A stretch of DNA of 64,000 nt from a virus. Below are positions 1 to 64,000 of the stretch, in pieces (positions within the stretch are counted from its first letter, which is position 1; each line of letters begins with the position of its first letter). The notes beneath the pieces were generated by a model. The model did no database searches. It was not told where the DNA came from and saw nothing but the letters and a program-made list of their open reading frames with translations. The stretch is taken from IMG/VR virus record IMGVR_UViG_3300021425_003021, positions 41,491-105,490 of that record, one strand, 5' to 3'. A program made the translations under genes and the position numbers.

Positions 1-2
1 TC

Positions 3-509
3 CTAAGACAATTACGTAGAGGTACATTAGGAACAGGAATTAAAGAAGTACACGCAAAGAATAGCAGAGTATTCCATCAAGGAGTTAGCGAAACTATTCC
101 GTATCAGGATACAACTTATACGCAACAATTTACAGGTGACGGTACACAAACAACATTTAATTTAAATTGGACACCTGCAAGTGTAAATGAGTTTGATGTA
201 TTTGTTGCAGGTACTAGATTGAGAAAAGCAACGCCAGTTGATCCAAATAATACAACAGCTGATTATAATTATTATGAATATAATCAAACATTAGATCAAG
301 ATAGTCCAGGCGGCGACGAAATAATAGCTGCCGAATTTACAGTTGAAAACAATGTTTTAACTTTAAATACAGCACCATTGGACAACACTGAAATAAAAGT
401 TATTAGAAAAACTGGAAAAATTTGGAATGACGATGGAGTAAGTTTAGCAAGTAGCAAAAATACCATTGCTAAATTCCTAACAGATAGCACATATAAGCTC
501 GCCCGATAA
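3..509 (+). CDS. Virion structural protein, C-terminal part (5' truncated by window)
   Basis: The reading frame is open from the first bases of the window to the TAA at 507-509, so this is the last ~168 residues of a longer protein. A TTG at 219 is the first start-like codon of a shorter ORF, but coding clearly continues upstream of it. The visible part includes a stretch around FTGDGTQTTFNLNW followed by a VFVAGTRLRK turn, a beta-rich pattern common in tail and baseplate proteins of T4-like marine phages. It lies directly upstream of other tail genes on the same strand. I infer a tail or baseplate component; the exact T4 equivalent cannot be named from this fragment. Confidence 0.6.
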   Translation, partial: LRQLRRGTLGTGIKEVHAKNSRVFHQGVSETIPYQDTTYTQQFTGDGTQTTFNLNWTPASVNEFDVFVAGTRLRKATPVDPNNTTADYNYYEYNQTLDQDSPGGDEIIAAEFTVENNVLTLNTAPLDNTEIKVIRKTGKIWNDDGVSLASSKNTIAKFLTDSTYKLAR

Positions 510-513
510 ATAC
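506..513 (+). promoter_or_regulatory. Candidate late promoter box ATAAATAC
   Basis: ATAAATAC overlaps the stop codon of the preceding gene and lies 15 bases before the ATG at 529. It resembles the T4 late -10 box TATAAATA. The same octamer recurs in several intergenic gaps of this window. Confidence 0.5.
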
Positions 514-528
514 AATAAGGATAGTATT

Positions 529-1134
529 ATGATAGAAAAAGAACAAAACGGTGTACATATAGAGGGTCATATTAAAATATTCAACCCTGAATCAGGATTT
601 GTGTTTGTTGATAAACGCAATGCAATTCACTATGAAAACATGAGTATTAGTTTAGCAGAAAGTCTAGGCAATATTGGACAAGGTTTTATCAGTGAAATGA
701 GTTTTGGTAATGGTGGAACCATTGTTGACCCAACTGGAATTATAACCTATTTGACACCTAATAGCACTGGAACAAATGCTAGTCTTTACAATCAAACTTA
801 TACAAAAGTTGTTGACAATAACAACGTTAATAATACTGATCCTACAAGAAATAAAATCGAAACTCGTCACGTAAGTGGTACAAACTACACCGATATTGTT
901 ATAAGTTGCTTGTTAGACTACGGTGAGCCTGATGGACAGGATGCATTTGATACTGCCGCAGACACTGAACAACAGTATGTATTTGATGAATTGGGATTAA
1001 GAGCTTATTCACCAAGTGGTGCAGGTAGACTAATTACACACGTTATTTTCCATCCGGTACAAAAAAGTTTGAATAGGTTAATTCAAATTGATTATACTGT
1101 GAGAGTTCAAAGCCTTAGTGGAGGAAATAGTTAA
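529..1134 (+). CDS. Putative tail/baseplate-associated structural protein
   Basis: 201 residues, no signal peptide or membrane segment. The N-terminus (IEGHIKIFNPESGFVFVDKRNAIHYENMS is the region, residues ~10-40) and the C-terminus (HVIFHPVQKSLNRLIQIDYTVRVQ region) are beta-rich and look like virion proteins found beside fibre genes in T4-like marine phages. It starts 19 bases after the preceding structural gene, behind an ATAAATAC box and a weak AAGGA ribosome site. Its last base overlaps the ATG of the next fibre gene, so the two are probably co-translated. No named domain is recognised; the structural role is inferred mostly from position. Confidence 0.55.
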   Translation: MIEKEQNGVHIEGHIKIFNPESGFVFVDKRNAIHYENMSISLAESLGNIGQGFISEMSFGNGGTIVDPTGIITYLTPNSTGTNASLYNQTYTKVVDNNNVNNTDPTRNKIETRHVSGTNYTDIVISCLLDYGEPDGQDAFDTAADTEQQYVFDELGLRAYSPSGAGRLITHVIFHPVQKSLNRLIQIDYTVRVQSLSGGNS

Positions 1135-3161
1135 TGGCATATGAAATTCCATTTACAGACGAAGCCAATAAAGGCACAATTACAGTTGAAGATAGTAGCA
1201 TAAACACAGATACAAGTGTGCAATTAATCGGTAGAAATTTAGCCGACTATGGTAGTAGTTTGAACACTAATTTCTTGCATATGCTAGAAAACTTTGCAGA
1301 TGCAAATCCACCTGCAAATCCTGTTGAAGGGCAGTTATGGTACGATACTACTGCTGGCATCGACCAGTTGAAAATTTATGATGGTACGCAATGGGTAGCT
1401 GCCGGAGGTGTAAAAAAGTCAGCAGTGCAACCTGCAATAGACAACAGTGTGGTTGGAGATATTTGGGTTGATACTGAAAATAGTCAAATGTACATTTACA
1501 CGGGTAGTGGTTATGTTTTAGTAGGACCGCAATATAGTTCTGCAGAAATTACTGGTGCAATATCTCTTGAAGTTGATAGGGCAGATGATGGTCCTAAGAA
1601 AAAAGTAACAGCAATATACAGTGAAAACGTAATTGTTGCTATTGTAAGCGACGAAGATTTTGCACCAAAAAGTAATGTTGCTGGTTACACTTCAACCTAT
1701 CCTTTTAAAATCGGTATCAATTTAAATAGGTCGCTAACTTCTATTTTAAACGGCACAGCAGATCGAGCAAATAACATGGTTATTAACAATTTGCCAGTGC
1801 CTGGTACAAGTTTTGTAAGAAATGATGCAGAAGCTGGCAAACAAACTCTTAATGTTCCTTTAAGAATCAGCGACAATAGAGGCATTGAATTTGGGTCTAC
1901 TAAGAATCTTAGTATATTTGTAGAAGATGCAGATAGTGTTATTGAACATTTTGGAACTGGTACACTAGATTTAAGAACAAATGTAACGGCTGTTCCGGCT
2001 ATTAGAGTAAAGCAACAAGAAAGTTCAAATGTAACCGGTATTAATAATCCAAGCCCTACTGAGGCTTTAGACGTTACAGGAAATTTACTTACTAGCGGTA
2101 CAATTAAAACATCGGACACAACTAATTCAACTAGCAGTATAACCGGTTCAATAACAACACCGGGAGGTCTTGGTGTTGCTCGTGATGTACACGTTGGCGG
2201 AACTCTTACCGTTGCAAGCAATATTACAGCTGAAAATATTTTACCAGAAAATAATAATCAACAAAACATTGGTAGTAGTGCGTTATACTACGATAATTTG
2301 TATGCCAATAGAATTAACACAACATCAATTCAACCAAAAGCAGGTAGTAGTTTAAGCATTACAGGAACATTAACTGGTACAGCTACTAGTGCTGGAAAAT
2401 TAAACAGCCAAACTACTTTTAGATTATCAGGCGAAGTTACAGCTGATAGTTTTACATTTGATGGACAAACAGGTGGACTAACCAAAACACTTGCAAACAG
2501 TGTAATTGATCCTTCTTTTGTAACAAATAAAGATGAAATACCAAGCGATATTGTAGGCACAGACGAATTCTTAATTGCTAGAGGTAGTAGTTTATACAAA
2601 GCAACACATACAGATGTTATTGGAAGTATACAAACTATTCCAATTGGAACTGTAAATGCATATGCAGGAACTACTGCACCTCCGGGTTGGTTAATATGTA
2701 ACGGTGATCCGTATCAGCAAAACGAATATAATTTATTGTTTCTTCGTATAGGTACAACATATGGCGATGCAGGCCCAGGCACATTTAGAGTACCAGACTT
2801 AGCAGGTAGACATCCAGTTGGTTTACTAGGATCACCTTCTAATAATAACAATAGAATTACATCAGGCACAGGTACTATCGGTAGTGTAAGCGGTAATCCT
2901 ACAAGCACTATTACTGAAGCTAATCTACCAGATCACGAACACGTTTTAGAAAGCGACACAGGAGATCAGTTTTATGCTACAAGTACAGTTGCAAGTTTGA
3001 CAGGAACTGGAACTAGTGCAGGCGGCGCACCAGATACTGGTGCAAGTGGAACTAAAATCACTAATACAGGTGGATTACCAGCTGAAACCAATACACCGTT
3101 GGATACTACTGATCCGTTTGTTGCAATGAATTATATTATATACACGGGGCAAATAGTATGA
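1134..3161 (+). CDS. Tail fibre protein with phage collar domain
   Basis: 675 residues. Residues ~30-70 hold a module (LIGRNLADYGSSLNTNFLHM, then a GQLWYDTT motif and a second GDIWVDT motif) shared with the next two genes, so all three fibres probably attach by the same base. The centre is repetitive, Ser/Thr/Gly/Asn-rich beta structure typical of trimeric fibres. Residues ~502-560 match the phage tail collar domain (PPGWLICNGDPY, then FRVPDLAGRHPVG), the fold of T4 short-tail-fibre gp12. The protein ends with DPFVAMNYIIYTGQIV, the usual end of collar-domain proteins. GGAG at 1120-1123 precedes the ATG. I infer host-recognition fibre function. Confidence 0.85.
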   Translation: MAYEIPFTDEANKGTITVEDSSINTDTSVQLIGRNLADYGSSLNTNFLHMLENFADANPPANPVEGQLWYDTTAGIDQLKIYDGTQWVAAGGVKKSAVQPAIDNSVVGDIWVDTENSQMYIYTGSGYVLVGPQYSSAEITGAISLEVDRADDGPKKKVTAIYSENVIVAIVSDEDFAPKSNVAGYTSTYPFKIGINLNRSLTSILNGTADRANNMVINNLPVPGTSFVRNDAEAGKQTLNVPLRISDNRGIEFGSTKNLSIFVEDADSVIEHFGTGTLDLRTNVTAVPAIRVKQQESSNVTGINNPSPTEALDVTGNLLTSGTIKTSDTTNSTSSITGSITTPGGLGVARDVHVGGTLTVASNITAENILPENNNQQNIGSSALYYDNLYANRINTTSIQPKAGSSLSITGTLTGTATSAGKLNSQTTFRLSGEVTADSFTFDGQTGGLTKTLANSVIDPSFVTNKDEIPSDIVGTDEFLIARGSSLYKATHTDVIGSIQTIPIGTVNAYAGTTAPPGWLICNGDPYQQNEYNLLFLRIGTTYGDAGPGTFRVPDLAGRHPVGLLGSPSNNNNRITSGTGTIGSVSGNPTSTITEANLPDHEHVLESDTGDQFYATSTVASLTGTGTSAGGAPDTGASGTKITNTGGLPAETNTPLDTTDPFVAMNYIIYTGQIV

Positions 3162-5053
3162 GTTATAGATTAAACAAAACTGACGGTACACTGTTAACTG
3201 AACTAATTGATGGAAAGATTGATAACACAAGCACCGATTTAACGTTTATTGGAAAAAACTATCAAGGATTTGGCGAATTTTTAAATGAAAATTTTATTAA
3301 ATTATTAGAAAATTTTGCCAATGTTTCTGCTCCATCAAAACCTATCAAAGGCCAGGTTTGGTTTGATACAACAGTTGATAGACTAAAAGTTTATGACGGA
3401 TCTACATTCAGAAGTACAGATAGTAGTGTAATCAGTGGTTCTGCACCACTTGAACCTGTTACAGGTGACATATGGATAGATAGTACTAAAAACCAAATTT
3501 ATTTTTGGGACGGAACTGACTGGATTTTAATAGGACCAGTATATGATAAAACTCAAGGTCTTAGTGGACTAAAAGTTGAAACTGTAAAAGATACATTTGG
3601 TTTAAACAAAGTTATTGTAAAAGTTTTCGTTGGTGGTACACCATTGATGATTATAGCTAGAGAGTCTTTTACTCCAGCACCAGAAATTGCAGGGTTTGGC
3701 AGTTTACGTTTAGGAATAAATGTAAACAATCAGTACAGCACATTTGTATTTGATGGAATTGCAGATAAAGCATTAGCAATTACAGATGAACTTGGAACCG
3801 AATTTAGAATAAATGATTTTGTCAGCGCAACCGACGAAGACGGTGACGATATGGCTGGTAGATTACGTATCAATACAAATGCTGGATTGATATTTGGTTC
3901 AAATACAAATCATCAATTAAAAGTTACTGGTTCAAATGTTCAATTTGTAAACAACAATCGTGATGATAATTTAGAAATTAAATTAAAAAATATCAGTGGA
4001 GAATATACTGGACAGTTTTTTGATGGTGAAAATCGCAGAATTGGTATATTAAATAATTCACCTGCTTATACTCTTGATGTTACAGGCGATCAACGTATTA
4101 CAGGTGACTTAAGAATTGAAGGCGATTTAACAGTAGGAACTATTGTTAATGAAGATGTTACTAGTTTAAGAGTTGCTGATAAAAATATACAATTAGCTAT
4201 TCCTGACGATAGTTCGTTGTTAGATAGTACAAGCGAGTTTATCGACGATGCTGGCTTACTAATCGAGACTACAGGTGGTAGTATTAAATGGACTTACAGA
4301 GTAGAAACAGCATCTTGGACAACTGAAGATAATATCAATATTGATGATCCAAATGGTGCTTATTTGCTAGACGGCACAGTTTTGATTGATCGTACAAGTA
4401 TTGCATCTACTGTCACTTCTGCACCAGGGCTTGTAAATATTGGTAGCCTAAGTTCTCTTACAGTTGATAACATAACAATTGATGGTAATCGTATTACTAA
4501 CAGCACTGCTGATTTAGAACTTTCTTCAAATGGTCCTATAACAGTTGTAGGTGTATCACAAGAAATCAAAGGTGTAAAAACACCAATCAGCGGTAGAGCA
4601 GTTGTAGAAAATCCATCATTAACAGAATCAGATGATGATGCAGTTGCAACAAAAGGATATGTGGATACTGAAATTGGCGCAAAGACACTGGTATTTGGAA
4701 TAGATGTTACAGGCTTGACTGTGAGCATTGGTACCGGAGCAAGTATAAATGCTGATGTAAAAGATATTTTAACAAGTTTAGTAGATCCAACTACTGTTCC
4801 GGGTAATACTCAAGCTGCTATCCACGGTACTTCGATTGCAGCAAGTGGCACCGATACAGCAGATGTAAACAGTGAAGTAAGTAAAAGCAGTATTGCAGTT
4901 GACAGTGCAGGTACACAAAACGTTAGTGTTTTACAAGATTTTACTATTGCTGATGTATCTATTGTTCCTACATTTACAGTTACAAGGTACACTATTAAAT
5001 TTAAAACTGTTGCAGGAGTTTGGACACACGTTGAAACAACCGCATATACATAA
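3158..5053 (+). CDS. Tail fibre-like protein, paralogue 2
   Basis: 631 residues, overlapping the previous fibre gene by 4 bases (ATGA). The first ~130 residues repeat the shared module: FIGKNYQGFGEFLNENF, GQVWFDTT and GDIWIDST. The rest has short beta repeats such as ITGDLRIEGDLTVGTIVNE, typical of fibre shafts, and there is no collar domain. The C-terminus ends in a Thr/Val-rich beta region unlike its two sister proteins. The N-terminal identity with different C-termini suggests alternative or stacked fibres on one attachment site. Assignment as fibre is firm; its binding target is unknown. Confidence 0.8.
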   Translation: MSYRLNKTDGTLLTELIDGKIDNTSTDLTFIGKNYQGFGEFLNENFIKLLENFANVSAPSKPIKGQVWFDTTVDRLKVYDGSTFRSTDSSVISGSAPLEPVTGDIWIDSTKNQIYFWDGTDWILIGPVYDKTQGLSGLKVETVKDTFGLNKVIVKVFVGGTPLMIIARESFTPAPEIAGFGSLRLGINVNNQYSTFVFDGIADKALAITDELGTEFRINDFVSATDEDGDDMAGRLRINTNAGLIFGSNTNHQLKVTGSNVQFVNNNRDDNLEIKLKNISGEYTGQFFDGENRRIGILNNSPAYTLDVTGDQRITGDLRIEGDLTVGTIVNEDVTSLRVADKNIQLAIPDDSSLLDSTSEFIDDAGLLIETTGGSIKWTYRVETASWTTEDNINIDDPNGAYLLDGTVLIDRTSIASTVTSAPGLVNIGSLSSLTVDNITIDGNRITNSTADLELSSNGPITVVGVSQEIKGVKTPISGRAVVENPSLTESDDDAVATKGYVDTEIGAKTLVFGIDVTGLTVSIGTGASINADVKDILTSLVDPTTVPGNTQAAIHGTSIAASGTDTADVNSEVSKSSIAVDSAGTQNVSVLQDFTIADVSIVPTFTVTRYTIKFKTVAGVWTHVETTAYT

Positions 5054-5058
5054 AACAA

Positions 5059-5066
5059 ATAAATAC
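5059..5066 (+). promoter_or_regulatory. Candidate late promoter box ATAAATAC
   Basis: This is the second copy of the octamer, in the 36-base gap between two fibre genes, 23 bases before the ATG at 5090. A GAGGA ribosome site lies between the box and the start. Confidence 0.5.
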
Positions 5067-5089
5067 TAATAATAAACTGAGGAATATCA

Positions 5090-6598
5090 ATGGCATACAT
5101 AATTAACAGATTTAGCGGAGAACAATTGTTGTCTCTCGAAGACGGAACAGTTGATAATACAACTGATTTGAAATTAATTGGCAAAAACTATAGCGGATAC
5201 GGCGAAGCTCAGAACGAAAACTTTTTGTTTTTATTAGAAAGTTTTGCAGGATCTACTAGTCCGTCTAAAGCATTAAGTGGACAGGTTTGGTTTGATAGTT
5301 CTGTAAATAAATTGAAATATTATACAGGAACAAGTTGGAAAACAGCAGGCGGCGCCGAAGTATCTAGTGTACAACCAGCAGGACTTGTTGAAGGAGACCT
5401 TTGGTATAACAGCAATACAAATCAGTTGTTTGCTAGAACAAGTGCTAATGAATTTATTTTGGTAGGACCTCAGGCTGCCGGTTCGGGCACAACACAATTG
5501 TTAAGTACCAATGTTGCTTCTACTCCGTCAGATGTAACAATTCCTGTAATCATTGCATTGATAGACAATAGTCCAGTATATATGATAAGTGATGTAAGTT
5601 TTACTCCTAGTAGTAACCAACCTGCAACATTAGATGATTATGATATACCAGGACATTTTCCTACAGTGAAAAAAGGTTTAACATTAATTAGAACGCCTTC
5701 AACAGGTATCACAGGCGTAGACGACGATGCAGCTACAGCTAATTTTTGGGGTACAGCCAGCAATGCATTAAAATTAAATGGTTTAGAATCTAGTAATTTT
5801 ATTACCAGTGCAGCAGCAGGTCAACCTGTGCAAATTTCAGATGATGCTGGCATGAAATTCGGCGACAGTTTAGATTTTCAAGTACACGTTACTAATGGTA
5901 ATGAAGCAACACTATCAAACACCATAGGTGATGAAATCAAATTTCAAACATATACATCTGGCACAGGATTAATTGAAATTGCAAGAATTCAAAACGGTGC
6001 CGACACAGGTTTTTTACCTAATATTGACAATGCATACAATATAGGATCTTTAACAAAAAGATGGAATACAGTTCACGCAACAACATTCTCTGGTACTGCA
6101 ACTAAAGCAGACAGTTTAGTTGTTGATAGTATTGACTATGCAGGGTCATTAACAAGCACTGCAAGCACTGTAGCAATAAGAGATGGAAACGGAAATTTAG
6201 TTGCAAATGTATTTACTGGAACAGCTACTCGTGCTAGATATGCCGATTTAGCAGAAAAATACACAACTGGTGAAACAGAATTGCCAGCAGGAACCGCAGT
6301 AGCAGTTGGTGCAGATGATTGTTGTGAAGTAGTTCCTGCAAAAGCCAGTGATATGTGCATAGGTGTTGTTTCAACTGATCCTGCATATATGATGAACAGT
6401 GAAGCTGATGGACAATATATAGGTTTAAAAGGACGCTTACCTGTGCGTGTAAAAGGTGCAGTTAAAAAAGGACAACCAGTATATGCGTGGGAAGAAGGTG
6501 TGTGCAGCACTGTGCAAACCAGTGCATTAGTTGGTGTAGCACTTGAGTCAAACGATAGCGAAGAAGAGAAATTAGTCGAGTGTGTCTTAAAGACATAA
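5090..6598 (+). CDS. Tail fibre-like protein, paralogue 3
   Basis: 502 residues with the shared N-terminal module (LIGKNYSGYGEAQNENF, GQVWFDSS, GDLWYNSN). The middle holds a GNATAxx-like fibre shaft with NIGSLTKRWNTVHATTFSGTA, a pattern common just before fibre tips. The C-terminal ~120 residues start at YADLAEKYTTGETELPAGT and include two adjacent cysteines (DDCCEVVP) and a VYAWEEGVCSTV strand. Similar endings occur in fibre proteins of marine T4-like phages. The gene follows an ATAAATAC box and a GAGGA ribosome site, so it may be transcribed separately from its two sisters. Confidence 0.8.
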   Translation: MAYIINRFSGEQLLSLEDGTVDNTTDLKLIGKNYSGYGEAQNENFLFLLESFAGSTSPSKALSGQVWFDSSVNKLKYYTGTSWKTAGGAEVSSVQPAGLVEGDLWYNSNTNQLFARTSANEFILVGPQAAGSGTTQLLSTNVASTPSDVTIPVIIALIDNSPVYMISDVSFTPSSNQPATLDDYDIPGHFPTVKKGLTLIRTPSTGITGVDDDAATANFWGTASNALKLNGLESSNFITSAAAGQPVQISDDAGMKFGDSLDFQVHVTNGNEATLSNTIGDEIKFQTYTSGTGLIEIARIQNGADTGFLPNIDNAYNIGSLTKRWNTVHATTFSGTATKADSLVVDSIDYAGSLTSTASTVAIRDGNGNLVANVFTGTATRARYADLAEKYTTGETELPAGTAVAVGADDCCEVVPAKASDMCIGVVSTDPAYMMNSEADGQYIGLKGRLPVRVKGAVKKGQPVYAWEEGVCSTVQTSALVGVALESNDSEEEKLVECVLKT

Positions 6599-6619
6599 GT
6601 ATATAAAAGGTGAACATAT

Positions 6620-7801
6620 ATGGTAAATCAAATAATTTCTGCTGCTCGATACAATGTGCTACAATCTAGAATTGGAAATATTTTAGGAGTAGGTGTTAAT
6701 GACACCGGTTATAATCAAACAATATCTTCATCCCAAGTACCAAAAGACAGTGTAGTTACTGCTGTAGAAATGAATCATTTATATTCTGATTTAATTAAAA
6801 TCAGAGCTCATCAAATTGGTTCTGAACCATTAAGTTTAATTAAACAAGTTTACGATAATTCTGATCAAGTTAGTATAGCAAATGCTATAATTAACACCGG
6901 TAACAATAACGTAGTAACTATTACAACAAATGAAAATCATTTATTACTTGATGGCTTATGGGTTGATCAATTTGTCGGTGTAACCGGTATGACACAATTA
7001 AACGGTGTATCTGGATATGCTAAAGTTTTGTCTGCAACTGAATTTGAACTATATCAAAACTATGATAGAACACAACCTAATCCATTTACACAACCAATTG
7101 GTGATGTAACCTGGGGCGGTTATGTATCAGGCGGCGCATTCAATCATACCATAGGTGAAGAGTCATACATATCATATGAAAATTTAACCAGCACTTGCGA
7201 AAACGCAAGATTTAATGTAGATGCTACACAAGCAGATCCTGCGGTAAAAAGCACTGTTACAAGATCTGATTTATGGGGAGGTGTATCTACACCACAAATT
7301 GTTTCTCATGAATTCCAAGTCACATTTACAAGTGCAAATGCTCGCAGAGGTTTTTTCAATGCCGGCGGAGAATTGAGATTTAGTGCAAATTTAAGTAACA
7401 TTCCTGCTTTAGGAGCAGACAATTATCAAAAATCGGCAGACTGGCAAGCAATGTTAACCAATATGGGTACAATTAAATTTAATTATCAAGAAACTGTTAG
7501 TGCTCTTTCAAACGGTGTAGGATCAGCTATTGGTAATTATGACTTGACAAACACATATCAGGTTGTGTATACTAAAACTGGAAGTGCAGTTTATGTTGAA
7601 AATGAGTACACAGTAAAAATTAAAGAAAACAACAATAAACAAATACAGGTTTTGATAGAGTTTACTGATGATGCAAATGGTAACGGTGGCGCAGATGAAA
7701 GAGTTGAAGGCGACTTAGAAAGTGTCTTAACAGAGTATCGTGCAACCGGACCTTATGTAGAATCTGAATCACCTACAATTTCTATATTACAAAGTTTATA
7801 A
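6620..7801 (+). CDS. Virion structural protein, SANAR/FNAGG paralogue A
   Basis: 393 residues without signal peptide or membrane helix. Residues ~230-290 contain VTFTSANARRGFFNAGGELRF followed by a WQAMLTNMGTIKFNY segment, and the next gene carries the same pair in the same order. The N-terminal ~70 residues also align loosely with the next protein (start region, then an alternating helix ending in LIKIRAHQIG). The protein is Asn/Thr/Gly-rich like a virion component. It lies 21 bases after a fibre gene, with AAAAGG before the ATG. Function is inferred from position and composition: a tail accessory or fibre-associated protein. Confidence 0.6.
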   Translation: MVNQIISAARYNVLQSRIGNILGVGVNDTGYNQTISSSQVPKDSVVTAVEMNHLYSDLIKIRAHQIGSEPLSLIKQVYDNSDQVSIANAIINTGNNNVVTITTNENHLLLDGLWVDQFVGVTGMTQLNGVSGYAKVLSATEFELYQNYDRTQPNPFTQPIGDVTWGGYVSGGAFNHTIGEESYISYENLTSTCENARFNVDATQADPAVKSTVTRSDLWGGVSTPQIVSHEFQVTFTSANARRGFFNAGGELRFSANLSNIPALGADNYQKSADWQAMLTNMGTIKFNYQETVSALSNGVGSAIGNYDLTNTYQVVYTKTGSAVYVENEYTVKIKENNNKQIQVLIEFTDDANGNGGADERVEGDLESVLTEYRATGPYVESESPTISILQSL

Positions 7802-7810
7802 GGATTAAAG

Positions 7811-8896
7811 ATGACAGCTGGAACACCGATAGTAGCTTCAGATTACAATGGAATATACAACCTAATGTCTCCTGTAATAGGTCCAGTTTCTTCAAATGTA
7901 GACATTGGGTTTGGCAGATCGTTATTGAGTAGTACAGTGGTTGGTGGAGGTACTCCTGGTGTTAGTGACGAAATTACAGCATTACAGCAAAATAATTTAT
8001 GGAAAGATTTACAAGCAGGATATATACACCAGTATGGTACTCCAAATACGAGGGTAGATGTAAATGATATAGAAATTGGTGATATAGTGTACTATGCTAA
8101 CATTACTGATTTTACAAATTTTGCAAATGATGTTTTAGCGTTTGATAGAAATGTTACAGAGTTTCCTGTAGCAAATTTTGACGAATCTGGTATGCTTACA
8201 ACAAGTTCAACTAGTGTTACTAGCACACGTTCTACTGCGTGGGGTACAGGTGCAAACTATAGAATAGGACATAGAGTCACAGTTACTTGGGCTAGTGCAA
8301 ATGCTCGTAATCATTATTTTAATGCTGGTGGCCAAATTAGATTTGATGCTAGTCTTACAGGCGGTACTAGTAGCACTGCTAATACAAAAGATTGGGATTG
8401 GGCTAGAATTTTATCTGAAATGGGAAAAATACGTTTTTGGAAAAAATCTACTGATTATTTTTGTGAATCGTTAGGAACAGGCGGCACAGGCAGTCAAAAT
8501 GCAATAAGCGCATTTAGTAATAATACAGCTACTAGTGGCGGATTTTTTAATAGTGCAACACGAATCTATACAAAACAAGGCGGCGGAGTTACTGGAGGTA
8601 ATCCTGGCGCTATTCCTGTTACTCAAATTTACGACGACAATGAATATCAAATTAATATTGTTGTGCCTAACACAAGTCAAATGATATTTGAAATTATTTT
8701 TGATGATAGCGACACTGGTACTGGATTTCAGCAAGAAGTAGGTGAACAAGGTACTCTTGAAGATGAACAAGTTACAGGAACTGTAACAAGTAACTTGTAT
8801 ACATTTACTCCTAATAGTACATTTGACATTGGCGCAAGTACTTTCGATGCAATAGTGCAAACTCCTCCAACGGGTGCAGTTGACAGTTCACTTTAA
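7811..8896 (+). CDS. Virion structural protein, SANAR/FNAGG paralogue B
   Basis: 361 residues. It shares with the preceding gene the motif VTWASANARNHYFNAGGQIRF and a following WARILSEMGKIRFW segment, so the two are tandem duplicates that have diverged strongly elsewhere. AAGGA at 7800-7804 precedes the ATG at 7811, nine bases after the upstream stop. The C-terminus is Thr/Ser/Pro-rich and looks like an extended surface strand. This is the last gene of the left structural block. A consensus sigma70 promoter follows immediately, marking the border with non-structural genes. Confidence 0.6.
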   Translation: MTAGTPIVASDYNGIYNLMSPVIGPVSSNVDIGFGRSLLSSTVVGGGTPGVSDEITALQQNNLWKDLQAGYIHQYGTPNTRVDVNDIEIGDIVYYANITDFTNFANDVLAFDRNVTEFPVANFDESGMLTTSSTSVTSTRSTAWGTGANYRIGHRVTVTWASANARNHYFNAGGQIRFDASLTGGTSSTANTKDWDWARILSEMGKIRFWKKSTDYFCESLGTGGTGSQNAISAFSNNTATSGGFFNSATRIYTKQGGGVTGGNPGAIPVTQIYDDNEYQINIVVPNTSQMIFEIIFDDSDTGTGFQQEVGEQGTLEDEQVTGTVTSNLYTFTPNSTFDIGASTFDAIVQTPPTGAVDSSL

Positions 8897-8899
8897 CCT

Positions 8900-8928
8900 T
8901 TGACAATTATCTAAATTTGTTATATACT
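8900..8928 (+). promoter_or_regulatory. Sigma70-type promoter
   Basis: TTGACA at 8900-8905 and TATACT at 8923-8928 are separated by 17 bases. The predicted +1 is near 8935, giving a 20-base leader with GGAG at 8945-8948 before the ATG at 8955. It sits at the border between the structural block and the accessory region. Confidence 0.7.
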
Positions 8929-8954
8929 AGTGACTATTATATATGGAGATATCT

Positions 8955-9302
8955 ATGGACGAACGTCTTGAAAAAGCACTTGATATAAGCAATTACATGG
9001 TAACATTAAACAATCAAACAAGATTGTTAAAAGAACAATATCAAGAAAATTTAATTCATTATTTCAACGGTGGACAATTTACAATTACGCAACAGTTGGT
9101 AAGTTTTTGTCAAAGTTTACTCACGTTACATCAGACGAATACAATTCTTATCGACGATAATGGTATACCTATTGAAATTGAAGAATTAGAAGAATTTACC
9201 ACTGAAGTTGTTAGTAAATATTTTGAGGCTTCTAATAGATTTCTAATGGAATACAATAAATTAAAAGTAAATAGATCAGTTGAAAGTATTATGGATTTAT
9301 GA
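8955..9302 (+). CDS. Conserved small phage protein, unknown function
   Basis: 115 residues. An in-frame ATG at 8943 exists, but GGAG at 8945-8948 is correctly spaced (6 bases) for the ATG at 8955, so I chose the later start. The protein is acidic and mostly helical (DERLEKALDISNYMVTLNNQ at the N-terminus, EFTTEVVSKYFEASNRFLME near the end). It resembles small conserved proteins next to tail genes in marine T4-like phages. No catalytic motif is visible. It has its own consensus promoter and overlaps the ATG of the following glycosyltransferase-like gene by 4 bases. Confidence 0.65.
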   Translation: MDERLEKALDISNYMVTLNNQTRLLKEQYQENLIHYFNGGQFTITQQLVSFCQSLLTLHQTNTILIDDNGIPIEIEELEEFTTEVVSKYFEASNRFLMEYNKLKVNRSVESIMDL

Positions 9303-10126
9303 GCAAAGGTGTACTGTTATTTGCATTCAATAACGAAAGTATAAATTATATTAAACAAGCAATATTTTGTGCTAAACGTGTAAACAAATATTTAGGTTTA
9401 CCTGTATCTTTGGTTACCGATGTTGAATTATCAGATAGTCAATCTAAACAGTTTGATAATATCATAAAAATTAAAAATTCTTTGTCAAACAAAAAAGCAT
9501 ATAGAGATGGATCGTTAAGTAAAAGAGTTTTAAGTTTTAATAATTACGGTCGAGAATGTAGTTATGAACTGTCACCATATGACGAAACAATTGTTATGGA
9601 TACTGACTATATTGTAGCAAATGACAAATTGTTAAATTGCTTTGCACAGCAAAAAGATCTTTTGCTATACAAAGATGCAACACATTTAGGAATATACAAC
9701 GGAACACCGGAATTCAAATCAATAAGTGATGGCGGAGTTGATTTTTATTGGGCCACTGTAATTTATTTTAGAAAAAATAATATTACTGAAGCATATTTTA
9801 ATTTGGTAAAACATATAAAAGACAACTATATGCATTATAGAGGAGTTTACCAATTTAAAAATACGGTGTACAGGAATGATTTTGCTTTTAGTATTGCAGT
9901 TCACATTTTATCAGGTTATACCAAAAATAACTTTGTTGGAGTCATTCCGGGTAAAAAGTTTTATACAATTGATAGAGATATTTTATTATCTATTAAAGAT
10001 GACGAATTTAAAGTGTTGGTCGAAAAGCAAGACAGGCTTGGAGAATATACTCCAGTAAACTTTAAAGGTAGTAATTTACACGTAATGAATAAATTTAGTT
10101 TAGAAAGAGTTATTAATGAGCAATAA
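9299..10126 (+). CDS. Putative GT-A-type glycosyltransferase
   Basis: 275 residues. A beta-alpha start (GVLLFAFNNESINYIKQAIF) is followed at residues ~96-103 by DETIVMDTDY, a DxD motif that in GT-A enzymes binds the metal and the nucleotide sugar. The next gene has the same layout (YDETVVMDTDM), so the pair are paralogues. No membrane segment is seen. It overlaps both neighbours by a few bases and is surely co-translated with them. Family knowledge suggests transfer of a sugar from a nucleotide sugar; acceptor and sugar are unknown. Confidence 0.6.
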   Translation: MSKGVLLFAFNNESINYIKQAIFCAKRVNKYLGLPVSLVTDVELSDSQSKQFDNIIKIKNSLSNKKAYRDGSLSKRVLSFNNYGRECSYELSPYDETIVMDTDYIVANDKLLNCFAQQKDLLLYKDATHLGIYNGTPEFKSISDGGVDFYWATVIYFRKNNITEAYFNLVKHIKDNYMHYRGVYQFKNTVYRNDFAFSIAVHILSGYTKNNFVGVIPGKKFYTIDRDILLSIKDDEFKVLVEKQDRLGEYTPVNFKGSNLHVMNKFSLERVINEQ

Positions 10127-10958
10127 TTTTACTATGTTGGCGCAAAATACAGATATTGATTACGTCCAACAAGCCTATGTAAATGCTATGAGTATACGTT
10201 CTACAAATGACGATGTAAAAATTTGTTTAGTAACTAATGACAATGTTCCAGACAAATATAAACAAGTATTTGATGATATTGTGGAGATTCCTTGGGGAGA
10301 TCATGCCAAAGAATCAGATTGGAAAATTGAAAATAGATGGAAAATTTATCACGCAACTCCGTATGACGAAACAGTTGTAATGGATACGGATATGTTGGTA
10401 TTACAGGATATAAGTAGTTGGTTTGATTTTTTAAGAAATTATGATTTGTTTTTTACAAGTAATGTGTATACATATAGAAACGAATTAGTTACCAATAATT
10501 ATTACAGACATAGTTTTGTAAAAAACACTTTACCTAGTTTGTACAGTGGATTTCATTATTTTAAAAAATCAGATATTCCTCACGAATTTTATTCATGGTT
10601 AGAAATGATTACAAACAATTGGCAAAAATTTTATAGACAACACGCAGGCGGAAGATTATATCAAAAAAAATGCAGTATAGATTTATCTGCTGCAATATCT
10701 ATAAAAATTATGAACGTAGAAAATCAAGTGACAAATCCAAGAGTTAAATATCCAAGTTTTGTGCATATGAAACCAAGAATACAAAACTGGACTAACAGTG
10801 TTGTTGACAGATGGCAAGATCGTGTAGGAACATATTTAGGCGAAGACCTGCAACTAAAAATAGGAAATTTTACACAGAATGGAATATTTCATTATACGGA
10901 AGATGATTTTGTGTCTGACAGAATAATTAAAATTTATGAAAAGCATTTAGGAATATGA
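10116..10958 (+). CDS. Putative GT-A-type glycosyltransferase, paralogue
   Basis: 280 residues. DETVVMDTDM at ~86-95 is the DxD site, preceded by a Rossmann-like N-terminus with AYVNAMSIRSTNDDVKICLV. The C-terminal half is rich in Trp, Tyr and His (HMKPRIQNWTNSVVDRWQDR), as in acceptor-binding regions of GT8-like enzymes. It starts 11 bases before the end of the previous paralogue and overlaps the next gene by 4 bases. The tandem arrangement suggests successive transfers to one acceptor. This is inference; the fold assignment rests on the DxD site and paralogy. Confidence 0.6.
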   Translation: MSNNFTMLAQNTDIDYVQQAYVNAMSIRSTNDDVKICLVTNDNVPDKYKQVFDDIVEIPWGDHAKESDWKIENRWKIYHATPYDETVVMDTDMLVLQDISSWFDFLRNYDLFFTSNVYTYRNELVTNNYYRHSFVKNTLPSLYSGFHYFKKSDIPHEFYSWLEMITNNWQKFYRQHAGGRLYQKKCSIDLSAAISIKIMNVENQVTNPRVKYPSFVHMKPRIQNWTNSVVDRWQDRVGTYLGEDLQLKIGNFTQNGIFHYTEDDFVSDRIIKIYEKHLGI

Positions 10959-11515
10959 TAAAAGTAACACTTAACACTGATAGATATATTTGTTTTGATG
11001 AAAATGGCGATATTGATAAAATTGCTCGCAAACCAGATGAAAACTTTGAAAATCTTTTAGTAGATTTTGAAGAAGTACGGAAGTTTGCTGAAGGAAAAGA
11101 AACATTACGTGACTATAAAGTTGAATATGATTTTATAGAAAAAAAATATGTGTTTAAAAGTAAACAACAATATCATGATAGTTTTAACACACAAAACTTT
11201 GTGTATGAAATACCTCAAGATCAAGAATCTTTTGAAGTAAAAATTAAACAAAACAATATCGATAAATGTTGGGAACTAGAACTAGACAACGAGTTTGAAA
11301 ATTACATCAAATCACAAAATATTTCAATTAATCCTAGTCATCAAGTATACAGTGTAACAAAACTTTATGATCCGAATGTTTTGTATAAAACTTTAGACTT
11401 TACTAATAAAAATAAAATACCTTTTGATAGTAAGTTTGAATTTGACAAAGTTAATGTTAGCCTTTATACTATAAGAAAGTTTTCTACATATTATCATGAG
11501 GTTGTAAATGGCTAA
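10955..11515 (+). CDS. Hypothetical protein, accessory
   Basis: 186 residues, charged and Lys/Glu/Asn-rich. It is predominantly beta at the N-terminus (VTLNTDRYICFDENGDIDKI) and has a central segment with alternating charges (SFEVKIKQNNIDKCWELELD). No known motif, signal peptide or membrane helix is recognised. It sits between two glycosyltransferase-like genes and overlaps both (4 and 8 bases), so it probably acts with them or in the same operon. Similar small proteins sit near fibre genes in marine phages, but I cannot assign a role. Confidence 0.5.
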   Translation: MIKVTLNTDRYICFDENGDIDKIARKPDENFENLLVDFEEVRKFAEGKETLRDYKVEYDFIEKKYVFKSKQQYHDSFNTQNFVYEIPQDQESFEVKIKQNNIDKCWELELDNEFENYIKSQNISINPSHQVYSVTKLYDPNVLYKTLDFTNKNKIPFDSKFEFDKVNVSLYTIRKFSTYYHEVVNG

Positions 11516-12422
11516 TACATTCCGTGTTATTGACTATGATATTGTATATCTTAGTTATGACGAACCAAACGCAGAAAAAAATTACGCAGATCTGTGTAAA
11601 AAAGTTCCTTGGGCAAAGCGTGTACACGGTGTAGAAGGTAGTGACAGCGCACATAAAGCCTGTGCTGAACTGAGCGAAACTGACAGATTTATCACAGTTG
11701 ATGGCGATAATTGCATACGTGATGACTTTTTATCACAGTCGATAAATTTTGAGGAAAATTTAGATTTAACAGATAAAGTGATTAGTTGGACTGCAATGAA
11801 TCAAATTAATGGCCTAACATACGGAAACGGTGGCATTAAATGCTGGCCTAAAGAATACGTGTTGAATATGCGTACACACGAAAATGCTCCAGTAGACAAT
11901 CCACACGCACAAGTAGACTTTTGTTGGAACACCGAATACGTACAAATGGAAGGTACTTTTAGTGATATTTATAACAATGCTACTCCGCATCAAGCGTGGC
12001 GTGCTGGTTTCCGCGAAGGTGTTAAAATGGCACTAGACAGAGGCGAGCGTGTAAGCATCGAAGACTTTAATAAAAATCATTGGAAGAACCTGCATCGTTT
12101 GTATATCTGGTTAATGGTAGGTGCTGATGTAGAAAACGGACGCTGGGCAATACACGGTGCAAGAGAAGGTTTATACAAAACAATGTGTACAGACTGGGAC
12201 TTTGTTAACGTAAGAGATTTTGAATGGTTAAACAATTATTGGGATAATAAAGATATTGCTGATATTGACGAACAAACAGAAGATCTAGGAGATAAGTTAA
12301 TAAATGAATTAAATCTGCCAATAGCAGTCGAATGTTTAAATGCTGATCAAAGTGCATTTTTTAAAAGTGTATATAGAAATCCAGTAAGAGATAACAGTAA
12401 ACAATTTTTAGCTAGAGAGTAA
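11508..12422 (+). CDS. Glycosyltransferase-like protein (GT-A core with DGD site)
   Basis: 304 residues. VIDYDIVYLSYDEPNAEKNY opens the domain, followed by CKKVPWAKRVHGVEG and then at ~62-68 the metal-site-like ITVDGDN. A NGLTYGNGGIKCWPKEYVL loop follows. The same order occurs in the last domain of the large protein at 15888-17831, so the two are homologues. The C-terminal half carries W/R/H-rich helices (HWKNLHRLYIWLMVGADVEN). GAGG at 11498-11501 precedes the ATG. I infer a sugar transferase on the strength of the DGD site and fold order; donor and acceptor are not known. Confidence 0.6.
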   Translation: MANTFRVIDYDIVYLSYDEPNAEKNYADLCKKVPWAKRVHGVEGSDSAHKACAELSETDRFITVDGDNCIRDDFLSQSINFEENLDLTDKVISWTAMNQINGLTYGNGGIKCWPKEYVLNMRTHENAPVDNPHAQVDFCWNTEYVQMEGTFSDIYNNATPHQAWRAGFREGVKMALDRGERVSIEDFNKNHWKNLHRLYIWLMVGADVENGRWAIHGAREGLYKTMCTDWDFVNVRDFEWLNNYWDNKDIADIDEQTEDLGDKLINELNLPIAVECLNADQSAFFKSVYRNPVRDNSKQFLARE

Positions 12423-12423
12423 A

Positions 12424-13797
12424 ATGGAACGTAGCGAAAGCGAAGAAATTAAACGTATTGATACTATTACACAGGAAATATCTCCTACGTTTTGTTTTGC
12501 AAAGTGGTATCACGCAAATATATATTTTCAAACAGGCGAAACACATAGTTGTTATCATCCTGCACCGCACAAGATTGATACAGCACCCTTGTTAGAAAAC
12601 CCAAGTGCTATACATAATACAGCACAAAAGAAACAAGAACGTGCTGCTATGATGCGTGGTGAACAACCTGCTGGTTGCAACTACTGCTGGAAAATTGAAG
12701 CAATGGGCAAAGATTATGTTAGTGATCGCAAACAACGTAATCAAACTATTTTCTTTAAACACAGATTGGCAGCAGTAAAAGAAGGCGGTGCAGAGTTTGA
12801 CGTAAATCCAGAATACTTGGAAGTATCATTTGGCAACGAATGTAACTTTAGATGCGGATATTGTCATCCAAAAGCCAGTAGTAGATATTATCAAGAAATT
12901 AAACAGCATGGTCCGTACACAAACGTAAAAAATCATAGATGCGATATTGACTGGTTTCAAATATTTGAAGAAGAAAACAATCCTTATTTAGATGCATTTT
13001 GGCGTTGGTGGCCTGAGCTTAGTAAAGAGCTACACATACTGCGTATTACAGGCGGTGAGCCTACAATACAAAAAAGTACATACAAACTGTTTGATATGTT
13101 GGACGCAGATCCAAAGCCAGAACTAGAATTAAACTGTAATAGTAACTTAGGTGGCAAACCAAAGCAGTTGGAAAAGTTTACTAATCGTGTAAATGACTTG
13201 TTAACAAACAATAAGATTAGACGCTTTAAAATGTTTACAAGTATTGATACTTGGGGTAAACGTGCAGAATATATCCGTGATGGATTAGACATTGAAACTT
13301 TTGAACGCAATTTGGATTACTTTATGCGTAATTGCGAAGCACCTATGGTGTTGATGATTACATTTAATATTTTTAGTGTTACAACATTCCGTACATTGTT
13401 AGAAAAAATCTTAGAATGGCGTGCCAAGTACAATGATGTAGAAACACATAGATGGCAGCGTTTGGGTTTTGATACACCACACCTTAAAGAGCCGCTACAA
13501 TACGATATGAATATTCTTCCAAAAGAATATATGAGTTATATGCACGATCACTTACAGTTTATAAAAGAAAACGTAGATGATAATCGCAAAGATGCATTCA
13601 GCACTATTGAGTATGAAAAGTTTAGACGTGTTGTTGATTATATGGAAACTACAGAATATCCATTAGAAAAAGTAATCCAAGGTAGGCAAGATTTTCACAA
13701 CTTTTTTGCAGAACAAGGCCGCCGTCGTGGAGTTAATCACGAAGAAGTTTTTCCTGAAATGACAGATTTTTTTGATTTATGTAAAAAATATGTTTGA
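12424..13797 (+). CDS. Radical SAM protein, twitch/SPASM-like (family 1)
   Basis: 457 residues. The radical SAM CxxxCxxC cluster ligands are C140, C144 and C147 (ECNFRCGYCHP), and LRITGGEPT at ~205-213 is the GGE-type SAM-binding strand. Before the core is an N-terminal region with CFAKWYHANIYF and a CNYCWK pair, which in related phage proteins resembles a twitch or SPASM-type auxiliary cluster domain. The reaction would be reductive cleavage of SAM to a 5'-deoxyadenosyl radical acting on an unknown substrate. It is the first of ten radical SAM genes in the window and follows a glycosyltransferase-like gene with one base between them. Confidence 0.85.
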   Translation: MERSESEEIKRIDTITQEISPTFCFAKWYHANIYFQTGETHSCYHPAPHKIDTAPLLENPSAIHNTAQKKQERAAMMRGEQPAGCNYCWKIEAMGKDYVSDRKQRNQTIFFKHRLAAVKEGGAEFDVNPEYLEVSFGNECNFRCGYCHPKASSRYYQEIKQHGPYTNVKNHRCDIDWFQIFEEENNPYLDAFWRWWPELSKELHILRITGGEPTIQKSTYKLFDMLDADPKPELELNCNSNLGGKPKQLEKFTNRVNDLLTNNKIRRFKMFTSIDTWGKRAEYIRDGLDIETFERNLDYFMRNCEAPMVLMITFNIFSVTTFRTLLEKILEWRAKYNDVETHRWQRLGFDTPHLKEPLQYDMNILPKEYMSYMHDHLQFIKENVDDNRKDAFSTIEYEKFRRVVDYMETTEYPLEKVIQGRQDFHNFFAEQGRRRGVNHEEVFPEMTDFFDLCKKYV

Positions 13798-14383
13798 ATT
13801 AAAATTATACAATAACGATATAGATTTATCTGATTTTTACAAAGAAGCAGAAAAGAAAAAATTTTACAATAATAGTAGTCAAGAAATGCTTATCGATTAC
13901 ATCAGTAAATATGAAGATGCTAAACTATGGTTATTATTATATGATAAAAAGGTAGTAGGCACTGTTGTTGCACACAGGTTGCGTGAATTAGGAATACTAG
14001 GAAAAGATGCATATAGAATAGGTGCTAGGACCTGTGTCCTCACTCATTTAATCGGCAAACAAAGAGTAAAGAGTTTAAAAGGAAAAACTGATATTCATTA
14101 TTCTCACGCATCTCAATTTTTATTACCTGCTTGTATTGAAGGCGTTGGCAAAGACAAACCTTTATATCTTAGTACACATACAGGAAATATAGGTAGCCAA
14201 AATAAAGTGCATAATTTTTGGGCAAAACATTTTCATATTGCAGGAGTGCTCGAAAATCCTATAGAACTCGAATACAGGGGCAGTTTTCAAACATTTTGGA
14301 AAGTTAATGTTGACAAATTTTATGAGACATTAAGACTATCTAGATGGTCTGAAGCAGAAGATGTTATACCAATTTTAGTTTAA
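13790..14383 (+). CDS. GNAT-like acyltransferase-fold protein
   Basis: 197 residues from the ATG at 13790; a TTG at 13772 is also possible, but neither has a clear ribosome site. LWLLLYDKKVVGTVVAH at ~48-63 is like GNAT strands beta2-beta4. The later segment LYLSTHTGNIGSQNKVHNFW resembles the V-shaped strand and last helix (WTHNVDNKALNAMYQ) of the protein at 46754-47413, so the two may be distant relatives. A clear Q/RxxGxG/A acetyl-CoA loop is not obvious. It overlaps the end of the radical SAM gene upstream and the convergent tail-fibre gene downstream by 9 bases. Call is moderate at best. Confidence 0.4.
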   Translation: MFELKLYNNDIDLSDFYKEAEKKKFYNNSSQEMLIDYISKYEDAKLWLLLYDKKVVGTVVAHRLRELGILGKDAYRIGARTCVLTHLIGKQRVKSLKGKTDIHYSHASQFLLPACIEGVGKDKPLYLSTHTGNIGSQNKVHNFWAKHFHIAGVLENPIELEYRGSFQTFWKVNVDKFYETLRLSRWSEAEDVIPILV

Positions 14384-15820
14384 ATTTACCCAGTTACTAC
14401 CGTCATAACCTTGGAATTTTCTTGTAGAAGTGTTAAAAATAATCATTCCTTCTTCGGCAGAAACGTCGGTTAAATCTGCTTCGGTATGTCCTTTTGCTTT
14501 AAATATAGGAACAGATAATACGCCTGCACCGTTGAAATTTAAGCCTGTTGGATTATCCCAAAATGCACTAGGTAGGTTTCTGCCGTCGCTTAGAGTAATT
14601 GCAAAGTCTGTTGGATAAATTTCTAAATCTGGATCTGGTTCAATTTCTGTATTAGCATAGAATCCCATACCGCCACCAATCTTATATGCAATACCGTCAT
14701 ATGCGTGAGTAGTAAATACTGCCATATGATCGCCAGGATTAAGAGGTAGTTTATTTTCGTGATCGCCGTTAAATGCAAAATAATTAATCTGTCCAAGATT
14801 TGATGTGTTAACCGGATTTGATTGTAATTTAAAACTTATGTTATCTGCATAAACTTCTAGTGTTTCGGTTGCATTGTATCCAATATTAATTTCACCAGTT
14901 GCACCACCTTCTAATCTTACCTGACCTTCGTTTACAGTCAGCACAGGTTGGTCTTCACCGGCAAACACTTCGCCTATTACGTTACCCATAAATGTTGCAA
15001 GTACACTAGGTTTGTCTGTGCCTTCCCATCTAGATAGTTCTAGTACAGGTGTGGCATCAAAATATTCAATGTTTCCTCTGAAACTTGTTTCTTGGTCATT
15101 GTTTGTAAATTTTAGTATAGGTGCATGAGAATCTGGATGTTCTATACCTGATCTAAACACGTGATGTTCTAGTGTTTCATTCCAAGTAAGCACAGGTTCG
15201 TTATTGTCTGGTCTAACTATACTACCTTTTAAATCGCCGTGTAAAACACCGCTACTACCTTCTAAAATCATATCGCCATTTTCGGTGACAATATCTCCTG
15301 TTAAATTACCAACAACATTGCCTTGTACATTTCCTAAATGTAATCCTGTACTGTTACCAGTCAGATCTCCTGCAAAACTACCTGTGATAGTTCCTACTAA
15401 GTTTACTTCGCCGTTGTGTGTACCATACACATCACCTACAATTCGATCTACAATTAGTGTGCTTGTTCCTGCATCGTAAATTATGTCACCTACACTGTTT
15501 ACAATATTGCCTTCTAAATTGCCTTTTAATAAACTACGATTTACATCTACTATTACATTGTTATTAGTGTCCTTAACATTACCTACAACATCCATATGTA
15601 CTGTTCTACTATCAGAATTGAACAAAATGTCGCCTTCGTCGTTTTCAATATTACCTATAAGTGGCCCGTATAGCTTTCCAAATGTAGTATCAACTTGAAT
15701 AACACCATCTCTGTTTACAACATTTGCTTTAATTTGGCTAAGCCAACTATCTATAATAAGTGTGCTATCAGCACCAACAATATCAATGCGATACGAATCA
15801 CCTGGTATAAAATCAGTCAT
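14375..15820 (-). CDS. Tail-fibre-like protein (reverse strand)
   Basis: 481 residues, read opposite to its neighbours. The N-terminal half is built of short repeats around G-D/N-hydrophobic-x-G-N (LTGNSTGLHLGNVQGNVVGN), suggesting a beta-helical shaft. The C-terminus IIFNTSTRKFQGYDGSNWVN closely matches the end of the fibre at 53080-54993 (MIYNTTTNKFQGYANGAWVD), a common fibre-tip ending in marine phages. The start ATG at 15818-15820 has TAGGAG upstream and an ATAAATAC box behind it. It probably encodes an additional fibre or decoration protein, embedded among sugar-modification genes. Confidence 0.75.
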   Translation of the reverse strand: MTDFIPGDSYRIDIVGADSTLIIDSWLSQIKANVVNRDGVIQVDTTFGKLYGPLIGNIENDEGDILFNSDSRTVHMDVVGNVKDTNNNVIVDVNRSLLKGNLEGNIVNSVGDIIYDAGTSTLIVDRIVGDVYGTHNGEVNLVGTITGSFAGDLTGNSTGLHLGNVQGNVVGNLTGDIVTENGDMILEGSSGVLHGDLKGSIVRPDNNEPVLTWNETLEHHVFRSGIEHPDSHAPILKFTNNDQETSFRGNIEYFDATPVLELSRWEGTDKPSVLATFMGNVIGEVFAGEDQPVLTVNEGQVRLEGGATGEINIGYNATETLEVYADNISFKLQSNPVNTSNLGQINYFAFNGDHENKLPLNPGDHMAVFTTHAYDGIAYKIGGGMGFYANTEIEPDPDLEIYPTDFAITLSDGRNLPSAFWDNPTGLNFNGAGVLSVPIFKAKGHTEADLTDVSAEEGMIIFNTSTRKFQGYDGSNWVNLN

Positions 15821-15837
15821 ACTTTTTCTCCTACAGA

Positions 15838-15845
15838 GTATTTAT
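15838..15845 (-). promoter_or_regulatory. Candidate late promoter box ATAAATAC (reverse)
   Basis: GTATTTAT on the forward strand reads ATAAATAC on the reverse strand, 17 bases before the start of the reversed fibre gene and just upstream of its TAGGAG ribosome site. Confidence 0.5.
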
Positions 15846-15852
15846 TCTAATA

Positions 15853-15881
15853 TTGACATAACTGCTAGTATTTAGTATAAT
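15853..15881 (+). promoter_or_regulatory. Consensus sigma70 promoter for a leaderless transcript
   Basis: TTGACA at 15853-15858, exactly 17 bases, then TATAAT at 15876-15881. The predicted +1, seven positions after the -10 box, is 15888, which is the A of the ATG. No ribosome site can exist on such an mRNA, so translation would be leaderless. Confidence 0.7.
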
Positions 15882-15887
15882 TACTGT

Positions 15888-17831
15888 ATGTATGATGTTT
15901 ACTTAATTGCCAACAAAGATGTGTATTCACAAGAATACAAGGATCTTAAATCTAAAATACCGATGCTCAAGTGTGTTGATTCAATTGATCAAGCACAAAA
16001 AAGTTGTATTACTAAATTCTTTTGGGCAGTGTATCCAGACTTAGACATTTGTGAAGATTTCAATTTTGATTATGTACCTGATGATTGGAGTCAAGATTAT
16101 GTTCACGTATTTCTAAATGATAAAGAATATGACGGTATTAGTCTTATACCAAAAAAAGCAAAAATATCTCAAAAAGAAATTGATTATAGATTTTTTGTAA
16201 ATAAAAAATTTATTGAAATTGTAGCCAGTAATCCAAAACCTTATGATTATTTTGAAATAGATAACTATGAACAATACTGCGATGCATTAGAAAAAACAAA
16301 AACTCAAATGTTTTGGATGAGCAGTCCTAACATAAAAGTTAACGAAGTTGTTGATACTTTTTATATTTCTCACCACGAATCCTCTTTGAGACAACAAAAT
16401 CATGCTTTCATTCACAGGGTGGATGATGAAGATTATTATAATGGGTTGTTTTTATGCAGTAAAGATATGCCACTTACAGAAAAAGAAGTTGAACACAGAT
16501 TTCCTGTTGCAAGGAAAGAATGGGATATTGTAGCAAGTGGTCCTTGTAAGTATGATATATTTGAAATTAGTACATTTGAACAATATACAAAAGCTCTTGA
16601 AAATACTAAAACTGAAATGTTTTGGATGAGTAGTGCAAATATAGATGCAACAATACCCAATATTTACTTTACACACGATCAGAAATACAATAGACTGCGT
16701 AATCACGCATTTATACACAGAGTAAAAGGCGAAGATCATTACAACGGCTTGTTTTTATGTAGTAAATTAAAACCGTTATCAAAAAAAGAAGTTGATTACA
16801 GACACCCTGTTGATAGAAAAGAATGGGATATTGTAGGATCTACAGAAGCTAAATATCAAATATATTTTGTAGATTCGTATCAAGCATATTTAGATGCGTA
16901 TGACAGAGCTGATACAGAAATGTTTTATGTTGTTCCTGGACACGTAGATCTTTTAGATGACTTTGCATTTGACGATTATTACAATCACGAAAATGAATAT
17001 GATAGAAAAATTAATCACGTATTTTTAAATGGAGAATTCCACGATGGTGTAGTTTTGTGTAGTAAGCACAGTAAAATTAGTGCTAGAGAATGGCAGTTTA
17101 TGTTTATTCAACATAAAAAAGAACACAACAAATTAGTAAGTACTCCTAAACCGTACGATATGGTTTTCATAAGTTACGAAGAAACTAACGCTGATGAAAA
17201 CTACGAACTTATTTTACAAAGGTATCCACATTGTAAAAGAGTACACGGGGTAAAAGGAATTCATCAAGCTCATATAGAAGCTGCTAAACAATGTTCTACT
17301 CCTATGTTTTGGATTATCGATGGCGATGCACAAATCGAAGATGATTTTAATTTTGAATATCAGGTACCTGTATGGCAATGGGATCACGTACACGTTTGGC
17401 GCAGCAGAAATCCAGTAAATGGACTTGTATATGGCTATGGTGGTGTAAAGCTATTTCCTAGAGAATTAACCATTAATATGGATACAAACAAACCAGATAT
17501 GACTACAAGTATTAGCTCTAAGTTTAGGGCAGTACAAAAAGTTAGTAATGTTACAGCCTTTAATGTTGGTGAATTTGAAACCTGGAAAAGTGCTTTTAGA
17601 GAATGTTGTAAGTTAAGCAGTAAAGTAATTGACAGACAAAAAGATGTCGAAACTGATAGAAGATTGAAAATATGGTCATCTATTGGACGTGATAAACCGT
17701 TTGGAGAGTTTGCGATCAGAGGTGCTAAAGAAGGCACTATGTACGGCACTGCTAATAAAGGAAATATCGAGGCTTTGAAAAAAATAAATGATTTTGATTG
17801 GTTAAAGGAAGTTTACAATGGAAATCTATAA
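15888..17831 (+). CDS. Multi-repeat glycosyltransferase-like protein
   Basis: 647 residues made of about five related units of ~100-115 residues. Each has a MFW-like strand, a VHVF/AFIHRV strand and a NGLFLCSK-type end: near residues 44-90, 141-192, 243-293, 344-393 and 472 onward. Only the last unit has a metal-binding DGD (478-480, FWIIDGDAQIEDDF) and continues into a full GT-A-like domain like that at 11508-12422 (NGLVYGYGGVKLFPRE). The earlier four look like catalytically dead copies that could bind a glycan. The start is supported by homology of MYDVYLIANKD to the start of each repeat and by the consensus promoter ending at the ATG. Confidence 0.65.
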   Translation: MYDVYLIANKDVYSQEYKDLKSKIPMLKCVDSIDQAQKSCITKFFWAVYPDLDICEDFNFDYVPDDWSQDYVHVFLNDKEYDGISLIPKKAKISQKEIDYRFFVNKKFIEIVASNPKPYDYFEIDNYEQYCDALEKTKTQMFWMSSPNIKVNEVVDTFYISHHESSLRQQNHAFIHRVDDEDYYNGLFLCSKDMPLTEKEVEHRFPVARKEWDIVASGPCKYDIFEISTFEQYTKALENTKTEMFWMSSANIDATIPNIYFTHDQKYNRLRNHAFIHRVKGEDHYNGLFLCSKLKPLSKKEVDYRHPVDRKEWDIVGSTEAKYQIYFVDSYQAYLDAYDRADTEMFYVVPGHVDLLDDFAFDDYYNHENEYDRKINHVFLNGEFHDGVVLCSKHSKISAREWQFMFIQHKKEHNKLVSTPKPYDMVFISYEETNADENYELILQRYPHCKRVHGVKGIHQAHIEAAKQCSTPMFWIIDGDAQIEDDFNFEYQVPVWQWDHVHVWRSRNPVNGLVYGYGGVKLFPRELTINMDTNKPDMTTSISSKFRAVQKVSNVTAFNVGEFETWKSAFRECCKLSSKVIDRQKDVETDRRLKIWSSIGRDKPFGEFAIRGAKEGTMYGTANKGNIEALKKINDFDWLKEVYNGNL

Positions 17832-18864
17832 ACTGCTAGATAGGTTTGAGTTATTATATAAAAATGATGATCAATTAGCTGATTTACGCAGAGCATATAT
17901 AGATCAAGATTTGACAAGCATATTTAAATTGTCAAATAGTAGCGAAGATCTACGTAAAGCAATTATGGAAGAAAATTGGCACAGTATTTTCCGTATTATT
18001 GACAATAAAAGAATTATTGGAGAAATTGACGATTTACGAAAAGCAATACTTGAAGAAAACTTGCATAGTCTTTTTAGACTTTTACCAGGTACTGACGATT
18101 TAAGAAAAGCTGTGCTTGATAAAAACATCCACAGTATTTTTAGATTAGTTGATAACAAAGATCTCAAAGGTTTAGTTTTAAACGACAATTATTACGACTT
18201 ATGGAGAATATTAGACAAGTATACTCAAAGCCATTTTGTATATGCATTTAAAACACTGTTAGAAAACGAAATCGAATTTGACGAAGATTGTTTTAGTAGA
18301 GGGCAATTAGAAAGTAAACTTTGGTTAATAGAAGAACTTAAAAAAACAAGTATGAGTTTAGGAACAGTGTTTTTGTGTGCAGGGTGGTACGGAACACTTG
18401 CTACAATGATGTTTGAAAACAATTTAGATGTTATTAAAATTAGAAGTTTTGATGTTGATAAAACTTGTCCAACTATTGCAGAAATATTCAATAAAAAATG
18501 GGTAGTAGATGATTGGAAATTTAAAGCAAGTGTACAAGATATACATGATATAAATTTCAATGAAGAACACGTTTATCGTGTATATAAATCTAATGGCGAA
18601 GAAGAACTATTATGGGATTCGCCGGACACTATTATTAATACCAGTTCGGAGCACATACATAATTTTACAGAATGGTATAATAAAATACCCGATGGTAAAT
18701 TAGTTGTTATACAAGGCAACAATTATTTTGAAATTGAAGAACACGTAAATTGCAGTAAAGATTTAAAAGAGTTTAGCGATAAATCTCCAATGACAACAGT
18801 ATTATATGAAGGCGAATTAGAATTGCCAAAGTACAAAAGGTTTATGAAAATTGGATTTAAGTAA
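17818..18864 (+). CDS. Repeat-containing protein with methyltransferase-like C-terminus
   Basis: 348 residues. Residues ~20-135 contain five copies of a ~20-residue helical repeat read as DLRKAILEENLHSLFRL with spacers of 5-15 residues; the last copy (KDLKGLVLNDNYYDLWRI) is degenerate. From ~170 the sequence changes to a Rossmann-like region (GTVFLCAGWYGTLATMM, then IKIRSFDVDKTCPTIAEIF) that fits a class I SAM-dependent methyltransferase core, with an acidic DVD after strand 2. It overlaps the upstream repeat glycosyltransferase gene by 14 bases. Methyltransferase activity is inferred from motif order only; the repeats probably bind a partner or substrate. Confidence 0.5.
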   Translation: MEIYKLLDRFELLYKNDDQLADLRRAYIDQDLTSIFKLSNSSEDLRKAIMEENWHSIFRIIDNKRIIGEIDDLRKAILEENLHSLFRLLPGTDDLRKAVLDKNIHSIFRLVDNKDLKGLVLNDNYYDLWRILDKYTQSHFVYAFKTLLENEIEFDEDCFSRGQLESKLWLIEELKKTSMSLGTVFLCAGWYGTLATMMFENNLDVIKIRSFDVDKTCPTIAEIFNKKWVVDDWKFKASVQDIHDINFNEEHVYRVYKSNGEEELLWDSPDTIINTSSEHIHNFTEWYNKIPDGKLVVIQGNNYFEIEEHVNCSKDLKEFSDKSPMTTVLYEGELELPKYKRFMKIGFK

Positions 18865-19075
18865 TTTAACTTTGAGAGAAATGCAAAAAGAAAGTGCTAG
18901 AGCGTTGAGTACTATGCAAGCAACCAACAACAACATTTGGCAATTTAATAAAAAAGCTCATCACAATAGTCAAAAATGGTATCTTGCCGTAATCGAATGG
19001 TACATAGAACAATATGGTGATTTACCTAGTAAAGCAGGTCCTGGCAAGGATGTTGAATTAGTTTATGATAGATAA
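18851..19075 (+). CDS. Small hypothetical protein
   Basis: 74 residues starting at TTG 18851 inside the end of the previous gene, with AAAAGG 10 bases upstream; an internal ATG at 18881 would give 64 residues. Helical and basic in the middle (NIWQFNKKAHHNSQKWYLAV), with a short C-terminal turn (SKAGPGKDVELVYDR). No known family is recognised. It overlaps the next glycosyltransferase-like gene by 11 bases, so it is translated within the same operon. Confidence 0.5.
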   Translation: MDLSNLTLREMQKESARALSTMQATNNNIWQFNKKAHHNSQKWYLAVIEWYIEQYGDLPSKAGPGKDVELVYDR

Positions 19076-20144
19076 AAATATAGTATTGTTGTTTGATGAT
19101 GTGCAAACGAAATACGGCAAATTAAATTTTGGTAATGAACATATAGACGAGCTGTATACTCAAATTGTATACAGCAAAAGGGATGACCCGGATCCTAAAA
19201 TTATTCCTATTTTTTACACACACCGGGAAGAAGAAAAATATGTAAACGAATGGATTGCAGATGTAATAAATTTTTTTAACAGGCATAAAGATTTTATAGA
19301 GCTAACTAACAACAAAATTGTTGTATGCGATTTGTTAGAATCTAATAGAACACTTGCAAAGTCTGTTGAAATTGTATCAAACTACGTCCAGAAAATAATT
19401 TATGTAGTAACACCTAACTACAAAGTTATATCAACTAATAAAGTAAAATTCTTACACAATCCTACATTTTACAAATTTTTATGGCCGATAAAAAATACCC
19501 TAAAGTACAAACCAAAAAAATTATATATAAATTTAAATAGGGCATATAGATATCATAGAGCTTTGCTCATAGATAATTTGTATGAACACAATTTATTAAA
19601 ATGTGGATATACAACATTTGGAGATGCTTATAATGATATAAATCAATATATAGAAGAAAATCCTAATAGCAATCTTGACAAAATTAAATTTGACATCTTA
19701 GACGAACCTGATTTAAAAAATGTAAATCCTGTTTACAAATATCCAGCCGAGTGTAAAAAAAGTTTTTTATTTCTCAACACAGAAACGTGGGTTGATAATG
19801 ACAGATTATTTTTAACTGAAAAATCTTTTAAGCCGGCAGGGATAGGTATGCCTTTTATAAATTTAGGAAACCCTGGTACATTAGCAAAAATGCGAGAGCT
19901 AGGTTTCTACACATTTAGCCCTTGGATAGACGAATCTTACGATTTAGATTTGCCATTACAACAAAGAATCGATATTGTAATTGAAAATTTAAAACGTCTA
20001 AGTCAACATACTGATAAAGAATTAATAAAAATTAGAAACCAAATGAATTATAGAATACAACATAACCACAGATTATATAATATTTTTTATAACAAAAATT
20101 TTACAAACGAAAACTTTCAACTTATTGTAAATGGAGCAGTATAA
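19065..20144 (+). CDS. Putative glycosyltransferase (EK-motif type)
   Basis: 359 residues. The C-terminal half has LFLTEKSFKPAGIGMPFINL followed by LAKMRELGFYTFSPWIDESY. The protein at 47459-48520 has the same layout (YITEKVWKSMLYERPIIIWG, then LKEMGFKLYNKYFDLNFD), so they form a family. An E-K with a following proline-rich strand and a 'GF' helix resembles the donor-binding half of GT-B fucosyltransferase-like enzymes, though this is a weak similarity. It lies between a small ORF and the nucleotide-sugar dehydrogenase gene, with a one-base overlap to the latter, which supports a role in surface sugar synthesis. Confidence 0.45.
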   Translation: MIDKNIVLLFDDVQTKYGKLNFGNEHIDELYTQIVYSKRDDPDPKIIPIFYTHREEEKYVNEWIADVINFFNRHKDFIELTNNKIVVCDLLESNRTLAKSVEIVSNYVQKIIYVVTPNYKVISTNKVKFLHNPTFYKFLWPIKNTLKYKPKKLYINLNRAYRYHRALLIDNLYEHNLLKCGYTTFGDAYNDINQYIEENPNSNLDKIKFDILDEPDLKNVNPVYKYPAECKKSFLFLNTETWVDNDRLFLTEKSFKPAGIGMPFINLGNPGTLAKMRELGFYTFSPWIDESYDLDLPLQQRIDIVIENLKRLSQHTDKELIKIRNQMNYRIQHNHRLYNIFYNKNFTNENFQLIVNGAV

Positions 20145-21235
20145 TGTCTATCGCCTGGATCGGATTAGGAAAACTTGGATTGCCTTGTGCTGAAATTATT
20201 GCAAGCAAAGGAATCGATGTTAATGGATATGATATCAAAAAAAGTAAAACCGAGCGTGTTTTAGGATTTCCTAATCTAGCCGGTGCAGTTTCAACTGCAA
20301 GTATGGTCTTTGTAGCAGTACCTACACCGCATCACTCTGATTATGACGGAAGTATGCCTATCAGTCATTTGCCTCCTAAAGACTTTGATTATGACATATT
20401 GTACGATGTTGTTTTACAATGCGATAGAAATATGACAAAAGGAAAAATACTTGTAATTATTTCTACTGTGTTACCTGGAACTATTAGAAAGCTTAAACAA
20501 AAAGTAAAAAATGCAATTATTGTTTACAATCCTTATCTTATAGCCATGGGTACAGTTGCGCACGATATGGTAAATCCAGAAATGGTTATGATTGGAACAG
20601 AAAATGGAAAAACAACGGCTGAAGCACAAGCGTTGATTGATTTTTATAAAAAAATAATGGAAAACAATCCACGTTACATAGTAGGAACTTGGGAAGAGTG
20701 TGAATGCATTAAAGTTTTTTATAATACATTTATAAGCACAAAACTTGCACTTGTAAATATGATACAAGATGTTGCTGTTAAAAATGGTAATGTAAATGTT
20801 GATGTAGTTACAAAGGCTTTAGCAGATTCTACTCAAAGAATAACAGGTAGTGCCTATATGAAGGCAGGAATGGGCGACGGCGGTCCTTGTCATCCAAGAG
20901 ACAACATTGCTTTGCGTAAGTTATCTCAAGACCTGAATTTAGGGTATGATATATTTGGATGCATTGTTGAAGCTAGAGAAAAACAAGCTGAAAACATGGC
21001 CATAGAAATTTTAAAATATGGAAACAAAGTAAAATTTAGCAGTAACAGCTACAAACCTGATACAGATTTAATCGACGGAAGTTATAGTTTATTAGTGCAA
21101 TATTATGTTAAAAAGCACGGTGGTTGGTTAGTTGATGAAAAACCAACAGTTTATGTTTTAGTGCATCCAGAAGACAAACCAATGGAAAATGTTTACAATT
21201 TTGATCCTTGGCATAATTATGGAAACAACAAATGA
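20144..21235 (+). CDS. UDP-glucose/GDP-mannose dehydrogenase family protein
   Basis: 363 residues. GLGKLGLPCAEI near residue 7 is the NAD-binding GxGxxG fingerprint, VFVAVPTPHH follows as the usual strand with PTP, and STVLPGT matches the family's substrate-binding loop. MGDGGPCHPRDN near residue 246 corresponds to the catalytic-cysteine loop (GFGGSCFPKD in the family), with the Cys retained. The family oxidises a UDP- or GDP-sugar to the uronic acid in two NAD-dependent steps. At 363 residues it is shorter than the usual 430-450, and the C-terminal nucleotide-binding domain looks reduced. It most likely supplies an acidic sugar to the adjacent transferases. Confidence 0.75.
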   Translation: MSIAWIGLGKLGLPCAEIIASKGIDVNGYDIKKSKTERVLGFPNLAGAVSTASMVFVAVPTPHHSDYDGSMPISHLPPKDFDYDILYDVVLQCDRNMTKGKILVIISTVLPGTIRKLKQKVKNAIIVYNPYLIAMGTVAHDMVNPEMVMIGTENGKTTAEAQALIDFYKKIMENNPRYIVGTWEECECIKVFYNTFISTKLALVNMIQDVAVKNGNVNVDVVTKALADSTQRITGSAYMKAGMGDGGPCHPRDNIALRKLSQDLNLGYDIFGCIVEAREKQAENMAIEILKYGNKVKFSSNSYKPDTDLIDGSYSLLVQYYVKKHGGWLVDEKPTVYVLVHPEDKPMENVYNFDPWHNYGNNK

Positions 21236-21666
21236 AAAGTGCATTTATTATTATAGATCCTTGGTTATATTGCGAAAACGAGGATATAAAACATTTTCCT
21301 CAAATACAAAATCAGTGTAATACGTTTGGTCATTACTTGCATTCTATGTTATCCGATATTGAAAAATATGCAGATATTTTTGTAGATGCATCTGATAGAA
21401 AAGTAATGAATTGGTTTAGTCGTTATCCGACCTGTTGTGTTACAGAATTAAATTACAAAAATATATATATTGGTGGATTTCATTTTGGTAGATGTATACA
21501 CAACAAAGCAAAAAAAGTTCTTGACAAAAACGTAGGAATAGTTAATAATTTAAGTATAGTATTTCCTGCAGATAAATTTACCGGTTTTACAAATGAACTT
21601 GCATTGTTCAAAAACTATTATTTTACTCCAGCAGGCGGTTTTGAGAAAATAAAAATTGGGTGTTGA
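21232..21666 (+). CDS. Hypothetical protein
   Basis: 144 residues, overlapping the dehydrogenase gene by 4 bases. AFIIIDPWLYCENEDIKHF at the N-terminus looks like the first strand and acid of an alpha/beta hydrolase such as isochorismatase-like cysteine hydrolases, but the rest does not show the family's Lys and catalytic Cys clearly. Cysteines cluster at RYPTCCVTEL and GRCIHNK. No signal peptide. It overlaps the following SGNH-like gene by 11 bases, so it is likely part of the same operon. Function unknown. Confidence 0.45.
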   Translation: MKSAFIIIDPWLYCENEDIKHFPQIQNQCNTFGHYLHSMLSDIEKYADIFVDASDRKVMNWFSRYPTCCVTELNYKNIYIGGFHFGRCIHNKAKKVLDKNVGIVNNLSIVFPADKFTGFTNELALFKNYYFTPAGGFEKIKIGC

Positions 21667-22372
21667 AATATTTTGTATAGGTTGTAGTTTTACAGCTGGT
21701 AGGTATCCTACACAGTTTGATAAGTCTTGGCCAGAATTATTAGCAGAAAAAGTGGAGCATCAGGTCTGGAATCTTGGAATATTTAGTAATAGTATTCACA
21801 ATCAATTAGTGCAATTAAAGCATTATTTGCAAAAAGATCCAAACTTTGTTATTTTGCAATGGACCACGTATCCAAGAATAACTTATGTGAAACATATGCC
21901 AACCTATATGAATAATTTAGATGATTATATTATACAAAAAAGTGACAATTATTTTGAACTAGAAAACACTCCTACATATGGAGAATTTTCTAATCTAGGT
22001 ATTTTAAATCTAAATCCAGGTAAATTAGATTCAATGTCTCCTAAGGACATTTATAGAAGAACATACGAAACACTGTGTACTCAATCGGTAAGTGAATTTC
22101 ACACTTATGGCTTAGATAATTTTTTTAATGGTATATTAAAACAATATGGTAAAAAAATGTTAGTAGACAAAGGTATTCCGCATTTGATTTTTGATTTTAA
22201 AAAACACGATGACGATCCTACAGATACTGGAGTTGATTATTGTATAGAAACAGATATGGAAAATTTTTTAGAATACACAGTAGATGACGGTTACCATTTG
22301 TCCACCAAAGGAAATGAACAAATAGTAAATAAAATGATAATGCCATACATAGAAAGGTTTTTGAATGTATAA
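21656..22372 (+). CDS. SGNH/GDSL-like hydrolase
   Basis: 238 residues from a TTG start within the end of the previous gene. FCIGCSFTAGRYP at ~5-17 corresponds to block I of SGNH hydrolases, with Ser in SFTAG as the nucleophile. WNLGIFSNSIHNQ is like the Gly block, and VILQWTTYPR the block near the third strand. A late DGYHLSTKGNEQ provides the D-x-x-H dyad (DGYH), giving a complete S, D, H set. The family removes acyl groups from sugars or lipids. Two further members are at 44536 and 45272. Placement next to glycan genes fits O-acetyl or acyl editing of a polysaccharide. Confidence 0.7.
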   Translation: MGVEIFCIGCSFTAGRYPTQFDKSWPELLAEKVEHQVWNLGIFSNSIHNQLVQLKHYLQKDPNFVILQWTTYPRITYVKHMPTYMNNLDDYIIQKSDNYFELENTPTYGEFSNLGILNLNPGKLDSMSPKDIYRRTYETLCTQSVSEFHTYGLDNFFNGILKQYGKKMLVDKGIPHLIFDFKKHDDDPTDTGVDYCIETDMENFLEYTVDDGYHLSTKGNEQIVNKMIMPYIERFLNV

Positions 22373-23450
22373 GTACGAAGATATTAGAGAAGTTCATTTA
22401 GAGGTAACACAACGTTGTCAGGCAGCGTGTCCTATGTGTGATAGAAATATGAACGGCGGAGATGATAATCCTCATTTAACAGATGCAGAAATTACATTAC
22501 AAAAAGCCAAAAAAATATTCAAACCTGATTTTATCAAGCAATTAAAAACTATGTATATGTGTGGCAATCTTGGCGATCCAGTTGTAGCAAGAGATACACT
22601 GGAAATATTTAAGTATTTCCGTGAACACAATCCTACTATGTGGTTAAGTATGAATACAAATGCTGGTGCAAGAGATATGCCTTGGTGGACAGAACTAGCA
22701 CAAGTTTTTGGACGTAATGGTGCCGTTATTTTTAGTGTCGATGGATTAGAAGATACTAATCACTTGTATAGACAAAATGTTCAATGGGACAAAGTTGAAA
22801 CAAATATGAAAGCCTTTATTGCAGCAGGCGGAAGAGCTCGTTGGGATTATATTATATTTGAACACAATGAACATCAGGTTGAAGAAGCAGAAGCACTTGC
22901 AAATGAATGGGGTTGCGAAAAATTTATCAAGAAAAAGACTGGTCGATTTTACAGTACCAAAAAAATGACAGGTAAAGATAAACACCAAGCTATAAACCGT
23001 AAAGGTGAAAAAAAGCAATTGCTTGCAAAACCAAAAGAAACTAAATTTGCAAACAAAGAACTTGATAAACAAAAAACTATTTCAAAACAATACGGTAGTA
23101 TGATGGAATACTACAATAAATGTAAAATCAAGTGTAAAGTAAAAGATGTAGGTAATATCTTTATTACAGCAGAAGGATTGCTGATGCCTTGTTGTTGGAC
23201 TGCTGGACGTATGTACAAGTGGTGGCATTTAGATCCAAAAGTAGAACAAATATGGGATCATATTGATGCTGCTGGCGGTAAGGGCGGTATTAATGTTATT
23301 ATTAATGATCTTAAAAAAGTTATGGAAGGTCCATTACTTTCAGGCATTGAAGACAGTTGGAATGCAAGCACTGTGAAAGAAGGTAAACTTGGAGTTTGTT
23401 CTGAAAAATGTGGTGCTAACTTTGATCCATTTGCAGCTCAATTTTCGTAA
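22365..23450 (+). CDS. Radical SAM protein (family 2)
   Basis: 361 residues. Cluster ligands are C18, C22 and C25 (RCQAACPMCDR) right at the N-terminus. MYMCGNLGDPVVARD is the SAM-contact strand region with GDP in place of GGE. The C-terminus has GLLMPCCWTAGR, a Cys-Cys pair, and a later CSEKCGANFDP, suggesting a twitch-type auxiliary [4Fe-4S] site. A Lys-rich linker (residues ~185-240) is unusual. The gene at 24687-25781 has the same design (CNAACPGC; WPCCFLWD; CIRTCAKN), so the two form a distinct subfamily. It overlaps the convergent gene at 23438 by 13 bases. Confidence 0.85.
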   Translation: MYKYEDIREVHLEVTQRCQAACPMCDRNMNGGDDNPHLTDAEITLQKAKKIFKPDFIKQLKTMYMCGNLGDPVVARDTLEIFKYFREHNPTMWLSMNTNAGARDMPWWTELAQVFGRNGAVIFSVDGLEDTNHLYRQNVQWDKVETNMKAFIAAGGRARWDYIIFEHNEHQVEEAEALANEWGCEKFIKKKTGRFYSTKKMTGKDKHQAINRKGEKKQLLAKPKETKFANKELDKQKTISKQYGSMMEYYNKCKIKCKVKDVGNIFITAEGLLMPCCWTAGRMYKWWHLDPKVEQIWDHIDAAGGKGGINVIINDLKKVMEGPLLSGIEDSWNASTVKEGKLGVCSEKCGANFDPFAAQFS

Positions 23451-24655
23451 AGTGATCTAAGTTCTGGAAATGTTTCTATAAAATTTGTGCCTCTAAGAGA
23501 ATCAAATTGTTGTATAGATTTTTTAAATCTTTCTTTTGAATCTAGCACTTTCTGTGTATCCCATTCTACATTTAAAAAGTCTCTTAATTCGTCGGTATTC
23601 CAAGCTATATTTTGGGTACCGTCGCTGGCACCTAACAATATTTCTATATAATTAAGTTGTTCATTGGCTGCTTCTAGTATAGAGATATCTGCTTGTGCCA
23701 TAGGTGCACTAAATGCTAATGGATTTTGCCAAGGAGACAAAGACATATCGCCCTTGTGATTTAAATGCTTTGTATAATAATGGAACATTTCACACAAATT
23801 TAAACAATTAAAAATATTGTAACTTGTATGAATGTTTACTAATATATTTGCATCGGTAATACGATTATAATTTTCCTCCCATTTTTTAGTGACAAGTCCA
23901 TAACGAACATACTCGCCTTTCTTGTTGTGTAAATCATGGCTAAGGCTTATTTCACAATTATCTCCCCAGTACTTTAGATAATCTTCAACTACATCAATAC
24001 CTTTATATTTTTTGATACTGCCGTTTGTGTGTGACCAAATTTTAATTTGTTTTTGTAATTTATGTTTTAATAATATATCAAGTATTTCGTGTACTTCTTC
24101 TTGCATAAATGGTTCGCCGCCATTGAAATGCAGCAATCTAATACTGTCTTTGTATTTCAAAATGTAATCTATTATGTCAGATTTGTTATGCCAATTTTTT
24201 TTGTCAAAATCTCTGTCCCACAATGTATCATACGCAGTGCTATATTTTTCAGCTATTGTACTACTTAATGACGGCTCGCACCCCATACAAGCAAAATTAC
24301 ATTTATTACTAAAAAGTAGATCCAAAAATACAGGAGTTTGTTTGTATAATGTTCCGTCGGGTAACGTATTATCTAAGAAACTTTTATCATCAACAAGTCT
24401 GTTACTAAATTTTCTTACACCAGCAATATTTCCTGTATCTCTTTCAAAATCTGCACAACTAGCACATTCTTTAGGAAATTCATTTGCTAAAAAAGATCGC
24501 CTAATTCTTTTAGCAGTTTCGCTGTTCATTATATTTTCAAAGGTATCTGTGTTGCTGTGACCTATTGGATCATACATTGCACAACAACTGGTTACTTTAT
24601 GATTTGATCCTGTATAAAAAGACACAAATGGCGCGGCACATAGTTTATCACTCAT
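23438..24655 (-). CDS. Radical SAM protein (family 1, reverse strand)
   Basis: 405 residues from the ATG at 24653-24655. A longer frame to 24784 exists, but it runs into the divergent gene and lacks homology, so I rejected it. The N-terminus has LCAAPFVSFYTGSNHKVTSC with C24, C25, then C64 and C67 (KECASCADFE), typical of the N-terminal twitch-like region of family 1. The radical SAM ligands are C119, C123 and C126 (KCNFACMGCEPS) and LHFNGGEPF is the GGE strand. It is the only radical SAM gene on the reverse strand and diverges from the next one over 31 bases. Confidence 0.85.
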   Translation of the reverse strand: MSDKLCAAPFVSFYTGSNHKVTSCCAMYDPIGHSNTDTFENIMNSETAKRIRRSFLANEFPKECASCADFERDTGNIAGVRKFSNRLVDDKSFLDNTLPDGTLYKQTPVFLDLLFSNKCNFACMGCEPSLSSTIAEKYSTAYDTLWDRDFDKKNWHNKSDIIDYILKYKDSIRLLHFNGGEPFMQEEVHEILDILLKHKLQKQIKIWSHTNGSIKKYKGIDVVEDYLKYWGDNCEISLSHDLHNKKGEYVRYGLVTKKWEENYNRITDANILVNIHTSYNIFNCLNLCEMFHYYTKHLNHKGDMSLSPWQNPLAFSAPMAQADISILEAANEQLNYIEILLGASDGTQNIAWNTDELRDFLNVEWDTQKVLDSKERFKKSIQQFDSLRGTNFIETFPELRSLYEN

Positions 24656-24686
24656 AAATATATTTATAAAATAAAGTGCGTATTTA
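24654..24686. promoter_or_regulatory. Divergent late-like boxes between two radical SAM genes
   Basis: ATAAATAT (24654-24661) faces the gene starting at 24687. On the reverse strand TAAATAC (24686-24680) faces the gene starting at 24655. Each box lies over or beside the start of the opposite gene. No sigma70 -35 box is visible in the gap. Confidence 0.4.
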
Positions 24687-25781
24687 ATGAACTTACGAAA
24701 AGTAGAACTAGAAATAACCAGTGATTGCAATGCTGCTTGCCCGGGATGTGCAAGAACACTGAACAAAGAATTATTACAAATCAAAAGTTTTACGTTGCAA
24801 GATTTGCAACGTATTTTTCCTCCTGCAGATTATAGCGGTATGGAATTTAAATTTTGTGGTGTGTTAGGAGATCCTGCTCTAAATGAAGAATGTGTTGATA
24901 TGGTAGATTATCTCAGCAGTCAGGGAGCATATTGTGAATTAAGTACCAACGGCGGAATACAAAAAGCCGATTGGTGGGAGCGCCTTGGCAAAATAGCATA
25001 TGAAAGACCAGGCTTGGTGTTTATACATTTTTGTGTAGACGGACACGAAGAAACTAATCATATATATAGAGTTAACACCAAGTTTAACATTGTTGCACGT
25101 AATATGCAAGCATTTTCAAACTATGCTCCAACTGGTAGTGCAAGTTGGATTTACATTGTTTTTGATCATAACGAACATGAATTAGAGAAAGCAAAATTAC
25201 ACGCAGAAAGTTTAGGATTTACATTTGCAACACGCACAGGTATGCGTAACAGTTATCATGACTGGGTAGCCAAAATATCTAAAAAAGACAAAGAAATAAA
25301 GAAAGTTGTTGTTGAAGAAAAAACAATTACAACTACAGGTGCAAAAGAACACAGTAAGAAAAAAGACGTAAAAGAATTAGATAAGTTTATAGCACAATAT
25401 AAAGCAAAAAAATCTAACAAAAACTTTGAAACTAAAAAACAAGAAATTTTAAAAACAGTTGTTTGCAAATATATACACGAAGGTGAAATTTTTATAGCAA
25501 GTGACCTAACATTATGGCCTTGTTGTTTTCTTTGGGACAGTGCTTTTAAAAATAAAGAAGGTATAATAGATAAACTAAATCAATTTGAACCTAATTGGAA
25601 TAATTTACGCTATTATACTAAAGAAGAAATACTACAACATAAATGGTACAAAGAGCTGTTGGCTGCTAGTTGGGATCCAGAACACGAATTACACTTTAGT
25701 AGATGTATAAGAACTTGCGCAAAAAACAAAGCATACCACAACGAAATAAACTACGTAGATAATAATATAAGTACAGTATGA
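24687..25781 (+). CDS. Radical SAM protein (family 2)
   Basis: 364 residues. Ligands are C14, C18 and C21 (DCNAACPGCAR), FCGVLGDPALNEE is the SAM-binding strand, FVDGHEETNHIYR-type sequence follows (VDGHEETNHIYRVNT), and TLWPCCFLWD with CIRTCAKNKAY near the C-terminus would ligate a second cluster. It aligns along its length with 22365-23450, including the shared DHNEHELEKA/EHNEHQVEEA segment. The substrate is unknown. It has no clear ribosome site; the upstream gap contains an ATAAATAT box. It overlaps the next gene by 4 bases. Confidence 0.85.
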   Translation: MNLRKVELEITSDCNAACPGCARTLNKELLQIKSFTLQDLQRIFPPADYSGMEFKFCGVLGDPALNEECVDMVDYLSSQGAYCELSTNGGIQKADWWERLGKIAYERPGLVFIHFCVDGHEETNHIYRVNTKFNIVARNMQAFSNYAPTGSASWIYIVFDHNEHELEKAKLHAESLGFTFATRTGMRNSYHDWVAKISKKDKEIKKVVVEEKTITTTGAKEHSKKKDVKELDKFIAQYKAKKSNKNFETKKQEILKTVVCKYIHEGEIFIASDLTLWPCCFLWDSAFKNKEGIIDKLNQFEPNWNNLRYYTKEEILQHKWYKELLAASWDPEHELHFSRCIRTCAKNKAYHNEINYVDNNISTV

Positions 25782-27181
25782 GTAAAGTAAGTGATACATT
25801 TTGTATTCTTCCTTGGGTACATCTTAGTACAAGACCTGACGGTAGTATGAGAGTTTGTTGTACAGCAAATGCAAGTAGTGTTGGTCCAACTAACGATAAG
25901 GAACACGGAGGACAAGTCGGAATACTTAAAACCGACGATGGCAAACCTAACAATTTAAATGTAACAGATTTTCAAACTGCTTGGAATAGTGAGTATATGA
26001 AAAATGTTCGCAAACAAATGATGAATGGCGAAAAGCCTCCTAGTTGTTTGAAATGTTATAGAGAAGAAGCAGCAGGACATAATAGTAAGCGTATGTGGGA
26101 AACAGCATATTGGAGTGAACGTGTAAATGTTGATGATTTAATTGCTAATACCACAGAAGATGGTGAAGTACCACCACAACTTGCATATATTGACTTGCGT
26201 TTTGGCACAAAATGTCAACTTGCGTGTGTAATGTGCAGCCCGCACGATAGCTCAGGTTGGATTAAAGATTACAAAAAGATTTTTCCTGCTGTTAAAAATG
26301 AGTCTCTTAAAGAAACAATGCAATGGCAAGACAAAGGTAGTACAAATGGCAGCAGTTATAACTGGCATAAACAAAATCCAATCTTTTGGCAACAATTTTA
26401 TGAACAAATGCCAAATATGCAGCAAATTTATTTTGCAGGCGGCGAAAGTCTTATCATTGAAGAACATTATGAAATACTTGAAGAAGCAATACGTCAAGGT
26501 ATTGCAAAAGATCTTGAACTACGTTATAACTCAAATGGAGTTGAATGGAGAGAGGATTTATTTGATCTATGGAAAGAATTCAAACTGGTGCGTTTTCACT
26601 ATTCGGTAGATAGCATACACGAAATGAATGATTATATTCGTTATCCAAGTAAGTGGAAACGTACAGAAGAAGTTTTCCATATATTAGATAAAGAAACAAG
26701 TGTAAACGTTGAAGTAACTGTTGCTTGTGCAGTACAAGCATTAAACATTTATTATTTGCCAGATTTTATCAAATGGAAACTAACACAGAACTTTAACAAA
26801 ATCAATATGTGGCCATTTGGTGCAGGCGGTATAAACTACCACTTTGTATACCATCCACCTCACTTAAATGTAAAAGTGTTACCAACATGGTTCAAAGCAG
26901 AAGTGCGTAAAAAATATGAGGAGTTTTATCCTTGGTGGGAAGCTAACTGGGAAAAGGGTATTCCTGTTTGGTATAAACACGGTAAAAAAGCAGTAACCTA
27001 TGATCAATGGAGAGATGCTGGTTACGGTATAAAACGTTTAGAAGGTATGTTAAACTTTATGGAAAGTGAAGACTGGAGTATACGACTGCCCGAAATGAAA
27101 GAATTTTTAGATTTATGTGACAAACAAAGAGGAGTAAGTTTTGCTGATACTTTCAAAGAAATGGCAAAAATCTTCGAGTAG
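25778..27181 (+). CDS. Radical SAM protein (family 1)
   Basis: 467 residues. N-terminal CILPWVHLSTRPDGSMRVCC and CLKCYREEAAG form the family-1 pre-domain. The cluster ligands are C146, C150 and C153 (KCQLACVMCSP) and IYFAGGESLI is the GGE strand. It resembles 34905-36233 throughout (DLRFG, then C..ACxMC, then YMAGGEPMM), so these two are closest relatives. The AGGAG-type ribosome site near its 3' end serves the next gene, which starts inside this one. It is immediately paired with a PP-loop ATPase gene, an arrangement repeated once downstream. Confidence 0.85.
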   Translation: MSKVSDTFCILPWVHLSTRPDGSMRVCCTANASSVGPTNDKEHGGQVGILKTDDGKPNNLNVTDFQTAWNSEYMKNVRKQMMNGEKPPSCLKCYREEAAGHNSKRMWETAYWSERVNVDDLIANTTEDGEVPPQLAYIDLRFGTKCQLACVMCSPHDSSGWIKDYKKIFPAVKNESLKETMQWQDKGSTNGSSYNWHKQNPIFWQQFYEQMPNMQQIYFAGGESLIIEEHYEILEEAIRQGIAKDLELRYNSNGVEWREDLFDLWKEFKLVRFHYSVDSIHEMNDYIRYPSKWKRTEEVFHILDKETSVNVEVTVACAVQALNIYYLPDFIKWKLTQNFNKINMWPFGAGGINYHFVYHPPHLNVKVLPTWFKAEVRKKYEEFYPWWEANWEKGIPVWYKHGKKAVTYDQWRDAGYGIKRLEGMLNFMESEDWSIRLPEMKEFLDLCDKQRGVSFADTFKEMAKIFE

Positions 27182-28097
27182 ATTGTCATATTTAAAAAAG
27201 CTTTATGATAATCGCAAATGGAAAAAATCATTTGCAGATTTACATATGAAAAAAGTTCCGCCTTATACTATTATAAACGGATTACCTATTCACTTTGATC
27301 CTAAATGGAAACGTATAGGAATAAGTTTTAGCGGAGGTGCTGATAGTAGTTTATTATTGTTTTTATTATGTAAATTAATTCAAGACAAGCGTAGCAGTTG
27401 TAAAATATACCCAATTCACTTGATAAGATTTCACGATCAAAAACCTTGGCTAGAATATATGGCAAAAGATGTTTATAACTGGATAGACAACAAATATCCT
27501 AATATTTTGCAAGAAATGCAATGGGGATTTATTCCTCCATTTCTAGAACAGGTAAAACTAAAAAATTTACAACGTCCTGAACTTGACTTAAAACACGATG
27601 CAGATCTAGTAAATTGTGATGTAGTTGTTGTAGGTAGCTTTCTTGAGTATCAATCATCAAAATACAATTTAGATTACATCTATACAGGAAACACTACAAA
27701 TCCTCCAATTGATCATAAAAATGCACCTGCATTTAGACAAAAAGATGTTGTTGCAGATAATTTAGATAAAGTTGTTAATATTGAATATATTAATCCTTTT
27801 GCACTTATTAACAAAGCTTGGATAATGTCACAATACAAAAATTTTGATTTGTTCGATTCGTTGTTACCATTAACTAGAAGTTGCGAGCAAAGAATGCCTG
27901 GATATAAAATGGATAGTTGGAAATTTGGAGACGAGTATCCACAACCTTGCGAAAAATGTTTCTTTTGTAAAGAACGTGAATGGGGATTGCAATATCCTCA
28001 AATGCAGGAATTTTTAGAAATAAACAACAATAATAGTTTTTTAAATTGGAAAGAAATTTTTCCTAAAATGAAAGATATATTCGATGACAGAAAATAG
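27141..28097 (+). CDS. QueC/ExsB-like PP-loop ATPase
   Basis: 318 residues. The TTG at 27141 is the likely start because AGAGGAG at 27128-27134 is spaced six bases before it, although this makes a 41-base overlap with the radical SAM gene. KRIGISFSGGADSSLLLF carries the SGGxDS PP-loop, which binds ATP as pyrophosphate and activates a carboxylate or amide by adenylation. Near the C-terminus LTRSCEQR followed by CEKCFFC gives one plus three cysteines in the TxSC...CxxCxxC arrangement of the QueC zinc site. True QueC makes the nitrile of preQ0; this protein is more distant, so I call it QueC-like only. Confidence 0.7.
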   Translation: MLILSKKWQKSSSRLSYLKKLYDNRKWKKSFADLHMKKVPPYTIINGLPIHFDPKWKRIGISFSGGADSSLLLFLLCKLIQDKRSSCKIYPIHLIRFHDQKPWLEYMAKDVYNWIDNKYPNILQEMQWGFIPPFLEQVKLKNLQRPELDLKHDADLVNCDVVVVGSFLEYQSSKYNLDYIYTGNTTNPPIDHKNAPAFRQKDVVADNLDKVVNIEYINPFALINKAWIMSQYKNFDLFDSLLPLTRSCEQRMPGYKMDSWKFGDEYPQPCEKCFFCKEREWGLQYPQMQEFLEINNNNSFLNWKEIFPKMKDIFDDRK

Positions 28098-29355
28098 TTA
28101 TCCGTGCTATTATGCACTAGGAGGTATAAACCTAAAACAAAAATTTGCTACAAGTTGTCCGCAACAATCGGACAGATTACAATGGATGGCAAAAGGACAC
28201 TTGCCTAGTCAGTACTTTAACAATGAAAATTTTAGACAACATCGTTTGGATCTGTTAAACGGAAACTGGCCAAAAGGTTGTGATATGTGTCAATATGTAG
28301 AAGAACAAAATTCTGGTGTTAGTATGAGGCAAGAAACACCTGCAGACACTTCATACACAGATTTCAAAACAGGTAAAACAAAATTCGAAGGTCTTAAAAC
28401 TATAGAAATACGATTTAGTAATAGTTGTAATATGGCTTGTTTGCATTGTAGTGCAGCGTTTAGTAGTGGTTGGATGACCAAGCTTAAACGTTATGAACCT
28501 GATCAAATTGATAGAGATCATAGATTGATACAACTTACACAAGATATGCATCGCGAAACAGAAGAAGAAGATTTAAGGATTGATCTTAACACTGAAAAAG
28601 CGTTGGAAATAGTAGATGATCTTAATGCAAACTTTCCAAATTTAGAACGTGTAGATTTTGCAGGTGGTGAAGTACTTTATCAAAAACCTTTTTTGCCTAC
28701 TCTTGAAAGACTAGCAGAACATCCTAATGCAAAAAATATGTTTGTAATGTTTCACACTAACTTTAATGCTGATTTTGATCCTATAAAATTAAATGATTGT
28801 TTAGAAAAATTTGGATCAAGTGAAGTAAAAATCAGTATTGATAGTAGTCCTAAAACGTATCAGTACTTTAGAGGAGGAAGTTGGGAAAAATTAGCAGACA
28901 ATATTGCAAAATTTAAGTCAGTAAGAAGTGAAAAAACAAAAATTTGCTTAATTTGTACAACAGGTGTTTATCAAATCATGCAATTTAAAGATATTTTACA
29001 AGGGCTTATAGATTTAGAATGTGATTATATTGATACAAGTATAATTTTTACACCAGACTATTTAAATCCTGCATTAATGATGATAGATTTTAAAGAAGAA
29101 ACTTTAAAAGAATTGAATTCTAGTATTGAATTGTTGATGAAATACTCGAGAGAACGTTCGGATATCTATATGAGTTATCAAAGTGTTAAAAGAATACATC
29201 AATATGTTCTAAATCATAAAGTTTATGACAAAGAGTGGCAATCTTTTAAAGAATATGTGAAAAAAACTGATATGATATGGAAGCAAGAATTCAACGATCA
29301 CTTTACAAATTATAAATTTGACAAAGAAAATAACAGGATATATAGAAATGTTTAA
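28084..29355 (+). CDS. Radical SAM protein (family 1)
   Basis: 423 residues. A CYYALGGINLKQKFATSCPQ start with GCDMCQYVEEQNSGVSMRQ forms the family-1 N-terminal region. C115, C119 and C122 (SCNMACLHCSAA) are the cluster ligands and DFAGGEVLY is the GGE strand. KISIDSSPKTY corresponds to a SAM/substrate strand. It overlaps the QueC-like gene upstream by 14 bases and is overlapped by another QueC-like gene downstream, giving radical SAM and PP-loop genes in strict alternation. Substrate unknown. Confidence 0.85.
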   Translation: MTENSYPCYYALGGINLKQKFATSCPQQSDRLQWMAKGHLPSQYFNNENFRQHRLDLLNGNWPKGCDMCQYVEEQNSGVSMRQETPADTSYTDFKTGKTKFEGLKTIEIRFSNSCNMACLHCSAAFSSGWMTKLKRYEPDQIDRDHRLIQLTQDMHRETEEEDLRIDLNTEKALEIVDDLNANFPNLERVDFAGGEVLYQKPFLPTLERLAEHPNAKNMFVMFHTNFNADFDPIKLNDCLEKFGSSEVKISIDSSPKTYQYFRGGSWEKLADNIAKFKSVRSEKTKICLICTTGVYQIMQFKDILQGLIDLECDYIDTSIIFTPDYLNPALMMIDFKEETLKELNSSIELLMKYSRERSDIYMSYQSVKRIHQYVLNHKVYDKEWQSFKEYVKKTDMIWKQEFNDHFTNYKFDKENNRIYRNV

Positions 29356-30172
29356 GTCTAGCAACAATTTATACAAAAAATTAGGTGAAGAATTTATTTT
29401 AACAACTATTAGTCACCTTGATATACCTTTTAGTAAAAAATGGAAAAGAATTGGAATTAATTTAAGTGGCGGTGCTGACAGTGCATTACTTGCTTTTTTG
29501 TTAGGAAAAATTATTACTGATAATAATTTAGATTGCAAAATAGATGTAATCACATATCAACGTTGTTGGGAAACAAGACCTTGGCAAGGTTGGTGGAGTT
29601 TGCAGGTTTTCAATAAGTTAAAAAGTTTTTATCCTGATGTTATTGAAAATAGACACACAACATTTATACCTCCTGCATTAGAACACGGTGTAAGCGGTCC
29701 TATTATAGATGGACGCAGTGGAGATCAGATTATAGTTGGCGATTTTAACAAATTTGCCAGTTGGGAATACAATTTAGATGCAGTGTTCAATGCTACAAGT
29801 AAAAATCCTGATGATTCACGTGAGGATAGAATGAAAAACAGAGATGGGGATGCTGAAGATGCAAATACTTGGGATGTTTTATGGTATAGTGGAAAATTAA
29901 AAAGTCATTTTTGCCATCCTTTTAGGTTTGTTAAAAAAGATTGGATAGTAGCTCAATATCATCTTTACAATATCACAGATCTGTATTATACTACACGTAG
30001 CTGTGAAGGAGATATCAATCATAACCAAGCTGTATCTGATGTTGTGAAAGACTTCACAAAATACACTCCTGGTATGGATGTACCTGTTTGTAATGAATGT
30101 TGGTGGTGTAGTGAAAGAAAATGGGCCGAAGACAGAGTCCCTGAAATGATAAAGGAAATAAATGAGTTTTGA
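29348..30172 (+). CDS. QueC/ExsB-like PP-loop ATPase, paralogue
   Basis: 274 residues from the ATG at 29348, chosen because AGGA at 29335-29338 is well placed; the longer frame from 29318 lacks a site. KRIGINLSGGADSALLAFLL is the PP-loop and TTRSCEGDI with CNECWWCSERKW gives the QueC-type four-cysteine zinc site. It aligns with 27141-28097 through the core, including FxxxxKxWIxxQYK near the cysteines. Family knowledge: adenylation of a carboxylate followed by amidation or nitrile formation. It overlaps the flanking radical SAM genes by 8 and 11 bases. The radical SAM/PP-loop unit is duplicated in tandem here. Confidence 0.7.
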   Translation: MFKSSNNLYKKLGEEFILTTISHLDIPFSKKWKRIGINLSGGADSALLAFLLGKIITDNNLDCKIDVITYQRCWETRPWQGWWSLQVFNKLKSFYPDVIENRHTTFIPPALEHGVSGPIIDGRSGDQIIVGDFNKFASWEYNLDAVFNATSKNPDDSREDRMKNRDGDAEDANTWDVLWYSGKLKSHFCHPFRFVKKDWIVAQYHLYNITDLYYTTRSCEGDINHNQAVSDVVKDFTKYTPGMDVPVCNECWWCSERKWAEDRVPEMIKEINEF

Positions 30173-31340
30173 TACAATAGATTTACTTACAGGGCACGTT
30201 TTTCAAGTAACTTGGGATACAGGTCGTAGATGCAATTATGATTGTAGTTATTGTCCTGTACATAGACACGATAATTTTTCACCACACGCAACATTGGACA
30301 GTTTGAAAGACAATGTTGACTTTCTTTATGAATATATTGATTTGCATATACAATATAGAAAGAGTAAGATTGCTAATATAGGGTTTACAGGTGGCGAACC
30401 CACTGTTAATCCTAACTTTATTCCTTTTGCGCAATATCTTAGATCTGAATATGATACCAAATACAAAGACAAATGGGAATGTGGATTTGCTCTAACTACA
30501 AATGGTGCTATGGGTGAAAAAATGGGTCAAGCAGTGATGGAAAATTTTGATCACGCTACAGTAAGTTATCATAGCGAAAGCGACAACAAGTTAAAACAGC
30601 AAGTTAAAGATAGAATTTTACAGTTTCATTATCAAGGAGAGATGCATAATTTCACAGTCAGCGTAAATGTTATGTTTCATGCTGAATATTTTGACGAATG
30701 TAAAGAGCTATGTGGATTTTTGGAAAGCCATAATGTTGATTATGTGCCAAGAGTTATCGGTGAAGAGCCTGATAGTAGACCTAGTTTTGCACACAAATAC
30801 AATGAAGAACAATTACAGTGGTTTAAAGATTACTGGCGTGTAAAGAATGAAAACAAAAATGACGAAAAAGAAATTAGCAAAGTATTAAGTGCTGCCGGTG
30901 AAAAGAAAAATGAAAAGAAAAAACTAGGTAACAGTATCGGACGTCCTTGTTGTGGTAGCAGAGATATGTTATTACATACCGGAGCAAACAGTCGTAAAAG
31001 TAATTTTGTAGACTTTAGAGAATTCAAAGGATGGAATTGTAGTGTGAACTGGTTCTTCCTACATTTAGAACAACAAACAGATAGTGTTTATCATCATCAA
31101 ACTTGTCAGGCACGTTTTGATGGTACTAGGGGACGTATTGGTAAACTAAGTGAAGGTAAAAAACTTATTGCAGATCTAAAAGAAAAAATGGAAACCAATA
31201 GTATGCCAACTATTATTTGTCCTAAACAAACCTGCGGTTGCGGATTGTGTGCTCCAAAAAGTATGCATCAAGCTAGATATTTAGAAGTTGTAGGCAATCA
31301 TATCGAAACAGAGGTATTAAATGATTATAACAGGAAATAA
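30162..31340 (+). CDS. Radical SAM protein (family 3)
   Basis: 392 residues. The cluster ligands are C24, C28 and C31 (GRRCNYDCSYCPVHRH) and NIGFTGGEPTVNP is the GGE strand. SVNVMFHAEYFDECKEL follows. The C-terminal third has FREFKGWNCSVNW and HHQTCQARFDG, then QTCGCGLCAPKS, so at least one auxiliary cluster is plausible. The gene at 36257-37378 shares the GRxCNYxCSYC start and the FKGWNC motif, defining family 3. A charged insert of Lys/Glu runs around residues 230-250. It starts 11 bases inside the previous PP-loop gene and is overlapped by a small SDR gene. Confidence 0.85.
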   Translation: MSFDTIDLLTGHVFQVTWDTGRRCNYDCSYCPVHRHDNFSPHATLDSLKDNVDFLYEYIDLHIQYRKSKIANIGFTGGEPTVNPNFIPFAQYLRSEYDTKYKDKWECGFALTTNGAMGEKMGQAVMENFDHATVSYHSESDNKLKQQVKDRILQFHYQGEMHNFTVSVNVMFHAEYFDECKELCGFLESHNVDYVPRVIGEEPDSRPSFAHKYNEEQLQWFKDYWRVKNENKNDEKEISKVLSAAGEKKNEKKKLGNSIGRPCCGSRDMLLHTGANSRKSNFVDFREFKGWNCSVNWFFLHLEQQTDSVYHHQTCQARFDGTRGRIGKLSEGKKLIADLKEKMETNSMPTIICPKQTCGCGLCAPKSMHQARYLEVVGNHIETEVLNDYNRK

Positions 31341-31875
31341 AGATAAAGGTATTGCAAAGGCATTACATAAATTATATCCAGATGCAGAATTTTGTAGTCA
31401 AAGTACAGGTTATGATTTAGCACGTAAACTAGATCAAGAAAGATTAGCAGAGCGTGTCTGTGAACACGATGTGTTTATTAATTGTAGTGCATTGTTTAAA
31501 TTTCATCAAACAACACTTCTTAACATTGTATATCACAAATGTATGTTAGAAAAACATTGGTGTCATATTATTAATGTAGGTAGTACAACAGATAGAGTAA
31601 AAAAAGGCGGCAGCTGGTTATACAATGCAGAAAAGAAGGCATTAAGAGATTACTCAAACACATTAGGATTAAACGGAGTTTGGCACAGTGGTCCTAAGAT
31701 TAGTTACATAAGTTTTGGTACTTTGAGTAATAACCAAGAAAAACATCCAAACAGAACTGTAATTGATATTGATGAAGCAACTAGTTATATCAAATGGGTA
31801 ATTGATCAGCCTAGAGAGCTATGCATAAATGAAATTAGTATAGACCCTATGCAACCAGACCATTGGAAAAGCTAA
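31321..31875 (+). CDS. Short SDR-like oxidoreductase
   Basis: 184 residues. MIITGNKDKGIAKAL is a short Rossmann start with ITG and the Gly-containing loop, HDVFINCSALFKFHQ corresponds to the NNA-type strand (NCS), INVGSTTDR carries the catalytic Ser position, and LYNAEKKALRDYS has the YxxxK catalytic pair. Length is below the usual ~250 for SDRs. The proteins at 38042 and 42687 share the same compact form, so they are paralogues. The family uses NAD(P)H to reduce or oxidise alcohols and ketones. It overlaps the radical SAM genes on both sides (20 bases and 1 base). Confidence 0.65.
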   Translation: MIITGNKDKGIAKALHKLYPDAEFCSQSTGYDLARKLDQERLAERVCEHDVFINCSALFKFHQTTLLNIVYHKCMLEKHWCHIINVGSTTDRVKKGGSWLYNAEKKALRDYSNTLGLNGVWHSGPKISYISFGTLSNNQEKHPNRTVIDIDEATSYIKWVIDQPRELCINEISIDPMQPDHWKS

Positions 31876-33083
31876 TGTCTGATTTGCCAAAGTATGCTTG
31901 TCAACTTCCTATGCATCATATGGCAATACGTCCAGATGGTCGTGTTATGCCCTGTTGTTATTTCAGGCATGAACACGTTCCTACAGATTTAAATTTATCT
32001 TTAGAAGATCCTTTTAACCATCCTTTTATGAAACAAAATAGAGAAAGTGTTTTAAATGATGAAATGATTCCTGGTTGCAGCAAATGCTACGAAGATGAAA
32101 AAACATCTGGTAACAGTATGCGCACCGACATTTATAACTCTCCATACAATTTTTTAAATTTACCTACAGATGATACTAGAGGTAAAGTTGCAAAACTTAC
32201 AAATATTGATGTAACATTTAGTAACGTTTGTAACAACAAGTGTAGAATGTGTGGTCCAGAACTTAGTACACAATGGTACAGTGACGCTAAGAAAATGGGA
32301 TATCCTTTTGAAAAACGTGGTGTAATTGCTGAAAACAAATGGATAGAAACAGCCAATGTAAGTGATTTAACATTTATCAAGTTCTTAGGCGGCGAACCGT
32401 TAATGGAACAGGAAAAAATGATACAGCTATTGCAAAAGTGTAATAGAGAAAAATTAGTCGTTCATATTACCACTAACGGAACATTATTGCCTAATGAGAC
32501 ATTACATAATTTACTAACAGAATGCGAAGGTGTGTATATGACTGTTAGTGTAGATCAATTTGGACAGTTTAACGAGTTTTTACGTAAAGGCAGTAATTGG
32601 AATACCACCATTGAAAATATGTTTACAATGAAAGAGCATTATGGTAAGCATACAACAACTGTACATTCTGTAACATCAATATACAATGTAAATTTGTGTA
32701 ATCAATTGATCGATTTTTGTATTAATGAAAGATTTTATCAAAAAAATGCTGTTGTTGACGGTCCTAATTGGATGATGCCAAGAAATCTGCCAAAAAAAGT
32801 CAAAGCTAAATTAATAAAGTTGCTAAATTTAAACATACAAAATACAAACCTGCCAAAACATTTGTCATATCTATATGATGCAACTGCTCATTATGAATTA
32901 CTAATTAATGAATTAGAGCAAGATGGCGATTTTGGAATGTTTTTACGTAATGATACAAGACTAAACATTATACGCAATGAACATTGGAAAGATTACAATC
33001 CATGGCTATGGAATGAGCTTAAACCTTATTTTGTTGAAACACAACTTGAAGATGGACAATTGGATTATCTAAATACTCTCTGA
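31875..33083 (+). CDS. Radical SAM protein (family 1)
   Basis: 402 residues from the ATG at 31875 (TAATG with the previous stop); an in-frame TTG at 31863 also exists. CQLPMHHMAIRPDGRVMPCC and GCSKCYEDEKTSGNSMR form the typical N-terminal region. Ligands are C119, C123 and C126 (VCNNKCRMCGPE), and IKFLGGEPLME is the GGE strand. The CGPE after the cluster and the following tryptophan match the 34905 protein. The gene ends directly before an ATAAATAT box that opens the next small operon. Substrate unknown. Confidence 0.85.
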   Translation: MSDLPKYACQLPMHHMAIRPDGRVMPCCYFRHEHVPTDLNLSLEDPFNHPFMKQNRESVLNDEMIPGCSKCYEDEKTSGNSMRTDIYNSPYNFLNLPTDDTRGKVAKLTNIDVTFSNVCNNKCRMCGPELSTQWYSDAKKMGYPFEKRGVIAENKWIETANVSDLTFIKFLGGEPLMEQEKMIQLLQKCNREKLVVHITTNGTLLPNETLHNLLTECEGVYMTVSVDQFGQFNEFLRKGSNWNTTIENMFTMKEHYGKHTTTVHSVTSIYNVNLCNQLIDFCINERFYQKNAVVDGPNWMMPRNLPKKVKAKLIKLLNLNIQNTNLPKHLSYLYDATAHYELLINELEQDGDFGMFLRNDTRLNIIRNEHWKDYNPWLWNELKPYFVETQLEDGQLDYLNTL

Positions 33084-33090
33084 TAAATAT
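33083..33090 (+). promoter_or_regulatory. Candidate late promoter box ATAAATAT
   Basis: ATAAATAT overlaps the TGA stop of the radical SAM gene and lies 23 bases before the ATG at 33114. GAGAG sits between the box and the start. Confidence 0.45.
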
Positions 33091-33113
33091 AGTTATTAAG
33101 ATAGAGAGTTAAA

Positions 33114-33614
33114 ATGTTCCAAACCAAAAATTTAAACTATAAAATGTTAAGCAAAGATTCTTTGGATGCTGTGCGAGAATTTGTAGTAACAGAAAATAAT
33201 CTTTTTGATAAGGGCATATCGTATTTGTCACACGCACCGGTTAATCGCAGTCACCGATGGAAACCTTATACCAATTTAGTTAAACCTATTACAAACTATC
33301 TTAAAGAAAAAGATTTGAACATTACTGCATTAGGTGCTAATAGAATAGAAGCAAATACTAAAAAAAATGTATTTTTTATGCCAAACAAGAACAACGGCAC
33401 TAACACAGTCATTTTGATACCGTTATTTGATTATTCAAGGGAACAAAAAGTATTGCACTTTATCAAGACCAAGTCTAAGATTGCATTGAATTCTACATTA
33501 GTATTTGATCATTCTTTACAAAGACACTGGGTAAATGAATATAATACAAAGTTTTGTTTTTTAGTATATGGGCTAAATGAATCTATTAGTATAGTCACAG
33601 AAAGGCTTTCATAG
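33114..33614 (+). CDS. Hypothetical protein
   Basis: 166 residues. The C-terminal half reads as beta strands (TVILIPLFDYS, then HSLQRHWVNEYNTKFCFLVY), with an alternating pattern and a DHSLQRH that resembles the distal-His strand of the cupin-type oxygenases encoded further down. The proximal HxD of those proteins is missing. It could be an inactive relative or an unrelated beta protein. It is the first gene behind an ATAAATAT box and is followed after one base by a sulfotransferase-like gene. No function is assigned. Confidence 0.4.
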   Translation: MFQTKNLNYKMLSKDSLDAVREFVVTENNLFDKGISYLSHAPVNRSHRWKPYTNLVKPITNYLKEKDLNITALGANRIEANTKKNVFFMPNKNNGTNTVILIPLFDYSREQKVLHFIKTKSKIALNSTLVFDHSLQRHWVNEYNTKFCFLVYGLNESISIVTERLS

Positions 33615-33615
33615 T

Positions 33616-34200
33616 TTGCAAATCGTATATGGCGAGCCAAGAACAGGTTCTCATTTTATAGCAAGGAATTTTGCAAATCAATACAACAAAATATTTTTAG
33701 GTGAGTATTTTAAAAGTCCAATTCCTAATGCACAAGTAAACATATTTAAAAAAATTGATACATTACCAAAAAATTCTGTTATCATAGTTCATCCAGATTT
33801 ATCATATGGACAATATCCTGAAGAATTTTACACTTGGTTATTTTCCAATGAATTAATTGTCACAGAAACTGATGATAGATGGCGGCAGGTTGTCAGTTGG
33901 GGACTTGCAGCAAAAACAACAAATTATCACAGTTATAATGGTTCAAGATATTTAGAACAAAATATCGCATACAAAAGAAATTTTTTTGATATGTTAAAAA
34001 ATTCTATTAAAAAATACAACGAAACAAAACATCTAATAAAATACAAAGATTTAATAAATTTAAGTAGTATAAAAAAACAACAAGTTTTTGAAGGAAAATA
34101 TCAATTACCACACAAAACATATCGACAAAAAACAGATGAATTATGTCTAATGTATAGCAATTTAAATGAAGTAAAACAGTGGTACAATGAACTATTATAA
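33616..34200 (+). CDS. Sulfotransferase-like P-loop protein
   Basis: 194 residues from a TTG start; AAAGG lies ~10 bases before it. IVYGEPRTGSHFIARNF at 3-19 resembles the 5'-phosphosulfate-binding loop of sulfotransferases (P-R-S/T-G-S/T...), preceded by a first strand. VIIVHPDLSYG and LIVTETDDRWRQVVSWGLA fit the later strand with the conserved Arg/Ser region where PAPS 3'-phosphate is held. Lys-Tyr at IKYKDLIN is like the family's KYEDL motif. Transfer of sulfate from PAPS to an alcohol or amine is possible, but the identification rests on short motifs only. Confidence 0.5.
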   Translation: MQIVYGEPRTGSHFIARNFANQYNKIFLGEYFKSPIPNAQVNIFKKIDTLPKNSVIIVHPDLSYGQYPEEFYTWLFSNELIVTETDDRWRQVVSWGLAAKTTNYHSYNGSRYLEQNIAYKRNFFDMLKNSIKKYNETKHLIKYKDLINLSSIKKQQVFEGKYQLPHKTYRQKTDELCLMYSNLNEVKQWYNELL

Positions 34201-34205
34201 TGTAA

Positions 34206-34213
34206 ATAAATAC
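34206..34213 (+). promoter_or_regulatory. Candidate late promoter box ATAAATAC
   Basis: The octamer lies in the short gap before the nitroreductase gene at 34235, 21 bases upstream of its ATG. AGGAG at 34224-34228 is between them. The paralogous gene at 39918 has the same arrangement. Confidence 0.5.
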
Positions 34214-34234
34214 AATTGTATACAGGAGATTACC

Positions 34235-34885
34235 ATGGATCATAAACAAATTGAAAAAGCAGTGATTAGAAGTCAACATTGTCAGCGTAATTGGGACTTG
34301 TCAAAACAAATTCCACAAGAAGATTTAGATTTAATTCAACACGCTGTAACACAATGTCCTAGCAAACAAAATGTTGCTTTTTACAAAGTGCATATGATTA
34401 CCGATAGAAACTTAATCGAAGCCATACACGCTAATACAGAAGGATTTACAACAAATTTTGTTACAATGGAAGGTGAAACCAACAGTCAAACACTAGCAAA
34501 TCTGTTAATTGTTTTTGAGGCATACAACGGTCATTTAAATAAAGATAACAATGTATTCAGAAATGATGAAATATTGAAAATGGACACAGGAAAAGAACTA
34601 ACTGAAGCAGAGCAAGAAACATTTAAAAGAGATCAACAAATGGCAGTTGGCATTGCAGCAGGTTATGCTAATGTAACTAGTGCAATGATGGGATACGGAA
34701 CTGGTTGCTGTGCTTGTTTTGATGGTAAAGCAATAGAAGATTTACTAAATTTAGATGGTCCTGTTTTATTAATGATGGGTATAGGATATAAAGATCCAAC
34801 TCGTAATAGAAGAGAGCATCACGAAACTGGGTTTGTATTTCCTACAAAACCAAAACAAAAGATCAAAGTTAAAAAGCATTACTAA
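34235..34885 (+). CDS. Nitroreductase-family flavoprotein
   Basis: 216 residues from the ATG at 34235, chosen because AGGAG at 34224-34228 precedes it and the paralogue at 39918 starts at the same point (HKDIKKAIIRSQHCQRNW); a longer frame from 34187 is not conserved. RSQHCQRNWDL is the FMN-binding start, CPSKQNVAFYKVHMI is the P-S motif region, and MAVGIAAGYANVTSAMMGYG is the family helix leading to GTGCCACF. The family reduces nitro groups, quinones or enones with NAD(P)H via FMN, and some members act in natural-product dehydrogenation. An RNRREHHETG signature near the C-terminus is shared by both paralogues. Confidence 0.8.
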   Translation: MDHKQIEKAVIRSQHCQRNWDLSKQIPQEDLDLIQHAVTQCPSKQNVAFYKVHMITDRNLIEAIHANTEGFTTNFVTMEGETNSQTLANLLIVFEAYNGHLNKDNNVFRNDEILKMDTGKELTEAEQETFKRDQQMAVGIAAGYANVTSAMMGYGTGCCACFDGKAIEDLLNLDGPVLLMMGIGYKDPTRNRREHHETGFVFPTKPKQKIKVKKHY

Positions 34886-34904
34886 TTGTTCTATTAAATA
34901 GTGT

Positions 34905-36233
34905 ATGAAAGATACTTTTTGCCCAATTCCTTGGAATTTTCAGGCTGTGCGAAACAATGGCGATATACGTATATGCTGTCAAGCTAATGTAACAGAAAAT
35001 CAAGGAGTGATTAGACACTGTGATGGTACTCCTTATAATGCAAGTCGTGACAGCTTAGAAGATGCACGTAATGCCAATCTTATGAAAACTGTTCGAAAAA
35101 ATATGCTTAATGGTGTTTGGAGCCAAGAATGCGGCAGATGCCAGCAGGAAGAAGAAGCAGGACTTAACAGTAGACGTCAATATGAGCAACAAAATTGGCC
35201 TACATTTACTATTGATAAGGCAAAACAAGTCACTGACGACGATGGCGGTGTAAGTGAAATTCCAGTAACTTATTACGATTTACGTTTCGGAAACTTGTGT
35301 AATCTTGCTTGTAGAATGTGCGGACCTACTGACAGTCATACTTGGTATGAACAATGGGTAGATTATCACAAATCAAATGAATATATTGACACACACGGCA
35401 CAGTATCATTGCAACGTAATGCCAAAGGAAGACTGTTCACAAACGATTATGATTGGCACGGCAGTGATGTATTTTGGAATAGTATTGAAAAAAACATTCC
35501 AAATATAAAACACGTTTATATGGCTGGCGGAGAGCCCATGATGATCGAACGTCATTATGAATTTTTACAAAAATGTATAGATAGCGGTTATGCTGGTAAA
35601 ATCATTATAGAATATAATACAAATATGACTAATCTTCCTGAGCGTGTATTACAAATGTGGAAACATTTTAGACAAGTTAGAGTTGGAGCCAGCATCGATG
35701 GATACGGCGATATGTTAGAGTATCAAAGATGGCCATTGAAATGGAACCAAGCATATAAAAATTTAAAAAAGTTAGATCAATTGTGTATTGATAATAAAAA
35801 CATATTTGCTTGGCTAGCTTGCACAGTAACAGCTAATAATGTATTTCATATACCTGAATTTATGTGGTGGAAACTAAAAGAAAGTGGTTTTAAAAAAATT
35901 AATAGTTCTAAAAAAAGACCTGTAATTACACACCACGTAGCACACGGTCCAAAAAGAACAAACATAAAATTATTAGATCCTACACTAAAATTAGATTTAC
36001 ACAATCATTATGAATCTTGGAAAAATAAATTTATGTTTGATAATGAAATCGAACAAAGTGTAAAAGAAAATGCAACTAGTATACTTGATAGTATATTAAA
36101 ATTTGCAAACAAAGAAGATTATTCAAATGATTATATCGATGAATTTGTAAATTTTACAAAATACTTAGATAAAGCAAGAAATCAAAATATACTAGATGTT
36201 GTACCACAATATTCTAAATTATTTGACAAATAA
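34905..36233 (+). CDS. Radical SAM protein (family 1)
   Basis: 442 residues. CPIPWNFQAVRNNGDIRICC and CGRCQQEEEAGLNSRRQ form the N-terminal region. Ligands are C132, C136 and C139 (LCNLACRMCGPTD), YMAGGEPMM is the GGE strand, and VGASIDGYGDM follows. Closest in layout to 25778-27181. There is no clear ribosome site; ATTAAATA sits just 5 bases before the ATG, so a late-type leaderless start is possible but unsupported. The end of the gene carries the TTGACA of the next promoter. Confidence 0.85.
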   Translation: MKDTFCPIPWNFQAVRNNGDIRICCQANVTENQGVIRHCDGTPYNASRDSLEDARNANLMKTVRKNMLNGVWSQECGRCQQEEEAGLNSRRQYEQQNWPTFTIDKAKQVTDDDGGVSEIPVTYYDLRFGNLCNLACRMCGPTDSHTWYEQWVDYHKSNEYIDTHGTVSLQRNAKGRLFTNDYDWHGSDVFWNSIEKNIPNIKHVYMAGGEPMMIERHYEFLQKCIDSGYAGKIIIEYNTNMTNLPERVLQMWKHFRQVRVGASIDGYGDMLEYQRWPLKWNQAYKNLKKLDQLCIDNKNIFAWLACTVTANNVFHIPEFMWWKLKESGFKKINSSKKRPVITHHVAHGPKRTNIKLLDPTLKLDLHNHYESWKNKFMFDNEIEQSVKENATSILDSILKFANKEDYSNDYIDEFVNFTKYLDKARNQNILDVVPQYSKLFDK

Positions 36234-36251
36234 CGCAAGGAATGTTATAAT
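36223..36251 (+). promoter_or_regulatory. Consensus sigma70 promoter for a leaderless transcript
   Basis: TTGACA at 36223-36228 lies inside the last codons of the upstream gene. TATAAT is at 36246-36251, with a 17-base spacer. The predicted +1 is at 36258, one base from the A of the ATG at 36257. Confidence 0.7.
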
Positions 36252-36256
36252 TAGAA

Positions 36257-37378
36257 ATGACTGAAGATTTAAAATGGTCAAACTATGACTTTACTAAAAT
36301 ACCGTTTGATGATATTGTTCAAGTAGGACAACGTACTTTATTATATAGAGATATCTTTACAGTGTCTTGGCTATTAGGTAGATTTTGTAATTACAGATGT
36401 AGTTATTGCTGGCCTTATGCACGTAGCGATAGAAAAGATCATAGACCCACAGAATTGTGTTTAAAAACCATAGACGAAATAAAGAGGCAAGCACGTGAAA
36501 ACGGATTTAATAGTTATCATTTTTCTCTTAGTGGCGGGGAGCCTACTTTCCACCCTGGCTACTTGGATATTTTACAGCATTTGGCTAATGATGTAGAAAA
36601 CACAAATTATACAAGTATTCATATGACTAGTAACTGTAGTCGGCCAATGAAATGGTTTGAAACTTATGTAGAACGTGCGAAACCATTTCACAGAGCAAGT
36701 ATTACAGCAAGTTTACATACAGAACACTTAAATACAAAGGAGAAGATGCAGGACTTTGCAGATAAATTAATCCTGTGTCAAGAACACGATGTACAGATTA
36801 CCATTAATATGGTCATGGTACCTGAATGGTTCGAGAGAGATTGGGAAAACGCCCTCTTCTTCCACGAACAAGGAATCAACGTTACACTCAAGCCGCAATC
36901 CGATCCAACGGCTAGTAGAGTGGTTGACGGGTACAAAGAAGAAGACCTAAAACGTTTATGGAACGGAATGCCTCAACGAGCATACACAGAATCAAAAAGA
37001 AAATTTGTAGATAGACCAAAGCCCAAGTTTGAAATCCCTAAAGACATAATGTACAGACCAGATGCTAGTGTACCTTGGCATATGCAGGTAGAATTTAGAG
37101 ATAGTCAAGGCAATCCTTGGTATATGGATCAAGCCGAAAGATTTAATGCTTTTGAATTTAATAAATTTAAAGGATGGAATTGTAATGCAGGATATCAAGG
37201 TATTATTATTCGCGAACCTGATGGAAGTGTTAAACGCAGTTACAGTTGCCACGATGTACCGTTGGGCAATATTGAAACAGGATTTAAACTGTTTGACAAA
37301 CCTATGCCTTGTATGACAGATAGTTGTGTTAGTAGTGCAGATAGTAAAATTCCTAAAAGGAAAATTGATGCATTATAA
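36257..37378 (+). CDS. Radical SAM protein (family 3)
   Basis: 373 residues. Ligands are C44, C48 and C51 (RFCNYRCSYCWPYARSD) and HFSLSGGEPTFHP is the GGE strand. The C-terminal third shares NKFKGWNC with 30162-31340 and then has cysteines in SYSCHDVP and MPCMTDSCVSS, probably for an auxiliary cluster. A consensus sigma70 promoter ends at its ATG, predicting a leaderless mRNA. It opens the block of oxygenase and SDR genes and overlaps the next gene by 11 bases. Substrate unknown. Confidence 0.85.
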   Translation: MTEDLKWSNYDFTKIPFDDIVQVGQRTLLYRDIFTVSWLLGRFCNYRCSYCWPYARSDRKDHRPTELCLKTIDEIKRQARENGFNSYHFSLSGGEPTFHPGYLDILQHLANDVENTNYTSIHMTSNCSRPMKWFETYVERAKPFHRASITASLHTEHLNTKEKMQDFADKLILCQEHDVQITINMVMVPEWFERDWENALFFHEQGINVTLKPQSDPTASRVVDGYKEEDLKRLWNGMPQRAYTESKRKFVDRPKPKFEIPKDIMYRPDASVPWHMQVEFRDSQGNPWYMDQAERFNAFEFNKFKGWNCNAGYQGIIIREPDGSVKRSYSCHDVPLGNIETGFKLFDKPMPCMTDSCVSSADSKIPKRKIDAL

Positions 37379-38045
37379 AGTATACGAAGATGTTTTTGAT
37401 CAAGCAACTATTACCAGTATACTAGATTATTACAATAATTATTTTGATGATGTATACGTTACAAATAGAATGTACAAAATTGAAAACCCTTGGTCTTTAG
37501 AAATTGTTCAACAAAACATTAAACCAGTATTATCTAAATTTTTTAATACTGAATTAGAAAATATTGGTGACAACATTTACAAACACAACGAACCTTATTT
37601 TCCACATTGCGATACTAGCATAGGTTATCCCTGTTTCAATGTATTAATACCGTTAAAGGTAGATAAAAACTTAGAACAAAAGTTTTGTATATTTGATCAG
37701 TATATAAATGATTTCTCCAGTGGTGCAACTTGGATGGGCAGGTGGTATGCTGCTACAAAAGAATTTGAACACAATAAAAAACGTAGATTTCCTCACAAAG
37801 ATACCATTGTCGAAAACATCACACATAATGATATAGACGAAGATTTTTTTGTAAAAAATTTAGAATATCGAGGCAGAGACAGGTTATTATTCAAAGGATG
37901 TTCGGGAGTTGCTGTAGATTTTAAGCCTGGTAATTTAATTATGTTTGATAGTAAACATATTCATTGTACTGGAAAAATGATGTGTGAGTGGAAAATGGGT
38001 TTAAGTTTAAGATTTAAAGGCGAGTTCAATAAGGAAGTAAAATGA
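37368..38045 (+). CDS. 2-oxoglutarate/Fe(II)-dependent oxygenase-like protein (MHYK type)
   Basis: 225 residues from the ATG at 37368 (MHYKVYEDV), chosen because the paralogue at 40572 starts MHYKEYEDV and AAGGA precedes this codon; the longer frame from 37326 is unsupported. FPHCDT gives the H80-D82 iron pair, FNVLIPL is the following strand, and FDSKHIHCTGKM near residue 197 supplies the distal His. MGLSLRFKG then gives the Arg that would bind 2-oxoglutarate. The complete set supports an active hydroxylase-type enzyme. It overlaps the radical SAM gene by 11 bases and the SDR gene by 4. Confidence 0.7.
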   Translation: MHYKVYEDVFDQATITSILDYYNNYFDDVYVTNRMYKIENPWSLEIVQQNIKPVLSKFFNTELENIGDNIYKHNEPYFPHCDTSIGYPCFNVLIPLKVDKNLEQKFCIFDQYINDFSSGATWMGRWYAATKEFEHNKKRRFPHKDTIVENITHNDIDEDFFVKNLEYRGRDRLLFKGCSGVAVDFKPGNLIMFDSKHIHCTGKMMCEWKMGLSLRFKGEFNKEVK

Positions 38046-38584
38046 AATATGCAATTACAGGACATACAGCAGGAATAGGTAAAGCATTTAGTGAATTGCC
38101 AGAAGTTAAAAATAATTTCATCGGGTTCAGCAGGACTACAGGCTATAACATAAAATCAGCTGATGATCGTAGACGTATTGTAAAAGACAGTGAAGAATGT
38201 GACGTCTTTATAAACAATGCATATAATCTTTATCATCAAACCGATATGCTGTACGAGCTACATAGAAAGTGGAAAAATAAACCAAAAGTTATTGTAAATT
38301 TAGGAAGCAATACGACAGAAAGTATGAAAGATTTTCCGCATCCTTATACAGCACACAAAGCCAGTTTAGAAGCTGCTAGTTTACAATTGAGTGGAATTAA
38401 ATGCCAGTGTTCAACAGTCTTGTTAAAATTTGGATATGTAGGATCTGAAAAAATACTAAAATTTTTACAACCAGAATATTACATTCCTTGCGAAGAAGCT
38501 GCACAAATTATTTTACAAGTGGCAGAACTGGCCGCTAAATATAATATAAAAACAATGACAATTTTACCAAAAGAAAATGACTAA
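38042..38584 (+). CDS. Short SDR-family oxidoreductase
   Basis: 180 residues. MKYAITGHTAGIGKAFSELP is an intact TGxxxGIG nucleotide loop, VFINNAYNLYHQTDML is the NNA strand, VNLGSNTTES supplies Ser, and YTAHKASLEAASLQ is the YxxxK pair. It is the best-preserved of the three compact SDRs here. It overlaps the 2-oxoglutarate oxygenase-like gene upstream by 4 bases and a further oxygenase-like gene by 8. An oxygenase next to a dehydrogenase fits hydroxylation followed by oxidation to a ketone or aldehyde, but this coupling is inference. Confidence 0.75.
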   Translation: MKYAITGHTAGIGKAFSELPEVKNNFIGFSRTTGYNIKSADDRRRIVKDSEECDVFINNAYNLYHQTDMLYELHRKWKNKPKVIVNLGSNTTESMKDFPHPYTAHKASLEAASLQLSGIKCQCSTVLLKFGYVGSEKILKFLQPEYYIPCEEAAQIILQVAELAAKYNIKTMTILPKEND

Positions 38585-39146
38585 TATAACAGAATTAAAT
38601 TTACCCACGTTTGACTTATACGAAGAATTTAATAAATTACTTAATAGCGGAACTATTCGCTGGTTTTCAGACGACTGTCAAGATCAGATTTGTTTAAACA
38701 GCACTAAAAGCGATCCTGATAATTTTCTATTAGGCAGAGCTAGTTTATGGTATGATTGGGATAAGTCTTATGAACAAGATGGAAAAATTATTACGCCTTT
38801 GAGGAAACCTCCTTTGAAAGAAAATCAATTTACAGAATTGTGTAGTGCATTTAAAGGTACATTATTTGAAGAAGTTTACAATATACTTGTAAGTAAGTAT
38901 CAAATGGGCAGAATTAGAATAATGAATAGTCAACCAAAAACTTGTTTAACCTGGCACAACGATGATACTACAAGGATACATTATCCTATGAAAACACAAG
39001 AAGGGTGTTTTATGATAATCGAAGATGAAGTAAAACATTTAGAAAAATACAAATGGTATCATACTAACACAACTGTTAAACACACTGCTATGAATGCAAG
39101 TAAAGAGAACAGAATACATTTGGTAGGGTGTATACTTGATAGCTGA
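38577..39146 (+). CDS. 2-oxoglutarate/Fe(II) or aspartyl-hydroxylase-like protein
   Basis: 189 residues. LTWHNDDT gives H127-D129, TVKHTAMNAS provides the distal His near residue 168, and ENRIHLVGC provides the Arg-containing strand. The strand order is that of a double-stranded beta-helix (cupin) oxygenase. The Arg-Ile-x-Leu ending is shared by several neighbours (EPRIHL, HPRINL, KPRIAL). It overlaps the SDR gene by 8 bases and the following hydroxylase by 11, so the group is translationally coupled. Substrate unknown; iron-oxygenase call is by motif only. Confidence 0.6.
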   Translation: MTNITELNLPTFDLYEEFNKLLNSGTIRWFSDDCQDQICLNSTKSDPDNFLLGRASLWYDWDKSYEQDGKIITPLRKPPLKENQFTELCSAFKGTLFEEVYNILVSKYQMGRIRIMNSQPKTCLTWHNDDTTRIHYPMKTQEGCFMIIEDEVKHLEKYKWYHTNTTVKHTAMNASKENRIHLVGCILDS

Positions 39147-39897
39147 TTTACATCATAAATTAGTAAATGTTAAATCTGCTCCTGCTTTTGATAAGTCTTG
39201 TCATCCTAGATGCGAAAGTAGCAGAGCAAAAAATCCACTGGCTAAAAAATTATTGTATGTGCCGCACTACAAACTATGTGAATTAGATTTAGATCAAGAC
39301 AAAATTAATCAAGAAATATCTGCATTAGAAAACTGGCAAGGCTACAATAATGATGTAAAAGGTATAAGAGGTGCAGGTGTTAGTAATTATTGGAGTGCTA
39401 AGTTTTTAAGAAATTTCAGCGATGATCCAGATTTTGGATTTGGAGAAACGCTAGATTTTATGGAAATATTAGGTAAACAACATTTAATTAAAAATGGTAG
39501 GGTACCGCCCGAGCATTTAGTTGATACAACTTTATGCAATACTATTCCTTATGTTAAAAACATAGTTGAAGAAATGTTTACTTGGGAAATGTGCGACCGT
39601 ATAATGATATCAAAAATTGATAATAAACAAAGAATCAATTGGCATAGTCATAATTATTACGAAACAGAATACACTCACGCATATGTGCATATTCCTTTAA
39701 TCACAAATAAGAATGCTACTAGTATGTTGGTATATCTAGACGGAGAAATACACGAGCAACACTATGGGTTTAATGAAGCATGGATAATCAATACACAACA
39801 CAATCACGCAGTAAACAATAAACACGGCAATGATAGATATCATATTTTAGCTCTAGTGAATTTTAATGATCCTAAATTAGAAAGATATATTGCATAA
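39136..39897 (+). CDS. Aspartyl/asparaginyl hydroxylase-like oxygenase
   Basis: 253 residues from a TTG start with TAGGG upstream. INWHSHNYYETEY at 168-180 has H170 followed by a second His at 172 instead of an Asp, as expected for enzymes of the aspartyl hydroxylase type that use a His-only metal site. HAYVHIPLITN and IINTQHNHAVNN give the next strand and distal His; NDRYHILALV holds the 2-oxoglutarate Arg. The N-terminal ~60 residues contain a CHPRCESS pair with no known meaning. It overlaps the upstream gene by 11 bases and ends in the late-type box of the next. Confidence 0.65.
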   Translation: MIADLHHKLVNVKSAPAFDKSCHPRCESSRAKNPLAKKLLYVPHYKLCELDLDQDKINQEISALENWQGYNNDVKGIRGAGVSNYWSAKFLRNFSDDPDFGFGETLDFMEILGKQHLIKNGRVPPEHLVDTTLCNTIPYVKNIVEEMFTWEMCDRIMISKIDNKQRINWHSHNYYETEYTHAYVHIPLITNKNATSMLVYLDGEIHEQHYGFNEAWIINTQHNHAVNNKHGNDRYHILALVNFNDPKLERYIA

Positions 39898-39901
39898 ATA
39901 C
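39894..39901 (+). promoter_or_regulatory. Candidate late promoter box ATAAATAC
   Basis: The box overlaps the stop of the hydroxylase gene and lies 16 bases before the ATG at 39918. AGGAGG is at 39906-39911. The layout mirrors that of the nitroreductase paralogue at 34235. Confidence 0.5.
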
Positions 39902-39917
39902 ATTTAGGAGGTGTAAT

Positions 39918-40568
39918 ATGCAAGTAGAACACAAAGATATTAAAAAAGCGATTATTCGTAGCCAACATTGTCAACGTAACTGGGATTTAGGGCAAACTAT
40001 TCCTGACGAAGATTTAGAATTGTTTGTACACGCAGTTAAGAACTGTCCTAGCAAACAAAACGTTGCGTTTTACAAAGTACACTTTGTAACAAATAGAAGC
40101 ATCATCGAACGCATACACGAACACACAGCAGGATTTAAACGTCCAGAAGACGGTGTTGAAGAAACTAATAGCCAAACACTAGCTAATCTTTTAGTAATTT
40201 TTGAATCAGTTGATCCGGCAACAAAAGTTAATCCTAATGAATATGCAAATGACGAGTTGTATAATATAGAAAATAATAAAAATATTACTGCTTCTAAAAG
40301 TGTGCTAAAAAGAGATGAAAATATGGCAATTGGCATTGCTGCAGGATATCTTAATTTGTTAGCAAGTATGTTAGGCTATGGCACTGGGTGTTGTGCGTGT
40401 TTCAACGACACAGAAGTTTCTAAAATTGTAAAAAATGAAAATCCTATTGCATTAATGATGGGTATCGGATTCAAAGACAGCACAAGAAATAGAAGAGAAC
40501 ATCATCAAACTGGATTTATGTTCCCTTCCAAAATTAAGCAGGATATAGAAGTTGATATCATAAAATAA
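39918..40568 (+). CDS. Nitroreductase-family flavoprotein, paralogue
   Basis: 216 residues, same length as the protein at 34235 and clearly homologous: KAIIRSQHCQRNWDLGQT, CPSKQNVAFYKVHFV, GYGTGCCACF and RNRREHHQTG. AGGAGG precedes the ATG, a strong ribosome site. The two differ mostly in the middle (residues 75-130), where this one is richer in Asn and Lys. Retention of two copies in one phage suggests two substrates or a dosage effect. It opens the second oxygenase group, as the other copy opens the block with radical SAM genes. Confidence 0.8.
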   Translation: MQVEHKDIKKAIIRSQHCQRNWDLGQTIPDEDLELFVHAVKNCPSKQNVAFYKVHFVTNRSIIERIHEHTAGFKRPEDGVEETNSQTLANLLVIFESVDPATKVNPNEYANDELYNIENNKNITASKSVLKRDENMAIGIAAGYLNLLASMLGYGTGCCACFNDTEVSKIVKNENPIALMMGIGFKDSTRNRREHHQTGFMFPSKIKQDIEVDIIK

Positions 40569-40571
40569 TGT

Positions 40572-41234
40572 ATGCACTATAAAGAATACGAAGATGTTAT
40601 ACCTCTTGAAATAAGAAAAGAAATTTTAAATTTTTTTTATGAAAACCAAAATCTTGTTGTGAATTCTAATTACATGGAAAAGATAAACAATCCGTGGAAA
40701 TTTGAAGTAGTGCAACAACTCGAAAGTATATTGACTGAATTTAAAATAGACACTTCTTATAACCTAGGTGATAATATTTACAAGCATTCGTATGCATATT
40801 TTCCACATACTGATACAGATAGAATTCACGATACAATAAATGTTCTAATACCATTATTTGTAGAAGGCGATAACTATCAACCTTTTGTAGTTTTTGATCA
40901 ATGGTGTAGCGATAAACAAGCTAGAACTTGGATGATAGACGATGATAGCGATACAGAGTTTCATAAAAACAAAAGTATAAGAACATCAATAAGCAATGAT
41001 ATTACTGTACAAGGATGTACCGATTGTGAAATAGACGATAATTTTTATTACACATATTTAGAAAATAATTTTCGTCCAAAAGAATTGTTTTTCGGATTAA
41101 CCGGTCACGCTTTAAATTATAAACCTGGAAACTTACTAATTTTCAATAGTAAGTATATACACGCAACAGGAAAAATGTTAGCAAAATATAAAATTGGTTT
41201 ATCTTTAAAATTTAAAGGAAAGATAAACAAATAA
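40572..41234 (+). CDS. 2-oxoglutarate/Fe(II) oxygenase-like protein (MHYK type), paralogue
   Basis: 220 residues, paralogue of 37368-38045 through the whole length: MHYKEYEDV, PWKFEVVQQ, GDNIYKHSYAYFPHTDTD with H79-D81, NVLIPLFVEG, FNSKYIHATGKM for the distal His. The residue that should anchor 2-oxoglutarate reads SLKFKG, Lys instead of the Arg in the sister copy (SLRFKG). A Lys can sometimes replace it, but activity is less certain. It follows the nitroreductase gene after three bases and shares one base with the next gene. Confidence 0.65.
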   Translation: MHYKEYEDVIPLEIRKEILNFFYENQNLVVNSNYMEKINNPWKFEVVQQLESILTEFKIDTSYNLGDNIYKHSYAYFPHTDTDRIHDTINVLIPLFVEGDNYQPFVVFDQWCSDKQARTWMIDDDSDTEFHKNKSIRTSISNDITVQGCTDCEIDDNFYYTYLENNFRPKELFFGLTGHALNYKPGNLLIFNSKYIHATGKMLAKYKIGLSLKFKGKINK

Positions 41235-41782
41235 TGCAGTTTTTTAAAGAAATAAAAGAAATTGATCATGAATTAATAGCAAAAGAATGCAATAATATTA
41301 TTGATCAAGTGGGATGGGATAATTGTCAAATTTGTTTACAATATTCTTCTGAAATATCTTGGCATAACGATGTAGATGCATATGGCAAAACTAGAATAGA
41401 ACACGAATGCATTAACTTTCATCCTGAATTAGAAGGTACCTATTTAAAACAAGTCTTAACATCTTTAGACTTTACTGTAGCAAGTGCAAGACTTATGTTT
41501 TTACATGAACGCAGTTGTTATAGCACACACGTTGATTTGTACACCAGATATCATATTCCTATAGTAAATAATTCTAGATTATCTTTTATGGTGTTTCCTG
41601 ATATTCCATTTGTTGCCTATATGCCCAAAGGAAAAGTATATTGGACAGATACGCATCAATTGCATAATTTTGTAAATGGTGACCACGAACCACGAATACA
41701 TCTTATTTTTAATAATGCTAACGAAAGAGAAAATTATAGTAATCCGTATTTGAAGGAATTACACGGTGATAGATTCGAATAA
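41234..41782 (+). CDS. 2-oxoglutarate/Fe(II) or aspartyl-hydroxylase-like protein
   Basis: 182 residues. CYSTHVDLYTRYHIPI gives H99-D101 and the characteristic 'RYHIPI' strand of aspartyl hydroxylase-like proteins. WTDTHQLHNFVNG near residue 145 gives the distal His and EPRIHLIF the terminal Arg. A second HND (44-46, ISWHNDVDA) is probably not the metal site. It overlaps the SET-domain gene downstream by 17 bases. The complete residue set suggests an active hydroxylase; peptide, lipid or small-molecule substrate cannot be told apart. Confidence 0.65.
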   Translation: MQFFKEIKEIDHELIAKECNNIIDQVGWDNCQICLQYSSEISWHNDVDAYGKTRIEHECINFHPELEGTYLKQVLTSLDFTVASARLMFLHERSCYSTHVDLYTRYHIPIVNNSRLSFMVFPDIPFVAYMPKGKVYWTDTHQLHNFVNGDHEPRIHLIFNNANERENYSNPYLKELHGDRFE

Positions 41783-42257
41783 ACAGCACACTGGATTTTG
41801 TTATTTTAACAGTGATACAGCAGTAAAAGAAAGTCCTGTCCACGGGTTATGTCGTTATGCTACAAAACAAATTAAAAAAGATGATATTGTCTTTGTAATA
41901 GGAGGTATTGCTAGACGTCCTAGCGAGCATGGATGGTATAAAGGATTACTAATAGATCAAGATCTTGTTATTGATTTACCACAGGGAAGTGAGTATGAAG
42001 CATTTATAAATCACAGTTGTGATCCAAATTTGTATATTGATGGTCAAGTAGTTTTTAGAGCTTTGAGAAATATAGATCAAGAAGAATTTGTAACAGTTGA
42101 TTATGGTACATTTATGCTTACTAAGACAGATTACATTCCTGAATGTAAATGTGGTAGTAATAATTGCCGAGGAAAGGTAACAGGTGAAGATTACAAGTTT
42201 TTAGAATTGCCATTAAGTTGGTATGCACAAAAAAGGAAAAATAATGAATTTATATGA
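41766..42257 (+). CDS. SET-domain protein with post-SET zinc motif
   Basis: 163 residues from a GTG at 41766. GLCRYATKQIKKDDIVFVIG is the first SET beta block (residues ~27-47), FINHSCDPNLY holds the NHSC pseudoknot residues 82-85, and FVTVDYGTF holds Y113 in the catalytic position. CKCGSNNC at 127-134 followed by RGKVTGED is a textbook CxCx4C post-SET. SET enzymes methylate lysine side chains with SAM. Host bacterial proteins such as ribosomal or surface proteins are possible targets, but so is a phage product of the neighbouring pathway. It overlaps oxygenase-like genes on both sides (17 and 14 bases). Confidence 0.85.
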   Translation: MIDSNKQHTGFCYFNSDTAVKESPVHGLCRYATKQIKKDDIVFVIGGIARRPSEHGWYKGLLIDQDLVIDLPQGSEYEAFINHSCDPNLYIDGQVVFRALRNIDQEEFVTVDYGTFMLTKTDYIPECKCGSNNCRGKVTGEDYKFLELPLSWYAQKRKNNEFI

Positions 42258-42690
42258 GATAGCAGATTTTTTACCAACTATTCCTAAAAATTTAGTAATT
42301 ACAGATATAGATGAATTGTATAAAAGACCTAATGCGTTTGATGATAGCGGTGAATGGGATTGGTGGTATTTCACAACCAAAGTTGATGATGTACTACATA
42401 ACTTCTTGCAACCTTATTTTGATTTTCCTATAGAAGTATATTATCAACTTTCAGGAAGACAACTAACTCCTCATATTGATCAAGGTAGAACATTTTGTTA
42501 TAATTATACGCTATTACCCGGCGGCCTTGATGTAAAAACTAGATGGTATGATCAAAAAATGGAAAATATAATTTATCAAGTTACTGCACCTTTGCAAACA
42601 TGGCATAGATTGCAAGTAGATGTGCCCCACGATATAAGCGAAATTGAATCTCACAGATTAAGTTTAACAATACAGGCAGTAAAACAATGA
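42244..42690 (+). CDS. 2-oxoglutarate/Fe(II) or aspartyl-hydroxylase-like protein
   Basis: 148 residues from the ATG at 42244, chosen because AAGGA at 42233-42237 is six bases before it; a longer frame from 42223 is in-frame but has no site. LTPHIDQGRT gives H77-D79, TWHRLQVD near 117 the distal His, and SHRLSLTIQ the Arg. At 148 residues it is a minimal jelly-roll without N-terminal extension. It starts 14 bases inside the SET gene and overlaps the SDR-like gene by 4 bases. Confidence 0.6.
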   Translation: MNLYEIADFLPTIPKNLVITDIDELYKRPNAFDDSGEWDWWYFTTKVDDVLHNFLQPYFDFPIEVYYQLSGRQLTPHIDQGRTFCYNYTLLPGGLDVKTRWYDQKMENIIYQVTAPLQTWHRLQVDVPHDISEIESHRLSLTIQAVKQ

Positions 42691-43250
42691 AAATTTTAAC
42701 CACAGGTAATCCTAATTATGGATTAGCAAGTGCTATAAAAAATACCAGTTATGCAAGTAGGTCTAATGGGTACGATTTATCAACTGATCAAGGAATGATA
42801 AAATTTTGTCACGTTGCAATTCACTATGATGTAATAATACTAAATTGTTACACAGAAAAAATGAATAATTATAGTCAAGTTAGATTATTACATATGTTGT
42901 ATGAATTATTTGAAGCTAGTAAAAAGACTGTACACTTTATATGTATTGGAAGTATAAGTGATCATTTAAACAAAGATCAACCTTGGTTAAAATATATTAG
43001 CTATGGTGCCGAAAAATTAGCATTACAACGATTGTGCGAAACTATAAATCATAACAGAGAAGAAATCACACCAAATATAAAATGTACATATGTAAGTTTA
43101 GGACATATGCATACTCCTTTAGTAGACAGATATCATCCTGAAGAAATAAAATTAAATACAGAATACGTTGCAGACGTTATAGAATGGATTATCGATGCGC
43201 CAGAATGTATTGAAAGTATCACCTTAACAAAGGATAAAACCAATGGATGA
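42687..43250 (+). CDS. Short SDR-like oxidoreductase
   Basis: 187 residues. MKILTTGNPNYGLASAI is the nucleotide-binding start with a TG but a less regular Gly loop (GNPNYG). VIILNCYTEKMNNY matches the NNA strand only loosely, ICIGSISDH supplies the Ser, and YGAEKLALQRLCE gives the YxxxK pair. Same compact class as 31321 and 38042. It is coupled to oxygenase-like genes on both sides. Likely NAD(P)-dependent alcohol/ketone conversion; substrate unknown. Loss of the canonical GxxxGxG makes the activity less certain than for the 38042 copy. Confidence 0.6.
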   Translation: MKILTTGNPNYGLASAIKNTSYASRSNGYDLSTDQGMIKFCHVAIHYDVIILNCYTEKMNNYSQVRLLHMLYELFEASKKTVHFICIGSISDHLNKDQPWLKYISYGAEKLALQRLCETINHNREEITPNIKCTYVSLGHMHTPLVDRYHPEEIKLNTEYVADVIEWIIDAPECIESITLTKDKTNG

Positions 43251-44004
43251 TTATATTGTTACTGTTGATATCGAATACAATAAAGAATATTTATTTGAGT
43301 GTTGTCAAAGCATCAAGCATTGGCCTTTGTACTCAAATGACAGAGGTAAAACTTTATTCAGTGAACACAAAGATGTAGTATTTCCTTTAAACGTAGAAGC
43401 AATTAAAATAAAAAATAAATTATTACATACAAGCACATATAGTTTTAGTTATATACCGCCAGGACACGAAACAGGATGGCACAGTGACTTTACTAGAGGT
43501 GCTACATTAATTTTTCCAATAGATCCTAACCCGCATTTGATAAAATTCAAAATTGGCAGTAAAGAAGTAGATTACTATTACAGCACACCAGTTATAACAA
43601 ATGCTGATAGTATACATAACGGTGTAAATTATACCAACGAACCTAGATACAATTTGTTGTTTCATATTGATAGACCTTATGCAGAAATAATAGATATAAT
43701 TAATAATAATGATTTAATATCTAAATGGAAACAAGATTACAACATTGGACAACATTATGATAATGATATGGTACACAAGTTTTTTGACACCCACAGTGAT
43801 TTAGGCAATGCTGCTATAATTATTACTGACAACGTTTATATTGCAGATACGCATAAGGACAAATTTGTAATTTTTATTGGCAATAATGAAAATTACACTT
43901 GTATCGATTTAAAACAAAATGTCAAAGATAAAGATATTGTAAATGCAATAAAATATATTTTAGATAGCACTTGTAATATTAAAAAAATGGTATTAGGAAT
44001 ATGA
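43243..44004 (+). CDS. 2-oxoglutarate/Fe(II) oxygenase-like protein with C-terminal extension
   Basis: 253 residues. TGWHSDFTRG gives H80-D82, ATLIFPI is the next strand, ITNADSIHNGVNYTNEPRYN gives the distal His near 124 and the Arg in EPRYNL. The last ~90 residues (from KWKQDYNIGQ) form a second alpha/beta region (AAIIITDNVYIAD, KFVIFIGN), unlike the neighbouring single-domain oxygenases, of unknown purpose. It overlaps the upstream SDR-like gene by 8 bases and the next oxygenase by 4. Confidence 0.6.
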   Translation: MDDYIVTVDIEYNKEYLFECCQSIKHWPLYSNDRGKTLFSEHKDVVFPLNVEAIKIKNKLLHTSTYSFSYIPPGHETGWHSDFTRGATLIFPIDPNPHLIKFKIGSKEVDYYYSTPVITNADSIHNGVNYTNEPRYNLLFHIDRPYAEIIDIINNNDLISKWKQDYNIGQHYDNDMVHKFFDTHSDLGNAAIIITDNVYIADTHKDKFVIFIGNNENYTCIDLKQNVKDKDIVNAIKYILDSTCNIKKMVLGI

Positions 44005-44543
44005 ACAATTATATTTTCTTAAAAGATTTATATATCGATCATAATGAGATTAAAAATGTTGTTGATGACAAATCTGGATGGATTGAAATTGCACCTGAAG
44101 AGGAAAACAGAGGCTATGTACAATATTATAAACAATATGAACCCCAATGGTTAAAAGATCAATTATTACCAATCTGGAGTTATATGGGATTATTGATTGC
44201 CTGTAGAGCAGGGGAGTATTTGCCTCCTCACGTTGACAATGGCAGAGCTTGTGGAATTTTAATTCCTTGCAGTGAAAGTTATCAAGATAACACACTTGAT
44301 TTTTGGCATATGCCAGACTGGGAAGGGGCTGAAGGCGATTGGCAAGATTGGAAACAAAAACATAATGGTCATATTGTTGAAAGTGTAATTTATAAAGATC
44401 CTATTCTGTTTAAAAATATTCCTCACGGAGTAGATAACAGAAATAGCAAACATCCTAGAATAAATTTAAGTGTATGTTTTATGCCTCCTTACAACTTTGA
44501 TGTAGTAAAAGATTTATATGATAAAGGAATCTTAATTGTATAA
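44001..44543 (+). CDS. 2-oxoglutarate/Fe(II) or aspartyl-hydroxylase-like protein
   Basis: 180 residues. GEYLPPHVDNGRACGILIP gives H77-D79 and the following strand. LFKNIPHGVDNRNSKHPRIN gives the distal His near residue 143 and the Arg in HPRINL. The strand order and the HPRINL ending match the other small oxygenase-like proteins in this region. It starts 4 bases inside the previous gene and overlaps the SGNH-like gene by 8. It is the last oxygenase of the contiguous series. Confidence 0.65.
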   Translation: MNNYIFLKDLYIDHNEIKNVVDDKSGWIEIAPEEENRGYVQYYKQYEPQWLKDQLLPIWSYMGLLIACRAGEYLPPHVDNGRACGILIPCSESYQDNTLDFWHMPDWEGAEGDWQDWKQKHNGHIVESVIYKDPILFKNIPHGVDNRNSKHPRINLSVCFMPPYNFDVVKDLYDKGILIV

Positions 44544-45294
44544 ATTATTAAATGGTCCTCTTGCTGAAAATGATAATCGCTGCTTACTTCCTGAATTTCT
44601 AAGTATTCAAGAAAAAACTGATTATGAAAAAAATAAAAAACAATTAGGACCACAATGGCATTATTATGACAAGGAGCTTTCTTATAAATTAAATTCTAAC
44701 TTTTATAGAGATGATGAATGGAATAACATAGATTGGAAAGAATCTATTGTAGTTTTTGGTTGTAGCCATGTATTTGGAGAAGGATTACCCGTTGAAGAAA
44801 CTATTTGTCGCCAATTGCAAAATATAGTAGAAAGACCTGTAATAAATCTTGGACAAAGTGGAACTAGCACTATCTTTAGTTGGCATAATAGTATCAGGCT
44901 TTTTGAAAATTTTGGTATTCCGCATACTGTTATACAATTATGGACAGATTACGGTAGATTATTATATTACACTGATGATAAAATTAATCGTTTAGGATCT
45001 TGGTCTGGCAGTCATTGGGATAATTACAACAATGATATGAAAGCTTTATATAAAATATGGAATAAAAATCTTGTTCATTCGCAACAATTTTTTAAATTTG
45101 AAGCATTAGCTTGTGAAAACTTTTGGAGCTCTAAAACAAATTATTATCAAGCAAGTTATTTTGAAGAAACTGCAAATCTTTTACATTGTGACTTTTTTCC
45201 TAAATTAGACGTTGCAAGAGATTTTATACATTTTGGAAAATTGACACACAAAAATGCAGCAAAGGTTATAAATGAAAATTGCAATTTACGGTGA
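44536..45294 (+). CDS. SGNH/GDSL-like hydrolase
   Basis: 252 residues from a TTG with AAAGGA seven bases upstream. VVFGCSHVFGEGLPVEETI near residue 72 is block I (G-C-S-H), INLGQSGTSTIFSWHN is the Gly/Asn block (with N in INLG), and TVIQLWTDYGR is block III. The C-terminus DVARDFIHFGKLTHKNAAK supplies a DxxH-like dyad. It has an extra ~60-residue N-terminal segment with LSIQEKTDYEKNKKQLGPQW, a feature not seen in the two sister SGNH-like proteins. Ester hydrolysis on sugars or lipids is the family role. Confidence 0.65.
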   Translation: MYKLLNGPLAENDNRCLLPEFLSIQEKTDYEKNKKQLGPQWHYYDKELSYKLNSNFYRDDEWNNIDWKESIVVFGCSHVFGEGLPVEETICRQLQNIVERPVINLGQSGTSTIFSWHNSIRLFENFGIPHTVIQLWTDYGRLLYYTDDKINRLGSWSGSHWDNYNNDMKALYKIWNKNLVHSQQFFKFEALACENFWSSKTNYYQASYFEETANLLHCDFFPKLDVARDFIHFGKLTHKNAAKVINENCNLR

Positions 45295-45955
45295 TAGTTT
45301 TGGTGCTAATCCAATAGGGGTAAAAGATTATTCGTTGTATCCTTATATTGGAAAAAGTTGGTGGGAATTGCTTTCTGAAAAATATGACATAACAAACTTT
45401 TGTGAATGGAGTGCTAGTCTTTTATTTTCTGCAGAACAGTTTACAAGAACACACGAGAAATTTGATAAAGTTATTTTTTTAGTAACACATCCTAGAAGAA
45501 TAACAATAAAAGATAATAACAATAATAGACACTTTGTAAATTATGAGTACAGCACATTTTGGAAAGAAGATGCTGAAAAACAAGGATGGAATGATGTATT
45601 AAATGCTGCTTTATATTATTACAAGTATATCGAAAATTCTAACTATTCAAATTTTCAACACATTGCATATCTTAATTACATAAAAAATTTACGTAAAGAT
45701 GTTTTGTATATTCCTAGTTTTAAAGACAGTTTTGATAATAATTTTTGTTTGTGTGATGTTTTTGACAAAGAACAAAAATATTGGAAAATTGATTATGACG
45801 TAGGAAAACTAGATGTAAGAAAAGGACACTTTACAACCCCAAACCATAAAATTATGTATAACATATTGGATAATTACATAGAATATAATAAATTTGACAT
45901 AGACTTGTCTATGTTTGTTGATCCTGATTTGCCTAAAAGAAAGTATATAAAATGA
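45272..45955 (+). CDS. SGNH/GDSL-like hydrolase
   Basis: 227 residues. MKIAIYGDSFGANPIG has an intact GDS block I, better preserved than in the other two members. SKWWELLSEKYDITNFCEWS is the following helix and strand, VIFLVTHPRRITI is block III. A late GHFTTPNHKIMYN could contribute the His. It starts 23 bases inside the previous SGNH gene, so the two are translated as a pair. Two adjacent, dissimilar SGNH enzymes suggest deacylation at two positions, but this is inference. Confidence 0.65.
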   Translation: MKIAIYGDSFGANPIGVKDYSLYPYIGKSWWELLSEKYDITNFCEWSASLLFSAEQFTRTHEKFDKVIFLVTHPRRITIKDNNNNRHFVNYEYSTFWKEDAEKQGWNDVLNAALYYYKYIENSNYSNFQHIAYLNYIKNLRKDVLYIPSFKDSFDNNFCLCDVFDKEQKYWKIDYDVGKLDVRKGHFTTPNHKIMYNILDNYIEYNKFDIDLSMFVDPDLPKRKYIK

Positions 45956-46788
45956 CTGTCTACAGTTTTTGTCCTAAACCAATAAAAGACGAATTAAAAA
46001 AAATTAATCTTATTAACAAAGGATCTAGTACAGACATTTCTTTATATAAAAAACATTGGATATCTTGGATAAAAAATTTTAGTGGCTGCGAAAATAAAAA
46101 AGAATGGGCAATGTGTAATGGTATACACGAAGCACTAACGCATCAATGTGCTCATGTACACAGTAAATATGATCAATTTTATTATTTTGATACAGATTAT
46201 AAATTTTATTACAGTATACTAGATCCATATAAGAATTATTGTATATCTCCAACTGATATAGATAATATTTTGCCAAATAGTTACATATTGGTAAGTCAAC
46301 CAAATCACGAAGGCGGCATTACTGATTGGTTTGATGATTTAATAAATCATTGTTTAACTAATAATTGTAAAATATTTTTAGATTGTGCTTTTTATGGATG
46401 CACACTTGATACTTTAGATACTAGTTTATGTGTATTTGATGCTGTTGCATTTAGTTTAAGCAAAAATTTTTTAATGGCAGGTTTTAGAGCAGGTATTATA
46501 TTTTCTGATAGCTTACCACAAACTCTAACTTTACCTATAGGGCAATACTATAGTTACAATTATTTTAACACAACAGCATCAGAAGTTGTAAAAACAATAC
46601 TTCCTAAGTTTCATGCAACATATATTACAGAAATAGCAAAACCCTTACAAGAAAAATATTGTAATGAAAACAATTTAGTACCTGCTGATATTTGGATGTG
46701 GGCTTTTAACAGTGAAGGTGAAAAAATTTGTATAACAGACTATATTGAGGATTCTATAGAACAGCAGCTCTTACTGAATCGTCTATAG
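45952..46788 (+). CDS. PLP-dependent aminotransferase-like protein (short)
   Basis: 278 residues. CKIFLDCAFYG fits the strand with the PLP-contacting Asp, and AVAFSLSKNFLMAGFRAGII carries the SxxK that forms the Schiff base plus the following Arg, as in fold-type I enzymes of the aminotransferase kind. The whole protein is about 100 residues shorter than usual, so the C-terminal small domain is mostly missing. The protein at 49739-50503 has the same short design (FFSLSKAFGLRNVRTGWIF). It overlaps the convergent GNAT-like gene by 35 bases at the 3' end, so its transcript must run into that gene. Confidence 0.6.
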   Translation: MTVYSFCPKPIKDELKKINLINKGSSTDISLYKKHWISWIKNFSGCENKKEWAMCNGIHEALTHQCAHVHSKYDQFYYFDTDYKFYYSILDPYKNYCISPTDIDNILPNSYILVSQPNHEGGITDWFDDLINHCLTNNCKIFLDCAFYGCTLDTLDTSLCVFDAVAFSLSKNFLMAGFRAGIIFSDSLPQTLTLPIGQYYSYNYFNTTASEVVKTILPKFHATYITEIAKPLQEKYCNENNLVPADIWMWAFNSEGEKICITDYIEDSIEQQLLLNRL

Positions 46789-47413
46789 TGCCATTGTGCA
46801 TAAAATACAAAATAGTTTTGTAGTCTGGTCGCCATACATAATTTTCATCTAGTATGTTTGCATACACATATTGTAAAAAATCAGATTTTTCACTGACTTT
46901 AAAAATCATATCCGGCTGTAATTTAAATGCACGGTAAGTATCGGTCATAAAATATGGAACAGATTCGCCTCGCATACCCATACGTTTTTTACCTTGATAC
47001 ATTGCATTAAGTGCTTTGTTATCAACATTATGTGTCCAATACAGTACTTTAAGTCCATTGTCTTTTGCCCATTGTACCTGGTTGGGCAACATTCTAAAAC
47101 CGGCATTACTATGTCTAAACTTTTTTAAAATATGATATCTACAAATACGTCCTGCAATTTCTGGGTCTCCTGTATAATGACTACGTTCAACTACACTTAC
47201 ACTTGCAAGTTCTTCTCCTACAAATGTCATCCAAGTTTGCCCGTCTACTGTATCAGGATCGTATTTGTCACCAGCAAGTGCTTCGTTGCCTTCGCGTTTA
47301 GCCAGCATTCTAAATTTTTCAATTAAATCTCTATTAGATGGATTGTATTCTCTAACACTTATGTTTTCGTACACTTTGATTTCCAAGTTTGCATCTGTTT
47401 CTACATTTGACAT
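46754..47413 (-). CDS. GNAT-like acyltransferase-fold protein
   Basis: 219 residues. The first ~65 residues are mainly charged. Then WMTFVGEELASVSVVERSHY and RICRYHILKKFRHSNAGFRM resemble GNAT strands beta2 to beta4 with a possible acyl-CoA loop at KKFRHSNAG. VLYWTHNVDNKALNAMYQ fits strand beta5 plus the following helix. The match is typical of GNAT members but the Q/RxxGxG/A loop is imperfect. A consensus promoter ends at its ATG and predicts a leaderless mRNA. It could acetylate a sugar or amine made by neighbouring aminotransferase-like genes. Confidence 0.6.
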   Translation of the reverse strand: MSNVETDANLEIKVYENISVREYNPSNRDLIEKFRMLAKREGNEALAGDKYDPDTVDGQTWMTFVGEELASVSVVERSHYTGDPEIAGRICRYHILKKFRHSNAGFRMLPNQVQWAKDNGLKVLYWTHNVDNKALNAMYQGKKRMGMRGESVPYFMTDTYRAFKLQPDMIFKVSEKSDFLQYVYANILDENYVWRPDYKTILYFMHNGTIDDSVRAAVL

Positions 47414-47418
47414 ACGTC

Positions 47419-47447
47419 ATAATAGCATATATTTAACAAAACGTCAA
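47419..47447 (-). promoter_or_regulatory. Near-consensus sigma70 promoter for a leaderless transcript (reverse)
   Basis: On the reverse strand TTGACG (47447-47442), a 17-base spacer and TATTAT (47424-47419) lead to a +1 near 47412. The A of the ATG is at 47413. There is no room for a ribosome site. Confidence 0.65.
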
Positions 47448-47458
47448 CTAAATATCTT

Positions 47459-48520
47459 ATGAATTATCCTATACCTGATACTATATTAGCCGATGGTTTA
47501 AGTTATAACCGAGATTGGCTAGACAGTTTGGAATTTTTAAAAAAATATGTTTGTAAATCTATTAATGATTTTTGGGAACACCAAGGAGATATCTTTTGTG
47601 AATTATCATCCTGCGAATTAAAAAAAGTTAAAGAAACAAAGTTAATTTTAGATTGCAGTTGGATTAGTTTTGGCATAGAAAAAATGTATGAACTAATTCA
47701 TAACGATTGTATAAAATATGAAGTGCCTGAAGTTAATATTGTACTTTTAACAGCGAACTTAAACAAAGAATACGAAAATTATAATAATTGGTTTTCAAAT
47801 AGTATGTATAAAAACAAAATAAAAACTTTTCCATTTCCTGTTTTTATTCAAATGGCTCAATCTATTAATAGCAGTGTAGTTGTATCGAATGTAAAATATA
47901 ATAAATTTGCAACATTTAGTAGATTTCCAAGAGAGCATCGTAATGTTATGAACTATGAACTAGTTTCTAAACAATATCCGGTAGATATGAGTCAATCTAA
48001 AATTAACGATGAGATTATGCAACAACAATGTAAAAAATACAATGTAAACTACACACATAATGTTCTCGATAAAGATTTTGTAATGGATAAAACAGATTTT
48101 GCAAATCATCATGAAGCAATAAAATGGACAGAAAGTTCGAGTAATTTTTTATCCGACTATAAATTTATTTTAGTACAAGATACTAGTATTGACGACTTTG
48201 GTTTTTATATAACAGAAAAGGTATGGAAAAGTATGTTGTATGAGCGTCCTATAATAATTTGGGGACAACCTGGTGTAAATCACTATTTAAAAGAAATGGG
48301 ATTTAAATTATACAATAAATATTTTGATTTAAATTTTGATATTGAAAAAGACCACAGTGTTAGATTGCAACTGCTACTTAAAGAACTAAAAAATGCAAGT
48401 AAAAAAATGAAACAACCAGACTGGATTAATTTAGATACAGACACATTACAATATAATAAAGAATATTTGTTATCTAAAAAATCATTGGACAAATGGATCA
48501 AACCGTTAAAATTCATTTAA
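47459..48520 (+). CDS. Putative glycosyltransferase (EK-motif type)
   Basis: 353 residues. GFYITEKVWKSMLYERPIII then GVNHYLKEMGFKLYN near residues 243-285 match the layout of the protein at 19065-20144. The N-terminal half contains LILDCSWISFGIEKMYEL and VNIVLLTANLNKEYEN, fitting a GT-B N-domain. A fucosyltransferase-like donor domain is a possible reading. It lies alone on the + strand between two reverse-strand genes, with only a TAAATAT-like motif (47449-47455) before the ATG. It overlaps the convergent nucleotidyltransferase gene by 15 bases. Confidence 0.45.
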   Translation: MNYPIPDTILADGLSYNRDWLDSLEFLKKYVCKSINDFWEHQGDIFCELSSCELKKVKETKLILDCSWISFGIEKMYELIHNDCIKYEVPEVNIVLLTANLNKEYENYNNWFSNSMYKNKIKTFPFPVFIQMAQSINSSVVVSNVKYNKFATFSRFPREHRNVMNYELVSKQYPVDMSQSKINDEIMQQQCKKYNVNYTHNVLDKDFVMDKTDFANHHEAIKWTESSSNFLSDYKFILVQDTSIDDFGFYITEKVWKSMLYERPIIIWGQPGVNHYLKEMGFKLYNKYFDLNFDIEKDHSVRLQLLLKELKNASKKMKQPDWINLDTDTLQYNKEYLLSKKSLDKWIKPLKFI

Positions 48521-49144
48521 GTAGTAATTGTACCCTTTCCAAGTACCTATATCAATCATTTTCCCCAATGGCCTAGTTTGGAAATGTTGTTCGTTAAGCC
48601 AATCACCTATTTCTTTTGTTATTTTATTTTTTAAAGATGTATTTGTGAATTTAATGGTTCCCCAAACAAGATGACTGTTTGCCTGTGTTTTTACAGTCTT
48701 AACATTAAACTGCCCATTGGGCAAGAGTCTATCTCCTTTTATTTCTTCAGGAATACTATATACTCCACACACCACCTCATCTTTGATAAGTAAATCTTTA
48801 TAATGTGTTGCAGTAGTAACAGTATCAGGTAAGCAAAAAATATAATCTTTAGCAGGAAAACTTTGAACTACATCATTAATAAATCTATTGCCGCCATCGC
48901 TAGGACCTTTTTGTTCTAATAAATGACAAAAAAGATCGTTTTGATAATATGCAAGTATGTCCTGTTTGTAGGTACAGCCATGTCCAAAAATAATTTTGTC
49001 TACACCTGTATTAATTAAATTTTGAACACAGTGATTTATAATAGGATTATAATAATCAAACCCTTTTTGAGGAAGCATTGATTTACTAAACGGAATGTTT
49101 AACCTTGTTGAATTTCCACCGACTGGTACTAAACCTATAATCAT
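48506..49144 (-). CDS. Sugar-1-phosphate nucleotidyltransferase-like protein
   Basis: 212 residues. LVPVGGNSTRLNIPFSKSML is a G-G-x-x-x-R-x2-P-x-S-K signature like the pyrophosphorylase motif of NDP-sugar synthases (canonical GGxGTRLxPxTxxxPK). KIIFGHG, IFCLPDTVTTATHY (with Asp in the D of the LxGD-type loop) and the ending KMIDIGTWKGY follow the family order. It would make an NDP-sugar from a sugar-1-phosphate and NTP. The T of the GTR loop is displaced (NSTR), a mild deviation. It overlaps the hydroxylase gene upstream by 4 bases and could feed the glycosyltransferases. Confidence 0.65.
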   Translation of the reverse strand: MIIGLVPVGGNSTRLNIPFSKSMLPQKGFDYYNPIINHCVQNLINTGVDKIIFGHGCTYKQDILAYYQNDLFCHLLEQKGPSDGGNRFINDVVQSFPAKDYIFCLPDTVTTATHYKDLLIKDEVVCGVYSIPEEIKGDRLLPNGQFNVKTVKTQANSHLVWGTIKFTNTSLKNKITKEIGDWLNEQHFQTRPLGKMIDIGTWKGYNYYLNEF

Positions 49145-49752
49145 AAATTTTCTAAATCGTCTATTCCGTCTAAACTAAACATTAATGCAATACGAGGTTT
49201 GTCGCTATTGTTGTACACAGCGTGTGGATAGCCTATGTTTAAGAAATATGCCTTGCCTGCTTCTAATACATATTCTTCTTCTTTACCATCTCGTCTAAAC
49301 TTGTTAATAACCATATCGTCGCTGTAGATAGGGCATATGCAGCGCACAGCGTACCCTACATCGTAGTCTACATGAAACGGTATCTCTTTACCTGGAGCAA
49401 GTTTGGTAATGCGTACACGACTTGCAGGCGCTTTACACTGCTCTACAACGGTTCTAATATAACTGTACTTGTAATCATCAGTTGGCACATTATACAAGTG
49501 TTCTTCTCTGCGCTGTAGTCGTTTTTTGATACTTGGTTCATACGGAAGTATTTCACTTGGTTCTGTCAAATTAATTTGTTCAAAATTATCGTAAACACTA
49601 GCAACCAGTTCCATATGATTGTCACACAGCATAGGATTAGCACTTCGAACATCGATAAATTTTTCTGCTAATCTATCGCATTCCATTTGCAAACGAGGCA
49701 AATCTATATCTAAACCTAAATCTGCTATTGTCGGTAATTCATGTTTCTTCAT
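49141..49752 (-). CDS. Aspartyl/asparaginyl hydroxylase-like oxygenase
   Basis: 203 residues from the ATG at 49750-49752; AGGAG precedes it and the longer frame to 49857 has no homology. SRVRITKLAPGKEIPFHVDY gives H127-D129, CICPIYSDDMVI follows, GYPHAVYNNSDKPRIAL near 176-192 gives the distal His and Arg. It is the most typical aspartyl/asparaginyl beta-hydroxylase of the window, with the full strand order. It overlaps the aminotransferase-like gene upstream by 14 bases. Substrate could be a peptide side chain or a small molecule. Confidence 0.7.
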   Translation of the reverse strand: MKKHELPTIADLGLDIDLPRLQMECDRLAEKFIDVRSANPMLCDNHMELVASVYDNFEQINLTEPSEILPYEPSIKKRLQRREEHLYNVPTDDYKYSYIRTVVEQCKAPASRVRITKLAPGKEIPFHVDYDVGYAVRCICPIYSDDMVINKFRRDGKEEEYVLEAGKAYFLNIGYPHAVYNNSDKPRIALMFSLDGIDDLENL

Positions 49753-50503
49753 TGTACACTCCTGCAAGACATATTCTTGCTGTTTCTCCATCACGCATAA
49801 ATTTTGCGTATTCTTTGTCTTTAGTTGTAGCAAGCCAAACACTGTCACTTGGCACAAAGTTCAATTGCTCACAAAATGTTTTTTGTTTATTATATAACTT
49901 ATTATGAACATAGTCAATATCAAAATTACTTATTACAGTTTCTGCTATGTTATGTGCATAGTAGTTATAATATTTTGCACTATGCGTTAATGATTCTAAA
50001 CGTTCGTCTGGAGATTTTGTAAATATCCAACCTGTGCGGACATTGCGTAAACCGAACGCTTTTGACAAACTAAAGAAAGCATACTCAACATTACCAAAAT
50101 TGTGTATATATTGTATCTTAGTGCTTCCAACATATGCTAAATCTAGTGCCACAGGATCTAAAATTGGCAATTCTCTAAAATTTCCGTTAATTGCACTAGG
50201 GATGCTCACATATACTATCTTGCCACATCGATCGGTTGGTTTAATCCACTGATAATCACCTACATCCATATAGACGCTTCTATACTCATTGTTGTACCAC
50301 CAGTTTAAACCCTCTGTACATCCATTCATAGGATATACATTATATCCTTCTAAATTAATAATAGGACGTAGCCATTTAATTATATCTGTTTTGTAAGGGG
50401 TAATACTGTGCAAATCTAGATCAACTGAACGCACAACTTTTTCTACTTCTGGTAGTACTGGAGTTCTAATTGCTAAACTTTGTTTAAGTAAAAAATCTTT
50501 CAA
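49739..50503 (-). CDS. PLP-dependent aminotransferase-like protein (short)
   Basis: 254 residues from a TTG with GGAG seven bases upstream. NGCTEGLNWWYNNEYRSVYM has the G-x-T-E-G-L turn where PLP phosphate is held in fold type I enzymes. AFFSLSKAFGLRNVRTGWIF has SxxK followed by an Arg-containing strand. It parallels 45952-46788. The small C-terminal domain is reduced. It sits between the fatty-acid desaturase and hydroxylase genes in a tight reverse-strand operon, overlapping both by 14-20 bases. Confidence 0.65.
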   Translation of the reverse strand: MKDFLLKQSLAIRTPVLPEVEKVVRSVDLDLHSITPYKTDIIKWLRPIINLEGYNVYPMNGCTEGLNWWYNNEYRSVYMDVGDYQWIKPTDRCGKIVYVSIPSAINGNFRELPILDPVALDLAYVGSTKIQYIHNFGNVEYAFFSLSKAFGLRNVRTGWIFTKSPDERLESLTHSAKYYNYYAHNIAETVISNFDIDYVHNKLYNKQKTFCEQLNFVPSDSVWLATTKDKEYAKFMRDGETARICLAGVYNEET

Positions 50504-51101
50504 TAACTACTCCTGCTATATCATACTTGTGTAATTTATATGATTGTGGTTGTTGATGATGCTTTAAGTGCCATCCTTCTCCTGGTGCAATTAAATTTAA
50601 CAACGGAACATTTTGTGGTTCGCCGTCTTTGTGTGCAAAATAATTTAACATTCCGAAGCCTGTCCAAGACAAAACAAATGGAACAAAAACAATTACAAAA
50701 AATAATTTAATGTCTATAATAATTGTTACAAGTGCAATCAATAGATGTAGATACTTGCCATTTTTATGGAACCATACTATTCTTGGATTTTTTAACAAAT
50801 TAGAAATATACTTGCGAGGTATATAATCCACTGTCCAATTACTCGTTAAAACTTTCCAAGCACCTTGATACTTAGGACTATGAGGATCTAACAAAGTATC
50901 TGATTTTGCGTGATGCATACGGTGAACAGCAGCCCAGGTTAATGCACTACGACCACCGCAGATAAGTCCTAACAATAACATAATTACTTCTACAATACTA
51001 TTGGTTTTAAAAGTGTTGTGTGTAAAATATCTATGATAACCAATACTTATGCCTATTAAAGCCGCAAAGAAATACCATAGATATCCGTATATAAAAATCA
51101 T
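50484..51101 (-). CDS. Membrane fatty-acid desaturase
   Basis: 205 residues. The three histidine boxes of acyl-CoA/acyl-lipid delta-9 desaturases are present: HRYFTH at 23-28, HRMHH at 60-64 and HLKHH near 178. Hydrophobic segments (residues ~4-20, 38-50, 118-145) fit a membrane protein with the di-iron site on the cytoplasmic side. The family inserts a cis double bond into fatty acyl chains with O2. Such genes are known in some marine phages. A consensus promoter ends at the ATG (leaderless). It overlaps the aminotransferase-like gene by 20 bases. Confidence 0.85.
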   Translation of the reverse strand: MIFIYGYLWYFFAALIGISIGYHRYFTHNTFKTNSIVEVIMLLLGLICGGRSALTWAAVHRMHHAKSDTLLDPHSPKYQGAWKVLTSNWTVDYIPRKYISNLLKNPRIVWFHKNGKYLHLLIALVTIIIDIKLFFVIVFVPFVLSWTGFGMLNYFAHKDGEPQNVPLLNLIAPGEGWHLKHHQQPQSYKLHKYDIAGVVIERFFT

Positions 51102-51106
51102 AACAA

Positions 51107-51135
51107 ATTATAACACTACTTTAATTATAAGTCAA
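51107..51135 (-). promoter_or_regulatory. Consensus sigma70 promoter for a leaderless transcript (reverse)
   Basis: On the reverse strand TTGACT (51135-51130), 17 bases, then TATAAT (51112-51107). The predicted +1 is 51100 and the A of the ATG is 51101. The -35 box abuts the stop of the subtilase gene. Confidence 0.7.
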
Positions 51136-53070
51136 CTATATACCAAAGTTTCCAGATATGTTACTAGTCCAAGGTTTACTATCATCCCAAAGTGGACTGT
51201 AGAAATATCTGTTAGGGCCGCCCCATATACTGTCTTGGTTATCCCAAGTTATATCTGATGAAACAGTTATAGTGCCAACCATGCCTGCGTGATTACTGCA
51301 TTGATAATAATATGTGCCAGGTAAAGTTGGAGTCCATTGTACTCCATTGCCACCGTATGATCCTTGTCCTATTGCAGCTGGAGTTGTAACCTGATTGCCT
51401 GTGCCAGTACCTGCTGTATCTTTGATGTATAATGGGTGTGATACGTCAGCATTATTAATAATTGACAAAGTGTCACCTACTTTTACAGCTATTGAGTCGT
51501 TTGCTCCTGCTACTGATCCATTTCTGTCATTACCACTTGTAGTCCATTCAGATGTACCATTGTTAATAACGCTAACATTGTATGCTTCTGCTGTAGTAGC
51601 ATCGTCGTTAATCTTTTCGTCTTGGGCGTTTGCTTCCATATATGATTTTACTTGTGCAGGAGTCATTCCTGGATTTGCTTCTAATACACAAGCAATCATA
51701 CCTGCTATTTGCGGAGACGCCATACTTGTACCGGATATTTTCATTAATTTATAATTACTGTCTAGTGGAGAATCTGGTCCGCCGTAAGTATTGTATAAAG
51801 AACTAGTACCATTGTTATCTGTGCTTCCTACACTGATAATTTCTGTACCTGGAGCATATATGTTAACACCTGGTCCTGCACAACTGCTTTCAGCTTTTTG
51901 CTCTAAATTATTGGTATATGTAAAATCAATATTACCTACCATAAAGGCGTTCTCGCTATAAGGACTACTGCCTCGGAATATATATTCTTGTCCGCTACCA
52001 AAATTACAAGTGTCATTGTAATGGTCACCTGTACTACTATCGATATAATAATAACTATTGCCTGCTGCGATACAAAAAATAATTCCTTCATCTAGGCATT
52101 CTTGTAAATCTGCATCAACGCTTGCCACTCTAACATTTATACGTCTAGATAATCCTAAGACAGGAACCACTCCTACATTTGCCCAAGCATTATTACTACT
52201 GCTGCCATAATCTGCCCACGTCCAACTGTTTCCTAAAAACACACCACCAACTGGGGTTCCTCTACTACCACTGTAACCCCAACTGGCATTAACAACTGTT
52301 GGTCTTTTAACACCAGTTTTAGGATCTATTGGTTTGTTACGATGCCATAATTTGATTACATCAAAACAATCATTTATACTTATTCCTGTACCACTATCGC
52401 CACTGCCTTCTAATCCGTTAACCTTTACACTGTAAATTTGTGCATCTCTTGCCCATCCTTGTGTACGGCCTGCAACAGTGCCTGCACAGTGACTGCCATG
52501 GCTGTCGTAATCTCTATAGTGATTCACGCTCTGTGTTCCTGATAAACCGCTTGCTGCATACCAGTCTATTTGGTTAACTCTGCTTACACCTGCGCTATCT
52601 GTAAATTCAGGATGGTCAACTTGTATACCACTGTCTTGAATTACAACATCAACACCTTTACCTGTAAGTGTGTAATTGAAATCTTTTGTTATTGTAGCTA
52701 CTCCAGATCCGTAAGGATCGTTCTTTGAAACTCCTCTAACAAGCCCCCAGTTTAAATCTTCTGATAGTCCACTTGACGTGCTTTTCCTCCAAGCTGAACT
52801 TGTTTGAATTGCATTAAAACCTATTTCAATATCGTCTCTATCCTGTGGTGGAATTTGTACATCATCGACTCTACTGTCATTTCTTAATGCTGTTGCTTCA
52901 GCTTCTGTTAACGCATAGTGTGTATTTCTTTTTGAACCAGGTCTAGCATTTGCTATATCTACACTTCTACCTGGTATATCGCCTGCACCTGTTGATGCAA
53001 TCATTTCTGCATTAAAAGCATCATAATCAACACCTGCTTTAAGTGTTACAATATACTCTATCTCGCTCAT
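51136..53070 (-). CDS. Subtilase (S8) protease fused to a cupredoxin-like domain
   Basis: 644 residues. The N-terminal ~80 residues (YIVTLKAGVDYDAFNAEM, NTHYALTEAEATALRND) resemble an inhibitor-I9 propeptide. The S8 triad is D~142 (VVIQDSGIQVDHPEF), H~191 (DSHGSHCAGTVAG) and S~447 (ISGTSMASPQIAG). The last ~110 residues form a cupredoxin-like domain with SHPLYIK (His) near 544 and QCSNHAGM (Cys, His, Met) near 595, a full type-1 copper ligand set. AAGGAG precedes the ATG, and it follows the tail fibre gene by 9 bases. No signal peptide is visible. Because it sits beside a fibre gene, I infer virion-bound self-processing or degradation of host surface protein. Confidence 0.85.
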   Translation of the reverse strand: MSEIEYIVTLKAGVDYDAFNAEMIASTGAGDIPGRSVDIANARPGSKRNTHYALTEAEATALRNDSRVDDVQIPPQDRDDIEIGFNAIQTSSAWRKSTSSGLSEDLNWGLVRGVSKNDPYGSGVATITKDFNYTLTGKGVDVVIQDSGIQVDHPEFTDSAGVSRVNQIDWYAASGLSGTQSVNHYRDYDSHGSHCAGTVAGRTQGWARDAQIYSVKVNGLEGSGDSGTGISINDCFDVIKLWHRNKPIDPKTGVKRPTVVNASWGYSGSRGTPVGGVFLGNSWTWADYGSSSNNAWANVGVVPVLGLSRRINVRVASVDADLQECLDEGIIFCIAAGNSYYYIDSSTGDHYNDTCNFGSGQEYIFRGSSPYSENAFMVGNIDFTYTNNLEQKAESSCAGPGVNIYAPGTEIISVGSTDNNGTSSLYNTYGGPDSPLDSNYKLMKISGTSMASPQIAGMIACVLEANPGMTPAQVKSYMEANAQDEKINDDATTAEAYNVSVINNGTSEWTTSGNDRNGSVAGANDSIAVKVGDTLSIINNADVSHPLYIKDTAGTGTGNQVTTPAAIGQGSYGGNGVQWTPTLPGTYYYQCSNHAGMVGTITVSSDITWDNQDSIWGGPNRYFYSPLWDDSKPWTSNISGNFGI

Positions 53071-53079
53071 GGAGTCTCC

Positions 53080-54993
53080 TTAGTGTAAGTCTACCCAAGC
53101 ACCGTTAGCATATCCTTGGAATTTGTTTGTCGTTGTGTTATAAATCATGTCACCGTTTTGTGATGCAAGTAGATCACGTTCTGTAGTTGTAAATGATGCA
53201 AATCTCACTGGTGATTGTGTTATTACAACTGCATTACCTGCAGTAAGATTCAAATTACTTGCAGCAGTAATTTCAGGAGTACCTGTGCTTGTACTTTCAA
53301 AACTGTCCGCAACAACCTTATTTGTAACATACAAATTGTTTTCTACTGTAGCATCGCTTTGTAAAGTTACCGCAGGAGTTATTGTGATACCACTACTATC
53401 GCTTGTGTCTATAATTGAACCTGAATATGTAATATTACCCAAGTCTGCAGGTTGAACTGCACTATCTGCTAAAGCACCTTGAGCACTAGTAGCTGCATCA
53501 GTAATTCCATAACCTGCTAAAGTTGTTGGGGTACCTGCTAACACACTCCATTGTATACTGCCGTCTGTACCGTCAATAATTACTGTGCTATCGTCTGCAT
53601 AAACACTACCTTTTAGATCACCTGTTACATTACCTACAAATGTATCACCTGGCTGTACAGCAGTATCTGCTAAAGCACCTTGAGCACTAGTAGCTGCATC
53701 AGTAATTCCATAACCTGCTAGTGTAGTAGGTTTACTTGTAAGTGCAGCAAATGTACCATCAAAGTCTGCAACAATTGTAATGTCGCCTTCAGCATTTGAG
53801 CTGGTGCTAATACCTGTTCCGCCTAAAATTAGGAAACTTTCTCCGCTGTTTATAAGTCTAACAGCACTATCATCTGCACCGACACCAATATTTCCAATGC
53901 CACCGCTGCCACCTGATCCTGCAACATCTACATCGTTTACCCATTCGCTACCGTTGTATTTTAATACCTGACCTGCTTGTGGATTAGTTGTGATTACGTT
54001 GCCTAAATCGGTAATATCGTTAGGAGCAAGATTTAGTTTACCTGCAACTCCGTCAACTAGTATTGTAGAATCGTCTGCTGCAAATGTACCTTTAAATGCA
54101 GTAGCCTGTACTTCTCCAGCAAATAGCCCGTCGCCTTTTACATCCAATGTTGCTGCTGGGGTGTATGTACCAATACCAAAACGTCCAGTGTTGGTGTGAA
54201 CTAGATATTCTGCCTCTATATCAAACTGGCCGTTTGTGCTTGTACAAATTAAAGTTTTGTCGGTACCAAATGCAAGACTATTATGATAGTATTCTCCATT
54301 TATGTCATCACGTCCGCCAAAAATAGCCGATTCGTAATATGTAGAGCTAATATCAGTTGTTGCTGTTTTTTCTAAAAACAATTTGGAAACATCGTTATTT
54401 CCTTTGATTTTCATACTGAATACACTATTAGGATTTGTACTTTTTATGTCAAAGCTTTCTGCCACACTGAATACTGTATTAGTTGAATTAGTAATATTTC
54501 CAACATTATCTAAAGATAATGTGCCAACTGTTGCTGATTCTGCATTGACAGTGTTATTCACACCGTCTACAATCACTGCACTGTTGTCGCCAAACACACT
54601 ACCAGTCAAATCACCGTCAAAATTACCATTAAACAATGTTGCAGCCATTGTAGTTGCATTGACATAACCGCCTGCGTCAATATTTAAATTTACATCAATA
54701 CTTCCTGTTGCATTAATATTGCCTGTAGTATCAATATCGCCTGTTCCAGTAATATCGTAGCTGTTTAAATCTAAATTACCGCCTAATTGAGGAGTCGTAT
54801 CGTTAACAATATCGGTGATGCCACCCCCGCCACCTGCACTAGATATTTCATTACCACCTACAGTAGATCCGTCACCAATCCATACCGGAGAAACCCCAGC
54901 ACTATCATAGTCTGTAACGTAAATTAATTCACCTAATTCTGGGGTGTAAGACAACCTTTCGGTATTGGTGCCTCTTTTTATTCTCAAAGCCAT
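53080..54993 (-). CDS. Tail fibre protein
   Basis: 637 residues. The N-terminus (IKRGTNTERLSYTPELGELI) is a short attachment-type domain. The middle holds shaft repeats, including two copies of PTTLAGYGITDAATSAQGAL (from a 57-base DNA repeat), plus TVIVDGVNN-type turns. The C-terminus is MIYNTTTNKFQGYANGAWVD, a common fibre-tip ending also found in 14375-15820. GTAGGAG precedes the ATG at 54991-54993, with an ATAAATAC box behind. Shaft and end motifs make it a fibre; its partner is the subtilase gene nine bases downstream. Confidence 0.8.
   Translation of the reverse strand: MALRIKRGTNTERLSYTPELGELIYVTDYDSAGVSPVWIGDGSTVGGNEISSAGGGGGITDIVNDTTPQLGGNLDLNSYDITGTGDIDTTGNINATGSIDVNLNIDAGGYVNATTMAATLFNGNFDGDLTGSVFGDNSAVIVDGVNNTVNAESATVGTLSLDNVGNITNSTNTVFSVAESFDIKSTNPNSVFSMKIKGNNDVSKLFLEKTATTDISSTYYESAIFGGRDDINGEYYHNSLAFGTDKTLICTSTNGQFDIEAEYLVHTNTGRFGIGTYTPAATLDVKGDGLFAGEVQATAFKGTFAADDSTILVDGVAGKLNLAPNDITDLGNVITTNPQAGQVLKYNGSEWVNDVDVAGSGGSGGIGNIGVGADDSAVRLINSGESFLILGGTGISTSSNAEGDITIVADFDGTFAALTSKPTTLAGYGITDAATSAQGALADTAVQPGDTFVGNVTGDLKGSVYADDSTVIIDGTDGSIQWSVLAGTPTTLAGYGITDAATSAQGALADSAVQPADLGNITYSGSIIDTSDSSGITITPAVTLQSDATVENNLYVTNKVVADSFESTSTGTPEITAASNLNLTAGNAVVITQSPVRFASFTTTERDLLASQNGDMIYNTTTNKFQGYANGAWVDLH
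53463..53519 (-). repeat. 57-bp perfect direct repeat, copy 1
   Basis: This stretch occurs again unchanged at 53664-53720, 201 bases away (67 codons). Both copies lie in the tail-fibre gene and encode the same GYGITDAATSAQGALAD segment. The perfect DNA identity suggests recent duplication or conversion, which could change fibre length. Confidence 0.85.
53664..53720 (-). repeat. 57-bp perfect direct repeat, copy 2
   Basis: Second copy of the repeat described at 53463. It is in the same reading frame, so a recombination between the copies would delete or add 67 codons without a frameshift. Confidence 0.85.
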
Positions 54994-55020
54994 ATGAAAC
55001 TCCTACAGTAATACTTTAAT

Positions 55021-55028
55021 GTATTTAT
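55021..55028 (-). promoter_or_regulatory. Candidate late promoter box ATAAATAC (reverse)
   Basis: GTATTTAT on the forward strand, 27 bases before the fibre start at 54993. The fibre's GTAGGAG site lies between. Confidence 0.5.
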
Positions 55029-55051
55029 CACCGATAGGATATTATCTACTT

Positions 55052-55348
55052 TTACTTGTTCAGCTTTAAAAATCTCTTTGTTCGTTTTGTTATATCTTTT
55101 TTGAGGCGATCTACATCTAATCTAAAATCTACAGTATCAATTTTATCATTATACTCTTCTAAAAAAGCAGAAATAATGTCGGCTGGGTCTTCGGTGGTCT
55201 TTTTATTGTGAACATCGACTTCCCAAATTTTACCATCTAAAAAAGTGACTACAACAACACTTACATATTCAATTGGAAGATAGTCGTAGTCAACTTCGTC
55301 TAGTATTTCGTCCCAATTTGTTTCATCTAAATCGGTATGTTTAGGCAC
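55052..55348 (-). CDS. Conserved small phage protein, unknown
   Basis: 98 residues, acidic at the start (DETNWDEILDEVDYDYL) and basic at the end (KKDITKRTKRFLKLNK). A beta stretch VSVVVVTFLDGKIWEVDVH lies between. Comparable small proteins lie in the core of marine T4-like phages; I cannot name the family. It overlaps the next upstream gene by 8 bases. A 58-base gap separates it from the fibre gene and contains an ATAAATAC box. Confidence 0.55.
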   Translation of the reverse strand: MPKHTDLDETNWDEILDEVDYDYLPIEYVSVVVVTFLDGKIWEVDVHNKKTTEDPADIISAFLEEYNDKIDTVDFRLDVDRLKKDITKRTKRFLKLNK

Positions 55349-55961
55349 TTTCAGTTTTCTTTGTTGTTTTTCTTTTTGTTGGAACTAATTCTTCTGCTTG
55401 TTCTCTTAGTGCTTTTGCTTCTTTAAACAGTGCATCAGCTTGTGATCTATATTGTGCAGCTAATTGCTCGTTTGTAAGCACTTCTGACGATTCTTCTGTA
55501 GCAGGAGTATTATTTTCTGCATATACACTAGCTGGATCAACTGACTCAGTATCTGCTTGAACTGTTTCACCGTCTGGTCCTTTAATTGCAAGATCTGCAA
55601 CAGTAACGCCTTGTTGTTCTGCAATTAGATTGTTTAGTTCATCTAAACTAATCGAATCATTTCCTGTAGGAGTCATTTCTACCATATTTGTTGGAACTTT
55701 TCTAATTTTTCCAGTGGTATGAAATCCTGCTAACATATTTCTTCCGTCAGGAAGATAGGCTCTTGCCATGGCTTCACCGAACTCAACTGCATCTTGTCCA
55801 GCAGCTGATTCAACGGTTCTAATTAATGAATCGTGTTCATCGGCATTTAAATTTTCAGTCTGTACAATTAAACATTGATCAGGTTCGCCTGGTACTACTC
55901 TGTAAGCAACAACAACTTTGCGCTTATTTGATTTGATTCTTCCAACGTGTTTAAGTGCCAT
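55341..55961 (-). CDS. Conserved phage protein (MALKHVGRI type), unknown
   Basis: 206 residues from the ATG at 55959-55961, chosen because GGAG precedes it and the longer frame to 56039 runs into another gene. MALKHVGRIKSNKRKVVVAYRVVPG and GRNMLAGFHTTGKIRKV are typical of a protein widespread in marine T4-like phages. The last third is Glu/Ala-rich with a Lys-rich tail, suggesting a coiled coil. No catalytic motif is seen. It is co-transcribed with small core genes on both sides. Confidence 0.65.
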   Translation of the reverse strand: MALKHVGRIKSNKRKVVVAYRVVPGEPDQCLIVQTENLNADEHDSLIRTVESAAGQDAVEFGEAMARAYLPDGRNMLAGFHTTGKIRKVPTNMVEMTPTGNDSISLDELNNLIAEQQGVTVADLAIKGPDGETVQADTESVDPASVYAENNTPATEESSEVLTNEQLAAQYRSQADALFKEAKALREQAEELVPTKRKTTKKTESA

Positions 55962-56202
55962 TAGTGGTCTCCGTTTCTGGTTCAGCAGCAGCTTGTGCAG
56001 ATTCTTGTGCTTCCTTGGCTTGTTTAGCTTGTTCTTCAACCTGTTTTAGGAAGCCATCTAATTTGTTATAAAGAGCACCGACATTTGCAAGCTCATTTGC
56101 TTTAAATGTTCCACGCTCTGTAGCAAGTTCAATTACAGCTCTTGCCAAAGCTAGATCTTGAATGTTTAGTTCATTTGGATCTGGTTGTGTTTGTTCAGTC
56201 AT
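55951..56202 (-). CDS. Conserved small phage protein, unknown
   Basis: 83 residues. The body DLALARAVIELATERGTFKA followed by LANVGALYNKLDGFLKQVEE is helical, and the C-terminal ~25 residues are Ala/Glu/Gln-rich coiled coil. GGAGT precedes the ATG. It overlaps the next gene by 11 bases, and both resemble a gene pair conserved in T4-like marine phages. Function unknown. Confidence 0.6.
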   Translation of the reverse strand: MTEQTQPDPNELNIQDLALARAVIELATERGTFKANELANVGALYNKLDGFLKQVEEQAKQAKEAQESAQAAAEPETETTNGT

Positions 56203-56242
56203 TACTCTTTTTACTCCTTGTATAATATATATATTTTCGTGA

Positions 56243-56518
56243 CTATCTTGTGTATTTCAAATGTGGACAAGCTAACATAAAGAAACTCATTTCTTTTGTA
56301 TGTTCAAAACCCACTGTGGTTACACCTTTGATGCTATCGTCTTTTATACAGACATTATCGCCTATAAAATATCTGCCAGACAAGTTATCTTCAATCCAGT
56401 CAGACAAAACTGCTTCGATATTATAAGTTTTATCCAAGTCTACAGTTTCAAAGTTAGGAGGACAGAAATTTACTTTTCTTATTCCTAATACATCTAATGG
56501 ATTAATTTTTACTTTCAC
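56243..56518 (-). CDS. Small hypothetical protein
   Basis: 91 residues overlapping the 3' end of the VWA/metallopeptidase gene by 4 bases. Strands such as LSGRYFIGDNVCIKDDS and GVTTVGFEHTKEMSFFML suggest a compact beta protein, with isolated cysteines at 18, 57 and ~84. No family is recognised. It is part of the reverse-strand operon. Confidence 0.5.
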   Translation of the reverse strand: MKVKINPLDVLGIRKVNFCPPNFETVDLDKTYNIEAVLSDWIEDNLSGRYFIGDNVCIKDDSIKGVTTVGFEHTKEMSFFMLACPHLKYTR

Positions 56519-57828
56519 GCAGCCTCCTCATAATGTGCTGTCATTCCAAACGGCGCTTCTAATGCTTTATCGTGATGACTATGAATAACAAATAATGTAT
56601 CACAATAGTCTGGATCACCCCAACTATCCCAAGCATACCCGTCTGTAAACATTAGAAACTTTTTAGGCTGAATATCTTGATCTTTCATATATGTCCAGTT
56701 TACCATAAAGTCGGTACCACCGCCGCCCATTACTTCATACTCGTTTATATCATCGCCGGTATCTGCAGAAAATTCTTGTTCATTGTAAACTTTTGTATCA
56801 AAACACCATACAGTAATCTTGTAGTCTTTGTATTCGTCCATGATACCTTTAACTTCACTTAGGAAATCTTTTGCTTGAGCATCACCAATAGAACCACTCA
56901 TATCAATGGCAACACACAAGTCGATTGTTTCTTCGAAATTCATACCAGGCAAAATAGCACCAGTATGCCATCCTTTACGTGAAGGCCGAATAAATGTGTA
57001 ATCGCTTTTGATAGAACTTTGAATTTGTTGACGTAACAATTGACGCCAGTTCATTTTAGGTTCTGTTAATTCTTTAATTAATCTTTGAATTTCGCCTGGA
57101 GTATTTCCAGCACCAGCACTTTGTGCTGCTGCCATCATTGCTTCTTTTATTTCATCTTTGATACGCTGTTTTTCAGATTCGGACATTGCCTGTGATTCAC
57201 TTTTAGTATCACCTTCTGAATCATTGTTGCTTCCAGGACCTTCGCCCCATTCAAAATGCTCGTCTAGCATTTCTCCTAATTGATCAATATCAATCTTTTC
57301 TGCATTCTCAAATAGTTCATCATACACTTCTTCGCTGGTCCATCCATCGTATTTAAAGTCTTGGAAACATTCGACTAGTTTTGGTTTTGTGCCAATACGG
57401 TCTCTAACCAACATATTATTTACAATGTAATCACAAGCTACGTTGTATAGATAAGGATTTCTGTCTTCGCGGCGTGTTAAATGGTCAAATACCATATGCA
57501 AAATTTCGTGTGCAATAACAAACTCAATTTCTTTATTGTCCATTGCATTAAAGAATTGAGTATTAAAATATAGGTTACGTCCGTCAACTGCTGCTGTAGG
57601 AATAAATTCATCTGCTGCTGTAATACGCAAACGAGTTGCCATATTACCAAAAAACGGATGACGTAGTAGTAAACCTACTCGTGCAGTAATAATCCGATCC
57701 AACACTTCTTTTTGCATCACTTCTAATTGTTCTGGAGTGATATTTGGATCCGGTTCCCAGTTTTTTAATTTACTTGCTGTTTTGTCTGATGACATTTGCA
57801 TTGCTACATTGTAAGTAAAATTAGACAT
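56515..57828 (-). CDS. Metallopeptidase-like/VWA-domain protein (MoxR partner)
   Basis: 437 residues from the ATG at 57826-57828; an in-frame ATG 12 bases earlier lacks the GAGGA site. EIEFVIAHEILHMVFDH at ~110-125 contains HEILH (117-121), a zinc peptidase-like motif. The central ~60 residues are Ser/Glu-rich. DLCVAIDMSGSIGD near 300 is a MIDAS-type VWA metal site and KFLMFTDGYAWD the later strand. The next gene upstream is a MoxR ATPase. By family knowledge the two act as a chaperone/maturation pair; targets are not known. A promoter with TTGACA and TATATT (16-base spacer) precedes it. Confidence 0.75.
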   Translation of the reverse strand: MSNFTYNVAMQMSSDKTASKLKNWEPDPNITPEQLEVMQKEVLDRIITARVGLLLRHPFFGNMATRLRITAADEFIPTAAVDGRNLYFNTQFFNAMDNKEIEFVIAHEILHMVFDHLTRREDRNPYLYNVACDYIVNNMLVRDRIGTKPKLVECFQDFKYDGWTSEEVYDELFENAEKIDIDQLGEMLDEHFEWGEGPGSNNDSEGDTKSESQAMSESEKQRIKDEIKEAMMAAAQSAGAGNTPGEIQRLIKELTEPKMNWRQLLRQQIQSSIKSDYTFIRPSRKGWHTGAILPGMNFEETIDLCVAIDMSGSIGDAQAKDFLSEVKGIMDEYKDYKITVWCFDTKVYNEQEFSADTGDDINEYEVMGGGGTDFMVNWTYMKDQDIQPKKFLMFTDGYAWDSWGDPDYCDTLFVIHSHHDKALEAPFGMTAHYEEAA

Positions 57829-57858
57829 TGTATTCCTCATTGTTCAGTGCTCTATAGT

Positions 57859-57886
57859 AATATAACATATTTAATTTAAATGTCAA
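57859..57886 (-). promoter_or_regulatory. Sigma70-type promoter (reverse)
   Basis: On the reverse strand TTGACA (57886-57881) and TATATT (57864-57859), with a 16-base spacer. The predicted +1 is ~57852, giving a 24-base leader with GAGGA before the VWA gene start at 57828. Confidence 0.6.
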
Positions 57887-57901
57887 CCTCAGAATAGAAA
57901 G

Positions 57902-57927
57902 TGTGGACAGTACGAATACTGTCCACA
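57902..57927 (-). terminator. UUCG-loop hairpin, likely terminator or RNA stabiliser
   Basis: An 11-bp perfect inverted repeat closes a four-base loop that reads UUCG on the reverse-strand RNA. It lies 10 bases after the stop of the MoxR gene and is followed by CTTTCTATTCT. UUCG loops are exceptionally stable. The modest U-content leaves either Rho-independent termination or 3'-end protection possible. Confidence 0.65.
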
Positions 57928-57936
57928 TATGGCTCA

Positions 57937-59025
57937 TTAAACAGTTTGGGCAGCCTTGATATATTTGCCGTAACGGTCATGAAACTCGTCGAAGCAACTA
58001 ACTGCATCTGGATCAATTGGAAGATTGTATTGTGTAAGAGCAAGTTTAATACCCATTACAACAAGTTCAGTCTCAAAATTATCCATTGCAAACCGTAAAA
58101 AATTGTTAACTTTGTTATCAAATTTCTTATCATTTGCATCGCTTGCTTCTTTGAGCTCATAGCAAAGAGAAACAGTTAAGGAATACTTAGCACTGATTTC
58201 CTGTGTTTTAATCTCTTTAACTTTGCCTGCCAAGATATCACTTGGATTAGGCATATTTGCCGCTACTTTTCTATGAGCCATAAATTTTACAGCCAAACCT
58301 TCTCCTACTGCACCTGCAACTAGGTCTGTAGTAGTAGATTCATCTGTATCATCTTCATCTAGTAATTCACTTACAAAACTCCAGCTACGAGGAGTAGCAA
58401 ATGAGCGACTAGGAGATTTAGGATCAAAATCATAAAGATCCTGTTTAGCAAATTGCAAATATCCAACAACGTCTGTGTTTACTTTGTTAGATACAGCCCA
58501 TTCAAACCAGTCGTCAAAGTTGACTGCTAGTTCCAAATGAACAAAGCGATTTGCAAGCGGAGCAGGCATACGATATGTTACACCTTTATCTGCTTCGCGG
58601 TTACCTGCTGCAACGATAATAACGTTATCAGGTAATTTGTATTGTCCTACTCGACGATTTAAAATCAACTGGTATGCTGCCGCTTGTACTGCTGGCGCTG
58701 CGGAGTTCATTTCGTCAAAAAATACAACAATGTTATCGTATTGTGATGCTAGTTCTTCTGATGGAAGCTCACTCGGAGCACCCCAAACCATAGTGCCCGA
58801 ATTGCTATCAAAATAAGGAATACCTTTAATGTCTGTAGGTTCCCAAAGAGACAGTCGAATATCAATCAAATAACTGTTAGGTAGGCTATCTGTGATTTGC
58901 GAAATAATATCTGACTTGCCAATACCTGGAGGCCCCCATAAAAAGATAGGGCGTTTCTTTTGCATTGCACGAACAATACTTTTCTTTGCACGGTTCGGGC
59001 TTACAGTTCTTGTCATAGTATCCAT
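57937..59025 (-). CDS. MoxR-type AAA+ ATPase
   Basis: 362 residues. FLWGPPGIGKSD at 28-39 is the Walker A loop and IVVFFDEMNSA near 100 the Walker B with DEMN, typical of MoxR. YRMPAPLANRFVHLEL holds the arginine-finger-like region (NRF). Together with the downstream VWA protein the pair resembles MoxR/VWA chaperone systems found in bacteria and in many T4-like marine phages. AAAGGA is ~7 bases before the ATG, and a TTGACG/TAATAT promoter lies upstream. A UUCG hairpin follows the stop codon. Confidence 0.85.
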   Translation of the reverse strand: MDTMTRTVSPNRAKKSIVRAMQKKRPIFLWGPPGIGKSDIISQITDSLPNSYLIDIRLSLWEPTDIKGIPYFDSNSGTMVWGAPSELPSEELASQYDNIVVFFDEMNSAAPAVQAAAYQLILNRRVGQYKLPDNVIIVAAGNREADKGVTYRMPAPLANRFVHLELAVNFDDWFEWAVSNKVNTDVVGYLQFAKQDLYDFDPKSPSRSFATPRSWSFVSELLDEDDTDESTTTDLVAGAVGEGLAVKFMAHRKVAANMPNPSDILAGKVKEIKTQEISAKYSLTVSLCYELKEASDANDKKFDNKVNNFLRFAMDNFETELVVMGIKLALTQYNLPIDPDAVSCFDEFHDRYGKYIKAAQTV

Positions 59026-59060
59026 TTTAGTGATCCTTTCTAAATCAGTGCTTGTACTTT

Positions 59061-59089
59061 ATATTAGCAGTTAGATTAAACTACGTCAA
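59061..59089 (-). promoter_or_regulatory. Sigma70-type promoter (reverse)
   Basis: TTGACG (59089-59084), 17 bases, then TAATAT (59066-59061), inside the 3' end of the upstream gene. The predicted +1 is ~59054, with a 29-base leader to the MoxR start at 59025. Confidence 0.6.
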
Positions 59090-59468
59090 CCTTTTTGTAA
59101 AGTTTACGAATGTTTACACGGTCTTCAAATCCAATGCCTTGCTTCCAGAGAAAGTAATCAAAGTCTTGATCACAATCAATATCGTCGCCTTCTGCATCAG
59201 CAAGGAACTCTATAGCCTTTTTCCAGTTGCAATCACAAAACCGCATAGTTGCTGCAACTTGCTTGCGAAACTCTGCAAGATTATCAGCTTCGATACGAGC
59301 TTCTTCCTTTTGGTTATACTCCATAGTAGAAACCAAACTATCCCAGACTTCTTGCTTCTCAGCAGGTGTGTACTCTGCCCAGTCATCAAAGAAACGCTGT
59401 GTAGGACGGAACCCATATGCATCTTTGTGTAGATCTGAAATAATGTTATCTTCATAAGTGTAAGACAT
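59076..59468 (-). CDS. Conserved small phage protein, unknown
   Basis: 130 residues, acidic and helical (EEARIEADNLAEFRKQVAAT). One CDCNW (cysteines at ~78 and 80) and a tail of ~30 residues with DFDYFLWKQGIGFEDR. It resembles small conserved proteins of marine T4-like phages, but no function is known. GAGGG precedes the ATG. It has its own GGTTGAC-type promoter, and its 3' end holds the -35 of the MoxR promoter. Confidence 0.6.
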   Translation of the reverse strand: MSYTYEDNIISDLHKDAYGFRPTQRFFDDWAEYTPAEKQEVWDSLVSTMEYNQKEEARIEADNLAEFRKQVAATMRFCDCNWKKAIEFLADAEGDDIDCDQDFDYFLWKQGIGFEDRVNIRKLYKKVDVV

Positions 59469-59504
59469 TTTGTAACCCTCTTTGTCTTGTTGCCCTATAT
59501 ATAT

Positions 59505-59533
59505 AATATAGCGTAACTTACATCAAAGGTCAA
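59505..59533 (-). promoter_or_regulatory. Sigma70-type promoter, GGTTGAC class (reverse)
   Basis: TTGACC (59533-59528), preceded by GG, 17 bases, then TATATT (59510-59505). The predicted +1 is ~59498, with a leader containing GAGGG before the start at 59468. Confidence 0.65.
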
Positions 59534-59760
59534 CCTTTTTTATTTAATTTAATAGAAAAACTTCCAGGATTATTTGGTGTTTGTTTGCATTCTCTAATGC
59601 GTGGATGATTTCTTGCCCAAGTTTCAAACTCACGCATCATAGCACCCTGTCCTGTAATTACTGTGCATTTTTTATGCCCAGCAAAGTATGCCTCGGTTAT
59701 TCTACTGTTAAAGTGTTGCCAAGCAGTGTGGATATGATATCCGTGTAAATCAATCCTCAT
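59530..59760 (-). CDS. Smr-domain protein (small)
   Basis: 76 residues, just an Smr (small MutS-related) domain. MRIDLHGYHIHTAW has the LDLHG motif, and CTVITGQGAMM the T-G-x-G loop. In bacterial homologues the domain is an endonuclease-like fold acting on DNA or RNA junctions. It overlaps the next upstream gene by 11 bases. In phages such small proteins may take part in mRNA or recombination-intermediate handling, but no direct evidence is visible. Confidence 0.8.
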   Translation of the reverse strand: MRIDLHGYHIHTAWQHFNSRITEAYFAGHKKCTVITGQGAMMREFETWARNHPRIRECKQTPNNPGSFSIKLNKKG

Positions 59761-60139
59761 CCTTCTTTGACCTTGACATTGCTTTTGTTAAGCCGTATTT
59801 ACGTAAATCTCCGCTGAATAGAGTAAGTTCAACAGCTTTACGTTCATTTGTAACTGTAATGCTTCTATTTGTTAAGTAGTATGGGCAATCAATAAACTGA
59901 TCTAAAAAAATAATCACTTGTGTAGTCAAAGGCATTTCACGGGGATAAGGTATATCATATGTTGTTAAGCCTATTTCCATTATTGTTTCATATCCTTGAT
60001 CCGTTAGTCTTAATCCACCCTTTTCTTTATTACGGGTATTATACCACCATAATGGAAGATATTGCTGTACAGAAATATCACTATAAGTTTTTCCTAACTC
60101 TTTTAAAAAAATTTTTGTGTAAGTAGTTTTATTACTCAT
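59750..60139 (-). CDS. Conserved phage protein (WWYNTR type), unknown
   Basis: 129 residues. LPLWWYNTRNKEKGGLRLTD near residue 28 is a pattern I recognise from small conserved proteins of marine T4-like phages. The C-terminal part (CPYYLTNRSITVTNERKAVE) is beta/alpha and ends with a Lys-rich tail. It is coupled to both neighbours by overlaps (1 and 11 bases). Function unknown; DNA-related work is plausible from context only. Confidence 0.6.
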   Translation of the reverse strand: MSNKTTYTKIFLKELGKTYSDISVQQYLPLWWYNTRNKEKGGLRLTDQGYETIMEIGLTTYDIPYPREMPLTTQVIIFLDQFIDCPYYLTNRSITVTNERKAVELTLFSGDLRKYGLTKAMSRSKKDED

Positions 60140-60423
60140 TAATCAATATGTTCACCTTCGACTAATTTAACCACTGTAAATTCATCTGTTTTGAACATTT
60201 CATTTAATTTTTTTGCTAGATTGTGTGCGTGACCTGGATTACTAAAACTTGTTTTTTTATATTTAGGTCCTGGATAATTTGTTAAAGCATTACTGCTTTT
60301 CAAATTAAATGGTTTACTTTTGTAAAATACAGCCCAGATTGCATCTGCTTCTAAAACTTGTTCACATTTATATGTAACGCTGTTGGTAAATTCTAACAAC
60401 ACAGTTGGCTTTGGTCTGCTCAT
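60139..60423 (-). CDS. Small hypothetical phage protein
   Basis: 94 residues, basic. TVLLEFTNSVTYKCEQVLEA then AVFYKSKPFNLKSSN suggests strands, followed by HNLAKKLNEMFKTDEFTVVK. The pattern resembles DNA-binding or regulatory small proteins but is not diagnostic. AAGGA precedes the start and a late-like box is 30 bases upstream. It overlaps the next gene by one base. Confidence 0.5.
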   Translation of the reverse strand: MSRPKPTVLLEFTNSVTYKCEQVLEADAIWAVFYKSKPFNLKSSNALTNYPGPKYKKTSFSNPGHAHNLAKKLNEMFKTDEFTVVKLVEGEHID

Positions 60424-60452
60424 ATGCGTATCCTTATATATAATATACGCAT

Positions 60453-60460
60453 ATATTTAT
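60453..60460 (-). promoter_or_regulatory. Late-like box ATAAATAT (reverse)
   Basis: The box lies 29 bases before the start at 60423. A TATATT at 60438-60443 on the same strand may instead be a -10 of another type. No -35 is evident. Confidence 0.3.
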
Positions 60461-60483
60461 CTAATTAAAACATAGTTTAATAA

Positions 60484-60726
60484 TTATTTCCAGTCAGAAT
60501 CTGCACCAAATACAACTTCAATGTCTTCTAAAGAGCCGCCTGAATTTTCTTTTACAAATTTTTCTAAATCTCCATTTAATCTTGCCATTACAATGCCTAA
60601 TGTAAATGCTAGATTTTTTGCAGTATTAATATCCATCCTTAGTTCTCTAGCCCTGCTAGATTCAGCAGATTTAACCTGCTGAATGAACTGTTGTATACTA
60701 GTCGTATTTAGAGGTTCTATTGACAT
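60484..60726 (-). CDS. Small conserved phage protein, unknown
   Basis: 80 residues, helical: FIQQVKSAESSRARELRMDI then AKNLAFTLGIVMARLNGDLE. It ends in an acidic tail (DIEVVFGADSDWK). It overlaps the next gene upstream by 29 bases. Conserved-looking in marine T4-like phages; no function assigned. Confidence 0.6.
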   Translation of the reverse strand: MSIEPLNTTSIQQFIQQVKSAESSRARELRMDINTAKNLAFTLGIVMARLNGDLEKFVKENSGGSLEDIEVVFGADSDWK

Positions 60727-61177
60727 TTGCTAATGCTGCTTTCATTTCAATTTCAGTTTTGTATGGGCCCATATATTCATTACGCTGCAATGTAATTAAT
60801 TTAGGACAATAACTTTTGAGCCAATTAACATTAAATTTAACCAAATAATACCCTGCACAATAAAGGCTTTTTGATTTTTCACTTTTTGTAAACAATGGTA
60901 ACTTGCTTTGCAAATCATACATACTATTGTATGGAGTTGATCTAGTAGGATAACCATGAACTTCTTTGTCAATTGTCATTTGATCTGGTATATTAGCTAC
61001 AAAAAGATTTTTTCCTAATTTACGTTTAAGTGCATTTTCATTTTTAAAGAAATCAATCTTTCCTTTTGCACTTACTACAAATCCATCATCTTCTTTAGCT
61101 AGAGTACCAATACGCACTCCTCCATCTTCAACTATCCAAAATTTGTCTTGTAAAATTGGTTTTGCTTTAATAGTCAT
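60698..61177 (-). CDS. Conserved phage protein (YCAGYYLVKFN type), unknown
   Basis: 159 residues. VRIGTLAKEDDGFVVSAKGK forms a beta N-terminus and SLYCAGYYLVKFNVNWLKSY then CPKLITLQRNEYMGPYKTEI form the signature second half. This motif set is familiar from a gene next to RNase H in T4-like marine phages. No enzymatic motif is visible. It overlaps the RNase H gene by 4 bases. Confidence 0.65.
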   Translation of the reverse strand: MTIKAKPILQDKFWIVEDGGVRIGTLAKEDDGFVVSAKGKIDFFKNENALKRKLGKNLFVANIPDQMTIDKEVHGYPTRSTPYNSMYDLQSKLPLFTKSEKSKSLYCAGYYLVKFNVNWLKSYCPKLITLQRNEYMGPYKTEIEMKAALANVNRTSKYD

Positions 61178-62151
61178 TTATACCTCGCTTGTAATGGTTC
61201 AGCATATTGTGCAGCATTATCTGCAACACGTTGAAGATCCCAACGGGCACAAAACTTCATAAGTCTCATACCTACTTGGCTTATATTCTTACTCTCTGCT
61301 GATTGGATAGTGTTATTTATTTCATTACGAATATGTTCAGGTTGTGCTGTTAAATCACATAATGTCACATTTCGATTGTAATCATCTAACACACGATGTT
61401 CTACACCTTCATGATCTACCCAACGTTGTAGCATCATATTGTTCCAGTTATAACCTTTTGTTTGTTTGTCTGCAAATGCTTCTAGCAGGCCTACTTTATT
61501 TTTAGTGCCTTTTTTGCGTACACCAGGATAAGCACTAAAGACATTGTCACTAGTATCGCCACGCATACATTTTTCAAACAACATATATTCAGGTTCAGGA
61601 GCAGCCTTTGGTTCTTTTGTTTTTTTATCTAATACACTAGCACCTTTATCATCAAAGTAACCATCTACTGTAATAGTTGTGTTACTCACACCGTTGTATT
61701 GACGTACATTAGGTGCAATCAATTGTGCAAAGTCGCCATCTGTTGAAATAATAACGTGATCATCATCTGGATGATTTTGTATCCAGCCAGCAATAAGATC
61801 ATCTGCTTCTAGTACAGGATTGTGCAATACAGTGCAGTTAGTTTTGTCTGTAACAAACTCTTTAAACTCATCAAAGATTTCCCAAAACACTTTATCTTCT
61901 TCTGCTTCACGTGGTGTAAGTGCATCACGTGCCTCTTTGCGGTTGCGTTTGTAAGGTTCATAATAGTCCTTGCGCCAACTGCGTCCTTCTAAGCAGAAAA
62001 CAACGTGCGAACCATTAAAGTCCTGCCACGCTTTTTTAATACTGTTTAGTGTAATGTGCATTGCCATACCTACTTTAGTGTCGATATCGCCACGTACAAC
62101 GTGACGAGCACGAAAGAATGTGTTAGCAGTGTCAATAAGAATATATGTCAT
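61174..62151 (-). CDS. rnh: RNase H / 5'-3' exonuclease (T4 type)
   Basis: 325 residues, close to T4 RNase H. Acidic metal sites occur in order: LIDTANTFFRARH at the N-terminus, EADDLIAGWIQNHP, STDGDFAQLI and CMRGDTSDNVFSAYPGVRKK. YKRNRKEARDALTPRE is the arch region. Family role: removes RNA primers and 5' flaps during lagging-strand DNA synthesis, requiring Mg2+. The C-terminus is short. It is overlapped by a small upstream gene by one base, and is part of the reverse-strand operon. Confidence 0.9.
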   Translation of the reverse strand: MTYILIDTANTFFRARHVVRGDIDTKVGMAMHITLNSIKKAWQDFNGSHVVFCLEGRSWRKDYYEPYKRNRKEARDALTPREAEEDKVFWEIFDEFKEFVTDKTNCTVLHNPVLEADDLIAGWIQNHPDDDHVIISTDGDFAQLIAPNVRQYNGVSNTTITVDGYFDDKGASVLDKKTKEPKAAPEPEYMLFEKCMRGDTSDNVFSAYPGVRKKGTKNKVGLLEAFADKQTKGYNWNNMMLQRWVDHEGVEHRVLDDYNRNVTLCDLTAQPEHIRNEINNTIQSAESKNISQVGMRLMKFCARWDLQRVADNAAQYAEPLQARYK

Positions 62152-62345
62152 TAGAATGCCTCTTTGTAGCCTTGTTCAATAGCAGTATAGTATACAGCAG
62201 ACCCTTCGTCAAGTGAAAGTTTTTGTGTTAGATATTTGTAGGTATCTTTGTAAAAATCTACTTCAACTGACTCCTTACGGCGTCTTACTGCAAAGGCCAT
62301 ACTGTGATCGCCTTTGATCAGAATCATATTTTTTGCAATTTTCAT
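62151..62345 (-). CDS. Small hypothetical protein
   Basis: 64 residues, mixed charge: KGDHSMAFAVRRRKESVEVD then KDTYKYLTQKLSLDEGSAVY. No motif is recognised. It overlaps both its neighbours (1 and 4 bases) between the coiled-coil protein and RNase H genes. Confidence 0.5.
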   Translation of the reverse strand: MKIAKNMILIKGDHSMAFAVRRRKESVEVDFYKDTYKYLTQKLSLDEGSAVYYTAIEQGYKEAF

Positions 62346-62746
62346 GATACTTCACTTTTGCCTTTGTCTATTGGTACTACATTAATATAACCGGCTCCGC
62401 GGTTTGTGTCAAGACCTTCTTCTACCAACATATTATAAACAATATCTCTAAACCAACGGTCAACAATTTCTTCTTCTGGGTCGCCTTCTTCGCCATAGCC
62501 TGCTTGTAGTAGCTGTTGAATAAAGTACTTGTTCCAATCTAATTCAAAAAACCCATTGCGAACATTATCTTCGTTTACTTTTACATCTAGTACATTTACC
62601 CAAGGCTGTTTACGTCTAGTTGCGTATTCTTTTGGATCACGTGTTTTTAATTGCTCAAGTTCTTTTTCTTCTAGTGCAGCCTTTTCTTCAGCTATACGTT
62701 TTTCTTCTGCTTCAATACCAGTAACACGCTTTAACCATTGTTTCAT
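62342..62746 (-). CDS. Conserved coiled-coil phage protein, unknown
   Basis: 134 residues. An N-terminal coiled coil (residues ~10-45, EEKRIAEEKAALEEKELEQL) is followed by YATRRKQPWVNVLDVKVNED and a mixed region ending in GAGYINVVPIDKGKSEVS. The PWVNV...GFFELDWN pattern is conserved in marine T4-like phages as far as I recall. No catalytic residue is evident. It overlaps the small gene downstream by 4 bases. Confidence 0.6.
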   Translation of the reverse strand: MKQWLKRVTGIEAEEKRIAEEKAALEEKELEQLKTRDPKEYATRRKQPWVNVLDVKVNEDNVRNGFFELDWNKYFIQQLLQAGYGEEGDPEEEIVDRWFRDIVYNMLVEEGLDTNRGAGYINVVPIDKGKSEVS

Positions 62747-62829
62747 AATTGCTTCCTTATCTTTTCATATTGCTCTTCGGTGTGTATGCCTTTGTTATAT
62801 TTGGCAACTTCTTTAAGTTCCCCAGGCAT
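62743..62829 (-). CDS. Possible 28-residue ORF after queE
   Basis: ATG at 62827-62829 through TGA at 62743-62745, overlapping the queE end by 17 bases and the next start by 4. The residues (KEVAKYNKGIHTEEQYEKIR) look protein-like, but the ribosome site is weak (GGAA with short spacing). It could be a real micro-protein, or just the gap between the two genes. Confidence 0.3.
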   Translation of the reverse strand: MPGELKEVAKYNKGIHTEEQYEKIRKQL

Positions 62830-63709
62830 TTCCGAATAAGCTGATGTGCAGTCTAGGGCTGAACCTCCACCCTCGTTCCATACAGAGGTTCGCCACCTCT
62901 TGTACGTTGAGAGTGTATTCTTCCGACCTACCCCCAAGCGGCATGAGATATACAGGAACGTCCACGCCTGCTGCACGATAGGTATCAACTGCTCTACCAA
63001 CTTCATCAACATCGTCTTGATCAGCAACAACAAACTTAAAATACATATCACTGCCATCAACACAGGAATACTCACGAGCAACATCAGGCTTAATAGCATC
63101 ATCCCAAGACTCACCTGAAACGGATAGCTTTGGTGAGCAGCTAAAAGTGAGCTGAATTCTTTCGTGACTGTTGAGATAGTTGTAGAAGTCATCGTGTAGA
63201 TGCTGTGTAGTGTTGGTTTCGATTGTGACATTTTTTAGATCCTGCATACCTGGGTGTTCAAATAGCTCGACATATAAACGCTGCCAAGCAAGTAATGGCT
63301 CGCCGCCTGTAAGGATAAGATGAACGTCCTGTCCATTATCCATAGTCCATTTGCCTTCAGGCAACAAACTAAGCAAGTGTTCTACTACTTCATCAATAGT
63401 TGCCAATTTGTTAAAGTCTTTAAACTCTGGATAGATACTTGCATATGTATCACAGCCTGTATGCACAATAGGCAAGTCTTCAAACTTTTCTGTTTTTTCT
63501 ACAATGCCATTGTCGAGCAATGCTTTTACTTCTGCATTGTAACGTTGACCTTCTGCGTGTTGTTTCCAGCGATCACCTACGCTTTTATCAACACCAAAAT
63601 TCATACAGCGAAAGTTACAACCAAAGGTGCGTAGAAATACACTGGGTACTCCTACAAATTTGCCTTCACCTTGCACACTGTAAAATGCTTCACTATATCT
63701 CAGTTTCAT
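62813..63709 (-). CDS. queE: QueE, 7-carboxy-7-deazaguanine synthase
   Basis: 298 residues. EAFYSVQGEGKFVGVPSVFL is the QueE start, RTFGCNFRCMNF gives C31 and C35, and the third cluster cysteine is C86 in VHTGCDTYAS, about 50 residues later, a variant spacing seen in some QueE members. HLILTGGEPLLAW is the GGE strand. It converts CPH4 to CDG in preQ0 synthesis, using SAM as cofactor. It ends by RLHISLFGNAWGT as family members do. Neighbouring folE (partial) supplies the first pathway step. PreQ0 could enter phage DNA or host tRNA modification. Confidence 0.9.
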   Translation of the reverse strand: MKLRYSEAFYSVQGEGKFVGVPSVFLRTFGCNFRCMNFGVDKSVGDRWKQHAEGQRYNAEVKALLDNGIVEKTEKFEDLPIVHTGCDTYASIYPEFKDFNKLATIDEVVEHLLSLLPEGKWTMDNGQDVHLILTGGEPLLAWQRLYVELFEHPGMQDLKNVTIETNTTQHLHDDFYNYLNSHERIQLTFSCSPKLSVSGESWDDAIKPDVAREYSCVDGSDMYFKFVVADQDDVDEVGRAVDTYRAAGVDVPVYLMPLGGRSEEYTLNVQEVANLCMERGWRFSPRLHISLFGNAWGT

Positions 63710-64000
63710 CTTGGTGCAAACTCCTGTTGTAGTTTAATGTTGTCAAAGAACTCTTTCTTTGTACCAGGATCAGTTTTAAATGCACCTTTTAATACACTAG
63801 TTTGTGTTAGACTGCTATGTGCCATAATGCCTCTATTCTCACAACACCCGTGTGTTGCTTGGATATAAACACCGCAGTCTGTTGCACCTGTAACCTTCAT
63901 AATCTCTTTGGCAATGTCCATAGCAAGTTCTTCTTGTAGTGTACCACGTCTTGCACACCATTGTGCAATGCGTGTATACTTGCTAAGTCCAATCAGTTTA
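63706..64000 (-). CDS. folE: FolE, GTP cyclohydrolase I (5' truncated by window)
   Basis: The frame is open from the window end; ATG 63921 is internal, since KLIGLSKYTRIAQWCARRGT upstream of it is conserved FolE sequence. GVYIQATHGCCENRGIMAHS contains the zinc/active-site His-Cys cluster typical of FolE. The end GAFKTDPGTKKEFFDNI is normal. FolE opens GTP to 7,8-dihydroneopterin triphosphate, the first step of folate and deazaguanine synthesis. It overlaps queE by 4 bases, so the pair is clearly a deazaguanine operon; queD and queC may lie beyond the window. Confidence 0.9.
   Translation of the reverse strand, partial: KLIGLSKYTRIAQWCARRGTLQEELAMDIAKEIMKVTGATDCGVYIQATHGCCENRGIMAHSSLTQTSVLKGAFKTDPGTKKEFFDNIKLQQEFAPR

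Follow-up and report, generated by a model that had tools for sequence, protein, structure and literature searches.

The block of genes at positions 12424 to 37378 of the window (the whole 64,000-nt stretch of viral DNA analysed here) carries ten radical SAM (rSAM) genes, and the explanation that we favour, to which we give about an even chance, is that this block is a conserved, modular biosynthetic island, common to a lineage of T4-like marine viruses and to chromosomes of Bdellovibrionota, that makes a glycan or glycoconjugate. The identity of the rSAM proteins, their synteny and constraint, gene fusions, the GT-A fold of a partner protein and bacterial orthologues were computed, and the island probably builds or decorates a sugar-containing molecule.

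All ten rSAM open reading frames were confirmed in position and strand. Across the 105,490 bases of the record PF04055 matches exactly ten times, always inside the window, and ten CX3CX2C motifs were observed against a mean of 0.16 expected from shuffling the 52 window proteins. By motif and profile all ten proteins belong to the rSAM superfamily and are predicted to cleave SAM; for T1, F2a and F2b the PF04055 match is significant yet below Pfam's own cut-off. Re-reading of the cysteine triads gave the residues named in the preliminary description for every protein: T1 (12424..13797), 140/144/147; F2a (22365..23450), 18/22/25; T2r (23438..24667), 119/123/126 numbered from its ATG, the reading frame opening at 24784 with an upstream TTG; F2b (24687..25781), 14/18/21; T3 (25778..27181), 146/150/153; T4 (28084..29355), 115/119/122; F3a (30162..31340), 24/28/31; T5 (31863..33083), 119/123/126 numbered from an internal ATG, the triad starting at 123 from the TTG; T6 (34905..36233), 132/136/139; and F3b (36257..37378), 44/48/51. 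Only T2r is on the reverse strand.

The division of these ten genes into three families, proposed earlier from the letters, was upheld by profile searches. Six proteins pass the curated cut-off of 170 bits of the NCBIfam family NF033640 (N_Twi_rSAM, twitch domain-containing radical SAM protein), namely T1 (299.8 bits), T2r (244.5), T3 (418.5), T4 (204.6), T5 (244.7) and T6 (363.2). F2a, F2b, F3a and F3b, at 24-46 bits, are far under it and form two other real families: F2a, which has C-terminal auxiliary cysteines (C257, C276, C277, C345 and C349), is 32% identical to F2b, which matches PF04055, while F3a and F3b match PF04055 at 43.8 and 58.2 bits. NF033640 is defined by sequence, no reaction being indicated by its name, and it is silent on the four other rSAMs and on the pathway. 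Identity to T3 is only 20-34% for the remaining five N_Twi proteins, which therefore diverged long ago, so a recent duplication in place was rejected. In T3 (AF2 model pLDDT 86.8) the N-terminal auxiliary cysteines C28, C90 and C93 are invariant and C9 and C27 nearly invariant among 36 sequences, and the gathering score of the SPASM model (PF13186) is reached at the N-terminus by T2r, T3 and T5, the other block rSAMs being below it. A C-terminal tail is a signature of the N_Twi proteins themselves (T1, T2r, T3 and T6); that it is a docking tail common to N_Twi rSAMs and PP-loop proteins was rejected because the window's PP1 alone resembles it (E 0.036) and homologues of PP1 do not. An eleventh rSAM, QueE-like and with a displaced third cysteine, lies outside the block at 62813-63709 on the reverse strand.

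The rSAM genes are interspersed with genes for other enzymes. gt3 (11508..12422, +) gave an AF2 model with a pLDDT of 90.6 whose best PDB matches by fold are GT-A glycosyltransferases and nucleotidyltransferases, the first being the peptide S-glycosyltransferase SunS, at low Foldseek TM-scores (about 0.3). It has a conserved DGDN and bacterial homologues of 36-49% identity; in Pfam the gt3 of the window matches nothing. In gt4 (15888..17831, +) degenerate repeats of GT-A type precede an intact domain that carries DGDA (alignment A11), and the gt4 homologue L186 passes the Pfam Glycos_transf_2 cut-off. From the fold matches, low as their TM-scores are, the DGDN and DGDA motifs and the GT2 match of L186, both gt3 and gt4 are regarded as GT-A glycosyltransferase-like proteins that are predicted to transfer sugar from a nucleotide donor. 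g17818 (17818..18864, +) combines helical repeats at its N-terminus with a methyltransferase-like domain at its C-terminus, and it matches Mosig_00090, a 'putative methyltransferase', at 6.6e-16. PP1 (27141..28097, +; phrog_1550, QueC-like) and PP2 (29318..30172, +; 36% identical to PP1) are QueC-like PP-loop ATPases; in 26 proteins of this type the SGxADS residues and C229, C258, C261 and C264, a four-cysteine zinc site, are invariant. The PP-loop (SGGADS) and the C-terminal four-cysteine set are as in QueC (7-cyano-7-deazaguanine synthase) and other PP-loop ATPases; unlike QueC, PP1 and PP2 match none of the QueC models of NCBIfam with an E-value of 0.1 or less and are fused to or adjoin N_Twi rSAMs. 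Also on the plus strand are a GNAT-like acetyltransferase (13772..14383; recognized by eye, with no Pfam match, and syntenic in related loci), a member of the UDP-glucose/GDP-mannose dehydrogenase family (20144..21235; PF03721 and PF00984), an SDR-type reductase (31321..31875; PF00106 weak, syntenic), a nitroreductase-family flavoenzyme (34187..34885; PF00881, 39.5 bits) and, downstream, a set of accessory enzymes (37326..41234) made up of oxygenase-like proteins (Asp_Arg_Hydrox at 39136, 30 bits), an SDR-like protein at 38042 and a second nitroreductase-like protein at 39918, all but the Asp_Arg_Hydrox match being read from the sequence or by likeness. A tail-fibre-like gene (14375..15820, -), read from the sequence and with homologues in the same place in 14 of 34 related loci, lies inside the block. 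By its capsid protein the virus stands closest to large T4-like phages of the GAP32/PA5oct type. No Fe-S supply genes were found in the record, which is a genome fragment; IscU or A-type carrier genes are present in three relatives (G027, G041 and G046).

The preliminary description implied that such a density of rSAM genes is unique, and this was not the case: all 46 related IMG/VR records tested have 9-22 rSAM genes each. Nor are these genes scattered as single copies in related viruses, since loci anchored on T3 have 6-13 and those anchored on F3b have 4-11 rSAM genes per 21 kb. Within about 10 kb of T3, in 34 distinct viral loci with full flanks, F2a is present in 31, g17818 in 30, gt4 in 26, and F2b and F3b in 20 each, while the accessory gene content differs from locus to locus. 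In the viral loci L068, L092, L095 and L098 T4 and PP2 are fused in one gene. Across 80 viral loci T3 is 82-93% and F3b 76-93% identical. Recent transfer as the source of the high T3 identity was rejected because synonymous sites are saturated (pS 0.5-0.8), and the block is under strong purifying selection. Constraint is much stronger on T1, T3 and F3b than on the genes around them: their dN is 0.03-0.20 (0.03-0.09 at a pS of about 0.5-0.7 for T1, where an orthologue is present), whereas that of T4, T5 and T6 is about 0.4-0.5 for the more distant contigs. These values, at saturated synonymous sites, argue for a selected function with a fixed core and a variable periphery. In isolated phages no close homologue of PP1 was found, and T3, F2a, F3b and T6 have remote ones only. 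Among sequenced phages, Vibrio phages K566/K567 carry four N_Twi rSAM genes.

T3, F2a, F3b, gt3/gt4 and g17818 are also clustered on chromosomes of Bdellovibrionota, the group of the predatory Bdellovibrio, whose genomes have islands in which 29 kb contain about 15 rSAM genes. Misbinned phage as the origin of these loci was rejected for the Bdellovibrionota contigs because those that bear the core are up to 936 kb long and there is no gp23 gene in those genomes; it does hold for some small MAGs, in which gp23 and T3 are on the same contig (G058 C3 and G060 C1). Viral T3 sequences form a clade nested among those of Bdellovibrionota, and F2a and gt4 are fused in one bacterial protein (locus L189). 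A Pfam GT2 gene lies within 10 kb of the bacterial T3 in four of seven genomes (P about 0.002 under a simple length model), and PMT-like and AsnB genes are near it in some. No GT2 gene lies within 10 kb of the rSAMs in the largest bacterial island, G047 C1, and of the 77 N_Twi genes listed from seven genomes only 19 are near one.

The suggestion that a virus carries a multi-step tailoring pathway is thus borne out as to its kind by synteny, selection and fusions; the choice between peptide, glycan and small molecule, which had been left open, leans to glycan without proof. For a glycan count the GT-A matches of the gt3 model, the GT2 match of L186, the GT2, PMT and AsnB neighbours in bacteria, the F2a-gt4 fusion and the sugar-transferase neighbours in phage CP220. 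Against it count the closest solved folds to T3, which are the peptide-modifying rSAMs SkfB and CteB at low TM-scores, the low TM-scores and absent Pfam match of gt3, the paucity of GT2 genes near the G047 C1 rSAMs and near the listed N_Twi genes, and the fact that glycosyltransferase genes are seldom within 10 kb of F3b in the loci anchored on it (3/45). We infer the glycan substrate, the order of steps and the surface role as follows. The fixed core (T3, F3b and F2a with gt3/gt4 and g17818, and T1 in a subset) would make or attach a common sugar-containing scaffold, which the exchangeable rSAMs, QueC-like PP-loop ATPases, SDRs, nitroreductases and 2OG oxygenases would then decorate through C-H chemistry and through activation at the expense of ATP, in which amides are probably formed. 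The product would most likely be used on a surface, either the envelope of the infected cell, against competing phages, or, because the block surrounds a tail-fibre gene, the virus's own fibres.

The SkfB, CteB and SunS folds also fit another explanation, that the rSAMs cross-link or epimerise either a small peptide or a structural protein of the phage, for example the tail fibre encoded inside the block, and that the GT-A proteins glycosylate it. Twitch/SPASM-type auxiliary cysteines, such as those of T2r, T3 and T5, are typical of peptide-modifying rSAMs, and a fibre gene is at hand. We regard this as possible at perhaps half the weight of the glycan explanation. The block genes overlap nearly end to end, the sole gap of more than 70 bp being one of 200 bp; apart from that gap there is no room between genes for a small precursor, and none is apparent in the window; none of the block proteins scores above the cut-off of a RiPP maturase model; and the UDP-glucose dehydrogenase and the nearby GT2 and PMT genes point to sugars.

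Other rSAM-rich phages have been described. The T4-like Campylobacter phages CP220 and CPt10 have 11 and 12 rSAM genes, of which five form an interchangeable module, and these modules have been read as interchangeable host-boosting genes (PMC2853527). The CP220 module, like the present block, has many rSAMs beside sugar-transferase genes (two with a nucleotide-diphospho-sugar transferase domain); unlike it, it has no N_Twi core order and no PP-loop match, its proteins are only about 22-23% alike, and it contains a putative amidinotransferase. That this amidinotransferase is common to CP220 and the G047 island was not confirmed by Pfam. The T4-like environmental genome TARA_ERS488813_N000010 has 12 rSAM genes and an Fe-S carrier gene (PMC5332604); it is likened here by description only, as a marine virus with a comparable rSAM number, and the portion of its account that we draw on treats these genes as Fe-S metabolism and describes no core, bacterial homologue or pathway. 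In pelagimyophages, rSAM cassettes are listed as additions to a hypervariable host recognition cluster with tail fibres and glycosyltransferases (PMC7029224). The present block surrounds a fibre gene and has baseplate and fibre-like genes upstream of it; of VrlC and gp14, between which that cluster lies, neither was identified in the present record. Pelagibacter phage Mosig shares rSAM genes, nitroreductases, an aminotransferase and a g17818 homologue, and differs in having two or three rSAMs and no detected T3-type protein. From the Campylobacter phage modules, the pelagimyophage cassettes and the varying accessory content it is conceivable that independent host-boosting metabolic cassettes were gathered in a hypervariable island, but we consider this unlikely since a fixed core recurs in viruses and bacteria, members are fused to each other, and T3, T1 and F3b are under extreme constraint. 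Least probable, and quite improbable in our judgement, is a queuosine-like nucleobase pathway modifying DNA or tRNA, in which other rSAMs extend QueE-like and QueC-like steps: PP1 is QueC-like and shares its four-cysteine pattern with PP2, the T4-PP2 fusion resembles a pairing of QueE and QueC, and there is a QueE-like gene, but that gene is 25 kb away, no TGT, dpdA, QueD or FolE was recognised in the block, the PP proteins reach no QueC model, and such a pathway does not account for the GT-A, methyltransferase and oxygenase partners.

Because phages with 11-12 rSAM genes have been published, multiplicity alone is not new. What is new is the core of T3, F2a, F3b, gt3/gt4 and g17818 that viruses and Bdellovibrionota have in common, the GT-A fold of gt3/gt4, and the F2a-gt4 and T4-PP2 fusions; the literature searched showed no account of the common core, of its bacterial counterpart or of the link with glycosyltransferases. 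Going further than the glycan explanation itself, we tentatively suggest that the island is native to Bdellovibrionota and was taken up by widespread large T4-like viruses, possibly infecting those bacteria, and that glycans or glycoconjugates are made here by radical chemistry of a new class: a fixed rSAM core would build the scaffold together with GT-A transferases, and some 5-15 exchangeable rSAMs would diversify it. rSAM enzymes install changes that are beyond ordinary chemistry, and to our knowledge nearly all studied sets have one to a few of them per pathway. In the present case about ten seem to serve a single pathway, which is conserved in many uncultured viruses and present in bacterial chromosomes, so that virus and bacterium offer two independent settings for finding the product. 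The rSAM-rich phages reported from 2010 onwards thereby gain an explanation that can be tested, and there is now a route by which marine viruses of a widespread, uncultured group could be connected with candidate hosts or gene donors.

The window makes up the right-hand 64 kb of a virus record of 105,490 bases. The major capsid protein of this virus is of the gp23 type, with 65-70% identity to those of large T4-like phages such as Vibrio phage 2.275.O, Phosso, PA5oct, and GAP32, which makes the virus T4-like and its record probably a fragment. Between positions 12,424 and 37,378, ten radical SAM (rSAM) genes, all but one on the plus strand, are crowded among other enzyme genes, and most adjacent genes of this block overlap, by anything from a few bases to some tens. 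Re-reading the sequence confirmed the ten cysteine triads of the preliminary description and its three families of six, two, and two members; shuffling predicts 0.16 CX3CX2C motifs where ten are observed. T1 to T6 (T2r being the reverse-strand gene) are N_Twi_rSAM proteins, in which auxiliary cysteines precede the rSAM domain; in F2a and F2b they are C-terminal to it, and F3a and F3b form the third group. An eleventh, QueE-like rSAM gene (62813-63709, minus strand) lies 25 kb outside the block. Its product, with no Pfam match at E 0.05, has CX3C without the usual third cysteine (CNFRCMNF), for which C86 in TGCDTYA may substitute. A SET-like protein (41766-42257), a fatty-acid desaturase (50484-51101, minus strand), and a subtilase-like peptidase adjoining a tail-fibre gene (51136-53070, minus strand) are encoded in the same variable region.

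rSAM-rich T4-like phages have been published already, as PMC2853527, PMC5332604, and PMC7029224 describe. The 50,697 phage records searched contain no close homologues; the matches there are remote, at 22-28% identity, and come from Vibrio phages K566/K567, Campylobacter phages, Pelagibacter phage Mosig, and one marine single-cell virus. In IMG/VR, T3 has 80 loci at 82-93% identity, and relatives of F2a and of F3b each occupy more than 500 candidate stretches. The idea that this density is peculiar to one virus did not hold, because every one of the 46 records tested carries 9-22 rSAM genes; T3 loci have 6-13 per 21 kb (median 9; n = 34 distinct loci with full flanks), F3b loci 4-11 (median 6; n = 45), and F2a loci 1-12 (median 8; n = 25), and since those sampled are the queries' nearest relatives, these counts describe the lineage of this virus and not viruses at large. 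Among isolated phages, those whose capsid protein is most similar carry 0, 4, 0, and 1 rSAM genes; for comparison, CP220 has 11, Mosig 2, and K566 6. Genes for IscU and/or A-type Fe-S carriers occur in large rSAM-rich viral records (G027:C1:16117-16780; G041:C1:28752, 184572; G046:C1:2793), the G041 IscU match having one internal TAA.

The usual order is gt1-gt2-gt3-(T1)-(fibre)-gt4-g17818-F2a-(T2r)-(F2b)-T3-(PP1)-T4-PP2-F3a-sdr-T5-T6-F3b, with insertions and losses across loci. Pairwise, synonymous sites are saturated (pS about 0.5-0.8), and dN, where an orthologue is present, is 0.05-0.14 for T3, 0.03-0.09 for T1, and 0.08-0.20 for F3b; in more distant contigs it is mostly 0.2-0.5 for F2a, F2b, F3a, and PP2 and about 0.4-0.5 for T4-T6. 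By these values all compared block genes are under purifying selection, T3, T1, and F3b far more than the others: the core is fixed and the periphery variable. It is nearly certain that the block is real, conserved, and under selection. In gt4 (15888-17831) several degenerate GT-A-like domain copies seem to precede one intact DGDA copy, and in some relatives gt3 lies within an ORF of 880-1230 aa. In its N-terminal part, g17818 (17818-18864) carries a helical repeat with the pattern DLRKAIxExNxHSIFRL about five times; these copies may provide a methyltransferase-like domain with a scaffold for binding proteins.

T3 orthologues with about 50-62% identity are found in Bdellovibrionota on contigs of up to 936 kb, next to F2a (37-48%), F3b (55-68%), g17818, and gt3/gt4 homologues, and these genomes lack gp23. 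T3 loci in two marine MAGs labelled Gammaproteobacteria and Chloroflexi (G058, L176; G060, L181) were rejected as bacterial because gp23 is on the same contig; they are probably misbinned T4-like phage. N_Twi_rSAM scored above cut-off in 94 of 291 Bdellovibrionota genomes versus 0 of 14 control genomes. Single genomes contain 10-37 matches. In one chromosomal island (G047 contig 1, 745-775 kb; L195-L196), about 15 rSAM genes occupy 29 kb, accompanied by genes for Asp_Arg_Hydrox and 2OG oxygenases and for an aminotransferase-like protein, much the same toolbox as here. Similar islands in G049 and G054 carry B12-binding-type rSAMs and multi-helix membrane proteins. In the tree, viral T3 arises among Bdellovibrionota, adjoining Bacteriovoracaceae/Halobacteriovoraceae; transfer from bacteria to virus is likely but not certain, because the root hangs on very distant outgroups.

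The preliminary description proposed a virus-borne multi-step tailoring pathway, and the block is likely to be one pathway. Its putative substrate is, at about even odds, a glycan, which is the reading we favour; protein tailoring is the main rival. A GT2 gene lies within 10 kb of bacterial T3 in 4 of 7 genomes, the expectation being about 0.06-0.12 for each genome (P about 0.002). Some bacterial T3 loci also have genes of PMT-like, amine-oxidase/UDP-galactopyranose-mutase-like, and AsnB type close by, and two nucleotide-diphospho-sugar transferase-domain genes adjoin the CP220 rSAM module (PMC2853527). Against a glycan, no GT2 gene is near the G047 island, the largest bacterial one, and GT genes within 10 kb of F3b loci are rare. 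The confident T3 model (pLDDT 86.8) matches rSAM folds best, with the peptide-modifying SkfB and CteB ranked first, then viperin, anSME, MoaA, and BlsE; every TM-score is low, and the predicted fold confirms the rSAM class, not a substrate. The gt3 model, also confident (pLDDT 90.6), best matches GT-A glycosyltransferases and nucleotidyltransferases, and one gt3/gt4 homologue exceeds the Pfam GT2 cut-off. F2a is fused to gt4 in a single Oligoflexia protein and T4 to PP2 at four viral loci (L068, L092, L095, L098), some near-identical. Since PP1 and PP2 are QueC-like PP-loop proteins, a reasonable guess is that the T4-PP2 step would be ATP-dependent amidation of a carboxylate.

In the open-licence PMC papers searched we found no earlier description of the conserved core, its bacterial counterpart, or the glycosyltransferase and PP-loop links. 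Vibrio phages K566/K567 (L194), both sequenced, have four N_Twi rSAM genes in a single cluster. These two phages are a possible laboratory system.

Follow-up and report, generated by a model that had tools for sequence, protein, structure and literature searches.

The window analysed here is a stretch of 64,000 nucleotides from a virus record, and its source is a large marine tailed phage. On the minus strand, an ORF with an ATG start (51136..53070) encodes a protein of 644 aa made of a propeptide-like domain, a subtilase domain of peptidase family S8, an inserted cupredoxin domain and a tail. Homologues spanning its whole length are found in marine viral contigs. Immediately upstream, on the same strand, lies a tail-fibre-like gene (53080..54993, 637 aa), which has a weak Mtd_N-like start (14 bits in Pfam, below the cut-off) and is a conserved partner across the relatives. 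Nine bases separate the end of the fibre stop codon (53080) from the subtilase ATG (53070), and an AAGGAG ribosome-binding site (53076..53081, minus strand) overlaps that stop codon. The fold of the start-codon region of the subtilase gave nothing of note. A hydrophobic signal sequence is not visible at the subtilase N terminus when read by eye. The exact position of the ORF, its nine-base spacing from the fibre gene and the lack of a signal peptide had all been claimed in the first-pass annotation, and they stand.

In PHROGs, the protease part of the protein falls into phrog_9158, and the cupredoxin part also matches phrog_27200, phrog_15006 (tail fibre) and phrog_677 (baseplate wedge tail fibre connector). 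No NCBIfam equivalog scores above its cut-off for this protein. Other genes of the window include one for a DesA-like fatty-acid desaturase (50484-51101, minus strand), 34 bases after the subtilase; the related locus L044 has a gene of equal length (205 aa) in the same place. The minus-strand gene at 56515-57840 matches a PHROG labelled HNH endonuclease, and its protein has an HEILH motif; we take the product to be more like a metallopeptidase or VWA-type protein, adjoining an AAA ATPase (57937-59025). Genes for several radical-SAM proteins and one of the UDP-glucose dehydrogenase type lie in one stretch of the plus strand at about 12400-36200.

The catalytic domain (residues 137-485; 51616..52662, minus strand) matches Pfam Peptidase_S8 (PF00082) with 106.6 bits against a cut-off of 21.8. 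Alignment places the catalytic Asp146 at codon 52633..52635, the catalytic His191, first His of HGSH, at 52498..52500, the oxyanion-hole Asn338 at 52057..52059 and the nucleophile Ser449 (GTSMA) at 51724..51726, all on the minus strand. We assume these roles from the corresponding residues of subtilisin, H191 presumably being the equivalent of subtilisin His64. From the matches listed, which are not the total of relatives, 114 subtilase loci were aligned to the window protein; D146, H191, H194, N338 and S449 are kept in all 111 loci that cover them, and the remaining three are cut by contig ends. The first hits of the PDB sequence search with the catalytic domain are aqualysin-1, keratinase and proteinase K, and the full-length AF2 model reaches VIA Z scores of up to 26.8 to PCSK9 and 24.9 to pro-subtilisin E. 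Motif residues, profile match and fold thus all place the protein in family S8, and the full D/H/S triad noticed earlier is confirmed as D146/H191/S449, together with N338. Between the window and three relatives, dN/dS is 0.085-0.163 for the catalytic part and 0.116-0.143 for the cupredoxin, ratios that are rough because dS exceeds 1 for both parts in all three comparisons. A pseudogene or degraded protease is ruled out by the catalytic conservation and the low dN/dS, and the protein is predicted from its sequence to be a proteolytically competent subtilase.

Residues 1-80 (52831..53070, minus strand) resemble an I9 propeptide by fold. In the AF2 model they follow a beta-alpha-beta-beta-alpha-beta order with pLDDT mostly of 80-88, except for residues 21-40. 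The alignment of the full-length model starts at residue 3 with PCSK9 and at residue 2 with pro-subtilisin E (3whi), structures that include a propeptide or prodomain. Pfam gives no match for this region at E<=0.1, so the likeness to I9, which had been proposed for the start of the protein, holds at the level of predicted fold and is not borne out by Pfam. In the related loci L064 and L085, the gene upstream of the subtilase itself starts with an I9-like N terminus, which suggests tandem subtilases.

The cupredoxin (type-1 copper) domain occupies residues 500-606 (51253..51573, minus strand) and is recognised by Pfam, AF2 and VIA. Pfam Copper-bind scores 30.6 bits at residues 524-603, above the curated cut-off; the cut-offs of the plastocyanin equivalog TIGR02656 (24.7 against 87.85 bits) and of the amicyanin equivalog TIGR02657 (22.1 against 110.2 bits) are not reached. 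The predicted copper ligands, located by alignment, are His545 (codon 51436..51438), Cys591 (51298..51300), His594 (51289..51291) and Met597 (51280..51282), all on the minus strand. The last three form a CxxHxxM loop, which by its shortness presumably resembles that of amicyanin.

Folded alone by AF2 with 37 natural sequences, the domain gives a model with mean pLDDT 96.3 and pTM 0.89. Its best VIA match, with Z 11.8 over 96 residues at 2.3 A, is 2dv6, the N-terminal copper domain of Hyphomicrobium nitrite reductase; rusticyanin is matched with Z 9.6, and all 50 matches listed are copper proteins or their mutants. In the PDB sequence search, C591, H594 and the glycine-methionine loop end line up with plastocyanin, and H545 falls in the plastocyanin histidine region. 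The ligand positions therefore sit inside a confidently predicted cupredoxin fold that matches copper proteins. The full-length model is weaker (mean pLDDT 65.6, with residues 380-450 and 606-644 below 50); its alignments to PCSK9 and pro-subtilisin E start at residue 2-3 and reach about residue 627.

Over 46 distinct domains sharing less than 90% identity, of which subtilases contribute 19 and other proteins 27, the first His and the Cys are present in 46/46, the second His in 45/46 and the Met in 44/46, and the missing ligands (one second His, two Met) are gaps. A separate search used a profile with the ligand columns masked, so as not to reward ligands. With this profile, 52 of 57 distinct hits have complete HCHM, and two are partial, namely HC-- at a contig end and HCH- at an alignment end. 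Ligands are lacking in the other three, which are sub-threshold (iE 0.057-4); a weak stretch in L029 is among the ligand-less. A natural contrast to the ligand-complete copies is found in the same virus record, outside the window (G000:C1:28806-29111, plus strand), where an ORF of 4594 aa includes a diverged cupredoxin-like stretch (22 bits) that has lost the copper ligands. Because of this loss, it may be proposed that the cupredoxin fold can serve without metal. Judged by the residues kept, the copper site is retained where the domain serves the protease or fibre ends and can be lost elsewhere, and ligand invariance holds for the close family only, in which no full-length domain lacks a ligand.

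Chance likeness to a copper motif is ruled out by the Pfam score, the confident fold and the ligand conservation. Ligands at the family positions and a Greek-key beta-sandwich both place the domain among the type-1 copper cupredoxins, and the His, Cys, His and Met ligands foreseen before the analysis are identified as H545, C591, H594 and M597. From ligands and predicted fold, the domain most likely binds one copper ion.

The cupredoxin is followed by 38 residues (607-644; 51139..51252, minus strand), a conserved tail with PNRYFYSP that represents the last element of the protease fold. This part, with WDNQDSIWGGPNRYFYSP, matches the tail of natural relatives that have no cupredoxin; in one of these, L047, the corresponding tail carries WDDQDSVQGGPNRIFKTP. 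In the structural alignment, the model matches proteinase-K-like proteins to their chain ends, up to residues 626-629, which lie within the low-confidence region 606-644. Since the tail aligns with cupredoxin-less relatives and with the ends of proteinase-K-like chains, the window cupredoxin is an insertion just before the last protease element. Simple C-terminal fusion is rejected for this type of protein by the same alignment to natural cupredoxin-less relatives. The domain had been described as C-terminal; it is indeed near the C terminus, but it is internal and not terminal.

Other arrangements occur among the relatives. The cupredoxin is the extreme C terminus in loci L111, L119, L112, L074 and L102 and in cyanophages ACG-2014i, S-CAM4, S-H9-1 and ACG-2014h, and P-HM1 has one cupredoxin before and one after the S8 domain. 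The pairing of a subtilase with type-1 copper ligands in one protein, called unusual in the first-pass annotation, is thus real and not unique, as 21 of the 76 subtilases on a catalytic-domain tree carry the domain. This tree comprises 77 clusters minus the truncated L005 and L062, plus P-HM1. Presence and absence of the cupredoxin need at least seven changes on it, gains and losses being indistinguishable on a tree made by a quick method and with a very long P-HM1 branch.

Another module also occurs at different places in these proteases. In L013, L014 and L019, about 310 aa are inserted between the Asp region and the His region; in L007-L011, a module of about 300 aa that looks like this one follows the protease, in the C-terminal region. 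Stretches common to both include GGSLxPEWxDxxRT and NPLGYALF. Within this module, L007:2649-5750 and L011:8001-10754 contain a dockerin/EF-hand-like stretch (RGDINNDGQIDIDDVMAFLSF in L007), for which the Pfam EF-hand score in L007 is 12.9 bits, below the cut-off.

Gene neighbourhoods were judged on 77 clusters at 95% identity, derived from the 114 subtilases, with ORFs called mechanically (at least 80 aa, longest first). An upstream ORF is present in 75/77 clusters and is on the same strand in 74. The distance to these 74 neighbours is -5 to 30 bases in 68 cases and exactly nine in 19. Of the 74, 53 resemble the fibre gene of the window (E<=0.01), a count that includes the window's own gene and may include low-complexity matches. 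The association of the subtilase with fibre or baseplate genes is thus conserved across the loci compared.

Cupredoxins are confined to the subtilase, the two genes upstream of it and the one downstream. By gene rank relative to the subtilase, cupredoxin-bearing ORFs number 9/69 at -2, 10/75 at -1, 20/77 at 0 and 4/74 at +1, with 0/592 at all other ranks together. At least one cupredoxin is present at 39 of the 77 loci and none is detectable at the other 38, so the domain is dispensable to the protease. All eight upstream genes ending in a cupredoxin that were scanned match phrog_677, the baseplate wedge tail fibre connector; the S-RIM4 connector, for example, consists of a T4 gp9/10 N-domain and a terminal cupredoxin. 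The cupredoxin is thus a shuffled module common to the subtilase and to fibre or baseplate proteins. A neighbour also has a cupredoxin at 2/20 loci where the protease has the domain and at 19/57 where it does not (one-sided p 0.037, two-sided 0.077, with relatedness ignored and counts tallied by hand), which is only suggestive of mutual exclusion between the protease and its neighbours.

Bacterial matches listed are ordinary subtilases with 22-40% identity. No cupredoxin was found in the best 80 bacterial subtilase loci among the matches listed (816 kb), which are not a random sample; this is weak evidence against acquisition from a bacterial subtilase already bearing the domain.

Indirect support for a virion-bound protein, proposed in the first-pass annotation, comes from cyanophage S-SCSM1. 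Its gp144 contains a homologous subtilase, about 28% identical and with intact motifs, together with lectin-like LamG domains and without cupredoxin; the note in its record reads 'baseplate wedge subunit (virion protein)'. Protein gp141 of the same phage, 'long tail fiber proximal subunit (virion protein)', has a ligand-complete cupredoxin (98 bits). Mass spectrometry is reported to have detected 45 S-SCSM1 proteins (PMC9602691). The record has 47 'virion protein' tags, counted by eye, and the three non-structural proteins named in that article are also tagged, under matching or similar names; because of this near agreement and these three proteins, the tag very probably marks detection by mass spectrometry. 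In S-CREM1, 14 proteins were detected, and the peptidase is unmentioned in the available parts of the S-CREM1 and S-CREM2 papers. S-SCSM1 gp221 (NC_070962.1, 127683-128006) is petE (plastocyanin) by its note and is named 'tail tip protein Tal'.

The best reading of the protein, to which we give about an even chance, is that of a protease associated with the tail and equipped with a module for docking or adhesion that is stiffened by metal. The subtilase would be made from the tail-fibre/baseplate gene cluster, its I9-like start probably acting as folding chaperone and as inhibitor until self-cleavage. The cupredoxin would provide a beta-sandwich with a metal site, of the kind that also ends fibre and baseplate-connector proteins of related phages, and the bound metal would stiffen this docking or adhesion module, which may bring the protease to the tail or to material on the host surface. 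As part of the virion, the enzyme would most likely trim host envelope or surface-layer proteins during attachment.

The tight pairing with the upstream fibre gene (68/74 at -5 to 30 bases) and the occurrence of cupredoxins at fibre ends are also consistent with a maturation protease, which would act during assembly by cutting the co-translated fibre or a different tail protein, use its cupredoxin to dock to the fibre and need not stay on the virion. The S-SCSM1 homologue is, however, tagged among virion proteins, and the upstream partners vary widely in length and ends whereas the protease core is conserved across relatives, which makes this role possible but unlikely. We regard as somewhat more doubtful an enzyme that is secreted or acts at lysis, at work inside or outside the lysing host rather than in the particle, with the fibre as a mere operon partner. 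Its catalytic domain is proteinase-K-like, as would suit such an enzyme, but the signal sequence is lacking, the coupling to fibre and baseplate genes is conserved and the virion tag of S-SCSM1 points to the particle.

A type-1 site could also sense redox state or take an electron at the host surface and so control the protease. For such a switch speak the complete ligand set, invariant in the close family, and the insertion of the window-type domain in the protease fold itself. Fibre and baseplate proteins without any protease bear the same module with all its ligands, which makes a dedicated redox switch less likely; moreover, in some relatives the domain forms the very end of the protease, many others lack it, and we know of no electron-transfer or other redox partner for a window-type cupredoxin. 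A copper redox switch is thus improbable. As the domain is inserted in the protease fold and shuffled among fibre and baseplate proteins, a general module for structure or binding is more likely than a special protease-redox partnership.

To our knowledge, metal in phage tails is discussed mainly for iron. That copper modules of the tail exploit host metal uptake or act as a sea-water copper ligand (cf. Ferrojan horse) seems the most remote of these explanations: the domain with its full set of ligands recurs as a tail module in marine phages, and iron in HxH tail-fibre motifs of marine phages is discussed in PMC11705849, but there is no receptor link, and the window-type domain is inside a protease and not at a fibre tip.

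Beyond the reading of a tail-associated protease, a broader proposal can be made, which we consider speculative and rather unlikely: marine phage tails may bear true blue-copper sites, on a ligand-complete cassette shuffled among a virion protease, baseplate connectors and fibre ends, and loading with copper from host or sea water would control tail rigidity, adhesion or activity. If true, such tails would be the copper counterpart of the iron-in-fibres idea. Related marine phages carry one small domain with invariant copper-site ligands again and again, at fibre ends, in baseplate connectors and in a protease, and this domain offers a direct and cheap test of copper in virus tails as well as a handle on the role of the tail-cluster protease.

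Cyanophage subtilases are already annotated, and the kind is known. In the open-access literature, we found no paper on cupredoxin in phage tails or its joining to subtilases, and no role for the long-annotated marine cyanophage subtilases. The subtilisin-like proteins of cyanomyoviruses in phrog_9158 (P-SSM2 PSSM2_297, the S-CREM1 peptidase, S-H38) belong to the same S8 family, have intact catalytic residues and lie in tail/baseplate gene clusters, like the window protein; unlike it, many of them are without cupredoxin. In P-SSM2, the gene next to PSSM2_297, for the proximal tail fibre protein, carries two cupredoxins. The connector of phrog_677, which is cyanophage gp9-like, has a C-terminal cupredoxin with the ligands of the window domain and no protease.

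The fold and ligand set of the window cupredoxin match those of plastocyanin, amicyanin, rusticyanin and the copper domain of Hyphomicrobium nitrite reductase, with 19-26% identity to the 2dv6 and rusticyanin rows. The proteinase K/aqualysin subfamily has a catalytic domain and a terminal element like those of the window protein, which differs in the cupredoxin inserted before the terminal element and in having no signal peptide. P-HM1 PHM1_104 (phrog_27200) is akin to the window protein in joining an S8 domain and two cupredoxins in one chain, but it has 1832 aa and further structural domains, and one of its cupredoxins precedes the S8 domain. The subtilases of ACG-2014i, S-CAM4, S-H9-1 and ACG-2014h have the same two domains as the window protein, with complete ligands and about 27-30% identity over the catalytic region, and their terminal cupredoxin stands against the internal insertion in the window.
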